This document shows positions 1 through 39,159 of a stretch of 39,159 bases of DNA, piece after piece. Location: positions 1 through 39,159 of IMG/VR virus record IMGVR_UViG_3300042356_000422, one strand, 5' to 3'. Position 1 is the stretch's first letter, and each line of letters starts with the position of its first letter. The notes under the pieces were generated by a model. That model was given only the letters and a program-made list of their open reading frames with translations. It had not been told where the DNA came from and did no database searches. The translations under genes and the position numbers were made by a program. Source of the stretch: a virus.

Positions 1-523
1 TCCAGTTTATTAGCTTCCATATGTTTTTCAAATAGCTTTTTTTATCAGCCTGATAGTCTAAAGCCCAAGCGTGTTCCCACCAATCTACTAACAGCACAAT
101 ATCATTTCTAATTTCGTGATTCGCAATGGTTTTGATCTTGCCATCTCGAGCTAGGTATGCCCACCCGCTGCCTTGTATTGTCATAGCAGTTTTTTCAAAT
201 TCTTCTTTGAAACGATCAAATGTATCAAAATGTTTTTCTATAAACTGTAAAATAGCATCATAGGGTCTATTGGCACCTTCTGGTTTTTGTAATTGACCAA
301 AATAGATATTGTGTAAAAACGCACCAGCTTCGTTGAAATCGTCATCACCCTCGCCCTTGTTGTATCGATCAACATAGGCTTTATATAGTGTACCGTAGTG
401 ATAATCTATAGTTTCTTTGGATTTTATTGGCGCCAACTCATCGGGGTCGTAGGGCAGTGTCAACTGTATGAGTTTGTCTTTTTTGCCTTCGATTATAAAC
501 TTTTGAATGAATTTAAATTCCAT
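1..523 (-). CDS. sod: Fe/Mn superoxide dismutase (3' end cut by window)
   Basis: Superoxide dismutase, converting superoxide to O2 and H2O2. About 174 residues are visible and the C-terminus runs off the window. All four metal ligands of the Fe/Mn family can be placed: His42 in DYHYG, His71 in FLHNIYF, and Asp147 and His151 in DWWEHAW. The gateway Tyr is kept (KAYV), but the usual KHH after the first ligand is TLY. GSGW and the KNIWKLINW end are also typical. The ATG at 523 follows TAAATA-N5 with no Shine-Dalgarno sequence. The gene is divergent from the next one. Fe, Mn or cambialistic type cannot be told. A role in limiting oxidative damage during infection is inferred. Confidence 0.93.
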   Translation of the reverse strand, partial: MEFKFIQKFIIEGKKDKLIQLTLPYDPDELAPIKSKETIDYHYGTLYKAYVDRYNKGEGDDDFNEAGAFLHNIYFGQLQKPEGANRPYDAILQFIEKHFDTFDRFKEEFEKTAMTIQGSGWAYLARDGKIKTIANHEIRNDIVLLVDWWEHAWALDYQADKKSYLKNIWKLINW

Positions 524-528
524 ATATG

Positions 529-534
529 TATTTA
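529..534 (-). promoter_or_regulatory. T4-late-like TAAATA box, 5 nt before sod ATG
   Basis: TAAATA on the minus strand, then CATAT, then ATG. In T4 late promoters the TATAAATA box sits at about -13 to -6, which would put the transcript start on the A of the start codon. Confidence 0.55.
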
Positions 535-538
535 CCGC

Positions 539-544
539 TAAATA
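539..544 (+). promoter_or_regulatory. TAAATA box upstream of the KPA-rich gene
   Basis: TAAATA on the plus strand, 20 nt before the ATG at 565. The leader holds an AAGGAG Shine-Dalgarno sequence. It is paired back to back with the sod box, forming a compact divergent late-type promoter region. Confidence 0.5.
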
Positions 545-564
545 AATTCCTAAGGAGATTTAGT

Positions 565-885
565 ATGATCGATTTATTAAAGAAACTATTTGGCGCCAAG
601 CCAGCAGAACAAACTGCGGAAGCCCCATATAAAGCTGAGGCAGCACCTGCGCCTGTAGTTGAGGCAGTGGTTGTTGAGGCAGCACCTGCGCCTGTAGTTG
701 AAGCAGTGGTTGTTGAGGCAGAAGCAGTTGTTCCAGCGGCTGTGGTTGAACAAGCACCTGCTAAAAAGCCTGCACCTAAAAAGCCACAGGTTGCCAAAAA
801 GCCTGTTGCTCCAAAGACTGCAACGTCAAAAGCACCACCTAAGCCAAAAGCACCACTTAAGCCAAAAGTAAAGCCGGCTGCTTAA
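565..885 (+). CDS. Lys/Pro/Ala-rich low-complexity protein
   Basis: A 106-residue protein. The start at 565 is chosen because AAGGAG lies 8 nt upstream; an earlier in-frame ATG at 526 lies before the TAAATA box. Residues 1-10 (MIDLLKKLFG) look amphipathic. The middle is Ala/Val/Glu/Pro with a tandem 39-bp repeat, and the last 45 residues are Lys/Pro/Ala-rich, like the tail of linker histones or TonB-type spacers. The 3' end overlaps the convergent uvsE gene by 29 bp. Function unknown; nucleic-acid binding through the basic tail is only inferred. Confidence 0.7.
   Translation: MIDLLKKLFGAKPAEQTAEAPYKAEAAPAPVVEAVVVEAAPAPVVEAVVVEAEAVVPAAVVEQAPAKKPAPKKPQVAKKPVAPKTATSKAPPKPKAPLKPKVKPAA
637..714 (+). 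repeat. Tandem 39-bp coding repeat (2 copies)
   Basis: Two nearly identical adjacent 39-bp units (637-675 and 676-714), each encoding an Ala-Pro-Val-Val-Glu-rich block. This is a likely site of copy-number change by slippage. Confidence 0.8.
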
Positions 886-1891
886 GACTTTGTTCATAGA
901 GTGCAAAGCTGGATAGATTCTTAGCCTTGCTTTCGCACATGATGTCAAACGAGTCTCGAAAGCTCAGTGCCCATTCATTTACTGCTGTATTCCAGTAAAA
1001 TTCTGAATGTGCTCTGAGCTTTTGTTTTTTGTAGCCCTGCTCTAAGAGGGTCGAAAGATTGGGACGGATATGTCCGGGATGGTCAATAAGACAGTCTTCC
1101 CGTGAAACACTATAATGTAAAACAGGGCGAACGCCACGCCAGCTATCAATAATCCGCTTAACACGGTCGTCAGTTGCTTCAATATATTCTCCAGAGTTAA
1201 TCCAATGATGATGTATGTCCATGACCAGGGCACAGTCCTTGACCAACTCAATGCTAGAGTCAATGCCCCAGGTCATTTCGTCATTCTCAATGGTAAGACA
1301 GTTACGGGCTTCGGGTGTCATTTTGCTTAGAGCATCACGAACACCTTGTGGACCTTGCTTACCCGAGATATGCACATTGATCTTAAAGTCTTGAAACGTC
1401 TTGCCATAGCCCATCCAGCGAGCCATGTCCACATGATACTCAAACTCTTCGATACTTCGTTCTACAATACCAGGGTTGATAGATGCCAACACGCAAAACT
1501 GACCAGGGTGGAAAGACAGGCGAACACCGTTCTGGCGAGCCAAATCTCCCACTGTTCTAAATGCTGTTTCTGCATAGGCTCTAACATCGGGCTGCCGCCA
1601 AAACCACTTCCAACTAGGCTCAGTGTATACAGGCAGTATATCGCTGCTGAGTCGTACCATTCTAAGATCTTCATCTAGTGTTCCTACCCTGGCCACCAAC
1701 TTGGTGCAGGCATCAATATTTCGTTTCATCAAGTCCCAAAGTCGCTGTTCTGCTTCTTGGGGATGTTCACGCAACCACCTAACTGTAGTAGCACCAGTAT
1801 TTAAGTCACGGTCTTTGGCATTGATCTTCATGCCGTTGACTTCTTCAGGATCATTGATCCATTTGCAGGCAAAGCCTATGCGTTTAATCAT
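857..1891 (-). CDS. uvsE: UV damage endonuclease (UVDE family)
   Basis: TIM-barrel endonuclease that nicks DNA 5' of UV photoproducts. Family motifs are visible: MIKRIGFACKW at the N-terminus, SFHPGQFCVLAS, NVHISGKQG, CLTIENDE and VMDIHHHWI. These supply the His, Glu and Asp metal ligands. The start at 1891 is preferred because family members begin with a short Met-x-x-x-Gly strand; an ATG four codons earlier (1903) overlaps the upstream stop and is also possible. About 344 residues, normal for the family. Its 3' end overlaps the KPA-rich gene on the other strand. Repair of sunlight damage to phage or host DNA is the likely role. Confidence 0.93.
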   Translation of the reverse strand: MIKRIGFACKWINDPEEVNGMKINAKDRDLNTGATTVRWLREHPQEAEQRLWDLMKRNIDACTKLVARVGTLDEDLRMVRLSSDILPVYTEPSWKWFWRQPDVRAYAETAFRTVGDLARQNGVRLSFHPGQFCVLASINPGIVERSIEEFEYHVDMARWMGYGKTFQDFKINVHISGKQGPQGVRDALSKMTPEARNCLTIENDEMTWGIDSSIELVKDCALVMDIHHHWINSGEYIEATDDRVKRIIDSWRGVRPVLHYSVSREDCLIDHPGHIRPNLSTLLEQGYKKQKLRAHSEFYWNTAVNEWALSFRDSFDIMCESKAKNLSSFALYEQSLKQPALLLA

Positions 1892-1902
1892 AGTTTCTTT
1901 CA

Positions 1903-2298
1903 TTAAAAAAAGACAGGTTCAACTGTGGGTTTACTTTGCAGAGCCATCATAATTTCTTGTTGCTCAGTATAGATTATTTCGCAGTCTTCTAATATTGATC
2001 TACGAACATCTGCAGGTAGACTGCACCAAACTTCAACATTATTATAGTTACCTTTTGTTTCGGGAGGTATGCATTCATCTATCCAACCAGACAGAGCCTT
2101 AAATGCTTCGACAGTGTTGCCAGGATGACTGCTACGTATAGCACGGTGAAAGTCATTGGCTAGCACCGCGGTAAAACATCCGCCCGGACTAAACCCATGA
2201 ACAAGATAATTGTACATTGGCTCGGCAAACTCTTTAGGTACATTCCAGCGGTTAAAAGTTTCTAGGATACGATTACGACTGTACTGTGTTAGTTTCAT
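1903..2298 (-). CDS. Conserved phage protein of unknown function
   Basis: A 131-residue soluble protein. It resembles a hypothetical family I recall from aquatic phages, with the block YNYLVHGFSPGGCFTAVLAN followed by a Trp-containing second half. No catalytic motif is recognised. It overlaps the end of the upstream DUF2693-like gene by 26 bp and the uvsE start region, so it is probably co-transcribed with both. Confidence 0.75.
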   Translation of the reverse strand: MKLTQYSRNRILETFNRWNVPKEFAEPMYNYLVHGFSPGGCFTAVLANDFHRAIRSSHPGNTVEAFKALSGWIDECIPPETKGNYNNVEVWCSLPADVRRSILEDCEIIYTEQQEIMMALQSKPTVEPVFF

Positions 2299-2575
2299 CT
2301 TTTACTTTCGCTGAGATCACATTGGCGATACGGAAGGATCGCCATTCCTTTTTATCTAAACACCAAACACTCATAACATTAGGATTTTCTTTTTTAACTT
2401 TGGGAAAGTCAACGGGATTGTCTGTGTTACTAATATGGGGAGTAGGAGCAGGAATGAGCTCTGCCTTGAGTGTACAGGGCATAGCTCGAGTCTCGCCGTT
2501 GACTTTGGTAAATTCAACAACACACTCGTTTTCAAGAAGCAGAGTGCGTAATGCTTCGGGGGTAATAGTAGTCAT
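2273..2575 (-). CDS. DUF2693-like SH3-barrel protein
   Basis: Start placed at 2575 (MTTITPEALRTLLL). A perfect -10 box ends 6 nt upstream, and the longer reading frame to 2593 would run back through this promoter. The pattern ECVVEFTKVNGETRAMPCTL and the late WCLDKKEWRSFRIANV resemble the small phage family DUF2693, predicted to form an SH3-like barrel. Function unknown; a regulatory or nucleic-acid-binding role is only a guess. About 100 residues. First gene of the uvsE transcription unit. Confidence 0.72.
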   Translation of the reverse strand: MTTITPEALRTLLLENECVVEFTKVNGETRAMPCTLKAELIPAPTPHISNTDNPVDFPKVKKENPNVMSVWCLDKKEWRSFRIANVISAKVKDETNTVQS

Positions 2576-2581
2576 GCTATT

Positions 2582-2610
2582 ATTATAGCACAATCACCGC
2601 CAGTTGTCAA
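2582..2610 (-). promoter_or_regulatory. Perfect sigma70 promoter abutting a start codon
   Basis: TTGACA (2610-2605), 17-nt spacer, TATAAT (2587-2582). The ATG at 2575 begins after exactly 6 nt, where the transcript start is expected. The -35 box lies inside the end of the glycosyltransferase gene. Confidence 0.85.
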
Positions 2611-3409
2611 CTACATACGGATCTAAAACATCGTGAGGATTTGGATCTCCGTGAAATACACAAACACTGCAATTGATTGGAATTTTTGGATTGATCACTG
2701 ACTTGAAGTTTCGTTTACCGTCCTTCAACACCAGTTCTTCGCGACTGCGAATTTCCCATTTGTAACTTTGAATCCATTCTATGGGCCAAAACTTTATACG
2801 ATCCTTGCTGGTTTTCCATATCCAATCTTGATCACCTTGCAGTTTTTGTGCTTCGTTTGGGTTATTATTAAATTCTTGATAGATATGAGTTTGTGATCCG
2901 TGTATCCAACTCATAACTGAACTATTGAGATAGGTCCACGAAGCATGAAATTTTCTATTAAAATCTTTGATACCCAAGAAACTATGTCCGTGACCGATTG
3001 CAAGACTATCAATATTGGCGTGTATTATCACGTCAAGATCAAAATATAATATTCTTCCTTGTATTGGCAGCCCAGGATCAAACATATGTACCTTGTGCCA
3101 CCATATTTTTTTATAATTTTTCATAGGTTGCACAATACTTCGAACACCAGGTATGGAGTGTTGATCATCAGTGATGCAGACAAATTCATAAGGTACCGTA
3201 AGATGGCGGGATACCATGTTCCGAAGTCGTTCGATATATTCACGCCCGTACTTAGTACCAAATTTTACACACAGAACAGTTACTTTTTCAGGATTAGCAT
3301 CACCGACACCAATTTCTTTTTGCAGATGTTGAGACTCTTTTTCAAATCTTCTAATAGCCTTGAGTCGCTTTCGTTCTTGTTTAGTTTGAGGAGGATTTAA
3401 CAATTCCAT
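2594..3409 (-). CDS. Glycosyltransferase-like protein (nucleotide-sugar fold, DLD motif)
   Basis: A 271-residue protein. After a basic N-terminal segment (about 1-40) comes a Rossmann-like domain starting VTVLCVKFG. It has [15 protein letters not shown] near the middle, matching the DxD metal and nucleotide-sugar site of GT-A enzymes such as GT8. Later QGDQDW also fits that fold. Donor and acceptor are unknown. The start overlaps the end of kdsA by 29 bp, suggesting translational coupling and perhaps a shared role in surface sugar modification. Confidence 0.72.
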
Positions 3410-4214
3410 CTATTTTTATAAGACTTTCTAACACGTTTTTAAGATTAGACAACATTATCATATTGGGACCATCGCTAGGGGCATTGTCTGGATCTTCATG
3501 ACATTCCATAAACACTGCACTTACGCATCCGGTGGCCACTGCTGCCCTCGCGAGGTACGGGACCATAGTACGATCCCCTCCGGAGACTGAGCCCAATCCC
3601 CCTGGTTGCTGAACACTATGTGTGGCATCAAAGACCACTGGATACCCGGTGCTTGCCATAATGGGTAGACTACGCATATCAACAACAAGATTATTATATC
3701 CATGAGTGTATCCTCTTTCGCATAACATGATGCGGTCATTGCCAGTTGAAGCAATCTTTGTCGCAACGTTCTTCATATCGTGAGGTGCAAGGAACTGCCC
3801 CTTCTTGACATTGATGGCACAGCCTGTAGCACCTGCTGCCAACAATAGGTCAGTCTGTCTACAGAGAAATGCTGGGATCTGTAGTACATCAATGCCAGCT
3901 GTAGCACACAGTTCTGCCTGATAGCTTTCGTGAATGTCAGTTAAAACTGGCACTCCTAACTGATGTTTAACGGTATTGAGAATTTTTAAACCTTCGTCAA
4001 TTCCAATACCTCGTTGAGTTGATATGCTAGATCGATTGGCTTTGTCAAAGCTGCTTTTATAGATAAATTTAATTCCTAAACTATCGCAGGTTTCTTTTAT
4101 GCTATGTGCAGTTTCGAGTGTATGGTCTAGACTTTCAATTTGACAAGGCCCGGCAATCAATACCAACGGCTCGTTGTTTCCTAATTTTATATTATGAATG
4201 TTAAATGTACGCAT
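3381..4214 (-). CDS. kdsA: 3-deoxy-8-phosphooctulonate synthase (KDO8P synthase)
   Basis: Condenses phosphoenolpyruvate with arabinose-5-phosphate to KDO-8-phosphate. Motifs in order: [62 protein letters not shown] and [15 protein letters not shown]. The Cys in AGPC, the His in ATHS, and the Glu and Asp of the last motif indicate the metal-dependent class; E. coli KdsA has Asn in place of this Cys. 277 residues from the ATG at 4214; a TTG further upstream would overlap the TAAATA box and is rejected. Partner of the kdsB gene at 9747. Confidence 0.95.
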
Positions 4215-4219
4215 ATAAT

Positions 4220-4225
4220 TATTTA
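4220..4225 (-). promoter_or_regulatory. TAAATA box, 5 nt before kdsA ATG
   Basis: TAAATA-ATTAT-ATG with no Shine-Dalgarno sequence. The TAA is also the stop codon of the upstream membrane-protein gene, so part of the match has a coding reason. Confidence 0.45.
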
Positions 4226-4414
4226 CCAATGTCTAATGGTGTTGGCAATAATAAACAGACAGGTTATAACATGAATAATTACCCAGAATGTTTTAAAGAA
4301 TAGAGCAATTCGAGCTTCGCGTAGAGAAAGGATGGGCACATCTGGTCTATCCTCATCTGTTTGACCCATTAGGTGCCCGGTCGCCCGGGCCCATATACGT
4401 TCAAGCGAGTTCAC
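4223..4414 (-). CDS. Small single-span membrane protein
   Basis: A 63-residue protein with a GTG start that overlaps the stop of the upstream queD-like gene. The N-terminal half is polar ([14 protein letters not shown], then acidic). The C-terminal half has one predicted membrane helix, about residues 38-58 ([20 protein letters not shown]). It resembles a small hypothetical I recall from T4-type marine phages. Function unknown. Confidence 0.7.
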
Positions 4415-4917
4415 GCAAACAGATCCTCATTCCATTCTCGATGACCTTCACGGAAAGCCATATTGCTCTGTGTCTCACGTACTTCTACACGATAACACCA
4501 AAGCCTAGCTGCTTCACCAGGACCCCACATTTCTGGAATGTAAACACCATTCACGTATTTGTAAAGCATGTCGCTTAGTGCTTCACAGCCTAGTGCCGGC
4601 AGGATAACAATCTTAGCCATATTCTTTTCTTGCAACATTTTAAATGTAGCAAGACATGGATCGTCTTGTGCAACAATTAGTGTATGATCAAATTGATCTT
4701 CCAGTGTCTTTTTAAGTTCTTTCAAACCACCATAGTCAGCCGCCCAATTGCGGACGTCTAGGTCGTTGGTGCCAAAGTAAAATTTCATGCTAAATGAATA
4801 GCCGTGAATTAGATTACAGTGACTATCACTTCTCCATTGCCTGTAAGCACAGGGAAATGCATCGTGATATTCTTTTGTCGAAGTGTACTTATAAAGTACG
4901 GGTTGTAGATTTGCCAT
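4411..4917 (-). CDS. QueD-like / 6-pyruvoyl-tetrahydropterin synthase family protein
   Basis: A 168-residue T-fold protein. Family features: SHCNLIHGYSF (Zn-site region), DYGGLKELKKTLEDQFDHTL and VEVRETQSNMAF. In classical PTPS/QueD the zinc ligands are His in the AAH and HGH motifs; here they read CAYRQW and HGY, so two of the three expected His are Tyr. HGY is, as I recall, typical of a proteobacterial subfamily, but the AY change is not. It may be a divergent enzyme or use another substrate. AAGGAG lies 8 nt before the ATG. A 7-deazaguanine role is possible but unproven, as no other queuosine gene is present. Confidence 0.75.
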   Translation of the reverse strand: MANLQPVLYKYTSTKEYHDAFPCAYRQWRSDSHCNLIHGYSFSMKFYFGTNDLDVRNWAADYGGLKELKKTLEDQFDHTLIVAQDDPCLATFKMLQEKNMAKIVILPALGCEALSDMLYKYVNGVYIPEMWGPGEAARLWCYRVEVRETQSNMAFREGHREWNEDLFA

Positions 4918-5004
4918 CTCTAGTCTCCTTTGTAAGGTAGCAAGTTTGACGACATGCAGAGTTTATAAAGCGGGATGAATGACGTAGAAAGTCCGCTAAG
5001 TTTT

Positions 5005-5033
5005 AGTATACAGTCTATTTAACTGTTTTGCAA
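5005..5033 (-). promoter_or_regulatory. Sigma70-type promoter for the QueD-like gene
   Basis: TTGCAA (5033-5028), 17-nt spacer, TATACT (5010-5005). The leader of about 80 nt contains a TAGCGG...CCGCT hairpin and then AAGGAG. No preQ1 riboswitch consensus was found in it. Confidence 0.6.
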
Positions 5034-5654
5034 CTGATTCTTAAAATTATCTATGCTAAGAAACCCAACATTAGATTTTTTCCATTCTGGTGGCATCAGC
5101 CATTTGTCATGATTCACAATATTATATTCTATAGTAGGAAACAATTTGAATACTTTGGCTGCTTGCCAAATCCAATAGCTAGGATCAACTGAGTGTGATC
5201 CTCCGGAAGAATAATTTTTTGTGTTTTTATAAAGATTGTTTACTAACGTATCGTTACCGTATAAATCAAAACCCAATAGATAAACTTTTTTAATGTCTGG
5301 CAACTGAGAAGCAACCAGTAATGCATAAGTTCCACTACCCCAATTTCTTGGTTGATCAATTCTATTGTGTTCTTGATTGGGAATATCAGGTAATAGAATT
5401 ATATTTTTGTGCTTTTGCACCTTGCGAAACCATTGATATGCGTGTTCTCGAACATATATAAATGTTGAAGCTGTGTTTGGATTTTCTACTGCTTCTCTTA
5501 CCATACGTTCATCACAGCAAATAAGGTGATTGACCACAGCGTCTCGATGTATGGCGTTACAGCCTACCAATAATATATTACCTAATAAATTTTGTATATT
5601 AATAGAACCACGACTTTCGCCATTGCCCATTACCAGTACAGAATTAGGTATCAT
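5019..5654 (-). CDS. GNG-SR motif Rossmann protein (DUF115/MptE-like)
   Basis: A 211-residue protein beginning SVLVMGNGESRGSINIQNL, then LVGCNAIHRDAVVNHLICCD. This matches a phage and bacterial group sharing a GNGxSR nucleotide-binding start, related to DUF115/MptE-like or sialyltransferase-like folds. The middle GSGTYALLVASQL and VYLLGFDLYG support the fold. Substrate unknown. The start overlaps the stop of the tail-fibre-like gene (ATGA). A role in sugar or fibre modification is inferred only from neighbours. Confidence 0.6.
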   Translation of the reverse strand: MIPNSVLVMGNGESRGSINIQNLLGNILLVGCNAIHRDAVVNHLICCDERMVREAVENPNTASTFIYVREHAYQWFRKVQKHKNIILLPDIPNQEHNRIDQPRNWGSGTYALLVASQLPDIKKVYLLGFDLYGNDTLVNNLYKNTKNYSSGGSHSVDPSYWIWQAAKVFKLFPTIEYNIVNHDKWLMPPEWKKSNVGFLSIDNFKNQLQNS

Positions 5655-6529
5655 CTATCTCTTTCTTTGATTTCTCCGAATGGTAACCAAGTTCCTGGCA
5701 CACCGGATTTTGCACAGACCCAACCTATATACTTTTTAATTTCTGGTTCTGAATTCCAAACTATGTCACCTCGAGTGTATGCACCATAGTCCGGGGGTGT
5801 GCTTGCATATGACTGCATATGTCCGTTAAATCTTACTGATCCGTTTACGTGTAAATCGACCGCTGGATCGGGATTCTTGACTCCAATACTTAATTTTCCA
5901 TGAATTGACACTTGAATAGGGGGTTGTTCAGTGTTGCCTAGTTGTATATTTCCATTAGGTGATACGCTTATTCTAGTTGTATTATCGGTGATAATGTCAA
6001 AAGGAGTACTGGCATGTGTTCCTACCATTCCTCGTGTTTGATCTTTAGTTCCAAGCATAACCTCAATGCCGTCTTCTGCTACAGATAATCCTGCATTTGG
6101 AGTGTCCGTACCTAGTCCCAGTCTATTATTTTCTTTATTGTAATAGATGTATTGATCGATTACTATTGATCCGTCTACGATCAATCCTCGAAGTCTTCCT
6201 AGTTCACGTAGATTGCTCTTTGTTACAGATGTGCCTAGTTCCGTAGAAGAAAGAATAGGCACTCCGCCAATGATCAATGTGCGATCTTTGAATAGTTCAA
6301 TGTGCTCAGATGAGAAAAATCTATCCGGCTTTTCATTGTACACAAATTGTTTTACATTACCTTCACCGAACCAAAGGATGCCCTTGCCGTTATTTGTGCT
6401 ACCGTCTTTGGCACGAAATTCTACAAATTGTGTAATTTCCTGAGCAACAGGTCGATGTGCCTGTTCCAACAGTGCTTTAAAAGCATCGTTGAATTCAGTA
6501 AGAGTTTGATCGATATTGGTATTATTCAT
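5651..6529 (-). CDS. Tail-fibre/tailspike-like structural protein
   Basis: A 292-residue protein, start at 6529 directly after a TAAATA-N5 signal. It contains repeat-like segments common in fibres (NRLGLGTDTPNAGLSVAEDG; IQLGNTEQPP; LSIGVKNPDPAVDLHVNGS). The end has a WNSEPEIKKYIGWVCAKSG block followed by PGTWLPFGEI, a motif seen in head-binding or attachment domains of phage fibres. Likely a virion component for host attachment. A late-type box fits a structural gene. Exact place in the virion is unknown. Confidence 0.75.
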   Translation of the reverse strand: MNNTNIDQTLTEFNDAFKALLEQAHRPVAQEITQFVEFRAKDGSTNNGKGILWFGEGNVKQFVYNEKPDRFFSSEHIELFKDRTLIIGGVPILSSTELGTSVTKSNLRELGRLRGLIVDGSIVIDQYIYYNKENNRLGLGTDTPNAGLSVAEDGIEVMLGTKDQTRGMVGTHASTPFDIITDNTTRISVSPNGNIQLGNTEQPPIQVSIHGKLSIGVKNPDPAVDLHVNGSVRFNGHMQSYASTPPDYGAYTRGDIVWNSEPEIKKYIGWVCAKSGVPGTWLPFGEIKERDR

Positions 6530-6534
6530 ATCAG

Positions 6535-6540
6535 TATTTA
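6535..6540 (-). promoter_or_regulatory. TAAATA box, 5 nt before the fibre-like gene
   Basis: GATAAATA-CTGAT-ATG, no Shine-Dalgarno sequence; the 5-nt spacing also precedes sod, kdsA and others. Confidence 0.6.
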
Positions 6541-6559
6541 TCAAACTCTCACTGAAATA

Positions 6560-7732
6560 TTATGCAATCTTTAACAGCATAATATCTTCGTTGATTCGAC
6601 CGTTCATCTTGGTATCTACTGCATTAATCTCTTCAAGAAACTTGCGAAGAACCACTTTGCCAGCCTCTTTAAAGGCCTTGATTTGTTCTGCAGGCTTACG
6701 CAAAGTTTTTTGCACACTTTTTATTTCGTTGAAGCCTGTAATAGTGGTGCCTTTGATACCAAGTTCCTGGAACTCAGCAGCCACATACTTGCCAAGTTTG
6801 CGTGTTTTACTGTTAAAAATCCATAATTCCTGAGCACCAATAATGTCTGCTGGATTAATACTAACCAGTTTGAGAGGCTCGTCGCTCTTCTTGTACTTGA
6901 GTTTGGCAATGATCTTGTCTTTGCTGACAACCTTTTTAGCACGGGGCTTCTTGTTAACCTTGGCCTCTTGCATTAGCATATTGCAGGCACTTTCAATTTC
7001 TTGTAAAAATGCAATAAAGGATTTAATCTGTTTCTTGCTACGGTGACTGTAGCCTTCTTTCAACTGCTCGTCAGCTTTGCCACTGGCGAGCTCAAGTAGC
7101 TCTGTAAGGTCACGAGCATAAAAGTCACGAATGATCCGAGCGTGAGCTGCCTTGGCCTGTTTTGCCTTGAGCAAGTTCAGCATTTTAAATGCCTTTGGAT
7201 CAAATGTTTCGGGATCAGTTTGAAACGCTTCGATGGCTGCTTCAATTTCCTCAGTCATTCCCAAAGACACTTCACGAAGCCGTTCTTGGATGCTAGGAAC
7301 ATATACATCTTTTTTAACCTCAATGCCGCTATCGCTGTCATCAACATCGTCCCGTCCCTGCTCAATAACTTCGTTGATACGAGCCCGCAACCAAACGGCA
7401 GTGTCTCTACCTTCATTGAACTCGTCACGAACACTAGGCATACCTTTGAGTAGACAGGCTGCAACTGCACCCATTGTCATGCCGCAACGATTGTCTTTGG
7501 TTTTCTTAAATGCAGAAATATCTTCTTTGGTACAGCCCTGACGACCCATCCAATCTATCACTTTGGGTTTGAGTTCCTTGGCAGAACTTTCTAAACGATA
7601 CCAGGCCATGGCAGAATGAAACTGGCGTAAGAATTGATTGGTATCCCAGGTTTCGTGTCCTTCCCATTTTGGGCTAAAGTCACGACCCTTCTTTGCACGA
7701 ACTTCTGCCAAATGTTTTGCGTTAGTAGCCAT
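6560..7732 (-). CDS. Conserved phage protein, about 390 aa, function unknown
   Basis: Start set at 7732 (MATNAKHLAEVRAKKG), which has GGAG 7 nt upstream; a GTG two codons earlier is less likely. Charged and largely helical by composition. N-terminal half: WEGHETWDTNQFLRQFHSAM. The middle has a long Lys-rich helix (SKKQIKSFIAFLQEIESACN). No enzyme motif recognised. A strong sigma70 promoter upstream suggests early expression. Confidence 0.75.
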   Translation of the reverse strand: MATNAKHLAEVRAKKGRDFSPKWEGHETWDTNQFLRQFHSAMAWYRLESSAKELKPKVIDWMGRQGCTKEDISAFKKTKDNRCGMTMGAVAACLLKGMPSVRDEFNEGRDTAVWLRARINEVIEQGRDDVDDSDSGIEVKKDVYVPSIQERLREVSLGMTEEIEAAIEAFQTDPETFDPKAFKMLNLLKAKQAKAAHARIIRDFYARDLTELLELASGKADEQLKEGYSHRSKKQIKSFIAFLQEIESACNMLMQEAKVNKKPRAKKVVSKDKIIAKLKYKKSDEPLKLVSINPADIIGAQELWIFNSKTRKLGKYVAAEFQELGIKGTTITGFNEIKSVQKTLRKPAEQIKAFKEAGKVVLRKFLEEINAVDTKMNGRINEDIMLLKIA

Positions 7733-7762
7733 TTTCACTCCAGTGTGTTAAACAATACTTAT

Positions 7763-7791
7763 AGTATAACACCATTTATCAAGATTGTCAA
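7763..7791 (-). promoter_or_regulatory. Sigma70 promoter for the 390-aa gene
   Basis: TTGACA (7791-7786), 17-nt spacer, TATACT (7768-7763). The leader is about 25 nt and has GGAG. The -35 box overlaps the last codons of the upstream 64-aa gene. Confidence 0.85.
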
Positions 7792-7982
7792 CTGTGTTCA
7801 AATCTTTTGACCTTTTCTAACTCGCCATCTTCGTTTTCCAAATACACAATGCTGGCAATATAGCCCAAATTTAATTGAGTCTGAGCAATTTCAAAAGCCT
7901 GCTTACGGCTGTTGGTTGTTTCAATCAACTCTTCTTGGCCGGCATCGTCCTCGGCCCATACTTCATAAAGTTCCCAGTTCAT
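7788..7982 (-). CDS. Small acidic protein, unknown
   Basis: A 64-residue protein (MNWELYEVWAEDDAGQEEL...). AAGGAGACAATAG precedes the ATG, supporting translation. Acidic, with a pattern of strands and one helix (SRKQAFEIAQTQLNLGYIAS). No family recognised. It follows the 190-aa gene by 23 nt and probably shares its transcript. Confidence 0.7.
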   Translation of the reverse strand: MNWELYEVWAEDDAGQEELIETTNSRKQAFEIAQTQLNLGYIASIVYLENEDGELEKVKRFEHS

Positions 7983-8005
7983 TTTGGACTATTGTCTCCT
8001 TTTGG

Positions 8006-8578
8006 TTAGTCGTCCATTCTATCGTCTTGGACTACCCAGCCCAGACGAAATAGATCCTCACGGATCTCATCAGTGACTATGCCTTCGCTAACATAGCCTT
8101 CACCTTCTTTATAGGCCAGTTGTTGTTGCTCAGTGAGCACAGCAAACTCGCTTGCAATTAGAGTTCTAGTATCTCTAATACCGCTACAATACCAATCAAT
8201 GTAATCGCCTTTCTCCTGCATATCGGCAACGATACCACCAGCATATCTCCACGAACACGACCAGCGTTGATTTTTTAGAATAGGTAAAACATCCATTTTG
8301 ATAAACTGCATATTGCACATTGAGGCATAGAGATTCTGAGCATACACATTACTTTCACGAACCTTGGCCAGTATCCAATCAGTGGATCGAAGATCATATT
8401 CCATATTGTCTTTACGCCAATTGGGATCCTCTTCTTTGATCAGTTTATCAAAATTATGTTCTTCGTACATTCTAATATATGCTTTGCTAGGCTCTTTGCC
8501 CTCTTCCTTACAGCGTTCGATATACTTTTCTTTTTGAAAAGTATTACGGGAGGGGCTTCTTGAAATTTTTAACATCAT
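8006..8578 (-). CDS. Conserved phage hypothetical protein, 190 aa
   Basis: Contains the striking segment WSCSWRYAGGIVADMQEKGD followed by YIDWYCSG, then a C-terminal region VTDEIREDLFRLGWVVQDD. It resembles an unknown family I recall from aquatic T4-type phages. Basic N-terminus. It overlaps the preceding gene by 35 bp, so it is co-transcribed. No catalytic residues assigned. Confidence 0.72.
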   Translation of the reverse strand: MMLKISRSPSRNTFQKEKYIERCKEEGKEPSKAYIRMYEEHNFDKLIKEEDPNWRKDNMEYDLRSTDWILAKVRESNVYAQNLYASMCNMQFIKMDVLPILKNQRWSCSWRYAGGIVADMQEKGDYIDWYCSGIRDTRTLIASEFAVLTEQQQLAYKEGEGYVSEGIVTDEIREDLFRLGWVVQDDRMDD

Positions 8579-8885
8579 ATACAGCTTGTTTTAGTGTTTC
8601 ACTATAATTAAGAGCACTTTGTTCTGACAAATGTATGTTAGTTTCGAAGTCTACATGGCCGTTGATTAACAATGTCCAAATGTGTTGCCAACGATTCATT
8701 GACCAAAAGTTAGTTCTTGTTTTAGTATAAATGGTTACAGTTACGCCGGTATCTTCTGCCTCTATATCAACGGTATGTGTACAATCATCGTTGCCGCATT
8801 CGCAGACAACCTTGTACATTTTAGATGTACCCCACTCATTAACTTTTAAAATACTCCTAGCTGGAGCTTCGGCTGTTAGGTCCAT
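8544..8885 (-). CDS. Small protein with CxC(D)xxxC-like N-terminal cluster, unknown
   Basis: A 113-residue frame beginning inside the stop region of the upstream gene. An internal start at 8819 (MYKVVCECGNDDCTH) is an attractive alternative, because a Cys/His cluster often sits near the N-terminus and the first 22 residues look atypical. The cluster VCECGNDDCTH could bind metal. The rest is a strand-rich domain with a Trp pair (FWSMNRWQHIWTLLINGH). Function unknown. Confidence 0.62.
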   Translation of the reverse strand: MDLTAEAPARSILKVNEWGTSKMYKVVCECGNDDCTHTVDIEAEDTGVTVTIYTKTRTNFWSMNRWQHIWTLLINGHVDFETNIHLSEQSALNYSETLKQAVYDVKNFKKPLP

Positions 8886-9712
8886 AAACTATCTCTAGCC
8901 TTGATTAATCGGATCATCATGACTTCATCTTCTTTTTCATATGCGGCTTCAATTTTCTGAAGTAGCTTGTGTGATTTATCGCTTAGTTTTTTAAGTTCAG
9001 GAGTACTCTTACCACCAAACAATTTGCCACCATTGAGAATTCTAGCCTGTTCGCAGTAGTCACTCCAGCCACTGGCATCATATGGATCAGGACGAGCACG
9101 ATAGGTCACAGTCCACCAGGTGTAGAGTTCTTTGATTTCTTTGGCACGTTCTGCTTGTCCGGTGGGCTTGCCGTATTCTGGATCGTCTGGTTGGCACCAG
9201 TCAGTGTTGGTCAGTGTCATTGCCCAGTCTAAGTGATCGAGACCAGCCTGTGGGCAACGCCACACACGCCAACGGAACCAACCACTGGCCCAGAAGGGAG
9301 GATCATACTTGGCACGAGCTTCTTTGTCGCCCCAGGCAATATGACTCCAAGCTGATTCTATCTCAACAAAATCAACCAACTCATTGAATAAGCAAGGCAA
9401 AAAGCGGTTCCCCACGTCCTGCCACTGGCCAGGCTTAATATCCCGGGGATGAGCGGTAAGGCTATGAGTGCGACTAACCCAACGGTTGTTAATGTAGTAC
9501 TTGATATCATAAAGAGTCCTTACAGGCCAAGTGACAAAATCTTGGATGTGTCCAAGTGCTTCTTCTGCTAACCAATAGCGGAAGTTGTGCTTCATCTGAG
9601 CGGCTGTGGTCCAGTCATCCCATTCATCGGATGTACCCGCGGCCAGTTTTTTAGTACCGCGAAGCCAATCAGCGAACGGTGAGCAAGACCAATAGTTTGT
9701 GTGTTGTGCCAT
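8876..9712 (-). CDS. Large Trp-rich conserved phage protein, unknown
   Basis: A 278-residue protein unusually rich in Trp and Arg (SGWFRWRVWRCPQAGLDHLDWAM). Beginning MAQHTNYWSCSPFADWLRGT. It resembles a hypothetical family I recall from large aquatic phages. No recognised catalytic site. Its promoter is a perfect sigma70 sequence ending 9 nt before the ATG, with no Shine-Dalgarno sequence. Confidence 0.75.
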   Translation of the reverse strand: MAQHTNYWSCSPFADWLRGTKKLAAGTSDEWDDWTTAAQMKHNFRYWLAEEALGHIQDFVTWPVRTLYDIKYYINNRWVSRTHSLTAHPRDIKPGQWQDVGNRFLPCLFNELVDFVEIESAWSHIAWGDKEARAKYDPPFWASGWFRWRVWRCPQAGLDHLDWAMTLTNTDWCQPDDPEYGKPTGQAERAKEIKELYTWWTVTYRARPDPYDASGWSDYCEQARILNGGKLFGGKSTPELKKLSDKSHKLLQKIEAAYEKEDEVMMIRLIKARDSLWT

Positions 9713-9721
9713 AATAAAGTA

Positions 9722-9750
9722 ATTATACAGTCTTTCTAGAAACCTGTCAA
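9722..9750 (-). promoter_or_regulatory. Perfect sigma70 promoter close to a start codon
   Basis: TTGACA (9750-9745), 17-nt spacer, TATAAT (9727-9722), then 9 nt to the ATG at 9712. This predicts a leader of only about 2-3 nt. Confidence 0.85.
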
Positions 9751-10406
9751 TAAGATTCTTTTTTGAACAATTCTAAATCTTCCGGAGTATTGATTTCAGC
9801 AGCGATTCCTGCGTCGATGATACCAATAGTGTAACCATTTTGTATCCAACGTAATTGTTCCAGACTTTCAATGTTTTCTTCGGGATAGACAGTCAGTGTT
9901 TGGTATTTTTTAAGAGCATCCATTCTGTAAGCGTAGATACCGTAATGCCAATCACCGTATTTTAAAGGAGCACGACAGAACCAGTGTGCTTCGGTGCCCG
10001 ACGAAATCACTTTAACAGTGTTAGGATCGTGTCGTTGACCATCTGCCATGGGATGTTTTAATGTGGCAACATCGTAGATATTGAGCAGCAATGGCAATTT
10101 CTTTACATCTTCTACAGGCACTGTTACCATGTCACCCTGCACATTGATTATGGCATCATAATGAGGCATTTGATCTATGGCTTTGGCAATACGAGCTGTA
10201 CCGTTTTCAGAATCATATACCAGTAGAGCATTTGATACTTCAGCGGCAATGTCTTTGCTGTCCGTTGCAACATATACATCGAGCCCCGTGGATAAGCATT
10301 GTTCGTAGACTCTACGAATAAGAGTTTGTCCACCGACATCACATAGCATTTTATTTGGAAAGCGAGTGCTTGCAAGTCTCGCGGGTATCACAATTGCGGT
10401 TTTCAT
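9747..10406 (-). CDS. kdsB: CMP-KDO synthetase (3-deoxy-manno-octulosonate cytidylyltransferase)
   Basis: Activates KDO with CTP for transfer to lipid A or other acceptors. Signature TAIVIPARLASTRFPNKML at the N-terminus, then VYVATDSKDIA, NGTARIAKA, AIINVQGD (metal-binding Asp) and the C-terminal AAEINTPEDLELF. At 219 residues it is shorter than the usual 240-250. Where most family members have SGTDR this one has NGTAR. The stop of the upstream 127-aa gene touches the ATG. Together with kdsA it gives the first and last steps of CMP-KDO formation from Ara5P; the phosphatase kdsC is not seen. Confidence 0.93.
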   Translation of the reverse strand: MKTAIVIPARLASTRFPNKMLCDVGGQTLIRRVYEQCLSTGLDVYVATDSKDIAAEVSNALLVYDSENGTARIAKAIDQMPHYDAIINVQGDMVTVPVEDVKKLPLLLNIYDVATLKHPMADGQRHDPNTVKVISSGTEAHWFCRAPLKYGDWHYGIYAYRMDALKKYQTLTVYPEENIESLEQLRWIQNGYTIGIIDAGIAAEINTPEDLELFKKESY

Positions 10407-10790
10407 TTAGATTTTTCTTTGATATCCTGCCAGATTAAGCATAATACTGTATTGTTCGTATGCTTTTTGCACAGCCGTGTTTGACTGCCGATACCAACTT
10501 TCCTCACGTTCTTTTTCCATAAGCATAGAAAACATATCAGCATCACTGTAGCCGTGTTTATGGTTGCCAAAAAATCTCTGTTCCATTTCTACTAGAGCTC
10601 GAAAGCGGCTTTCAGGTATTTGAACTGTATAGACTTTTTCAGTTTCAAATTCTACAAAATCCTTATTGATAATATCTGCTCGCATAGGATCTGTAAAATA
10701 TTTGGGAGGGTGGTATCTAGCCCTCCGTTTTTGATCATCTACGATTTGTATTTCGTAGTTTTTGCAAAACTGATCAATTTTTTCTTTCAT
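10407..10790 (-). CDS. Hypothetical helical protein, 127 aa
   Basis: A charged protein with basic and acidic clusters (DDQKRRARYHPPKYF; EMEQRFFGNHKHGYSD) and a helical C-terminus. The start overlaps the thyX stop (ATGA-type) and the stop abuts the kdsB start, so all three genes form one operon. No family recognised. Confidence 0.7.
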   Translation of the reverse strand: MKEKIDQFCKNYEIQIVDDQKRRARYHPPKYFTDPMRADIINKDFVEFETEKVYTVQIPESRFRALVEMEQRFFGNHKHGYSDADMFSMLMEKEREESWYRQSNTAVQKAYEQYSIMLNLAGYQRKI

Positions 10791-11452
10791 TGCACTAGGC
10801 TTTCACTCATTGGGAATATGGCAGCAATGGCCTTAGCACAGGCTACAGCAACTAGTTGATGCTCTTTTTGTGTACCGTTTGCACTACGCAATTCAATAAA
10901 GTGAATCCAGCTACGTAGAGTGCCGTTCATATACAATCTGCTTTCAATTAGGCCTTCGGGTAACACAGCACGAGCCTGTTCCTTGGCTATGCCATTCTTG
11001 ATAGCCCACTCGTATTCTCGTTGTGCGGCATAGATGACTCGTTGTTGAGCTCTAAACCATTCATTTTGTAACTGTTGATCTTCCACTTCGACTGAGTTCT
11101 GTCTGTTTTTGGAGTCTTGTAGTCTGGCTTCTCTTGTAACGAAATTGAGATCTCGAGTTGGGTCAGCATAGCGTTGAGAAAATTCTTGGAAACTAAAACT
11201 TCTGTGTCTAAGGATCTGTCGGGCAATGTCTCTGGTTGTGGTAATTTCAACGCAGGCGGAGACCATTTCAAGTGGGCTCCAGTGGGCGTGTTTAACAAGA
11301 TATCGTATGAGTTTTTCGGATGTGTCTGTGTTGAGCTGATTGGAGGGATTGCTGACACGGGCGCAATACGCAATGAGTTCCTGCGCATCTGTGAGGCCCA
11401 GATCTCTAAATTCCTCTGTTGGTTGACTATAGGATAAAAGTTTAACATTCAT
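10787..11452 (-). CDS. thyX: Flavin-dependent thymidylate synthase
   Basis: Makes dTMP from dUMP using methylene-THF, NADPH and FAD. The ThyX signature RHRSFSFQEFSQR is at residues 82-94. The N-terminal MNVKLLSYSQPTEEF and the GLIESRLYMNGTLRSWIHF block with the later RSANGTQKEHQL match the family. 221 residues, normal length. It would supply dTMP for phage DNA synthesis. The start is 4 nt from the stop of the upstream gene; the TAAATA seen here is that stop codon plus following bases and lies too close (1 nt) to act like the other boxes. Confidence 0.95.
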   Translation of the reverse strand: MNVKLLSYSQPTEEFRDLGLTDAQELIAYCARVSNPSNQLNTDTSEKLIRYLVKHAHWSPLEMVSACVEITTTRDIARQILRHRSFSFQEFSQRYADPTRDLNFVTREARLQDSKNRQNSVEVEDQQLQNEWFRAQQRVIYAAQREYEWAIKNGIAKEQARAVLPEGLIESRLYMNGTLRSWIHFIELRSANGTQKEHQLVAVACAKAIAAIFPMSESLVQ

Positions 11453-11456
11453 GTAT

Positions 11457-11957
11457 TTAATCTTCTTTAGGTGGTTCCTGACAGAGTTTCTCCATCAGCT
11501 TGTAATGATCGTAGGCTTTTTTAAGTGCGGCAAACTGTTCTAGTTTCTTAGGGTCAGGCACAAGTATGGCCAAGCGTTCTTCCATCTTGTTCATGAACTC
11601 TTTGAGACTTTTGCCATCTACTTTGATATCAGTGCCAGCGGCCATATCAATACCGTCACTGCTGATATTCACACTTGATGATGTATTATAACCACTAGTA
11701 CCTGTGATATAATAGTTATTACTGCTGGCACTTCCAATGGTATATCCATTATTAGCAATAGTTGTGCTCGGTAAAGTAATAGTATTTGAACTGTACATAC
11801 TATTCATAGTGCTAGTATCTATTGTGATGGTATCGACGCCGCCACTATAACTGATGTTACCATAGTCGGGAGGAACGGCGCCGTAACCTAGATCTAATGT
11901 ACCAATATCCTGTGCAATAATGCCTACATCAGGATCGTCAAGATCTTGTTTGCTCAC
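11457..11957 (-). CDS. Phage protein with Gly/Ser/Thr-rich N-terminus, possibly structural
   Basis: A 166-residue protein with a GTG start. Residues 1-100 are rich in Ser, Thr, Asn, Gly and Tyr (TITLPSTTIANNGYTIGSAS), like fibre or decoration proteins. The C-terminal 65 residues form a helical domain starting DIKVDGKSLKEFMNKMEERL, which I recall from T4-type aquatic phage proteins. Likely a virion or assembly protein; exact role unknown. Confidence 0.65.
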   Translation of the reverse strand: MSKQDLDDPDVGIIAQDIGTLDLGYGAVPPDYGNISYSGGVDTITIDTSTMNSMYSSNTITLPSTTIANNGYTIGSASSNNYYITGTSGYNTSSSVNISSDGIDMAAGTDIKVDGKSLKEFMNKMEERLAILVPDPKKLEQFAALKKAYDHYKLMEKLCQEPPKED

Positions 11958-11959
11958 GA

Positions 11960-12151
11960 TTAGGCCTTGGCTTCTTTACGAGTGTTTTTTTCTTCTGTGA
12001 TTTCGTTGCGACGAGTTTTAACACCCTTGGCAACTTCTTGAAGTGCTTTACGAGCACGAGTACCTGCGGCACCGTTGCCTGCTGTGAATTTTGCGTCCTC
12101 AGCTAAGAATGCTTCGAAGTCTGCTTTTAATTGTTCTACTGTTGTTGACAT
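11960..12151 (-). CDS. Histone H1-like (Hc1-type) DNA-binding protein
   Basis: A 63-residue protein with the pattern of bacterial Hc1/H1-like proteins: LKADFEAFLAEDAKFTAGNG, then AAGTRARKALQEVAKGVKTR and a Lys/Glu-rich end. These are small helical proteins thought to coat or compact DNA. AAGGAA precedes the ATG. It lies 44 nt downstream of the tRNA-like RNA and may be read through from its promoter. Confidence 0.75.
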   Translation of the reverse strand: MSTTVEQLKADFEAFLAEDAKFTAGNGAAGTRARKALQEVAKGVKTRRNEITEEKNTRKEAKA

Positions 12152-12194
12152 AATTGTTTCCTTAAAGTTATGTTCTAATACTTATTATCGTATA

Positions 12195-12305
12195 TGGTAT
12201 GGTCGGTAGGTTTCGAACCTACAAGGGCTACGTCTATGACTACGCCCCGTCCCCTTACCAAGCTATGGGCCTGGCGGGAGGTCTGCCTATTCCACTCACG
12301 ACCAC
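12195..12305 (-). tRNA. tRNA-like RNA with very long variable arm (decoding status unclear)
   Basis: A 111-nt RNA. The acceptor stem pairs GTGGTCG with CGACCAT (one G.U), followed by A73 and an encoded CCA. The T-arm is perfect: GTAGG-TTCGAAA-CCTAC. A Leu-like D-loop (TGGAATAGGCAGAC) is closed by GAG/CTC. The best anticodon arm is CCAGG-CCCATAG-CTTGG, giving CAT but with C33 instead of U33. The variable arm is about 38 nt, closed by AAGGG/CCCTT. Normal class II tRNAs are 85-95 nt. It may be a divergent tRNA, a decoy, or a regulatory tRNA mimic. Confidence 0.7.
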
Positions 12306-12311
12306 AATATT

Positions 12312-12339
12312 AGTATACAGGAAATAATACTAGAGTCAA
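12312..12339 (-). promoter_or_regulatory. Sigma70 promoter of the tRNA-like RNA
   Basis: TTGACT (12339-12334), 16-nt spacer, TATACT (12317-12312), then 6 nt to G1 of the tRNA-like RNA at 12305. Transcription would begin on the mature 5' base, so no 5' trimming would be needed. Confidence 0.75.
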
Positions 12340-12353
12340 GTCTTTTTTGTCAA

Positions 12354-13763
12354 TTATGTGAACAATTGGTAACTTACAGTCCAAAATAAATTAAGACCAG
12401 ATGTAATCGATGTACTAGTAATTGGTCTTAGTCTAATCGTACCAGATGCACTGTCGTAGTCTGCAGTAATCGAACCAATGATACTGAAGTTGATCGCTGC
12501 CGCTGTAGCCTGAGCATTTACAATAGTGACTGTGGTTGTGTCATTGACCAACAACACCTCACTAATATAGACATTGGTAGACTGATGGACTTTGAATGTT
12601 GCCCGACAACCTTTGTAGATTGTGGAGTTATAAGAAATGGTTGTATATGTCTCTGCTGTATTTGTAACCAATTGAGTATAGGTACCGTTTTGTACTCCCT
12701 CTACTACTCGAGCAACTCCCTGTGTCTGTAATGTGGTACTGACATAGTCTCTGTTAGCGTTGTTTTGTACAATACTGTCACCGACTGTTAGTGTGCCGTC
12801 AACAGTTAGATTACTGCTAAAGGTAGATGCTTGAGAAACTGTGATGCTGCTAGAATCTGTAGTTGATATAGTACTACCTATAATTCTAAGAGATTCAATG
12901 TCAACTGAGCCAGTTCCGTTTGCAGATAATATCAAAGTAGCATTAGTGTTTATAGTAGAAAGTCCATCTTGACTCAGTCTAACATCACCTAATGTAATAG
13001 TATTATTGTCAACAACATTTATGGTTGTACCCGAAAGCGCACCAAGTTGATTGATTTTCCATATACCGTCTGATGTTAATGCTGCTTTTTCCGACAATAC
13101 TCCTGCTGTACTACGAGTATCAAACGTAAGTTCGCCTGGAACAATTCCCAATGACACAGCTCCCGAAACTCTAGCAGTTATACCACCAATTGACACTCTA
13201 TTGGTACCGTCGTGACCTATGAAATTTAAATCAGCAATATCGTCGCCGTTGGCAACAGCGGTGGGTGCAATATCTGTTCCCCGAGTTCTTAAAAAATTAA
13301 AATTTACTGCATCAACAGTTGAGTGGTGTTGCGCATATGTTAATCCATTTCCAAACGTACCAGAATACGAATTTTTAGTAATATACACGTCACCTGAAGT
13401 TCTTAAAGAACCAACCAGAGCCCCTCCGGTGCCGTCAACTAGCAAGGTAGAATCATCTGCAAATACACTACCTGTTAAATCGCCATCAAACGGACCAGTA
13501 GCTGCCACAGTAACAGTAGCATCTATTCGACCAGCTGCGTCATTATAAGCAAATGTGATTCCGGAATGCGATCCTGTAGTAAACAATGATGCTGCGGCAT
13601 CAGCCGCATCTTCTAAAGAAATACCAGTAGTAGTGACACCGCCAGCAGTTGTACCATTACCCACAAACAATTGTCCGGTAGTAGTATCATGAATCAGCTC
13701 GCCGGTCAATGGTGTGATTGCAAGTCGTTGTGCAGTGGTCCCTCTGCGTATTTGTAATGGCAT
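12354..13763 (-). CDS. Tail-fibre-like protein
   Basis: A 469-residue protein. The N-terminus PLQIRRGTTAQRLAITPLTG and then ELIHDTTTGQLFVGNGTTAG match the start of many phage fibre or hyaluronidase-like proteins. The remainder is Ser/Thr/Gly/Asn-rich beta repeat (DGTLTVGDSI; GDVRLSQDGLSTINTNA), as in trimeric fibres. AGGAG lies 6 nt before the ATG, and a TAAATA box lies further upstream, consistent with late expression. It borders the accessory island. Confidence 0.8.
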   Translation of the reverse strand: MPLQIRRGTTAQRLAITPLTGELIHDTTTGQLFVGNGTTAGGVTTTGISLEDAADAAASLFTTGSHSGITFAYNDAAGRIDATVTVAATGPFDGDLTGSVFADDSTLLVDGTGGALVGSLRTSGDVYITKNSYSGTFGNGLTYAQHHSTVDAVNFNFLRTRGTDIAPTAVANGDDIADLNFIGHDGTNRVSIGGITARVSGAVSLGIVPGELTFDTRSTAGVLSEKAALTSDGIWKINQLGALSGTTINVVDNNTITLGDVRLSQDGLSTINTNATLILSANGTGSVDIESLRIIGSTISTTDSSSITVSQASTFSSNLTVDGTLTVGDSIVQNNANRDYVSTTLQTQGVARVVEGVQNGTYTQLVTNTAETYTTISYNSTIYKGCRATFKVHQSTNVYISEVLLVNDTTTVTIVNAQATAAAINFSIIGSITADYDSASGTIRLRPITSTSITSGLNLFWTVSYQLFT

Positions 13764-13789
13764 TTTAAACTCCTGAATATCTTAACTTG

Positions 13790-13795
13790 TATTTA
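13790..13795 (-). promoter_or_regulatory. AATAAATA late-type box for the fibre gene
   Basis: TAAATA on the minus strand, 26 nt before the ATG. The leader contains AGGAG, so this is the conventional arrangement. Confidence 0.5.
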
Positions 13796-13926
13796 TTCGC
13801 ATTATGATAACTTGGAGTGTTAAATTCTACTGTGAGTTATGATAGCAAACACGAATTTATACCCAAAAACAAAGTATTATGCTAGTTTAATAGACAACTA
13901 ATTTTTAAGCACCTACAGTTGATGGT

Positions 13927-13932
13927 TAAATA
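13927..13932 (+). promoter_or_regulatory. TAAATA box, 5 nt before the GNAT gene
   Basis: GGTTAAATA-TAGGC-ATG with no Shine-Dalgarno sequence. Confidence 0.55.
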
Positions 13933-13937
13933 TAGGC

Positions 13938-14390
13938 ATGAAACCAGTATTCCTAAACAGTGAGACAGACAAACTAGGCAATGAAATAAACGTTTTCAGG
14001 ACCGATCAACTTGGCAAGAGCCCCATTTATACATTCTTTCTGCGACAAATGGCAGAACTAATCGATAAAGGATTTGGAACATCTATTACCACATGGGATG
14101 ATAAAACCTGCGGAGCTGTTTATGCAGAACAAGATGGCAAGATTTTGGGTCATATTGTATATGATACAGTTAGGCCCAATCATCTTTGGATCACTCTTAG
14201 TGCTGTTGACGAAACTTGCAGAGGCAGAGGTATCTATACAATACTTCACAAGCACTTTGAGCAAATTGCAAAAGAAAAAGGTTGTCAATACATTTCAAGT
14301 TATGTACACGTTAAAAATCTTGTTCGACAGAAATCTGCTGAAAAGGTAGGAATGAAGCCTTTCTTCTACTTGATGATTAAAGAAATTTAA
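13938..14390 (+). CDS. GNAT-family N-acetyltransferase
   Basis: A 150-residue acetyltransferase fold. Motif A, with the acetyl-CoA pyrophosphate loop, is ETCRGRGIYTILHKHFEQIA. Motif B follows as SYVHVKNLVRQKSAEKVGM, where the family usually has N-x-x-A-x-x-x-Y/x-x-x-G-F. Preceding strands HIVYDTVRPNHLWITLSAVD fit. Substrate unknown. First gene of the plus-strand run into the PP-loop genes, with 17 nt to the next gene. Confidence 0.85.
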   Translation: MKPVFLNSETDKLGNEINVFRTDQLGKSPIYTFFLRQMAELIDKGFGTSITTWDDKTCGAVYAEQDGKILGHIVYDTVRPNHLWITLSAVDETCRGRGIYTILHKHFEQIAKEKGCQYISSYVHVKNLVRQKSAEKVGMKPFFYLMIKEI

Positions 14391-14407
14391 AAATTCTGGC
14401 ATTTAAC

Positions 14408-14995
14408 ATGAAATATATTATAGTCGATGCTGCGACCCGTGTAATACTTACGTATGTGGAAGATACTAGATTATCTACAAGTTTAAAGTCTTCTTTATTT
14501 GATGTAGACATTATAGCACTTTATCCACACTATGACTTTTACAAAAATATTACCGACAAAAATATTGAAGATAATTGCCTGTGCATTTCTAAACAAGGCA
14601 TAGAGTTAAAGTTAGATACCGAAGTTCCTGAGTACATAAAACTTAAAAAATTGTTAGCATTAAAAAAACGAAAAATTGTTAAAGTACTATTCTTTGTTAC
14701 TGCAAAATCACTATCAACTTGTAATTTTTTCTTTAATCCAGCCGTAGCCTACTTAATAAATGATATGTTAGAATCAAAAAACGAAAAATTATTAGATGAC
14801 TATGTAAGCGGTAGAGGCTTAACAAAAGAAGAAGCATTGAAAGAATTAAAAATTAAATCTGACTCGTTTAATCATATATTAATAAAATTACAATCTACCA
14901 TTGATTATTTTATGGAAGTGATTATTTTGGAAAATGATATTAGTAAATTAGATATTATAGAAAACAAAATTATTAGTAGGATGGCTGTTGTATGA
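14408..14995 (+). CDS. Unknown island protein, 195 aa
   Basis: AT-rich gene encoding a Lys/Leu/Ile-rich protein. Begins MKYIIVDAATRVILTYVEDT. A Lys-rich segment (KLKKLLALKKRKIVKVLFFV) is followed by helices. The end overlaps the start of the PP-loop gene (ATGA), implying coupled translation and a related job. No family recognised. Confidence 0.7.
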   Translation: MKYIIVDAATRVILTYVEDTRLSTSLKSSLFDVDIIALYPHYDFYKNITDKNIEDNCLCISKQGIELKLDTEVPEYIKLKKLLALKKRKIVKVLFFVTAKSLSTCNFFFNPAVAYLINDMLESKNEKLLDDYVSGRGLTKEEALKELKIKSDSFNHILIKLQSTIDYFMEVIILENDISKLDIIENKIISRMAVV

Positions 14996-16110
14996 CACAA
15001 TCGTTGATAGCATATCAAGCTGATATTCTTAATGCTCAATTAATTGCTGATCCCAAATTTAAAGAATGGTTAGACTTTTATAGCATTATTCAGGATCGTT
15101 GTATAGGCATCAATGATAGAACCAATACATTTAGATTTCCTATACGAACATACGTTCCTGATAAATTTAGGCTACCAGAATTTAAAAATTCAAGTATTAC
15201 ATATGAAGAATGTGTAATAGAACGTGCTGCACAAATATTAAAACAACAAGAAGATCTCGATATTCCAATACAAATTATGTATAGTGGAGGAATTGATTCG
15301 AGTGTGATTGTATCCTCGTTTATCAAACTTCTAGGAGTAGAACAAGCCTCAAAAAGAATTACTATAAAAATGAATCAAAACAGTGTCGATGAAAATCCAG
15401 AAATGTGGTATAAATTTATAAGACCACATTTCAAAGTTGAAAATAGTGATTTTTCTTATAGTGATAAGGACATAGGTAATTGGATTTACGTTATCGGCGA
15501 ACTAAATGATCAATTATTTGGTGCAGATATTCAACAAAGTTATGAACTGTGGGGTGGTCCCGGTTCATTAAACAAGACAATTAATTTTGATACAATGGTA
15601 AAGTTTTTTATGGACTCTAAAAAAATATCATCAAGATCAGCAAAAATGTGGACATCATTGTTTATTGAAAATCTAAAAACGTGCCCGAATCATAATAATC
15701 AAGTTTGGGATCTGTTTTGGTGGTATAATTTTACATGGAAATGGATATATGTTTATTATCGATTATTTTTGTTTAGCAACGTAACAAACAATATTAATAC
15801 TGCTTGGTTAGATGATCGATATTTTCCATTTTTTGATACCACAAATTTTCAATTATGGAGTATGAACAATCAAGAGTCTAAACATCTAGGATCATGGAAT
15901 ACATATAAGATTTCTGCAAAAAAGTTTGTGTGTAGCGTATTAGGGTCTAATGAATATTTGCAAAAAGTAAAAAGACCAAGTTTAAAAAATATATTATATC
16001 TACGTCCAAGATTTAACGCAATCACTGCTGATCAAAGTGTAACACAATCTATAGATCTTAGTGATGTATTTGATGATACAAATCACATTACAAATTTTAA
16101 ACATGAATAG
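14992..16110 (+). CDS. PP-loop ATPase, asparagine-synthase-like
   Basis: A 372-residue protein with the PP-loop YSGGIDSSVIVSS at about residues 97-109. This motif binds ATP and adenylates a carboxylate or carbonyl in asparagine synthases and related amide or thio enzymes. There is no N-terminal Cys2 glutaminase domain, so ammonia or another amine donor would be needed. The C-terminal half is aromatic and Trp-rich (WDLFWWYNFTWKWIYVYYR). Overlaps both neighbours. Substrate unknown. Confidence 0.8.
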   Translation: MTQSLIAYQADILNAQLIADPKFKEWLDFYSIIQDRCIGINDRTNTFRFPIRTYVPDKFRLPEFKNSSITYEECVIERAAQILKQQEDLDIPIQIMYSGGIDSSVIVSSFIKLLGVEQASKRITIKMNQNSVDENPEMWYKFIRPHFKVENSDFSYSDKDIGNWIYVIGELNDQLFGADIQQSYELWGGPGSLNKTINFDTMVKFFMDSKKISSRSAKMWTSLFIENLKTCPNHNNQVWDLFWWYNFTWKWIYVYYRLFLFSNVTNNINTAWLDDRYFPFFDTTNFQLWSMNNQESKHLGSWNTYKISAKKFVCSVLGSNEYLQKVKRPSLKNILYLRPRFNAITADQSVTQSIDLSDVFDDTNHITNFKHE

Positions 16111-16981
16111 AATTTATACATTTGATAAAAATACAAAAAAGTTCACATACCAAATAGATAATTTTGATAAAGTAACTACAGATACGTTCTTTGATGCAGT
16201 TGATAAAACTGTAAAAGATATCAAACAAGAGATGACAGGTTTAGGACTTGATAAAATTGGTCTGTGCCTTTCTGGAATTGACAGTGAATTAATTGCACAT
16301 TACATACACCTAAACGACATTCCGGTAGAATATTTTTTCTTTCATATTAACGGAATTAATGATTCTACAAAAATAATAGTTGAGGATATTGCTAAGAAAT
16401 ATGGTGTTAAATTAAACATTTATGAATTTTCCATTGATGATATTCTAAAATCAATAATACATGAAAATTTTAAAATTACTGAAGTATGTTGGCCCACGTA
16501 CTCTACAGTCCCATATATTTTAAAATTAATTCCAAGTGATTTTTATATAATTGTAGGAGAGGGTGATCTAGAAAAAGATAGTGTAAACAAATACCTAACT
16601 ATCTTTAATAGAAAAATTACCAATTACGATTCTAGTGTGTTTTACATACCTATGCATCTAACTGAAATAGCTTATCAGCAATCTTTAAATTTTTATAAAA
16701 AATCTGGCGAAATGAATTTTTATAGCAGGATTTTTGATTCGTGGTATCATATTTTAAACAGCAATAAGTTGAGAACTAATGGTAAGTTTTTTTATGATCC
16801 TAAGAGTATATTGCTGGCAGATTTAGTAAAGATGAATTTTGTATCTCCTCTTAAAACTTTAAATTTTGAAAATATGAAATTAGCAGATACCATAATAACT
16901 CTATTAAAAAATAAGGGGTCCGCGAATTGGGACCCCTATATAGGAGATGTTGTATTAGTTCCTAAAAACTTAATATATTAA
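16103..16981 (+). CDS. Second PP-loop protein, divergent
   Basis: Start at 16103 (MNRIYTFDKNTKKFTYQIDN), overlapping the upstream PP-loop gene by 8 nt. 292 residues with KIGLCLSGIDSELIAHYI at about 51-68, a PP-loop in which the usual SGGxDS is SGIDS. It is followed by a typical second strand (VEYFFFHINGINDSTKII). Likely a diverged paralogue or partner of the preceding gene, perhaps a heteromeric subunit. Convergent with the next gene, with the stops overlapping by 4 bp. Confidence 0.7.
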   Translation: MNRIYTFDKNTKKFTYQIDNFDKVTTDTFFDAVDKTVKDIKQEMTGLGLDKIGLCLSGIDSELIAHYIHLNDIPVEYFFFHINGINDSTKIIVEDIAKKYGVKLNIYEFSIDDILKSIIHENFKITEVCWPTYSTVPYILKLIPSDFYIIVGEGDLEKDSVNKYLTIFNRKITNYDSSVFYIPMHLTEIAYQQSLNFYKKSGEMNFYSRIFDSWYHILNSNKLRTNGKFFYDPKSILLADLVKMNFVSPLKTLNFENMKLADTIITLLKNKGSANWDPYIGDVVLVPKNLIY

Positions 16982-17283
16982 ATATCTTCAAAAATTTTAG
17001 GACCTATAGTAATACCAACAGAAGAGTAGTATTCGTTTCTTAAATCCCAGTACGGGACAAGGTCCGGGTCAACATCGTATTCGTCAAAAGCCGCACGATC
17101 AACCCAAACTCCTTCATAAAACATTTTCAATCCATCTTCGCTATATGTGATATTATACGAAATGTGTTTACTTGAATCAATATAAGTTTGTAATTTGGTC
17201 TTAAATTCGACGGCTGGTAAGACATCCCCGTGCCAAGGAATATCTGCAGAAGGTCTTGTATATTCTCTTTTAATTTTAATCAT
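16978..17283 (-). CDS. Unknown small protein, 101 aa
   Basis: Start at 17283 (MIKIKREYTRPSADIPWHGD), where GGAG lies 7 nt upstream and a perfect TATAAATA box lies further up. Rich in Tyr, Asp and Trp. No family recognised. The arrangement is a normal led transcript, unlike the close-box genes. Confidence 0.65.
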   Translation of the reverse strand: MIKIKREYTRPSADIPWHGDVLPAVEFKTKLQTYIDSSKHISYNITYSEDGLKMFYEGVWVDRAAFDEYDVDPDLVPYWDLRNEYYSSVGITIGPKIFEDI

Positions 17284-17295
17284 TGTTATCTCCAA

Positions 17296-17928
17296 TTATT
17301 GATTATTTATATATGTTCTAGTTTTCATAGGGTTAGCTTCATCTTTTGGACCGTCTTCACTATCTGGATGAAAAACAGCTAAACTCATAAAAGAGTCTGT
17401 TGTAAAAAATCTATGTCTAGCGTGTCTGTCTAAAATAAATCGATCACCTTTGGATAATTCAACTACTTCTTTGTCAATTTCAGCAAATCCCCTACCTTCT
17501 AATATTACGCCTATTCGAATACTAGGATGTGTGTGAAATGTTTGCTTTATATCGTTAGGAAAAAACAAATAATTTATACAGGGATCTCCGTTACGCAACG
17601 GATTAATAATATTGGTATTTGAGCAACCATCTATATAACTTAATTGACCCTGAATAGTAGGATCAAATGTTACCAATTGTTGCTCTTGAAATTTGTATCC
17701 GGGAGTTTCAATAATCAATGCACTCCCATCTAATACAATATTTTCATTTACGCAGGCGCCAAATTTTCCGTTAATTTGATAAGATGCCGATACCATCTTA
17801 CAATTATTTCCAATAATAAATGTTGAATGATTTTTTAATTCAGATGTGTAATGAGTATCTATTACTTTTATTTTTAAAATAGTCCTATCATAAATTGTTA
17901 ACTCGTCTGTTATTTTTTGAAATTTCAT
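17296..17928 (-). CDS. Cupin-domain protein
   Basis: A 210-residue protein with a C-terminal cupin: QTFHTHPSIRIGVILEGRGF (HxH and later Glu), then SKGDRFILDRHARHRFF. The metal-binding His/Glu pattern is partly visible. The N-terminal 110 residues form a strand-rich domain, perhaps a second degenerate barrel. Could be a dioxygenase, isomerase or sugar-binding protein. GAGGCAG precedes the ATG. 12 nt upstream of the 101-aa gene. Confidence 0.75.
   Translation of the reverse strand: MKFQKITDELTIYDRTILKIKVIDTHYTSELKNHSTFIIGNNCKMVSASYQINGKFGACVNENIVLDGSALIIETPGYKFQEQQLVTFDPTIQGQLSYIDGCSNTNIINPLRNGDPCINYLFFPNDIKQTFHTHPSIRIGVILEGRGFAEIDKEVVELSKGDRFILDRHARHRFFTTDSFMSLAVFHPDSEDGPKDEANPMKTRTYINNQ
17304..17311 (-). 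promoter_or_regulatory. Perfect TATAAATA late-type box
   Basis: TATAAATA on the minus strand, about 20 nt before the ATG at 17283, with GGAG between. It lies in the 3' end of the cupin gene. Confidence 0.6.
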
Positions 17929-18069
17929 CGTGACTGCCTCTGTAGTATAGGTAGTATTTACATATCAAAGACACATGTTTAAAAATTTCTTACTATAGGA
18001 GAATTAATACAAGTTGATTCATAAATTTCGTTATTACAAGTTTTATCCGCTACTTTGTAAAACCCACAG

Positions 18070-18990
18070 TTACTTATTAATTGGGCCTTTAATTTCATTA
18101 TAAAGTTGAGTTATAGTTCTATCTATTTGTTGCCTGTAGGGCAAACCATTGTACTTATTTTTCAATACAAGTTGAACTTCAGCAACTAGATCATCAATTT
18201 TTTCAAATCCTGTCTGTTTCTTGCGTTCGATAATATCGGGATACATTTCTCGAAAGCCTAGTATTTTTGTAGAATTGATGCCTAATCGTCCACGGTATTC
18301 GTCGTTTACTAATTTTTTAAACCAGGTTAACGTAGTATACCCTAAAACCAATCCAGGTGACCACTTAAACCATTGATAAATTGCAGGACGATTATGTAGA
18401 ATGTTGTATTTGTCACATCCTAAATCGTGTTCAAAATCTTGCATCAACCAAGTACCCTTTTTACTATAGTCATCATCTGTACGATACCATCTTACATCAC
18501 TATGCCCTACAATAATTAACCCATCGGCACAGTCTGTAAATTTAAGATGGGGTAGCATTCTAGGTCTATCTATTTGTGCATCTTCTGATACTTTTACTGC
18601 ATCGTTTTCATAAAACTTTTTTAAGTTAAAGTCTACTATTGTATAATCAATATTAAGAATAGAACATACGGTAACGGCATAACTTACATCATAAATGTTT
18701 AGATCATTTTCGTACCTAACAACATAAACCTTAGGGTTTGAGCCAATTGCTAGGTAGGAACGTAGTATTATTTCGCTATCTACTCCACCACTAAAAAATA
18801 TGCAAGGTCTTAATCCTGGATAATGATCTATAGTGCTTTTGGCTGCTTCGATTAATTCTTCTTTGAACGATAATAATGGTCTATCCATTTTAGTGTAAAT
18901 GGTTTTAAGCTCTTTATTTTCAATTTGTCTCCCAAATAAAGCATCATTGCCGTATTTCCATTGATACCAATTATTTTCACTTGTATACAT
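18070..18990 (-). CDS. Third PP-loop ATPase (asparagine-synthase-like)
   Basis: A 306-residue protein with RPCIFFSGGVDSEIILRSYL at about 61-80, a complete SGGxDS PP-loop. Then KVYVVRYENDLNIYDVSYA and DGLIIVGHSDVRWY, which resemble the second half of the asparagine synthase C-terminal domain. No glutaminase domain. It is the last gene of the desaturase/hydroxylase operon, and its start overlaps the upstream hydroxylase-like gene by 14 bp, suggesting one pathway. Confidence 0.82.
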   Translation of the reverse strand: MYTSENNWYQWKYGNDALFGRQIENKELKTIYTKMDRPLLSFKEELIEAAKSTIDHYPGLRPCIFFSGGVDSEIILRSYLAIGSNPKVYVVRYENDLNIYDVSYAVTVCSILNIDYTIVDFNLKKFYENDAVKVSEDAQIDRPRMLPHLKFTDCADGLIIVGHSDVRWYRTDDDYSKKGTWLMQDFEHDLGCDKYNILHNRPAIYQWFKWSPGLVLGYTTLTWFKKLVNDEYRGRLGINSTKILGFREMYPDIIERKKQTGFEKIDDLVAEVQLVLKNKYNGLPYRQQIDRTITQLYNEIKGPINK

Positions 18991-19408
18991 TTTTGTGAGT
19001 TCCGAATATTATGTCCCATATTGGCATGAATAGCCCATAATTAGAATTATTCCGATGATGAATCAAATGCCATTTACCACTAGTAAGAATAGGTAAATTA
19101 AAATTTGAATTATGTTCTATTGATTCTTGTATAAATGCAGCCCATATATAATAGAACACACTAATCCACCATTGACCAGTTACTAAACTAAACAACAATG
19201 TAGGAATAACTTCAGTGAGCCATAAGTCTAACGTGCTAGTCCAATCATCATTAAATAATACTAAATTAGACCAATGCCACGTTGTAGTATGGTTTAATAC
19301 AAATCTATGGTGATGCATATGTATAGTACGTACTACAGGCAGTTTGTGCCCTATTCTATGAATCCAATATAGAATTAACGTCCATAGAAAGAAATACAGA
19401 AGAAACAT
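18977..19408 (-). CDS. Fatty acid hydroxylase / sterol desaturase superfamily protein
   Basis: A 143-residue membrane protein. Histidine clusters HRIGHK, HMHHH and WHLIHH, with the last near the C-terminus, fit the di-iron histidine boxes of the superfamily (PF04116 type). Hydrophobic segments at about 1-18 and 55-100. Shorter than most members. Likely inserts oxygen into, or modifies, a lipid or other hydrophobic substrate. The stop of the desaturase abuts its ATG. Confidence 0.78.
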   Translation of the reverse strand: MFLLYFFLWTLILYWIHRIGHKLPVVRTIHMHHHRFVLNHTTTWHWSNLVLFNDDWTSTLDLWLTEVIPTLLFSLVTGQWWISVFYYIWAAFIQESIEHNSNFNLPILTSGKWHLIHHRNNSNYGLFMPIWDIIFGTHKNVYK

Positions 19409-20182
19409 TTAAATCTTTATCAATTTAATAATTAGACCTGATATGTCAACTTCCCACCACTTTGTACCAAAGTATGAATTCTTAGGATATCTGTGATGAT
19501 TGTTGTGCCAACTTTCTCCCCAACTGGGAATTGACCATAACCAATTATTTGTGCTTTGATCTGATAGATTATAAGTTCGATAACCGCCAAACCAGTTTGG
19601 CATATGCCCTACATAGTTAACTACATTACTCATAAGTCCAGTAATCACTGCTGGCATCCAATGTGCAAATACCATTAACCAGAAGCCGCCGGCAACAAAA
19701 AGTACAGCACTATAAGCTATAAGAATGGCAAAATAATAACGGTGTAAGAACTGTTGAAATTTATCAGTAACTAGATCACGCATACGCCATTTAGTATCCG
19801 CACTGATTTGATTAACATAATCTAGTGTAAAAATTTTAACGCCTTTGTGTAAAGGACTGTGTGGGTCTTCTGGTTTGTCGCTCTTTAAGTGATGGTTGAT
19901 ATGAATAGCAACCCAGGCTAATGGACTGCCGGTGCCCGCAAAACAGCCTACAACTGAAAGTATTTTAGTTAACCATGGATATGTTTTGTAACTGTTATGC
20001 GTTAACCGTCTATGATATGTTATTACGATTCCTAAACACCCGTAAACAAAGTAACCTAGTAAAACTAACAACAATTCAATTGCACTCATGCCGTAGATAT
20101 ATACGCCTAGTATAGATCCTAGCAAAGATATGATTAAAAATAGTTGGGCACCCAACGTACTGCTTGAAAAATAGTTCTTCAT
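19409..20182 (-). CDS. Membrane acyl desaturase (delta-9 type)
   Basis: A 257-residue integral membrane di-iron desaturase. The three histidine boxes are HRRLTH (57-62), HINHH (94-98) and WHNNHHRYP near residue 230. Hydrophobic spans at about 10-50, 72-92 and 150-190. GTGSPLAWVAIH is typical of acyl-CoA or acyl-lipid delta-9 enzymes. A TAAATA box lies 5 nt before its ATG inside the operon, so it may also be expressed separately. Likely changes membrane lipid unsaturation or makes a specialised acyl chain. Confidence 0.92.
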   Translation of the reverse strand: MKNYFSSSTLGAQLFLIISLLGSILGVYIYGMSAIELLLVLLGYFVYGCLGIVITYHRRLTHNSYKTYPWLTKILSVVGCFAGTGSPLAWVAIHINHHLKSDKPEDPHSPLHKGVKIFTLDYVNQISADTKWRMRDLVTDKFQQFLHRYYFAILIAYSAVLFVAGGFWLMVFAHWMPAVITGLMSNVVNYVGHMPNWFGGYRTYNLSDQSTNNWLWSIPSWGESWHNNHHRYPKNSYFGTKWWEVDISGLIIKLIKI

Positions 20183-20186
20183 GCAA

Positions 20187-20768
20187 CTATTTATCAGGTA
20201 AATTGTGGCCTTTAAGTTTTCTAGATTTTATAACAATATTATCTGGTTTCAATTCCTGTCCCATTAATCTCCAGTACAATTCAAATTCTGGTTTGGTATT
20301 TGCTGGAACAACAGCCAGTGTAGTCAAGTCATACTTTCCTTGAATTGCATATGAATTTTTCTTCCATTGTCTTTCGTATACCCGTTCTAGTCTTTCTGCT
20401 ATACTGTAAAAGTATTGATGATACCCTCGCCCTTCTGCTATGTCAAATGCCGCTTTAAACAACATTCCAAATTCGGGCCGGTTAAAATTAAAATAAGACG
20501 TATAAACAGAACTAAAAAAATTTGAGATTACCCAAAATTTTCCTCGCATCTTACTTTCGTAAAACCCTACAGTTATCCAACTAATTAATTTACCATCTTC
20601 AAAATAACCAATTCCTACAGAATTGTTAGATTTAGATTCTTCTCGAAGAGCTTGATAACGTTCGGGGGATATTGGAGTAGTACCGCTTATTTTTTTACGA
20701 GAAAAAATAATTTGTTTACAAAATTCTTCGTACTCTTGATTGCCAGTAATTTCACGAACTTCTGTCAT
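20187..20768 (-). CDS. GNAT-like acyltransferase
   Basis: A 193-residue protein. The pattern SVGIGYFEDGKLISWITVGF, then a long central helix after WVISNFF and IAEGRGYHQYFYSIAERL suggest a GNAT fold. The pyrophosphate loop is not clear, so this is a weak family call. It lies between two desaturases with 4-nt gaps, so it may transfer or accept the same acyl group. Alternative: a non-enzymatic partner. Confidence 0.55.
   Translation of the reverse strand: MTEVREITGNQEYEEFCKQIIFSRKKISGTTPISPERYQALREESKSNNSVGIGYFEDGKLISWITVGFYESKMRGKFWVISNFFSSVYTSYFNFNRPEFGMLFKAAFDIAEGRGYHQYFYSIAERLERVYERQWKKNSYAIQGKYDLTTLAVVPANTKPEFELYWRLMGQELKPDNIVIKSRKLKGHNLPDK
20188..20193 (-). promoter_or_regulatory. TAAATA box, 5 nt before a desaturase ATG
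   Basis: GATAAATA-GTTGC-ATG. The box overlaps the TAG stop of the upstream gene, so the sequence is partly constrained by coding. Confidence 0.5.
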
Positions 20769-20772
20769 AGTG

Positions 20773-21525
20773 TTATTGTTTTATAAAATTTATTAATACT
20801 CCAATTGGATCGTATTCATATTTTAATACTTTTGTCGAAGTTTTTTGGGCGTTGGCATGGTGATTATTATGCCAAGCATCGCCTAGTATAAACGGCCAAA
20901 GATACAAATTGTTAGTGCTACGATCTGTTGTTTCAAAATTTCGATAACCCTTCATATGTGCAAAATAATTAAACATAGTTTGAGTCACACTGACTACAAA
21001 TACAGGAATAGCCCACATATAAAATATCAAATTAAAATCAATTATAGACAACAATACTAGGAAACTTAGTATTAGCAAAAGATAATACTTGTCAATTTTT
21101 ATGTGTGCGGTAGTTAATAATTCTTTTACAATAAAGTGATTGATTTTTGTATTTTCTTGTATAGGTTTAAATCCTATAAACTTAAAAGTATCGTAATGCG
21201 GACTGTGAGGATCTTTTTCGGTGTCAGAAGTTGCGTGATGAATACGGTGTATATACACCCAACCTAGGGGACTTCCGCGGCCTGATAGCACAGCAAACAC
21301 AGTAAAGAACCATTTGATCACTGAGTTTAGTTTAAAACTTTTGTGGCTGTAATATCTGTGCAGCATCATGCTGATTCCCAACACACTATACCCGTAGAAC
21401 ATCAATACGGATAGCAATATGTATTGCCAAGAAACATCTGCAACGAATGGACACACTATAATAAGTGCGATTGACAAGAGTTGGATTATACGCAATGTAT
21501 TCGGGGAAGACGAAAATAGTTTCAC
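20773..21525 (-). CDS. Second membrane acyl desaturase
   Basis: A 250-residue di-iron desaturase with a GTG start; the codon just before it is a stop. Histidine boxes: HRYYSH (56-61), HRIHH (about 93-97) and WHNNHH near residue 220. GRGSPLGWVYIHRIHHATSD is a classic delta-9 block. It is a paralogue of the desaturase at 19409 and leads the five-gene operon. Confidence 0.92.
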   Translation of the reverse strand: MKLFSSSPNTLRIIQLLSIALIIVCPFVADVSWQYILLSVLMFYGYSVLGISMMLHRYYSHKSFKLNSVIKWFFTVFAVLSGRGSPLGWVYIHRIHHATSDTEKDPHSPHYDTFKFIGFKPIQENTKINHFIVKELLTTAHIKIDKYYLLLILSFLVLLSIIDFNLIFYMWAIPVFVVSVTQTMFNYFAHMKGYRNFETTDRSTNNLYLWPFILGDAWHNNHHANAQKTSTKVLKYEYDPIGVLINFIKQ

Positions 21526-21529
21526 TCAG

Positions 21530-21535
21530 TATTTA
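21530..21535 (-). promoter_or_regulatory. AATAAATA box, 4 nt before the desaturase GTG
   Basis: AATAAATA-CTGA-GTG on the minus strand. Back to back with the plus-strand box at 21559. Confidence 0.5.
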
Positions 21536-21558
21536 TTATGTAACTCATGACGCCTGAT

Positions 21559-21564
21559 TAAATA
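21559..21564 (+). promoter_or_regulatory. TAAATA box, 4 nt before an oxygenase-like ATG
   Basis: GATTAAATA-ACAT-ATG on the plus strand, no Shine-Dalgarno sequence. Forms a divergent pair with the desaturase box. Confidence 0.5.
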
Positions 21565-21568
21565 ACAT

Positions 21569-22189
21569 ATGAACAATATTATATTGCTACCGATTGATCT
21601 GCCTAAGCTGGAATTAAACAGAGACAAGACATTAGAATACTTTGATGCTAGAAAAGAAAGACATCAAGATTGGAATTGGGTTAACTTTAAAAAAACAAAT
21701 CAGCCAATTGATCCGGAACTATTGAAACTTTTTCCAGATCTGGATGAAAAACTACGAGCAATTCCGTTGTTAGATTATGATAACGGTGGACATTTTGATT
21801 TTAGAGAGCAATTTGTCAATAATAAACCGCACCAAGATCCCATTGCCAAGTCCCTAGCGCCCTCCAATCTAGGACCTACTGCTTACAAAAATCTAGTAAT
21901 GCGTGACATGTTAGAGACATTTTATGTATTACCAAACTCTACAAATCCCGATATTGTTCAGTATGATGCAAGATCTAGAGAAAAATTAAATCCAGTATTT
22001 CCTATACTTCCCGATACCACTGATTGGTTTATTCTAAATAATCATCTAGGATATCACGGATCGTTTTTAGCCCCAAAAGAGTATAGAAAAATCACAATGT
22101 TTATTGCAGGCAAACTAGATTCTACAAAACATCTAGAACTTCTAAATAGAAGCATCGAAAAATATAAAGATTACATCATTTATAATTAA
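21569..22189 (+). CDS. 2OG-Fe(II)-oxygenase-like protein (paralogue family)
   Basis: A 206-residue protein starting NNIILLPIDLPKLEL. A possible facial triad: KPHQDPIAK (HxD) and NNHLGYHGSFLAP (distal His), with Arg/Lys in EYRKITMFIAG for the co-substrate. The C-terminal tail NRSIEKYKDYIIYN recurs in other proteins of this window. Likely a double-stranded beta-helix hydroxylase of unknown substrate. Leads the three-gene plus-strand run. Confidence 0.62.
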   Translation: MNNIILLPIDLPKLELNRDKTLEYFDARKERHQDWNWVNFKKTNQPIDPELLKLFPDLDEKLRAIPLLDYDNGGHFDFREQFVNNKPHQDPIAKSLAPSNLGPTAYKNLVMRDMLETFYVLPNSTNPDIVQYDARSREKLNPVFPILPDTTDWFILNNHLGYHGSFLAPKEYRKITMFIAGKLDSTKHLELLNRSIEKYKDYIIYN

Positions 22190-22202
22190 GTATCAAGGTA
22201 AA

Positions 22203-22805
22203 ATGAGAGTTTCAACATATAACAATTTGTCCGCTATTGAAAAAACAAACTTTTATTTTTTTCTTGAGTCGACACACTTAGAATTAAAATCTGCTAATAT
22301 TAATATGTGGCACAAGGATTGGAAAAATGAAAAACATACATTGCCTTTTATCTTAAATAAAACAGATAGATTTAATGATAACAGTGGTGCATACCATATA
22401 GTATTTGACGGAGAAACTATAGTTGCTTGCGGGGGTGTATATATTAGTAATTTTTCTCAAGATGTTGCATTTGTGGGTGTAAGGACATGGGTTAATAAAA
22501 TTTATCGTCATCAAAGCATTCTTAGGGAATATCTATTTCCTATACAAAAAATCTGGTGCCAAGAAAAAAACATAAAAATTATAGCATTAACATTTAATGA
22601 TTATAACAAAAATCTTATACAGGTCTTCCAAAAACGACGATTAGGTGAGACTAAAGAAAGGATTACTACTCGACAACCCCGTCATCTTTTTTACAACAAT
22701 TTAATTGAAGTAGAATTCCCTGTAATGATACAATATACTAAGCAATGGGTAATATATGAAAAATTGGATTCTACGTTTAATTTTGATTGGAGCACTGTGA
22801 AATGA
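22203..22805 (+). CDS. GNAT-like acetyltransferase
   Basis: A 200-residue protein. ETIVACGGVYISNFSQDVAF, VGVRTWVNKIYRHQSILREY and the late strand IKIIALTFNDYNKNLIQVFQ follow the GNAT order (strands 3-4, CoA helix, motif B). The pyrophosphate loop is atypical. AAGGT precedes the ATG. The end overlaps the next oxygenase-like gene (ATGA). Confidence 0.6.
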   Translation: MRVSTYNNLSAIEKTNFYFFLESTHLELKSANINMWHKDWKNEKHTLPFILNKTDRFNDNSGAYHIVFDGETIVACGGVYISNFSQDVAFVGVRTWVNKIYRHQSILREYLFPIQKIWCQEKNIKIIALTFNDYNKNLIQVFQKRRLGETKERITTRQPRHLFYNNLIEVEFPVMIQYTKQWVIYEKLDSTFNFDWSTVK

Positions 22806-23407
22806 TTCCTGTATCAATACCATTAATTTTTCCTAAGGTTGTACCCAATGACTGGGAAATATGGAATAAAGTATGGGAGAAAAATAAAAAATTTGTTCCG
22901 AAGTCATTGCAGACAAAAAACTTAGCACAAGCCTATTGGGTGGGATTTGATATCTATGTTAAACCAGGTATAGACTCAAATGATATTATGCCGTACACAT
23001 GTAAGAATGTAAACTGTCCTGAACTATTTCCATCATTGTTTGATCACTTAGATAAACTTCCTATTGAAGTACATGTAGTTCGGATGTTGCAAAGTTTCAC
23101 TAAGGTCTACGCTCATCAAGACTTTGCCTCAATTTCAGGATACAATTCAATAAGAAGTTTATTAACTGATAACAATCCAAAACAAACTTGGTGGTATGAA
23201 GATAGTAATACGAACAAGCACTATCTAAAATTACCGGAAGATACTAACACTTGGTGGTATGATGATGCAAAAGTAAAACACGGCACTGATTTTAATCCTC
23301 GATATAACAAACAACTAATTATGTATCAAGGACCTATAAAAGAATCTTTAAAATCTGTGTTAACAGATAGTATACAAAAATATTCAGATTACGTCATCTA
23401 TGTTTAA
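22802..23407 (+). CDS. 2OG-Fe(II)-oxygenase-like protein
   Basis: Start at 22802 (MIPVSIPLIFPKVVPNDWEI), overlapping the upstream stop. Putative iron site KVYAHQDFAS (HxD) and VKHGTDFN (distal His), with RYNKQLIMYQG near the end. Tail TDSIQKYSDYVIYV matches the family tail. 56 bp of its 3' end is duplicated at 24345-24400. Confidence 0.62.
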   Translation: MIPVSIPLIFPKVVPNDWEIWNKVWEKNKKFVPKSLQTKNLAQAYWVGFDIYVKPGIDSNDIMPYTCKNVNCPELFPSLFDHLDKLPIEVHVVRMLQSFTKVYAHQDFASISGYNSIRSLLTDNNPKQTWWYEDSNTNKHYLKLPEDTNTWWYDDAKVKHGTDFNPRYNKQLIMYQGPIKESLKSVLTDSIQKYSDYVIYV

Positions 23408-23444
23408 TAAAAATATAGGTAGCAATATTCTCTAAACAGCTTCT

Positions 23445-23981
23445 TTATCTACTTATTATATAAGGTGAAAGTTTTTCTAATATATTAGTTTTCACAAGTG
23501 ATCGTATACTTAAACACCAACGTCCGCTGTCAGTGCTGTAATTATGAACTGAATGTGGTATGTCTGTTCTTACCAGGCATAATCCTTTAATTTCAGTTTC
23601 TTCTATAATCTCAACTTGATCTGAAGTATAGAAAAAATAAGGAGTATTAGCAGTAGTCAATACCCTTTTAGGTGTACTTCCTTTTTTAATTGAGTACCAT
23701 TTCATAATAGAATTAGAACTCCCCCATGCATAATTAATAGCCCAACCGCCTGCATGATTATCTATATGAATATACGTTAAACCAGCAGGAGGACCGTAAA
23801 ATAAATTAATAAAGAGTGGGATATCTAGCGTAGATAAGAAATCAATAATCTCGGGTGATAGTATATCCTCTTTATTGAGAATCTTATGAGTTAACCAACC
23901 TGTACCTGAAACGTAATTTTCTTGTTTAAAATTTTCAACAATGATGTTCTTGTTAAAATCAATTAGGTAGTAGTTGTCCAT
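23445..23981 (-). CDS. 2OG-Fe(II)-oxygenase-like protein
   Basis: Start at 23981 (MDNYYLIDFNKNII); the longer frame would begin inside a TATAAATA box. 178 residues. Iron site TYIHIDNHAGGWAINYAWG (HxD) and TDIPHSVHNYSTDSGRWCLS (distal His and Arg). This is the pattern of small phage hydroxylases of the aspartyl/asparaginyl beta-hydroxylase or prolyl-hydroxylase type. Substrate unknown. Confidence 0.68.
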   Translation of the reverse strand: MDNYYLIDFNKNIIVENFKQENYVSGTGWLTHKILNKEDILSPEIIDFLSTLDIPLFINLFYGPPAGLTYIHIDNHAGGWAINYAWGSSNSIMKWYSIKKGSTPKRVLTTANTPYFFYTSDQVEIIEETEIKGLCLVRTDIPHSVHNYSTDSGRWCLSIRSLVKTNILEKLSPYIISR

Positions 23982-23989
23982 TATAAAAA

Positions 23990-23997
23990 TATTTATA
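23990..23997 (-). promoter_or_regulatory. Perfect TATAAATA box near an oxygenase start
   Basis: TATAAATA on the minus strand, 8 nt before the ATG at 23981. Predicted leader of only a few nucleotides, with no Shine-Dalgarno sequence. Confidence 0.55.
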
Positions 23998-24082
23998 TAA
24001 AGCACCGGGTAGTATAGGATCTTGATCCTATACTTTTATCTAATAATTGATCAAAAAATAGTATAGCATCCTAATGTTAGTG

Positions 24083-24385
24083 CTATTCTAAACCTTTAAT
24101 GAGTGGATGAAACTCGCCGCCTATCAACATGTCTAATGGATGTTTCTTTCCAAAAAAATCATTAGTAACCCATGCATCTTCTTCTTCGATGTAATCGAAC
24201 CAAGGACTAAATCCTAGAACAACGTGTATACGTTGAAAGTTTTTTTCTTTACAGGAAATACTCGATGAGGTAGGTTTGTGTCCCAGCTATAGACATTTCC
24301 ATATTCTAAAAATTCAGGTTCTGAATTTTCCATTTGAAACAAACAATCTGTATTAGAGGATAGTAAACAAAAATATTCAGATTAC
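24083..24385 (-). pseudogene. Broken beta-hydroxylase-like gene (frameshift and truncation)
   Basis: One frame reads NTDCLFQMENSEPEFLEYGN, then VYSWDTNLPHRVFPVKKK. After a run of seven A the neighbouring frame reads FQRIHVVLGFSPWFDYIEEE and ends LIKGLE at 24083. Joined with a one-base shift this is the C-terminal half of an aspartyl/asparaginyl-hydroxylase-like protein with distal His and RxH(V). The N-terminal half with the HxD is missing. The upstream edge sits at a stop near 24385, beside the duplicated scar. A sequencing error could explain the shift, but not the missing half. Confidence 0.6.
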
Positions 24386-24400
24386 GTCATTTACGTTTAA
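24345..24400 (+). repeat. 56-bp duplicated 3' end of the oxygenase gene at 22802
   Basis: Matches 23352-23407 at 49 of 56 positions with no indels, and would encode SVLEDSKQKYSDYVIYV then stop. It is inverted relative to, and overlaps, the broken hydroxylase. The rest of 24006-24446 holds no intact gene. Confidence 0.7.
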
Positions 24401-24446
24401 CAAGAAAAAAGGTAATCTTATATAATAATTATTTATTGGTAGATAA

Positions 24447-25154
24447 TTAAATTTCTGGACTCCAATAAATTGCTGAATCTTTATAATGTTCGGCAGAAGA
24501 TACAATTAAGTTTTGAAGATGTTGAGGAATTTCAGACGTGGTTTTGCCAGTGCTTACTATTACAGCAAGTCTTTTTGAACTGGGTATATTTTTATTCACA
24601 GCATGGATTGCTCTCACGTTATTGATATAAAATACTTGTTGCGGATTTGGAATATTAGCCGCATATTGTACATCTTGAATAAATTCCCAAGGTCCAAGAG
24701 GATCAATTGCTGATAGTAATTCTGAATGTGAATTGTGTGGAAGTTTTGTTGGTTTAATCAACAGAGAGTTTTCTAACTCTGTGTTTTCTAAATACATACG
24801 TAGTCCCCATTTATCAGGATCACGGTGCCAAAATCCTAATCCACGATGATTGTCTTTTACTGGTAGTAAAACAACAGAGTCGATTTCTGAAGTTGCTAAG
24901 TTGTATGCATCTCCAAAAAAAGAAGCTAATTGTGGAAATTCTTTATCAAAATTAAAACGCCATACTCTATCGTATTTTGCATATATGATAGTCCACGGAT
25001 ATATATCACCTGTTATATGTTTACTTGAATCTGGTCGAGATTGAATTGTTTGAGTAACATAAAATTTATGTACCCACGATAACAACTTTGTATAATCATA
25101 AGTTGGAAAATCTAGCGACACTAACGGTGTATATAAAATATCAATTGGCCTCAT
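24447..25154 (-). CDS. 2OG-Fe(II)-oxygenase-like protein, 235 aa
   Basis: Iron site GLGFWHRDPDKWGLRMYL (HxD), distal NNVRAIHAVNKN, then SKRLAVIVSTG with Arg. The tail SSAEHYKDSAIYW fits the paralogue tail. IIYAKYDRVWRFNFDKEFPQ near residue 60 is part of the barrel lead-in. A TAAATA box sits 5 nt before the ATG. Substrate unknown. Confidence 0.65.
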   Translation of the reverse strand: MRPIDILYTPLVSLDFPTYDYTKLLSWVHKFYVTQTIQSRPDSSKHITGDIYPWTIIYAKYDRVWRFNFDKEFPQLASFFGDAYNLATSEIDSVVLLPVKDNHRGLGFWHRDPDKWGLRMYLENTELENSLLIKPTKLPHNSHSELLSAIDPLGPWEFIQDVQYAANIPNPQQVFYINNVRAIHAVNKNIPSSKRLAVIVSTGKTTSEIPQHLQNLIVSSAEHYKDSAIYWSPEI

Positions 25155-25159
25155 GACTA

Positions 25160-25165
25160 TATTTA
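25160..25165 (-). promoter_or_regulatory. TAAATA box, 5 nt before the 235-aa oxygenase ATG
   Basis: GTTAAATA-TAGTC-ATG on the minus strand, with no Shine-Dalgarno sequence and no upstream coding constraint. Confidence 0.6.
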
Positions 25166-25225
25166 ACAGTTATATATTATATAAAAATCTATATAGTGTG
25201 TTGAAAAACATGCTCAGGAAACCAA

Positions 25226-25813
25226 TTACATTGTGGGTCCGTTGCCACTCTTAAATCCAACGGTACCACCTTCTGCTTCAATACGTTTGATAACATCTTC
25301 AAACAAGATAGGAGCGAAATCCGGAGTTTGTTCTACACATACACAATGATAGCGAGTATCAATTACAGGAATTCCATACTTACCTGCAGGTTCCATCATT
25401 ACACGATTGGCGTGTAAGTGACCGTGAATGTTAGTACCAAAGCGGCCTAATGACTCTGGGTGCAACGGAATATGACTTAAAATAAGTCCGTTCATCACGT
25501 GGTAGGCACGTAATTCTCTAAAGTGTTCGCGATAGTCCTCGTCTCTAAAGATATCGTGGTTACCGCGTATTAACACTTTGTCACCGTTTAACCGATGTAA
25601 GATTTTCAAGGCCTTGCGGTTAATAACAACATCACCTAAATGGTAGACTTTGTCAGTGGGTTTTACACGTTCGTTCCAAGCCTTGACCATAGCTTCGTCC
25701 ATTTCTTCGGGACTATCCCATGGACGTAATTTTGTAACACCATCGTTACGGGTAAAGCGGCATACACCTGTGTGTCCAAAGTGCGTGTCGCTTACTAAGA
25801 ATACACTAGGCAT
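25226..25813 (-). CDS. Calcineurin-like metallophosphoesterase
   Basis: A 195-residue two-metal phosphoesterase. Motifs in order: SDTHFGH (5' end), YHLGDVV, IRGNHD, LSHIPLHP and NIHGHLHANR. All metal-ligand positions of the family are present. Single-domain phage enzymes of this type act on cyclic phosphates, nucleotides or RNA ends; the substrate here is unknown. AAGGAGGCG precedes the ATG. Confidence 0.92.
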   Translation of the reverse strand: MPSVFLVSDTHFGHTGVCRFTRNDGVTKLRPWDSPEEMDEAMVKAWNERVKPTDKVYHLGDVVINRKALKILHRLNGDKVLIRGNHDIFRDEDYREHFRELRAYHVMNGLILSHIPLHPESLGRFGTNIHGHLHANRVMMEPAGKYGIPVIDTRYHCVCVEQTPDFAPILFEDVIKRIEAEGGTVGFKSGNGPTM

Positions 25814-25828
25814 ATTCGCCTCCTTTCT

Positions 25829-26002
25829 TTAATAAGTTTCTTTTACAATATCAAACTCTTCTTTAGGCCACTTGGCTTTAAATTCTTCCGACTTAACGTA
25901 ATCGTTGTATGCCTTAGCATCAAAGAATACTTTTTGGAATACTGTTGTAAATCCACCTTTTGGGTTTATAGTCAAATAAACCGATTTTGCCTTACCTGCC
26001 AT
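25829..26002 (-). CDS. Small protein, 57 aa, unknown
   Basis: Reads MAGKAKSVYLTINPKGGFTT, then VFQKVFFDAKAYNDYVKSEE and a short end. AAAGGCA precedes the ATG. It sits between two genes of the same operon with 10-26 nt gaps. Compact alpha/beta composition; no family recognised. Confidence 0.65.
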   Translation of the reverse strand: MAGKAKSVYLTINPKGGFTTVFQKVFFDAKAYNDYVKSEEFKAKWPKEEFDIVKETY

Positions 26003-26012
26003 TTTTTGCCTT

Positions 26013-26330
26013 TCAAGCTGTTAACCAATTGTCACTGTCTCTATATTCTATAGATTCGTTGCCGTCGTACTCTGTTACTTTAAACTGGGCTCCTACAGGA
26101 ACCCACTCTACCTGTAATGAGTCCATACCTCCGGCATATATTTCTGGATACTTTAACTCTACATATACCTTGAGTTCATCCCAGCGTTCTGTTTCCACAT
26201 ATTTTACTATAGTTGGATCAAAAACAATTTCTGGATATTCTGTGTTCCACGTATACCATCCTGCTCCAAATCCGGGAGAATACACTACACCTACTTTTCC
26301 GTTTTCTTGCAATTTATTCATGTTTAACAT
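26013..26330 (-). CDS. Conserved phage protein (PGFGAGW type), unknown
   Basis: A 105-residue protein with VGVVYSPGFGAGWYTWNTEY, matching a small hypothetical family I recall from phages and bacteria that starts with a VxxSPGxGAGWSTW block. The rest is acidic. The start overlaps the end of the upstream gene by 7 nt. Function unknown. Confidence 0.7.
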   Translation of the reverse strand: MLNMNKLQENGKVGVVYSPGFGAGWYTWNTEYPEIVFDPTIVKYVETERWDELKVYVELKYPEIYAGGMDSLQVEWVPVGAQFKVTEYDGNESIEYRDSDNWLTA

Positions 26331-26530
26331 TCTAAATCAATGTGACGACCTTTGTCTAAATCTAAACGAAGATTTCTGCTCACTCGTTCTGCTATGATTT
26401 GATCAAGTCTGCGTTCTTCGATTTTTTTGGCGTAATCTTGCTCTCGTTGTTTTTCCAAACGAGTCTGATCTAAACGATACTGTTCTAGATTATACTTGAT
26501 AACGCTTTGTTCTGCTCTTGAAATACTCAT
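26324..26530 (-). CDS. Small coiled-coil protein, unknown
   Basis: A 68-residue highly charged helix former (YRLDQTRLEKQREQDYAKKI). Overlaps the stop of the upstream phosphatase (ATGA) and the start of the next gene, so it is co-translated. Could be a partner or scaffold. Confidence 0.65.
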   Translation of the reverse strand: MSISRAEQSVIKYNLEQYRLDQTRLEKQREQDYAKKIEERRLDQIIAERVSRNLRLDLDKGRHIDLEC

Positions 26531-26994
26531 AGTTCATTCCTAAAAGTACGCCAATCATCTAAGTTTGGCTTTTCGTCTGGATCATATGTCCATCCTAACG
26601 CTTTCATCATGCGGTGCTTGACTAACAAATTTGGAGCACGGAATCTCTCAGTGTCATCAAACCCCATTGCTACACCAACCTCACAGACCGCACCCGATCG
26701 GCAAATGCCAGCATAGCAATGAACAACCACATTCATGCGATTTTCTAGTGCGTGTTGCAGTAGTCGAACAAGCTCTGCGGCCTGCTCATGACTACAACGC
26801 ATGGCTTCATCTAGAGCAAAGTCCTTTTCTTCAATGTCCAAAAACTCAAAGTCATGACGCTCTTTGAATTCATGCTTGGCTTCTGGACGCCAGCTTGCGG
26901 GATCAGTAATGCTGATCAACATACTATTCTCCCCGGCCGCATGATGGAATCCTGTTGGGATGTCAGCGGCTGCTACATTTTCAATCCACGGCAT
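26527..26994 (-). CDS. Tyrosine / dual-specificity phosphatase-like protein
   Basis: A 155-residue protein with the phosphate loop VVHCYAGICRSGAV at about residues 90-103; Cys93 is the nucleophile and Arg99 binds phosphate. The general acid may be in the preceding LDIEEKDFALDE. Good evidence for a cysteine phosphatase. Likely targets are host or phage phosphoproteins, nucleotides or RNA ends; not decidable. Confidence 0.85.
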   Translation of the reverse strand: MPWIENVAAADIPTGFHHAAGENSMLISITDPASWRPEAKHEFKERHDFEFLDIEEKDFALDEAMRCSHEQAAELVRLLQHALENRMNVVVHCYAGICRSGAVCEVGVAMGFDDTERFRAPNLLVKHRMMKALGWTYDPDEKPNLDDWRTFRNEL

Positions 26995-27006
26995 ATCTGC
27001 CTCCTA

Positions 27007-27267
27007 TCAAAATTCAGATCTAATAATCAATCGTTCTGCAATTTCTCTTGCAAACTGAGCTGCTTGTTTGTTAATGTCTTCCTTGCAGCCACGCACACGA
27101 TGAATCATCATCCATGTCTCAGCCTGTTTTTCCATCATGCTAGCAAAATCAGACCATGTAAAGTTTGGACCACGATACTTTGAATTACAGAACATTGCAA
27201 ATTGTCCTGCTACATTTGCGTAGCATATATTGGCAACTTCCAAGATCTTTTTATCACTAATGCTCAT
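27007..27267 (-). CDS. Unknown helical protein, 86 aa
   Basis: Begins MSISDKKILEVANICYANVA, then aromatic NFTWSDFASMMEKQAETWMM. Mostly helical by composition. It lies between infA and the phosphatase in one minus-strand run. No family recognised. Confidence 0.65.
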   Translation of the reverse strand: MSISDKKILEVANICYANVAGQFAMFCNSKYRGPNFTWSDFASMMEKQAETWMMIHRVRGCKEDINKQAAQFAREIAERLIIRSEF

Positions 27268-27310
27268 TTTTTTGTACCCGTTCTTTCTCTATACGGCATA
27301 ATGCCTTTTG

Positions 27311-27529
27311 TTACAATCTATAAGAAACACGACCTTTTGACAGATCGTAAGGGCTAACTTCTATCTTGACACGATCACCAAGAATGATACGAATCTTGTG
27401 TTGCTTGAGTTTACCGCTGGTATAACACAGCATCAAGTTGGGCATGTTTTCAATTTTTACTTTATACATACTGCCCGGCAGAACTTCTTCTACAACACCT
27501 GTTAATTCGATTATATCTTCTTTAGCCAT
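27311..27529 (-). CDS. infA: Translation initiation factor IF-1
   Basis: A 72-residue OB-fold protein, the exact bacterial IF-1 length. Signature: MAKEDIIELTGVVEEVLPGS, MYKVKIENM, LCYTSGKLKQHKIRIILGDR and VKIEVSPYDLSKGRVSYRL. IF-1 binds the ribosomal A site during 30S initiation and helps IF-2 and IF-3 select the initiator tRNA. Phage-encoded IF-1 is unusual. It lies beside a tRNA region that includes a probable initiator tRNA. A host-derived origin is likely, but the copy looks intact. Confidence 0.95.
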   Translation of the reverse strand: MAKEDIIELTGVVEEVLPGSMYKVKIENMPNLMLCYTSGKLKQHKIRIILGDRVKIEVSPYDLSKGRVSYRL

Positions 27530-27536
27530 CTAGTTT

Positions 27537-27761
27537 TTATCTTTCCTTTTTAACACGGCCGATACGGCTCGATTTATTCCAATCGTATTTAACGCCATCT
27601 GGGCACTTTCCGTCTTTGATGCTGTCTACACCAAACACCCCTACGATTTCAAATTCGCCACCTTGAATGGTAACAAACACATTTAATTCTTTGGCAAATG
27701 TCAAGGCCAAATCCAAATTGGCAAACTCTGTTGAGCTTTGTTTTTCTATTACTTTGTACAT
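27537..27761 (-). CDS. Small strand-rich protein, 74 aa
   Basis: Start at 27761 (MYKVIEKQSSTEFANLDLAL), 6 nt after a perfect TATAAT; the longer frame runs back into the tRNA-Thr gene. Contains ELNVFVTIQGGEFEIVGVFG and a basic end. No family recognised. It leads the transcript into infA (7-nt gap), so infA may depend on this promoter. Confidence 0.7.
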   Translation of the reverse strand: MYKVIEKQSSTEFANLDLALTFAKELNVFVTIQGGEFEIVGVFGVDSIKDGKCPDGVKYDWNKSSRIGRVKKER

Positions 27762-27767
27762 ACGACT

Positions 27768-27796
27768 ATTATACTGTCTTTCCTTTAAGTTGTCAA
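27768..27796 (-). promoter_or_regulatory. Perfect sigma70 promoter abutting a start codon
   Basis: TTGACA (27796-27791), 17-nt spacer, TATAAT (27773-27768), 6 nt, ATG at 27761. Predicts a leaderless transcript carrying the 74-aa gene and infA. Confidence 0.88.
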
Positions 27797-27797
27797 G

Positions 27798-27871
27798 TGG
27801 TGCTCTAGCCAAGAATTGAACTTGAAATTCAGTCTTACCAAGACTGTGTAATACCATTTTACTACAAGAGC
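27798..27871 (-). tRNA. tRNA-Thr (GGT)
   Basis: Cloverleaf with anticodon arm CAGTC-TTGGTAA-GACTG, T-loop TTCAATT, encoded CCA. One T.T mismatch in the acceptor stem. Confidence 0.85.
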
Positions 27872-27872
27872 G

Positions 27873-27947
27873 TGGTCCGGCCTACAGGAATCGAACCCAT
27901 ATTCACGGTGTAGAAGACCGCTGTATTATCCATTATACTAAGGCCGG
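27873..27947 (-). tRNA. tRNA-Arg (TCT)
   Basis: Acceptor CCGGCCT/AGGCCGG, anticodon arm GCGGT-CTTCTAC-ACCGT, T-loop TTCGATT, CCA encoded. One nucleotide from the tRNA-Thr gene. Confidence 0.93.
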
Positions 27948-27950
27948 ATA

Positions 27951-27992
27951 AAGAAAAACCCTGCCCTAAGTACTATGTCTTAGAGGGCAGGG
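27951..27992 (-). terminator. Rho-independent terminator after the 144-aa gene
   Basis: Minus-strand hairpin CCCTGCCC...GGGCAGGG with an extended TAAG/CTTA inner stem, then TTTTTCTT. It lies between the 144-aa gene and the Arg/Thr tRNA pair. Confidence 0.82.
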
Positions 27993-28050
27993 CCGTGTTG
28001 TTGATGACAGACTATTTGGCTCATTATACTCCGCCTGTCAGGGAGAGTTG

Positions 28051-28485
28051 TTATTTTACATCGTACTCGTAGTTTACGGTGTCTAAATTTTCTCTAAAAA
28101 CTCCGGCGCCATTTTTGGTATGAAACTTCTTGGCCATATCGGTCTTTGGACTCAGAGTGACAAAGCGTTCTATGCTGGGAAATTGCTTTTGTATTTCTGC
28201 TACAGTTGCTCTCAGCAATTCTACACCAGCCCCCGGGGCGTAACTCCAAATGGTGTAGAAAATTGCTGCGGTTGGCACTTCCGTATCTTTGATCAAATCA
28301 TCGACATCTTCCGGTATGAAATCGTGTAAACTCACACATACCATAGCTCGAGGAATGTCATCAACTAGAGCACTCACAAACTTGTTCTTTCCTACCCTAA
28401 ACTCCTTAGGCAACTCAGGGCGAACAGGATCATCCTTTATGTAATCTAGGAGTGGGTCAGTGAGATTGGTGATAAAGGATAACAT
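28051..28485 (-). CDS. GNAT-like protein
   Basis: A 144-residue protein. TAAIFYTIWSYAPGAGVELL, RATVAEIQKQFPSIERFVTL and SPKTDMAKKFHTKNGAGVF resemble the GNAT core: strands, CoA helix and motif B with N/G. It resembles a small hypothetical I recall from aquatic phages. The SPKTxMAxxFHxxNGA block is the main evidence. Function unknown. Confidence 0.6.
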   Translation of the reverse strand: MLSFITNLTDPLLDYIKDDPVRPELPKEFRVGKNKFVSALVDDIPRAMVCVSLHDFIPEDVDDLIKDTEVPTAAIFYTIWSYAPGAGVELLRATVAEIQKQFPSIERFVTLSPKTDMAKKFHTKNGAGVFRENLDTVNYEYDVK

Positions 28486-28547
28486 TTTTTTCTTTCAGTT
28501 TATATGCGTACTTATGTCTTTTAGACAAAAAGACTGTTACAGTTTTA

Positions 28548-29126
28548 TTACGGTAGATATTCTACGTCCACTGCTAGGATAAATCTATAATCATTGCTTT
28601 GGACCACGCCCGGTCGATGCCATTGATTACTGGGATACAACAACCAACTGTAATCAGTAGGGCGAACAAAGAACTTTCCTTCGCCTTGGGGTCCATTTGG
28701 CGCCATTTCAGTTCCGCAATAATCACGGTCTTTTACATCCTCGGGAATATGCAGATAAAATATACCACTCAGCATCTTGGCATTTGGATTTGTAGGATGC
28801 CAATGATCGTGCCATAGCTTTTCACGATCTTCTACACCTTCTAGATTGGTCATAAATGCCCAGGCCATCATGTTATTGACTTTTACTTCTCGCCCAAGAT
28901 ACATAAACACACTGAACAAGAAACTCATACGGTACTTTAACCATACAGCTTCGGGTCTTGCAAATATGTTTTCTTGGGTTTGATACTTTGGACTATTTTT
29001 AAAATAGTTCCCATCGGCGACAATATTCTTTATAATGCCTATGGCAGTTGTATTATCTTCTTTACCGATCGTAGAACTAAAGTCAAATTTTCTAAAGGTA
29101 TCGTTTCTGTCAATAACTGTGTGCAT
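28548..29126 (-). CDS. 2OG-Fe(II) oxygenase-like protein, 192 aa
   Basis: Barrel motifs KLWHDHWHPTNPNAKMLSGI (iron-binding His pair region), FYLHIPEDVKDRDYCGTEMA and LLYPSNQWHRPGVV (distal His), then DYRFILAVDVEYLP with Arg. Matches the PF13759-type putative oxygenases found in cyanophages. The ATG is 5 nt beyond the CCA end of tRNA-Gly, so the mRNA 5' end may be made by tRNA 3' processing. Confidence 0.75.
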   Translation of the reverse strand: MHTVIDRNDTFRKFDFSSTIGKEDNTTAIGIIKNIVADGNYFKNSPKYQTQENIFARPEAVWLKYRMSFLFSVFMYLGREVKVNNMMAWAFMTNLEGVEDREKLWHDHWHPTNPNAKMLSGIFYLHIPEDVKDRDYCGTEMAPNGPQGEGKFFVRPTDYSWLLYPSNQWHRPGVVQSNDYRFILAVDVEYLP

Positions 29127-29130
29127 AATT

Positions 29131-29204
29131 TGGAGCGGGGTAACAGAATCGAACTGTCCGCATCAGATTGGAAATCTGAGGTATTACCACTATACGAACC
29201 CCGC
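29131..29204 (-). tRNA. tRNA-Gly (TCC)
   Basis: Acceptor GCGGGGT/ACCCCGC, anticodon arm TCAGA-TTTCCAA-TCTGA, T-loop TTCGATT, encoded CCA. Confidence 0.94.
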
Positions 29205-29218
29205 ATTGTTATTTCTAT

Positions 29219-29404
29219 TTATTCGTCGTCTTCTGGAGGATTGGCCAAAGGTGAAGTTGAAGGCTTTTTCTTAGACCACATTGAATATGATTCTCCTTCG
29301 ACCCTACCACTTTGATTTGGTTTTAGTTGTTGAACTACACCACCTTTGGCTAGAAACTCAGCCATCGCTGCTTCTGTTGCCGCTTGATTTTCTGCTTTTG
29401 TCAT
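29219..29404 (-). CDS. Small protein, 61 aa, unknown
   Basis: MTKAENQAATEAAMAEFLAK, then GGVVQQLKPNQSGRVEGESY. AAAGGCA precedes the ATG. Ala-rich helix followed by a disordered acidic end. No family recognised. Confidence 0.62.
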   Translation of the reverse strand: MTKAENQAATEAAMAEFLAKGGVVQQLKPNQSGRVEGESYSMWSKKKPSTSPLANPPEDDE

Positions 29405-29439
29405 TGTTGCCTTTTATAAAAAATTTGGTAGAAAACTGA

Positions 29440-30036
29440 CTAAATTATTAATTCAGTATTGAAACTAATAATTATTCGTTCGTCCGACTTATTCAACTCA
29501 GTGTCTGAACCATGTGGTAACCAGCTGGGAAATACTATTAATTTCCCAACAGTGGGTTCGAAACTCATTTTATTGTATGTATATGTTGTAAGATGTTTTT
29601 TAGGTAGATATTCTAAAAAAGGATTAACATTATTAAAAATAATTTTACTACTATTATTATCTACTTGCAAATACAATACGCCCGATATTAAACTAGAATA
29701 ATGAGTATGGGTTAATAATGCACTATCTTTATATTGAAAACTAGCCCAAGAATTACCTAGTTTACCACAGTTGTAACCAGATGTTTTTTCATATTCTAAC
29801 ACAATATCAGATAATGATGATAACATATTAGCACATGATTTTACATGTTGTTGAATGTCTTCTAATAATCTATTAGAAATATTAAATGTAGTAAACGATT
29901 TCCCAGTCATTGCCGGATAAGGTTTTTTAGGTAATCCTCGTATGTAAGTGACAATATCATTGCACTGAGTTACAGTCAAAAACTCTGAAACTTCAAAAAG
30001 TGAAATTGGAAATAGATTACATTTTGTTATTTTCAT
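29440..30036 (-). CDS. 2OG-Fe(II) oxygenase-like protein, 198 aa
   Basis: Start at 30036 (MKITKCNLFPISLFEVSEFL); the longer frame would pass through the tRNA-Pro gene. Iron site ALLTHTHYSSLISGVLYLQV; distal IVFPSWLPHGSDTELNKSDE, then RIIISFNTELI. Same PF13759-like group as the gene at 28548. Starts 14 nt after tRNA-Pro. Confidence 0.72.
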   Translation of the reverse strand: MKITKCNLFPISLFEVSEFLTVTQCNDIVTYIRGLPKKPYPAMTGKSFTTFNISNRLLEDIQQHVKSCANMLSSLSDIVLEYEKTSGYNCGKLGNSWASFQYKDSALLTHTHYSSLISGVLYLQVDNNSSKIIFNNVNPFLEYLPKKHLTTYTYNKMSFEPTVGKLIVFPSWLPHGSDTELNKSDERIIISFNTELII

Positions 30037-30049
30037 AAATTTAAAAAAT

Positions 30050-30126
30050 TGGTCGGAGTACAAGGATTCGAACCTTGGACCCCCTGGTCCCAAACCAGGT
30101 GCGCTACCAGACTGCGCCACACTCCG
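30050..30126 (-). tRNA. tRNA-Pro (TGG), copy 1
   Basis: Acceptor CGGAGTG/TACTCCG, anticodon arm CCTGG-TTTGGGA-CCAGG, T-loop TTCGAAT, encoded CCA. Confidence 0.94.
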
Positions 30127-30128
30127 AA

Positions 30129-30278
30129 TTAATTGGGAATCATATGAGGAACATAGGGCACTGCTCTAGGACCGTATCTCTGTTGCAGAAGCTTCATTGC
30201 TTCCTGTGCTGTTTCTGCACCAACACGATCCTTGAATTCTTTGCCGTTGACTCTGATTGTTGCTTCAAATAATTTCAT
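30129..30278 (-). CDS. Small protein, 49 aa, unknown
   Basis: MKLFEATIRVNGKEFKDRVG, then AETAQEAMKLLQQRYGPRAV. The start is just past the initiator-type tRNA CCA. An alpha/beta pattern like small phage proteins with a strand pair and a helix. No family recognised. Confidence 0.6.
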   Translation of the reverse strand: MKLFEATIRVNGKEFKDRVGAETAQEAMKLLQQRYGPRAVPYVPHMIPN

Positions 30279-30283
30279 AATAT

Positions 30284-30359
30284 TGGTTGCAGGAGTCGGA
30301 GTCGAACCGACGATCTGAAGCTTATGAGACTTCCGAGATACCACCTTCTCCATCCTGCG
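30284..30359 (-). tRNA. Initiator tRNA-fMet (CAT)
   Basis: Anticodon arm GAAGT-CTCATAA-GCTTC. The acceptor CGCAGGA/TCCTGCA leaves C1xA72 unpaired, the mark recognised by methionyl-tRNA formyltransferase, and the D-stem has A11-U24. Both are bacterial initiator traits. It lacks the three G-C pairs of the anticodon st em seen in E. coli, so entry to the P site may differ. CCA encoded. Confidence 0.85.
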
Positions 30360-30679
30360 ATAACTTTATTAAAACAAACTAAGGCATATTAAAAGTTATA
30401 GCTATGCTAAAGAGCTCCGGGGAAGCCAAACCTAATCAAGTATTTCTACAAGATTCTAATTTGTTCTAATAAAGTGTCCGGCTACTTACACCACATAAGC
30501 CCCGAACTGAGCGGTTACTCTGTCCATAACATTTATTCTTCTGGAAAGGTGCTAAACCTCACCCAATGCGTTCTAGTATCCCTTAACTCAGAGAACTAAT
30601 GGTCATAGCATTGAATACCCGGCGCTCTCTATGGTGACTGCCCCACCCCCGTTTATTACGTGTACGGGATCACGGGTTT
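30360..30679 (-). other. Gene-free 320-nt spacer, partly structured
   Basis: No convincing ORF. Contains GC-rich segments with short inverted repeats (for example CCCGT...ACGGG near 30650, and an AACTTT/AAAGTT pair near 30365-30400). Could be leader or trailer RNA of the flanking genes. No tmRNA or RNase P motif seen. Confidence 0.4.
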
Positions 30680-31252
30680 TTAAACTAAACCTTCTGATTG
30701 CAATGTTGCCACTACTTCTTCACTGAGTGGAATCTCTGTTTTGATATTTAACTCAAGTACTTCATCGTTGAGTTTCTGCTTTTGTTTCTTGAGATTTTTA
30801 ATCTCTGTACTAATCACATCTAGCTGTTCGTGACCGATGACATTAGTAGACACTGTGTCACTAAATCCATAGATACGGCTACGGCTACTTTCGCTCTTGT
30901 CGTTGCGAATCTTGTCCAACTTACCGTTGATCACGGCAAGATTAGTTACAGGATCTACTACAAGACCTTCAAGTTGAGCAACACGTTTGTCCACAAAGGC
31001 AGCAGTGGCCAATTTCAAATCAATGCCGCTTTGTGCGTTGGCACTGCCCACAAGACCACGAATGTTATACAAGGCCAACAGCAGGCGTTGTCTCCGACTG
31101 TCGTTGTTAAACAGCGTATCGTTGGCATTCTTTAGTTCTACTGCTACATCTTGAAATTCATTGAGATCAATCGATGTTGTGATTTTAATGCCCTTGATAG
31201 CATCATTGATGCTGTTTTGTAGGGCGCTGGCTTTTCTAAGTGAAATATTCAT
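30680..31252 (-). CDS. Conserved phage coiled-coil protein, 190 aa
   Basis: Start at 31252 (MNISLRKASALQNSINDAIK), where AAAGGAC precedes the ATG. Long helical segments, including a Lys-rich coiled coil near the C-terminus (EIKNLKKQKQKLNDEVLEL). It overlaps the rpoZ-like gene by 17 nt. It resembles a hypothetical I recall from T4-type aquatic phages. Function unknown. Confidence 0.7.
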   Translation of the reverse strand: MNISLRKASALQNSINDAIKGIKITTSIDLNEFQDVAVELKNANDTLFNNDSRRQRLLLALYNIRGLVGSANAQSGIDLKLATAAFVDKRVAQLEGLVVDPVTNLAVINGKLDKIRNDKSESSRSRIYGFSDTVSTNVIGHEQLDVISTEIKNLKKQKQKLNDEVLELNIKTEIPLSEEVVATLQSEGLV

Positions 31253-31481
31253 CTCGTTGTCCTTTACGTTTTTTTGGTAATTTATTAATATAATCTTTAT
31301 AGGTATACTTGCCTTCTTCAATCTCTCGAAGTGCTGTAGAAATAAATGTTTTGCCTGGTTCAGCGACTTTGGGCATTGAACCGTTTTTTAACTCTCGGGC
31401 TCGCTGACTGGCAACTAGTACCAAGTCAAACCTATTGCCTATCTGTTCTACTGCTAATTCTGATGTTAATCTTGATGTCAT
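31236..31481 (-). CDS. rpoZ: RNA polymerase omega subunit-like protein
   Basis: An 81-residue protein. NRFDLVLVASQRARELKNG at residues 16-34 matches the omega core motif (NRFELVLVASxRARQL), followed by ISTALREIEEGKYT, the ALREIxxG motif. In cells omega binds the beta' C-terminus and stabilises RNA polymerase. A phage copy may replace host omega or alter polymerase specificity. GAGGAA precedes the ATG. Cotranscribed with the 71-aa and 190-aa genes. Confidence 0.88.
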   Translation of the reverse strand: MTSRLTSELAVEQIGNRFDLVLVASQRARELKNGSMPKVAEPGKTFISTALREIEEGKYTYKDYINKLPKKRKGQRDEYFT

Positions 31482-31488
31482 ATTTTCC

Positions 31489-31704
31489 TCAGGTTAAAAA
31501 ACGGTTCAGTGAAAGGTCAAGTAAAAGACTGGACAATGTGCAAATAACAATGCTCAATATACAATCCACAGGGGTCACTATATTTCCGGTAATCAATAAA
31601 CAAATATCTTTTGGGGCCGGAACACAATGACACGGATACTTTTTCAGAGTATTTGGAGTTAAGTTCCATTTGGCATGAAGCCAAACAGTAGTGTCTTCTC
31701 TCAT
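31489..31704 (-). CDS. Possible small membrane protein, 71 aa
   Basis: MREDTTVWLHAKWNLTPNTL, then a Cys-rich stretch and one hydrophobic segment (VDCILSIVICTLSSLLLDLS). AAAGG precedes the ATG and a strong promoter lies upstream, but composition is odd and there is no family match. It may be a real gene or a leader ORF controlling rpoZ. Confidence 0.45.
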   Translation of the reverse strand: MREDTTVWLHAKWNLTPNTLKKYPCHCVPAPKDICLLITGNIVTPVDCILSIVICTLSSLLLDLSLNRFLT

Positions 31705-31722
31705 CTACCTTTCACTTTGCCG

Positions 31723-31742
31723 GTTGTGTATTGCTACACAAC
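31723..31742 (-). promoter_or_regulatory. Perfect 8-bp hairpin with GCAA tetraloop in the mRNA leader
   Basis: GTTGTGTA-GCAA-TACACAAC on the minus strand, just after the transcription start and before the AAAGG of the 71-aa ORF. May protect the 5' end or bind a regulator. Confidence 0.7.
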
Positions 31743-31748
31743 AAAACT

Positions 31749-31777
31749 ATTATAGCACTATACAAGATGTTTGTCAA
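31749..31777 (-). promoter_or_regulatory. Perfect sigma70 promoter of the rpoZ unit
   Basis: TTGACA (31777-31772), 17-nt spacer, TATAAT (31754-31749). Lies directly after tRNA-Thr(TGT). Confidence 0.9.
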
Positions 31778-31793
31778 CATCTTTTGACTATAT

Positions 31794-31867
31794 TGGTGCC
31801 CCTACACAGAATCGAACTGCAAACTGCGGATTACAAAACCGCCGTTATACCATTTAACTATAAGGGC
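31794..31867 (-). tRNA. tRNA-Thr (TGT)
   Basis: Acceptor GCCCTTA/TAGGGGC, anticodon arm GCGGT-TTTGTAA-TCCGC (one T.T at the loop end), T-loop TTCGATT, encoded CCA. Confidence 0.88.
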
Positions 31868-31873
31868 AATGCT

Positions 31874-31949
31874 TGGTGGAGGATAACGGATTCGAACCGT
31901 TTGCTCCTGGTTGCAAACCAGGTGTGTTAGCCAAGTATACCAATCCCCC
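31874..31949 (-). tRNA. tRNA-Ala (TGC)
   Basis: Acceptor GGGGGAT/ATCCTCC, anticodon arm CCTGG-TTTGCAA-CCAGG, T-loop TTCGAAT, encoded CCA. Confidence 0.93.
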
Positions 31950-31955
31950 AATATT

Positions 31956-32246
31956 TCACTTACCTTCGTTGAGTTTATACTCTTGAAGTTTTTCTTTAAA
32001 TGCTTCTTCGGTTAGTCCGTGCCAACCGATGCACTTGCCGGTTGGCGAACGACCGCAACCGCAAGATCCGATTTTACTTTCATCTTCTTTTACTCGTACT
32101 TGCATAGTATCAATCCTGTTAAATTCTTCATCTTCTCGAACTGCATCTTGCACTTCTTGAGGACTCTTGCGAAAAATTGTATCCCATCTATTGTCAAACT
32201 CACGCTGGCTGACACTAAAGGGTCTTGCTTTAGATCCCTTGCTCAT
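31956..32246 (-). CDS. CDGSH-like Cys/His cluster protein, 96 aa
   Basis: Start at 32246 (MSKGSKARPFSVSQREFDNR), with CAGGAAG before the ATG. The C-terminal part has IGSCGCGRSPTGKCIGWHGL. This Cys-x-Cys...Cys-x-x-x-His spacing is close to the CDGSH iron-sulfur motif but has IGWH in place of DGSH. A metal or Fe-S site is likely; function unknown. Confidence 0.68.
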   Translation of the reverse strand: MSKGSKARPFSVSQREFDNRWDTIFRKSPQEVQDAVREDEEFNRIDTMQVRVKEDESKIGSCGCGRSPTGKCIGWHGLTEEAFKEKLQEYKLNEGK

Positions 32247-32247
32247 A

Positions 32248-32460
32248 TCAACTTCCTGAAGATACGGTCCCAGATGCATGGGTGGTAAAATTACCATTGC
32301 CCGGTTTGCGTGTTTCACGCTTGGGTTGAACAGCGGCACATAGCTCTGCATCAATCATGGCACGTTTCCACTCACCTCGCTTGTGAGGATCTAGAACTCT
32401 ACTCATTGCTAGACTTGCTTTAGTCAAAGATGACATCTTGTAATTTGGACCTGGTTTCAT
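32248..32460 (-). CDS. Small basic protein, 70 aa
   Basis: MKPGPNYKMSSLTKASLAMS, then RVLDPHKRGEWKRAMIDAEL. AAAGGA precedes the ATG. Its stop overlaps the spacing of the next start, so the two are co-translated. Basic, possibly RNA-binding. No family recognised. Confidence 0.62.
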   Translation of the reverse strand: MKPGPNYKMSSLTKASLAMSRVLDPHKRGEWKRAMIDAELCAAVQPKRETRKPGNGNFTTHASGTVSSGS

Positions 32461-32685
32461 TATGTTTCCTTTATTAAAATCTGGTTGCTCTGACGTCCCC
32501 CGGCGGTAATTATAGTACAGAAAGATATGACGCTATCATACCTCTCACTCGTACCTTCCACCCGCTTCCCGACAGGGACCGTTCTCGCATTGCTAGCGGC
32601 CTTTGGGTTTAAAGACTACCACCCGTAGTTGTCACACTACTTCTCATCGTGCGGGTCACACTATCCGAAGACACTCGGAACGTTC
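32461..32685 (-). other. Gene-free 225-nt spacer with repeated short motifs
   Basis: No ORF. On the minus strand AGTGTGAC occurs twice, 27 nt apart, and GATGAGAAGT lies between; the same 10-mer recurs at 35999-36008 in another spacer. A TATAAT-like -10 near 32505 without a clear -35 may help transcribe the 70-aa gene. Confidence 0.4.
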
Positions 32686-32773
32686 TGGCGGAGCATGTAG
32701 GAATCGAACCTACTCACCACTTGCGCAGTGACAGATTAGCAATCTGTTGCCTTAACCGGTCGGCCAATGCTCC
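32686..32773 (-). tRNA. tRNA-Ser (GCT)
   Basis: Class II cloverleaf: acceptor GGAGCAT/ATGCTCC, anticodon arm ACAGA-TTGCTAA-TCTGT, long variable arm, T-loop TTCGATT, G73, encoded CCA. Confidence 0.93.
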
Positions 32774-32774
32774 A

Positions 32775-32915
32775 TTATCTTGTTGCTTTACGTAGTAATT
32801 TATACCAGTAATATCTCACACCACGCCAAGTCGGCGTAAAATTCCAATTGACAGCAAACCCCACTTTGTTAGGAATATTTCGGTATGCCTGGTCTATAAT
32901 TTCTTTGGGTATCAT
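32775..32915 (-). CDS. Small basic protein, 46 aa
   Basis: MIPKEIIDQAYRNIPNKVGF, then AVNWNFTPTWRGVRYYWYKL. It ends one nucleotide before tRNA-Ser. AAGAAG precedes the ATG. Aromatic and basic. Placement between tRNA genes favours a real gene; no family recognised. Confidence 0.55.
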   Translation of the reverse strand: MIPKEIIDQAYRNIPNKVGFAVNWNFTPTWRGVRYYWYKLLRKATR

Positions 32916-32934
32916 ACAGTCTTCTTTCTACTAG

Positions 32935-33009
32935 TGGTACCTGGTCACGGTTTCGAACCGCGGACCCTCTCGGTGTAAACGAGACGCTCTACCCCTGAGC
33001 TAACCAGGC
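32935..33009 (-). tRNA. tRNA-Val (TAC)
   Basis: Acceptor GCCTGGT/ACCAGGT (G1.U72), anticodon arm TCTCG-TTTACAC-CGAGA, T-loop TTCGAAA, encoded CCA. Confidence 0.93.
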
Positions 33010-33019
33010 AAAATTCTTT

Positions 33020-33106
33020 ACCATATTGAAACACACTAACTACCACGGTATGTACTAAAGTTCAATGAACCGTTACAACCCTATCTTTAATATGTTTCAA
33101 TATGGT
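33020..33106 (-). repeat. tRNA-spacer hairpin 1 (14-bp perfect stem)
   Basis: Arms 33020-33033 and 33093-33106, ACCATATTGAAACA against its exact complement. The arm at 33093-33106 begins with the ACCA of tRNA-Leu. Internal ACGGT/ACCGT pairing. Confidence 0.75.
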
Positions 33107-33186
33107 GCGCAAGGAGAGACTCGAACTCTCAATCCTTTCGGCAATGGCTTCTAAGACCATCGTGTATACCATTCCACCACTTGCGC
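33103..33186 (-). tRNA. tRNA-Leu (TAG)
   Basis: Class II: acceptor GCGCAAG/CTTGCGC, anticodon arm ATGGT-CTTAGAA-GCCAT, variable arm, T-loop TTCGAGT, encoded CCA that also pairs in spacer hairpin 1. Confidence 0.93.
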
Positions 33187-33300
33187 AAAATCTTACTTTA
33201 AATTTTTAATGAACATTACTAATTGCTTAGTATGTAACTATTATATAGTCATTACGTTATCTTGTCAACAGTTATTTTAAAATATTTTTTGGTGCCGTCC

Positions 33301-33864
33301 TTAGGATTGAATTTCATTTGTTATTAGATCCTCAAGTTTTGGATTACCATTAAATCTAATGCATACTGTTATTCTAGGATTATTAAAATCTACATTCACA
33401 ATATTATGTGGGATTGAACTGTTTACTAATGTCCATTCATTCTTGCCTTCTAGTTCTGTAGCAAGACATACATCATCTTCTTTAAAATAATAAGCATCTG
33501 CTACTTTAGGAATAACATTTGATTTTGTATTATAAAAACACATCCTTGTCCCTTCAAACCCCACGAGAGGTAAGTTGAAGCTTGCATATCTCAATGTTGA
33601 TTTACCATCAGCATGAATGGCCTGGGAATACGTGTGTTTAAATATTGAAAAATATTCAATCGGTGGAAATTTTAGTTTACTAACTAGCAACGAACTAAGT
33701 TTTAATATTTCTAAATCTTTATAAAAATCTTTTTTAAAATACATCATATATAAAGGACTAGACAATTGTTCAAAAATTTTATATTTTGGTATGAATTCTT
33801 TCAAAAAATAGTTAGTCCAATATACATTATCTATTTCTGGAAAGTGTTTATAAAAGTTTTGCAT
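33301..33864 (-). CDS. 2OG-Fe(II)-oxygenase-like protein, 187 aa
   Basis: Iron site SQAIHADGKSTLRYASFNLP (HxD), distal NSSIPHNIVNVDFNNPRITV with Arg. This is a clear double-stranded beta-helix hydroxylase pattern. Directly preceded by an AATAAATA-N5-ATG signal. Substrate unknown. Confidence 0.68.
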   Translation of the reverse strand: MQNFYKHFPEIDNVYWTNYFLKEFIPKYKIFEQLSSPLYMMYFKKDFYKDLEILKLSSLLVSKLKFPPIEYFSIFKHTYSQAIHADGKSTLRYASFNLPLVGFEGTRMCFYNTKSNVIPKVADAYYFKEDDVCLATELEGKNEWTLVNSSIPHNIVNVDFNNPRITVCIRFNGNPKLEDLITNEIQS

Positions 33865-33869
33865 GTTGG

Positions 33870-33875
33870 TATTTA
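33870..33875 (-). promoter_or_regulatory. AATAAATA box, 5 nt before an oxygenase ATG
   Basis: TAAATA-CCAAC-ATG, no Shine-Dalgarno sequence. Lies between two tRNA genes. Confidence 0.6.
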
Positions 33876-33909
33876 TTAATTATGTAGAGTTCTAAGAGTC
33901 CAACTTAGT

Positions 33910-33984
33910 TGGTGCAACCTCTAGGAATCGAACTCCTATTCGCACTTTGGAAGAGAGCTGTATTCTCTATTATACAAAGGCGGC
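33910..33984 (-). tRNA. tRNA-Gly (TCC)-like, mosaic / possibly degenerate
   Basis: Anticodon loop CTTCCAA gives TCC, but the acceptor GCCGCCT/AGGTTGC and anticodon stems each have a mismatch. The T-arm only pairs in a shifted register (TAGGA/TCCTA). The last 26 nt nearly equal those of tRNA-Phe at 34591. CCA encoded. Confidence 0.65.
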
Positions 33985-33988
33985 AATG

Positions 33989-34552
33989 TTATGCAATAAT
34001 TGCTAAATTTTTATAACGTTTGAGACTTTTTTCTATCAGCGTCTGATGCCTTGCTGTATCAATAAATCCTCTAATATAGATAATCTTTCTGCCCGGATCA
34101 TCCTTGAGCATGTGTAGCCCTGCTGTGGTATTTAAAAGATAACAACAAGGCACAGATGGCAATTCTGCTAACTTAAACGTGCCTCCACTTTTAACATAAA
34201 GTACATCAGTGGACCCTTCTAGGACTAGACGATACCCTGCAGGTTCGTTATCTAAAATATTAGTGTATTCTCCTTCTTCAAATTTCATATTTGGATATAC
34301 ATCGTAATGAGGTGACACAGCTTGTCTTTGCTCTTTATAATATACATTTGTTACTTTGCTTATAGGCAACTGATCTAGTACAGATTTTAAAGTATCATCA
34401 ACTGTTTCAGTAATTCTAGAAGTATCCCAATACTGTTGATACTCTGCAGTTTTTATGTAGGTTAGGTTGTTGATGACGTTAATTGTAGACTGTATTTTTG
34501 ATGTATCAATCTTTGGAATTTCAATATCAATTGGAAGGAATAATATGTTCAT
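33989..34552 (-). CDS. 2OG-Fe(II)-oxygenase-like protein, 187 aa
   Basis: Start at 34552 (MNILFLPIDIEIPKIDTSKI), 4 nt after a TAAATA box. Iron site AVSPHYDVYPNMKF (HxD), distal TTAGLHMLKDDPGRKIIYIR. N-terminal ILFLPIDIEIPK and tail IEKSLKRYKNLAIIA closely follow the protein at 21569, so the two are paralogues. Confidence 0.68.
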   Translation of the reverse strand: MNILFLPIDIEIPKIDTSKIQSTINVINNLTYIKTAEYQQYWDTSRITETVDDTLKSVLDQLPISKVTNVYYKEQRQAVSPHYDVYPNMKFEEGEYTNILDNEPAGYRLVLEGSTDVLYVKSGGTFKLAELPSVPCCYLLNTTAGLHMLKDDPGRKIIYIRGFIDTARHQTLIEKSLKRYKNLAIIA

Positions 34553-34556
34553 ATAA

Positions 34557-34562
34557 TATTTA
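34557..34562 (-). promoter_or_regulatory. AATAAATA box, 4 nt before an oxygenase ATG
   Basis: TTTAATAAATA-TTAT-ATG, no Shine-Dalgarno sequence. Confidence 0.55.
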
Positions 34563-34590
34563 TTAAATTCCACCATTCTCGCATTTGTCT

Positions 34591-34666
34591 TGGTGCAACC
34601 TCCAGGAATCGAACCTGGTTCAACGGTTCTTCAAACCGCCGCTATGACCACATCAGCTAAAGTTGC
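34591..34666 (-). tRNA. tRNA-Phe (GAA)
   Basis: Acceptor GCAACTT/AGGTTGC, anticodon arm GCGGT-TTGAAGA-ACCGT, T-arm CCAGG-TTCGATT-CCTGG, encoded CCA. Confidence 0.93.
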
Positions 34667-34667
34667 A

Positions 34668-35072
34668 TTAATCCTTTATAGTAGTATCAACTACATCAAC
34701 ACTGACACTTTCGGAATAGTATCCATTGCTGGAACCATACCACCGAACAGTTACAAATCCCTTGCGTGTAGCAAACTTGTAAAATGTCCATGTGTAAGAC
34801 TCGTCTCCTGTAGCTTCACCTTCATAGTCAGAAACTTCTTCAGCTTCAACTAGTGGTGCTCCCACAAGGTCATCGAGGTCACCACATATGTCTTCTATGT
34901 AAACACTTTCGCAACAATCTTGGTGATGTTGGAATCTTACATAGTTTGTCTTGGACAGATACAGTGTCAATACTGAGTCGTCTGCTTCTGCCTTGTACAA
35001 TGATCGTCCTAGTAATTCTTCGAACTTACGAACAGATCCCTTTAATGTGTTTAATATTTTTACTTGTTCCAT
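34668..35072 (-). CDS. DUF7448-like acidic protein, 134 aa
   Basis: Start at 35072 (MEQVKILNTLKGSVRKFEEL). CESVYIEDICGDLDDLVGAP followed by EAEEVSDYEG resembles the phage/bacterial family DUF7448. Then a strand-rich end (WTFYKFATRKGFVTVRWYG). Function unknown. Ends 1 nt from tRNA-Phe. Confidence 0.68.
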   Translation of the reverse strand: MEQVKILNTLKGSVRKFEELLGRSLYKAEADDSVLTLYLSKTNYVRFQHHQDCCESVYIEDICGDLDDLVGAPLVEAEEVSDYEGEATGDESYTWTFYKFATRKGFVTVRWYGSSNGYYSESVSVDVVDTTIKD

Positions 35073-35088
35073 GATATTTCTACTTTGT

Positions 35089-35162
35089 TGGGTTGAACCG
35101 GGGAATCGAACCCTCTCTAACTGTTTCACAGACAGTTGTGCAGCCACTACACTAGGAACAAC
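35089..35162 (-). tRNA. tRNA-His (GTG), atypical acceptor
   Basis: Anticodon arm ACTGT-CTGTGAA-ACAGT, T-loop TTCGATT, encoded CCA, and C73 as expected to pair with G-1. Acceptor stem has two T.T mismatches and the T-stem is one base short, so it may be degenerate. Confidence 0.75.
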
Positions 35163-35168
35163 ATTGAT

Positions 35169-35336
35169 CTATGTTTTAATCTTCTCCAATGCATCTTTAC
35201 GCATTAGAAATTTTCTATCTTGAATGGTCTTGCTGACCAACAGGTACTCAATGCCGTCAATTACTTGTACAGCCTTGGGATCATTACAGACCACTCGCTC
35301 ATTGTTGAATCTATTTTTAAATGTAATTGTTTTCAT
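35169..35336 (-). CDS. Small basic protein, 55 aa
   Basis: MKTITFKNRFNNERVVCNDP, then KAVQVIDGIEYLLVSKTIQD and RKFLMRKDALEKIKT. AAATGCT precedes the ATG. Beta-strand pairs then a basic helix, like small phage regulators or adaptors. No family recognised. Sits between tRNA-Arg and tRNA-His. Confidence 0.62.
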   Translation of the reverse strand: MKTITFKNRFNNERVVCNDPKAVQVIDGIEYLLVSKTIQDRKFLMRKDALEKIKT

Positions 35337-35352
35337 AGCATTTTCCTTTATA

Positions 35353-35429
35353 TGGCCGGACCGGAGAGATTCGAACTCCCAACCTCAAGTTTCGAAGACT
35401 TGCTTTCTATCCAATTGAATTACGGTCCG
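35353..35429 (-). tRNA. tRNA-Arg (TCG)
   Basis: Acceptor CGGACCG/CGGTCCG, anticodon arm CAAGT-CTTCGAA-ACTTG, T-loop TTCGAAT, G73, encoded CCA. Confidence 0.93.
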
Positions 35430-35436
35430 ATAAATT

Positions 35437-35510
35437 TGGCAGAGGGTAAAGGAATCGAACCTTTAATAGCGGAATCAAAATCCGCGGTTATACCATTTAA
35501 CTAACCCCCA
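35437..35510 (-). tRNA. tRNA-Gln (TTG)
   Basis: Anticodon arm GCGGA-TTTTGAT-TCCGC, T-loop TTCGATT, G73, encoded CCA. The weak first acceptor pair (U1xU72) is in keeping with Gln tRNAs. Confidence 0.92.
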
Positions 35511-35518
35511 ACAGAAAC

Positions 35519-35594
35519 TGGTCTCCCTACTAGGATTCGAACCTAGACCACACGGCCCCAAACCGCGGATGCAACCAGATAACACTTTAGAGAG
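35519..35594 (-). tRNA. tRNA-Pro (TGG), copy 2
   Basis: Acceptor CTCTCTA/TAGGGAG, anticodon arm CGCGG-TTTGGGG-CCGTG, T-loop TTCGAAT, encoded CCA. A second Pro tRNA with the same anticodon but a different body. Confidence 0.9.
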
Positions 35595-35803
35595 ATAATT
35601 GAATTTGTAAGTAGTAGAGCCACTTTAATCTCTACCATTCACCCGATTGCACTGGTCCGGACGGGAGGTGGTACATCACTTGGAATACTTGACATAGGTG
35701 CTCCGCTGCTTTTACGGGACTCGAACCCGCCCTACTTTTGCACTAGGTTGACCTTCGAAGAATCTTCCTAGCGAGTCTTTCTCTTGCTGACACTTACAAA
35801 ACT
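35595..35803 (-). other. 209-nt spacer with an orphan tRNA T-arm
   Basis: No ORF. On the minus strand GCGGG-TTCGAGT-CCCGT forms a perfect T-arm near 35708-35730, but no matching 5' acceptor strand, CCA end or clean anticodon arm was found. A decayed tRNA or a tRNA-like domain is possible. Confidence 0.45.
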
Positions 35804-35878
35804 TGGTGGTAACGGCTGGATTCGAACCAGCACCTTGCTCCGTATGAAGGAGGTGCACGACCATTATGCTACGTTACC
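35804..35878 (-). tRNA. tRNA (CAT), elongator Met or Ile2
   Basis: Acceptor GGTAACG/CGTTACC is fully paired, so it is not an initiator. Anticodon loop TTCATAC gives CAT. T-arm GCTGG-TTCGAAT-CCAGC, encoded CCA. Elongator Met or lysidine-type Ile cannot be told apart from sequence. Confidence 0.88.
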
Positions 35879-35963
35879 ATATAAAAACACACTCAAGTCC
35901 GCGGCTCGGAAGGCACTATACCCGCGATGATCTATGATCAGGCCTAATGTGTTTTTATATGGT
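35876..35963 (-). repeat. tRNA-spacer hairpin 2 (16-bp perfect stem)
   Basis: Arms 35876-35891 and 35948-35963, ACCATATAAAAACACA against its exact complement. One arm takes in the first bases of tRNA(CAT); the other has an ACCA at the end of the neighbouring cryptic RNA. Confidence 0.8.
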
Positions 35964-36068
35964 GTCGCTACCCTCTAGCGGTCAGGCCTACTCTTGCGAC
36001 TTCTCATCCTCCGGTCACGACATTGTGTATGACTAGTACACCTGTTTCGATCACATCTTCTGATACTA
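35960..36068 (-). ncRNA. Cryptic CCA-ended RNA between hairpins 2 and 3
   Basis: A minus-strand segment between two spacer hairpins. It ends in ACCA at the place where tRNA ends sit in hairpins 1 and 3. GTCGTGA and TAGCGAC could pair as an acceptor-like stem (6 of 7), and CGCTA/TAGCG forms a terminal hairpin, but there is no T-loop consensus. Contains GATGAGAAGT, also found in the 32461-32685 spacer. Confidence 0.35.
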
Positions 36069-36153
36069 ACCATAGAAAAACACACTAGTCGGAAACGACT
36101 TAGAGACCTACTCGCCCACAGTCACGAAGGCTTCTAATGTGTTTGTCTATGGT
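36069..36153 (-). repeat. tRNA-spacer hairpin 3 (15 of 16 bp)
   Basis: Arms 36069-36084 and 36138-36153, ACCATAGAAAAACACA against TGTGTTTGTCTATGGT, one mismatch. The second arm begins with the ACCA end of tRNA-Lys(TTT). Internal AGTCG-GAAA-CGACT on the plus strand. Confidence 0.78.
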
Positions 36154-36225
36154 AGGAGCACCGGGACTCGAACCCGGAACTGGCAGATTAAAAGTCTGCT
36201 GTGATAACCATTTCACTATACTCCC
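36150..36225 (-). tRNA. tRNA-Lys (TTT)
   Basis: Anticodon arm GCAGA-CTTTTAA-TCTGC, acceptor GGGAGTA/TGCTCCT, T-arm CCGGG-TTCGAGT-CCCGG, encoded CCA. Confidence 0.94.
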
Positions 36226-36228
36226 ATA

Positions 36229-36303
36229 TGGTCCACGCTCTGAGAATCGAACTCAGTTAGTCCGGTTAAGAGCCGGGTACTTCGCCACTAAAGTTTAGCG
36301 TGG
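36229..36303 (-). tRNA. tRNA-Lys (CTT)
   Basis: Acceptor CCACGCT/AGCGTGG, anticodon loop CTCTTAA on a CCGG/CCGG stem, T-arm CTGAG-TTCGATT-CTCAG, encoded CCA. Confidence 0.9.
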
Positions 36304-36406
36304 ATGGATCGTAAATATTTTCTTTTACGTGCCATCCAGGACCATACGGGGGTCTAGGATGACACTAGAGTTTACCTCGTTTCATGTCATTCTCCATTTT
36401 AAAAAT

Positions 36407-36480
36407 TGGTTCCCAGAGCAAGAATCGAACTTGCGAAGACCGGTTATCAGCCGATTATTATACCATTTAATTATCCGGGA
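36407..36480 (-). tRNA. tRNA-Ile (GAT)
   Basis: Acceptor TCCCGGA/TCTGGGA, anticodon arm ATCGG-CTGATAA-CCGGT, T-loop TTCGATT, encoded CCA. Confidence 0.92.
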
Positions 36481-36484
36481 AAAT

Positions 36485-36574
36485 TGGCGGAAGTAGTAGG
36501 ATTCGAACCCACGGACCCTTTCGAGCCTTCAGTTTTCAAGACTGCTGCCTTAAGCCATGCTCAGCCATACTTCC
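36485..36574 (-). tRNA. tRNA-Ser (TGA)
   Basis: Class II: acceptor GGAAGTA, anticodon loop CTTGAAA, variable arm, T-loop TTCGAAT, G73, encoded CCA. Confidence 0.92.
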
Positions 36575-36642
36575 ATATTAGGTGCAGGGCTTCCACCTAC
36601 TCCCACATCGCTTTAAAGTCTGCGTGTCCAAGACTGGTTGAT

Positions 36643-36719
36643 TGGTACCCCTGGGCAGATTCGAACCGCCATCCAGCAGATTTTAAGTCTACCCGCACTA
36701 CCAATTAGCGTACAGGGGT
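36643..36719 (-). tRNA. tRNA with TAA anticodon but class I shape
   Basis: Acceptor ACCCCTG/CAGGGGT, anticodon arm GTAGA-CTTAAAA-TCTGC, T-arm GGCGG-TTCGAAT-CTGCC, encoded CCA. TAA reads the Leu codon UUA, yet the variable region is only about 5 nt, whereas bacterial tRNA-Leu is class II. The D-stem is CGC/GCG. True charging identity is uncertain. Confidence 0.75.
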
Positions 36720-36723
36720 ATAT

Positions 36724-36801
36724 TGGAATAGGGAGTGGGATTCGAACCCACGGGTTTACAGTTTTGCAGACTGTTGCATTGGGCCTCTCTGCCATCCCTA
36801 T
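36724..36801 (-). tRNA. tRNA-Cys (GCA)
   Basis: Anticodon arm ACAGT-CTGCAAA-ACTGT, acceptor ATAGGGA/TCCCTAT, U73 as expected for Cys, T-loop TTCGAAT, encoded CCA. Confidence 0.93.
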
Positions 36802-36807
36802 ATGGTG

Positions 36808-36899
36808 TGGTACCAGCGGAGGGAATCAAACCCTCTCAAGAACGCTAATCTGGCGCTAAAAGTCTTATAAGGACTCTCTGACTGTCAAGTCTCGCTGGC
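36808..36899 (-). tRNA. Class II tRNA-like gene with TAT anticodon
   Basis: Acceptor GCCAGCG/CGCTGGT, anticodon arm GAGTC-CTTATAA-GACTT, encoded CCA. Long variable arm, no GG in the D-loop, and T-loop TTTGATT (C56 lost). TAT would read Ile AUA, but Ile tRNAs are class I. Possibly degenerate or repurposed. Confidence 0.6.
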
Positions 36900-36902
36900 A
36901 TA

Positions 36903-36976
36903 TGGAGCGGGATAGGAGAATCGAACTCCTGACTAAACCTTGGCAAGGTTTCGTTTGACCATTAAACTAATCCCGC
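36903..36976 (-). tRNA. tRNA-Gly (GCC)
   Basis: Acceptor GCGGGAT/ATCCCGC, anticodon arm AAACC-TTGCCAA-GGTTT, T-loop TTCGATT, encoded CCA. Confidence 0.93.
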
Positions 36977-36983
36977 GGTATAT

Positions 36984-37058
36984 TGGTACACGATACGAGA
37001 ATCGAACTCGTCTTTCCGCCTTGAAAGGGCAGCGTCCTAACCGATAGACGAATCGTGC
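36984..37058 (-). tRNA. tRNA-Glu (TTC)
   Basis: Acceptor GCACGAT/ATCGTGT (G1.U72), anticodon arm CTGCC-CTTTCAA-GGCGG, T-loop TTCGATT, encoded CCA. Confidence 0.93.
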
Positions 37059-37066
37059 AAATTGTT

Positions 37067-37140
37067 TGGCGTACCTCCAGGGACTCGAACCCCGACGAAC
37101 AGTTTTGGAGACTGTGATGCTGCCATTACATTAGAGATAC
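37067..37140 (-). tRNA. tRNA-Trp (CCA)
   Basis: Acceptor GTATCTC/GAGGTAC, anticodon arm ACAGT-CTCCAAA-ACTGT, G73, encoded CCA. Confidence 0.92.
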
Positions 37141-37146
37141 ATTGTC

Positions 37147-37222
37147 TGGCTCCCCGAGTACGGATCGAACGTACGACATCTTCGTTAACAGCGAAGCGCA
37201 ACTACCTCTGTGCTATCGGGGA
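37147..37222 (-). tRNA. tRNA-Asn (GTT)
   Basis: Acceptor TCCCCGA/TCGGGGA, anticodon arm CTTCG-CTGTTAA-CGAAG, G73, encoded CCA. Confidence 0.93.
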
Positions 37223-37228
37223 ATAAAC

Positions 37229-37304
37229 TGGCGCCTCGTAGGGGAGTCGAACCCCTGTATTCCGCTAGACAGGCGGATATAATAGACCGTTATATGAACG
37301 AGGC
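37229..37304 (-). tRNA. tRNA-Asp (GTC)
   Basis: Acceptor GCCTCGT/ACGAGGC, anticodon arm TCCGC-CTGTCTA-GCGGA, G73, encoded CCA. Confidence 0.93.
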
Positions 37305-37310
37305 AAAACT

Positions 37311-37399
37311 TGGTGGAAGTGGTAGGATTCGAACCTACAATGTTTCTTATGTGGCGGATTTACAGTCCGTTGCCTTCAACCAATTCAGCGCACACTTCC
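37311..37399 (-). tRNA. tRNA-Tyr (GTA)
   Basis: Class II: acceptor GGAAGTG/CACTTCC, anticodon loop CTGTAAA, long variable arm, T-arm GTAGG-TTCGAAT-CCTAC, encoded CCA. First tRNA of the dense cluster in transcription order. Confidence 0.94.
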
Positions 37400-37410
37400 A
37401 TAAATTGTAA

Positions 37411-37520
37411 ACACACTCTCCGCTATGCTTTTAGACAGCGTCAAGAGCTGAATGAAGAATGTGTGTATTAAAACATTCTAAACTACTTAGTCTGACTGTT
37501 CGTAAAGAATGCTTTAATAC
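37411..37520 (-). repeat. Two stacked hairpins upstream of the tRNA cluster
   Basis: Hairpin 4 has ACACAC/GTGTGT arms (37411-37416, 37461-37466) around a CGCT...AGCG core. Next to it is a 15-bp stem with one G.U pair: 37465-37479 with 37506-37520. The rest of 37400-37626 has no gene. Confidence 0.65.
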
Positions 37521-37626
37521 GCTAGGGTTTTTTATCTCACAAAAGAGACTTCATCGCCTAGGCCGCCCGTTTACAACTGTTTATCGTGTGTTGCGAGGAC
37601 CTCGTTTCCCCTACCACGTTGCAGTA

Positions 37627-37779
37627 CTAGCGGGCATTTGGCCTACTTTCCTGCTTGTTTATAGCTCGATGATACTGTGCCACACGTTTCACCTTATTAT
37701 GGATCAGTTTCAAAAACTGATCCTTAGTAAGAGTGTGCGTCACTGTCCATTCTGCTTCTTTAATCTTTTTCTCTGTCAT
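37627..37779 (-). CDS. Small basic protein, 50 aa
   Basis: MTEKKIKEAEWTVTHTLTKD, then QFLKLIHNKVKRVAQYHRAI. AAGGAAC precedes the ATG, which lies just after a terminator-like hairpin. Helical and basic; may bind nucleic acid. No family recognised. Confidence 0.58.
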   Translation of the reverse strand: MTEKKIKEAEWTVTHTLTKDQFLKLIHNKVKRVAQYHRAINKQESRPNAR

Positions 37780-37792
37780 TGTTCCTTAAAAC

Positions 37793-37822
37793 AAAAAACC
37801 CCAGGAGTTTTAATTCCCAGGG
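37793..37822 (-). terminator. Terminator-like hairpin between two small genes
   Basis: Minus strand CCCTGG...CCTGGGG followed by TTTTTT. It could terminate or attenuate the promoter at 38044-38072 before the tRNA cluster. Confidence 0.6.
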
Positions 37823-37851
37823 TCCTTGAAGTTTGCGGTGTATGTTTTACT

Positions 37852-37995
37852 TTACACTACGTCCTCCCGGACCCTTGAAATCTCTGGTGTACGATCATAT
37901 GATAAACTTCCACCATTAATCGATAACCAAGAGCAGGCTATTACACCTACCTGTTTGGGCATCGTATTAAACTGATGTCTGTTAAATGATTTCAT
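37852..37995 (-). CDS. Small protein, 47 aa
   Basis: MKSFNRHQFNTMPKQVGVIA, then CSWLSINGGSLSYDRTPEIS. AAAGGAAAAAG precedes the ATG, downstream of a perfect promoter. No family recognised. Confidence 0.52.
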   Translation of the reverse strand: MKSFNRHQFNTMPKQVGVIACSWLSINGGSLSYDRTPEISRVREDVV

Positions 37996-38043
37996 TTGCT
38001 TTCTTTTTCCTTTTATAAACAGCACCTTGCTGTCTATGTTTTA

Positions 38044-38072
38044 ATTATACAGTTATTTAGTTCTCTTGTCAA
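38044..38072 (-). promoter_or_regulatory. Perfect sigma70 promoter facing the tRNA cluster
   Basis: TTGACA (38072-38067), 17-nt spacer, TATAAT (38049-38044). It drives the 47-aa ORF and, by readthrough, probably the 50-aa ORF and tRNA genes. Confidence 0.88.
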
Positions 38073-38196
38073 CCTCTATTTGCCGTTTTGGCAAAATAAA
38101 TTTTGACGCCTTCCTAACCAACTGTATGTATTGTAATGTCTTTTTATTTATATGTCAACAAAAATATGATCTGATTATGTGGCTTTTTTACCACAT

Positions 38197-38451
38197 TCAC
38201 TCAAATGTTGTTTCACCCGTGATCAAAATGTGTTTGCCGATTTCAAACAGACCCACACTTCCAGGGAGATCCATTGCTGCCACGTGTATCTGGACTTCTC
38301 CGCCGTCGTCGATTGAGCAGGCCACAAATTCTTTTATGCTATCGCTTTCTATTTCCGCTTTGATGAATTCAATCACTGCTAACATGGCTTTCTTTTGTTC
38401 TTGCTGTTGAATATCTTCTTTGCGTTTGCTGTTGATGCTGATGACTTCCAT
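38197..38451 (-). CDS. Conserved phage protein, 84 aa, unknown
   Basis: Start at 38451 (MEVISINSKRKEDIQQQEQK), AGGAC before the ATG. Contains FVACSIDDGGEVQIHVAAMD, then LPGSVGLFEIGKHILI, which I recall from aquatic T4-type phage proteins. Its long frame overlaps the clpP-like 3' end. Function unknown. Confidence 0.7.
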   Translation of the reverse strand: MEVISINSKRKEDIQQQEQKKAMLAVIEFIKAEIESDSIKEFVACSIDDGGEVQIHVAAMDLPGSVGLFEIGKHILITGETTFE

Positions 38452-38458
38452 GTGTGTC

Positions 38459-39052
38459 CTATAGTAATTGATCTGCGATACCAAAATCTAGTGCTTCTTG
38501 AACAGTCATATAAACGTCTGAAGCCGGTAACAATTTTGATTTTATCTTTGATGGTGTTAGATCCGTGGCCTGTTGCAGTATATTGATCATCTTTTGATTC
38601 AAGAATTCGTTTTCCTTCATTTCAGCCTTGAGGTCGTGAAACTTAATATCAGCGGCACTCCCAGAAAACTGATGACACATAATTCCTGTGTTGGCAGCTA
38701 GGTATCGTTCTCCTTTGGCGCCCGCAGCAAAAATCAAAAAGGCAGCACTCATTATACTGCCAACACCAATAGTTCTCACACTGTGTTTACTGCTCTGCAT
38801 GATGTCTATAAGAGCAAATGCTTGATATAGATCTCCCCCTGTGGAATTTACATAAAGGGTGAGTATTTTTTCCTTGACTTCGAGATTTTCATAAACAATC
38901 CATTTGATGCATTCCTCCACATTTTCAGCAGTGATTTCACCACCGAGATAGTGGATGGAATTGTCTAATAATTTTACGCCAATTCTATCACTAGCATTGA
39001 ACTCATCAATTTTCTTCAAGATCTGCTCCTTGGGATTACTATTACTTATCAC
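38459..39052 (-). CDS. clpP: ClpP-like serine protease
   Basis: A 197-residue ClpP fold. The catalytic Ser102 lies in GVGSIMSAAFLIFAAG and His127 in NTGIMCHQFSGS; the acidic residue is probably an Asp near VYMTVQEALDFGIAD. LTLYVNSTGGDLYQAFALID is the substrate-groove strand. GTG start, 7 nt after a TATAAT -10-like box (39060-39065). Could act with host ClpX/ClpA, or as a phage maturation or takeover protease. Confidence 0.88.
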   Translation of the reverse strand: MISNSNPKEQILKKIDEFNASDRIGVKLLDNSIHYLGGEITAENVEECIKWIVYENLEVKEKILTLYVNSTGGDLYQAFALIDIMQSSKHSVRTIGVGSIMSAAFLIFAAGAKGERYLAANTGIMCHQFSGSAADIKFHDLKAEMKENEFLNQKMINILQQATDLTPSKIKSKLLPASDVYMTVQEALDFGIADQLL

Positions 39053-39159
39053 TGTGATAATTATAGCATAAGTTTATTCTAAAGCATATCTCGAAACATC
39101 TGATTTTTGCCCGCTTCGCCTAATTCCTGTGTAAAAATGGTGTTTACGTGCTGTAACAT

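Follow-up and report, generated by a model that had tools for sequence, protein, structure and literature searches.

TAAATA hexamers lie 4 or 5 nt before ten start codons

The locus raises the question of why one hexamer, TAAATA, ends just before so many start codons, and whether it could be a late promoter from which transcripts would begin on the start codon itself. The window, i.e., the whole 39,159-nt stretch of DNA analyzed, is part of a T4-superfamily jumbo phage; a megablast search of its bases 1-25000 against isolated phages gave no match. The first-pass annotation had placed TAAATA boxes 4 or 5 nt before ten starts and proposed that these were leaderless late genes. All ten boxes were found at those positions and, in a list of 60 genes, the distance from the end of the box to the start codon (d) was 5 nt at seven genes and 4 nt at three.

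The d = 5 boxes on the minus strand are located at 529..534 before ATG 523 (superoxide dismutase, sod, 2-523; Pfam), 4220..4225 before ATG 4214 (kdsA, 3381-4214; KDO8P synthase by NCBIfam), 6535..6540 before ATG 6529 (5651-6529, a fibre/virion-structural-like gene whose product weakly matched PHROGs families of virion structural and tail fibre proteins), 20188..20193 before ATG 20182 (fatty-acid desaturase, 19409-20182), 25160..25165 before ATG 25154 (24447-25154) and 33870..33875 before ATG 33864 (33301-33864); the one on the plus strand is at 13927..13932 before ATG 13938 (GNAT acetyltransferase, 13938-14390; Pfam). The d = 4 boxes are located at 21530..21535 (minus) before GTG 21525 of a second desaturase (20773-21525), 21559..21564 (plus) before ATG 21569 (21569-22189) and 34557..34562 (minus) before ATG 34552 (33989-34552). 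The genes starting at 21525 and 21569 form a divergent pair with start codons 43 nt apart. As also noted in the first pass, the box shares bases with the preceding stop codon at kdsA, where its TAA doubles as the stop of the upstream ORF, and at 20182. The 34552 gene is the weakest of the ten, having an in-frame ATG 24 nt upstream. The products of 21569, 25154 and 33864 had no family match in Pfam or PHROGs, and neither database supported, at E 0.01, the label "oxygenase-like" formerly attached to these three and to 34552. For 34552, one Pfam match below the family cut-off, to an alphavirus glycoprotein, is surely irrelevant.

Across the window TAAATA was rarer than expected (33 copies versus a shuffle mean of 58). 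Among the 17 copies within 60 nt upstream of the 60 listed genes, ten were at d = 4-5 (conditional binomial P ~6e-11 for two offsets), and none of 2000 dinucleotide shuffles of the upstream regions reached ten (mean 0.22, maximum 3). In this test the box-consistent start was chosen at 4214, 6529 and 34552, for which longer frames are possible from TTG 4229, TTG 6544 and ATG 34576, respectively. A box-blind count, which took up to the first three ATGs per frame, kept eight starts, two at d = 4 and six at d = 5, with a background of 0.08 per offset at offsets 6-17. ATG 11448 was rejected as an eleventh member because its ORF is out of frame with thyX (start 11452).

Boxes that leave room for a leader were confirmed as well. 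They are located at 539..544 (plus), 20 nt before ATG 565 with the Shine-Dalgarno sequence AAGGAG between, at 13790..13795 (minus), 26 nt before ATG 13763 of an Mtd_N tail protein gene with AGGAG between, and at 17304..17309 (minus), 20 nt before ATG 17283 with GGAGA between. A further one, not reported in the first pass, was found at 17955..17960 (minus), 26 nt before ATG 17928 of a cupin protein gene with AGAGG between. The box at 539..544 diverges from the putatively leaderless sod box.

The spacing is enriched in relatives

Genomes were profiled with simple longest-frame gene calls with up to three ATGs each, and ORFs below 50-60 aa were excluded from the window, G001, clade-locus and divergent-pair scans. 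In the 281,658-b relative G001, the predicted genome-wide enrichment of exactly this spacing was observed, with 9 ATGs at spacing 4 and 16 at spacing 5; the boxed genes include those for the baseplate wedge, tail tube and virion structural proteins, among others. Eighty clade loci contained 713 TAAATA copies, 78 at d = 4 and 131 at d = 5, the next most frequent distance being d = 20 with 43. When genes of the window, G001 and 79 loci were grouped into 97 protein families, 34 of these were boxed at d = 4-5 (the out-of-frame 11448 ORF included); both this count and the 80-locus count come from redundant loci, and grouping by family lessens the redundancy without removing it. Seven further relatives of 139-280 kb gave 14-30 matches versus 4-11 for the reversed-pattern control. 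For spacing, 18 of 20 relative records were above control and two were equal to it. Four of 16 records (G030, G034-G036) showed no excess over the reversed-pattern control, three of them being records of distant gp54 relatives (G034, 2 versus 7; G035 and G036, 4 versus 4 each).

The same arrangement was present in pelagimyophages, namely the cultured pelagiphage HTVC008M and its IMG/VR relatives, mostly with spacing 5. In HTVC008M, whose genome is smaller and T4-like, 13 of 103 annotated CDS had a box at d = 4-5, including gp2, gp4, gp54, gp3, a baseplate wedge gene and the tape measure gene. These 103 are from the 105 CDS overlapping three stretches of a record with 198 features, the two others (54918-55811 and 139632-140063) being cut at a stretch edge. 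In contrast, no clear TAAATA excess at spacing 4-5 was found in T4, Syn9, S-PM2, Phosso, Atu_ph07 or Melnitz (profiled over about 129 of 169 kb for T4 and 400 kb of 469 and 490 kb for Phosso and Atu_ph07). T4, Syn9 and S-PM2 had no gene at spacing 4-5 and 18-22 genes at 20-33, and Melnitz had just three starts at 4-5.

The Shine-Dalgarno sequence is replaced by the box

The first-pass statement that these starts have no Shine-Dalgarno sequence held over the 34 families of the window and clade, where it was present in a mean of 6% at d = 4-5 versus 66% over 41 families with a box at d = 20-34. In HTVC008M it was absent from 12 of 13 genes with the box at 4-5 and present in 5/5 with the box at 18-30; with the box 14-54 nt away it was present in 8/10 (P 0.0007 against the d = 4-5 class). 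The absence at d = 4-5 is partly mechanical, for the box fills that place, and spacing classes 0-3 and 6-13 likewise had 0% Shine-Dalgarno; we therefore did not take it as stand-alone proof of leaderless mRNA. Boxed genes start with AUG in 9/10 cases in the window, 25/26 in G001 and 13/13 in HTVC008M. According to PMC3616915, leaderless mRNAs are translated inefficiently from start codons other than AUG. The GTG at 21525 is a point against a leaderless reading of that gene.

That TAAATA stands in the Shine-Dalgarno's place in the same genes raises the alternative that, at -10 to -5, it is no promoter but serves translation initiation, as an A/T-rich site contacted by the ribosome on mRNAs starting further upstream. 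Consistent with this, 6-9 of the 26 boxed G001 genes, depending on start choice, follow another gene on the same strand by no more than 10 nt, inside gene runs, and read-through into such close-packed genes could supply a leader. However, boxed G001 genes are less often operon-internal than the others (9/26 versus 177/299, Fisher P 0.022; 8/26 versus 163/299, P 0.024 under an alternative uniform start rule). The same hexamer, with the same phage-specific next base, also occurs 16-33 nt upstream of other genes, usually together with a Shine-Dalgarno sequence. Variants differing by one base are hardly in excess, apart from TAAGTA in G001 (4 versus 0.2) and TAAATT in HTVC008M (3 versus 0.5).

Orthologues point in the same direction. 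In T4 or cyanophages, the gp4 and gp3 orthologues have the hexamer as far upstream as in led promoters; for gp4 the box lies 26 nt from the start in T4, 24 in Syn9 and 25 in S-PM2, and 5 in HTVC008M. Ten of 20 such orthologue comparisons had no exact box within 45 nt. Moreover, the divergent gp2 and gp4 starts are 26 nt apart with one box each in 17 loci (6 distinct sequences, HTVC008M being counted twice among the 17), so that transcripts starting upstream would begin inside the opposite gene. A role in translation initiation alone is thus improbable.

The spacing is kept between orthologues

A box 4 or 5 nt before the start was kept in 27 of 28 distinct upstreams of sod (query, the G001 orthologue), and the box was kept in 31 of 34 of kdsA and 11 of 17 of the fibre-like gene at 6529; these counts accept any boxed start that is in frame and no more than 15 codons from the projected one, and thus lean towards the box. 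The kdsA box was retained even where the upstream sequence looks unrelated (L018, L045 and L058). No orthologue of the GNAT gene at 13938 was found among the fetched loci. For gp54, TAAATA-N5-ATG was present in 50 of 51 upstreams read from 80 redundant loci, a count that leaves out 29 loci, including all of L196-L213 (32-35% identity). The distant gp54 relatives L191-L213 (mostly 32-35% identity) had the box at d = 5 in 17 cases, at d = 28 in 16 and at d = 33 in 11. In the pelagimyophage relatives, the spacing was 5 in 25 and 6 in 19 for gp4, and 5 in 35 and 6 or 8 in 14 for gp2.

These data bear on a second alternative, in which the late promoter is real and the true start is a later in-frame codon, leaving a short leader and a misannotated N-terminus. 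In-frame later starts are possible in any gene, and spacing 4 fits the T4 geometry described below less well than spacing 5. If the annotated ATG were false, however, the spacing would drift between orthologues, and it is nearly constant across divergent gp54, sod and kdsA; a later start would also still need a ribosome binding site. We consider this reading quite unlikely.

Relative G001 encodes a gp55-type sigma factor

The first-pass annotation had suggested looking for gp55/gp33-like genes elsewhere in the genome. The gp55 part was borne out in relative G001, which encodes the late sigma factor at 104078-104920 (phrog_12791, E=1.7e-80; phrog_234, E=3e-24) adjoining gp46/gp47, and the gp33 part was not, as no phrog_254 match was detected there. 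No gp55 was seen in the 39-kb window fragment. Profile phrog_254 also gave no match in Atu_ph07 or SCTP-2 and just E=0.026 in Phosso, and thus may miss this branch. gp33 is short, and G001 may be incomplete. A sliding-clamp candidate beside the DNA polymerase of G001 had a weak profile match (E=0.012). Its AlphaFold model (pLDDT 82.8) matched PCNA-type clamps in all 50 PDB matches listed (best E 4e-11, TM 0.60-0.70), so that G001 is predicted, mainly from fold rather than sequence alone, to encode a PCNA/gp45-type clamp. HTVC008M is annotated with gp55, gp45 and a gp33-like gene. Ribosomal protein bS21 was rejected as a companion of leaderless translation because its distribution does not track the trait: it is present in 4 of 20 records (HTVC008M, Melnitz, Phosso and Atu_ph07) and absent in G001, 14 other clade records and T4.

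The hexamer itself agrees with a T4-type late promoter. TAAATA was the top-excess hexamer at spacing 4-5 in the window, G001 and HTVC008M. In an upstream tabulation starting at -8 relative to the box, the base 5' of it was T/A in 69% and 83% of the two G001 spacing classes and 67% and 92% of those of HTVC008M. The base 3' of it was C/T in 78% and 74% in G001 (n=23 and 30), unlike HTVC008M, where it was G in 75% and 50% (n=13 and 12). The exact pattern CTATAAATA-N3-8-ATG had no match in the window; the probable reason is that the opening bases of the T4 octamer vary in these phages.

Some bacteria have numerous leaderless genes, with a -10 hexamer directly before the gene. The box position resembles this, and ordinary host sigma-70 leaderless promoters were therefore considered. 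This is very unlikely, since neither G001 nor HTVC008M has an excess of -10 type hexamers (TATAAT, TAAAAT, TACAAT, etc.) at d = 4-5 and G001 carries its own gp55; moreover, TAAATA in the -11 to -6 register places T at -11, where the sigma-70 consensus wants A. Chance, or a preceding gene's TAA followed by ATA, can practically be dismissed: the box TAA is indeed the upstream stop at kdsA and three HTVC008M genes (CsgF, cyclase and dsbA-like), but the binomial and shuffle results in the window alone, the same spacing at divergent pairs without an upstream stop, the enrichment in the seven largest further clade members and the lack of such an excess in T4, Syn9, S-PM2 and Atu_ph07 all speak against it.

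A model for leaderless late transcription

Taken together, the spacing enrichment, the gp55 gene beside gp46/gp47 and the boxes before virion genes support the interpretation first proposed, and gp55-type late promoters positioned to yield leaderless late mRNAs are very probably the explanation. In this model a gp55-like sigma encoded by the phage itself, bound to host RNA polymerase and probably aided by the sliding clamp, would recognize TAAATA as the core of a late promoter of the T4 type. The T4 late box TATAAATA is placed at -13 to -6 in PMC1524935, as the first-pass annotation had it. With this geometry RNA would begin on, or at most 1 nt from, the A of AUG: spacing 5, the commonest, predicts +1 at this A, and spacing 4 would give U, so that a one-nucleotide shift must be assumed. 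Ribosomes would then have to initiate directly on the AUG at the very 5' end, no Shine-Dalgarno sequence being present. Where a late promoter of these phages lies further away, about 18-33 nt upstream, the mRNA would carry an ordinary leader, in most cases one that includes a Shine-Dalgarno sequence. The boxed genes are presumed late from T4 orthology, and pelagimyophages such as HTVC008M would carry T4 late-gene orthologues with the leader shortened to nothing.

T4 late transcription (gp55/gp33/gp45) is a textbook system, and it shares with this one the TAAATA core, its position before virion genes and, in G001, a gp55-type sigma and a predicted clamp. With T4 geometry, the modal spacing here would place +1 at the A of AUG. 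The system differs from T4, Syn9 and S-PM2 in that a large part of the boxes lie at 4-5 nt, whereas the T4 boxes counted are far enough away to allow a leader, and in that the first two positions of the octamer are not fixed. In bacterial leaderless genes the promoter is read by cellular sigma factors. Those of Sinorhizobium meliloti, mycobacteria and lambda cI resemble the present genes in an mRNA from the AUG (here predicted) and no Shine-Dalgarno, but here the reader is probably a phage late sigma and the trait spans many late genes. For the alphaproteobacterium S. meliloti, 171 leaderless TSS, all AUG, are given in PMC3616915. The giant phage phiKZ likewise has a late motif very near the transcription start (TATG, +1 at G; PMC4666361), read by a phage multisubunit RNA polymerase, and its motif and machinery are unrelated.

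No published account of leaderless late genes in T4-like phages was found in a limited literature search. Late-promoter prediction in pelagimyophages is reported as unsuccessful in PMC7029224, and a promoter on the start codon may be one reason. Such a promoter would link leaderless translation to a phage sigma factor, with a predicted natural leaderless set of 13 genes in the examined part of HTVC008M and 26 in G001, directly testable in the cultured pair HTVC008M and Pelagibacter HTCC1062. The box is also useful for choosing start codons and mapping promoters in aquatic phages. More tentatively, two separate T4-superfamily lineages, the freshwater jumbo phages and the pelagimyophages, might have lost many late leaders as gp55 promoters moved onto the start codon. 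For these genes, translation late in infection would then start in another way than early on (5'-terminal AUG, Shine-Dalgarno-independent), making the late switch one of translation as well as transcription, perhaps favoured by alphaproteobacterial hosts. The KdsA relatives (best-scoring 80 of at least 595 stretches) were mostly alphaproteobacterial, with a top identity of 65%, which gives a hint, and only that, of an alphaproteobacterial host.

TAAATA boxes before start codons in the window

The first-pass annotation had placed a TAAATA box 4 or 5 nt before ten start codons of the window, counted from the end of the box, and every one of the ten was confirmed at its position. TAAATA itself was scarcer in the window than expected from shuffling (33 vs. 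58 copies). For a list of 60 genes, the 60 nt upstream of the starts held 17 copies in all; 10 of these stood at offset 4 (n = 3) or 5 (n = 7), and every other offset held at most two copies (conditional binomial P ∼6e-11). When the upstream regions were dinucleotide-shuffled 2000 times, 0.22 boxes on average, and never more than 3, fell at these two offsets. The starts at 4214, 6529, and 34552 were picked as box-consistent despite a longer available frame; a count taking at most three ATGs per frame gave 8 boxed starts. The ATG at 11448 also matched mechanically and was excluded as out of frame with thyX. The divergent starts 21525 and 21569 are 43 nt apart with one box each, and such pairs with two boxes leave little room for leaders.

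Box spacing in relatives and comparator phages

Relatives of the window phage were gathered via UvdE, and 80 loci were kept out of at least 600 stretches. The UvdE of G001, a 281,658-b relative, is 87% identical to that of the window. G001 encodes a DNA polymerase of the T4 type together with a large baseplate wedge protein; jumbo phages, among them Phosso, Atu_ph07, and SCTP-2, were the nearest isolates for these two proteins (31–50% identity among the matches listed). Judged by this kinship in UvdE, polymerase, and wedge protein sequences, the window phage is a T4-superfamily jumbo phage.

The genome-wide spacing search proposed in the first-pass annotation showed enrichment at 4–5 nt in G001 and in most clade records. 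G001 had 9 ATGs at spacing 4, 16 at spacing 5, and one GTG at 4, with 0–2 starts at each other spacing below 18 and a broad hump at about 24–33. When hexamers were ranked by their excess at spacing 4–5 over spacing 8–18, TAAATA came first in the window (8 vs. 0.2), in G001 (23 vs. 0.9), and in the cultured pelagiphage HTVC008M (13 vs. 1.3). No TAAATA was found at 4–5 nt in T4 (about 129 kb searched), Syn9, or S-PM2; Atu_ph07 had two without excess, and Phosso and Melnitz had two and three (P about 0.05 each). The top hexamers at this spacing in T4, Phosso, Atu_ph07, and Melnitz were Shine-Dalgarno hexamers.

Pattern counts were also compared with a reversed-pattern control. Counts exceeded the control in 18 of 20 clade records and equaled it in G015 and G020. 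Seven relatives of 139–280 kb gave 14–30 matches vs. 4–11 for the control, and smaller fragments gave 5/2 (G028), 7/1 (G029), 5/0 (G031), and 4/3 (G032), with no excess in fragment G030 (3/4). The pelagimyophage record G033 gave 16 matches vs. 10. The comparator values were 16/7 for HTVC008M, 5/3 for Melnitz, 4/2 for Phosso, 6/3 for S-PM2, 6/5 for Vibrio 2.275.O, 10/12 for T4, 3/7 for Syn9, 6/10 for P-SSM2, 3/5 for KVP40, 0/0 for phiM12, 33/38 for SCTP-2, 17/26 for Atu_ph07, 9/18 for GAP32, 6/28 for XaC1, and 12/16 for Munch. The 80 clade loci, which are redundant, contained 713 boxes, 78 at spacing 4 and 131 at 5, the next commonest spacings being 20 (43) and 7 (32). A member at 4–5 was present in 34 of 97 protein families from the window, G001, and 79 loci, one of the 34 being the out-of-frame 11448 ORF.

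Conservation of the box among orthologs

The box and its spacing were kept in 27 of 28 distinct orthologous upstreams of sod, in 31 of 34 of kdsA, including some that look unrelated in sequence, in all 36 of a small G001 ORF close to sod (216365–216652), and in 11 of 17 of the fiber gene; the rule used for counting is biased in favor of the box. The spacer letters between box and start varied among these conserved upstreams. No single spacing was kept for the thyX box. Of the boxed window genes, the comparison covers sod, kdsA, and the fiber gene; the others had no ortholog or could not be judged, the GTG desaturase being present among the compared loci only as a paralog.

Boxed genes in HTVC008M and its relatives

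HTVC008M infects Pelagibacter, an alphaproteobacterium. Twelve of its ATGs have the box at spacing exactly 5 and one at 4, and these ATGs coincide with annotated starts. The genes are tape measure, gp2, gp4, gp54, gp3, a wedge gene (31132), the wedge initiator (49760), CsgF, a 2OG oxygenase, a cyclase, a dsbA-like regulator, and two unknowns, with the "gp" names partly inferred from annotated product names. The first-pass annotation had described the ten window starts as lacking a Shine-Dalgarno sequence, and an analogous class was found here: the 13 boxed genes, among 103 annotated CDS examined, included 12 without one. When the box lay at 14–54 nt, 8 of 10 genes had a Shine-Dalgarno sequence (P 0.0007 for the difference from the 4–5 class), as did 5 of 5 at 18–30. 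The major head protein gene had no TAAATA within 60 nt upstream.

In IMG/VR relatives, TAAATA-N5-ATG preceded gp54 in 50 of the 51 upstreams read, and in four gp54 upstreams the boxed ATG was 9 nt upstream of the match. The gp4 box stood at spacing 5 in 25 cases and 6 in 19, and the gp2 box at 5 in 35 cases and at 6 or 8 in 14. Divergent gp2 and gp4 with start codons 26 nt apart and two head-to-head boxes occurred at 17 loci, which comprise 6 distinct sequences and include HTVC008M twice. The gp4 box lies 26 nt from the start in T4, 25 in S-PM2, and 24 in Syn9, whereas it lies at 5 nt in HTVC008M. Across 20 ortholog comparisons, a box was found within 45 nt in 10 (2 at 5 nt, both in Melnitz, and 8 at 16–33) and none within 45 nt in the other 10, including Melnitz gp4.

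In HTVC008M (locus L131; 7562–9557 and 11972–13807), the curli CsgF and cyclase genes carry leaderless-type late boxes. CsgG and CsgB come after the boxed CsgF, and the curli genes therefore look late-expressed. A bS21 ribosomal protein gene is present in HTVC008M, Melnitz, Phosso, and Atu_ph07; none was found in G001 and 14 other clade records.

Late transcription machinery and possible leaderless transcripts

We asked whether the box acts as a promoter or as a ribosome signal, and the evidence favored a promoter. In G001, 9 of 26 boxed genes lay directly behind a same-strand gene, vs. 177 of 299 others (P 0.022). Within one phage, boxes at 4–5 and at 16–33 nt had a similar next-base preference, but this preference was not shared from phage to phage: G001 favored C/T and HTVC008M favored G, both on small numbers. 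Single-base box variants and sigma-70 −10 hexamers showed little excess at 4–5 in G001 and HTVC008M, the exceptions being TAAGTA in G001 (4 vs. 0.2) and TAAATT in HTVC008M (3 vs. 0.5), which may be permitted weaker boxes.

The search for gp55- and gp33-like genes suggested earlier was successful in part: G001 has a gene for gp55, the T4-type late sigma factor, and no gene for the co-activator gp33 was found there. The T4 gp55 query matched one G001 frame (E = 1.5e-7), which adjoins gp47 and gp46 and was assigned as late sigma factor by PHROGs (E = 1.7e-80 and 3e-24). A candidate for the sliding clamp gp45 next to the polymerase had a weak profile match (E = 0.012); its AlphaFold model (pLDDT 82.8) matched PCNA-type clamps in all 50 PDB matches listed (best E 4e-11). 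When ten boxed G001 proteins were scanned, three matched baseplate wedge, virion structural, or tail tube families, three matched non-structural or unknown families, and four matched none.

Passages on T4 place the late box at −13 to −6 (PMC1524935), about one helical turn before the transcription start (PMC2988020). The earlier proposal that a box in this geometry yields leaderless mRNAs gains support. A box 5 nt before ATG would put +1 on its A; a box at 4 nt would require a one-base shift. The likely outcome would be an mRNA starting with AUG that ribosomes bind directly. We infer transcript starts, gp55 dependence, and ribosome behavior of this kind at the boxed genes.

The closest relatives of the window KdsA were mostly alphaproteobacterial among the matches listed, which hints at an alphaproteobacterial host. 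Phosso and Atu_ph07, which infect alphaproteobacteria, do not have the trait. For the alphaproteobacterium S. meliloti, 171 mapped leaderless mRNAs, all with AUG, are described (PMC3616915). Among the literature matches listed, none described leaderless late genes in T4-like phages, and a passage of one paper states that late-promoter prediction in pelagimyophages was unsuccessful (PMC7029224). New here would be that two lineages have a T4 late promoter moved onto the start codon, a trait that probably arose independently in each.

Gene content of the window

The window, an IMG/VR record of 39,159 b, encodes superoxide dismutase, UvdE, ThyX, KdsA, two desaturases, and tail proteins. kdsA (3381–4214, − strand) encodes a KDO-8-phosphate synthase (NCBIfam E 3e-124). 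At 9747–10406 (−) lies a gene for a kdsB-like CMP-KDO synthetase (E 4.5e-49, under the curated cut-off); together the two genes represent two KDO-pathway steps for outer-membrane lipopolysaccharide. The stretch 14001–24000 has 30–34% GC, vs. about 40–43% leftward and 36–46% rightward; it contains GNAT, cupin, weakly QueC-like, and desaturase genes and is perhaps an acquired metabolic cassette. All 29 tRNA genes lie on one strand (27798–37399, −). Small ORFs are scattered among them, and a number of these ORFs overlap tRNA genes. Past this cluster, a head-maturation-protease-like frame was found at 38459–39052 (−; phrog_94, E 1.8e-22).
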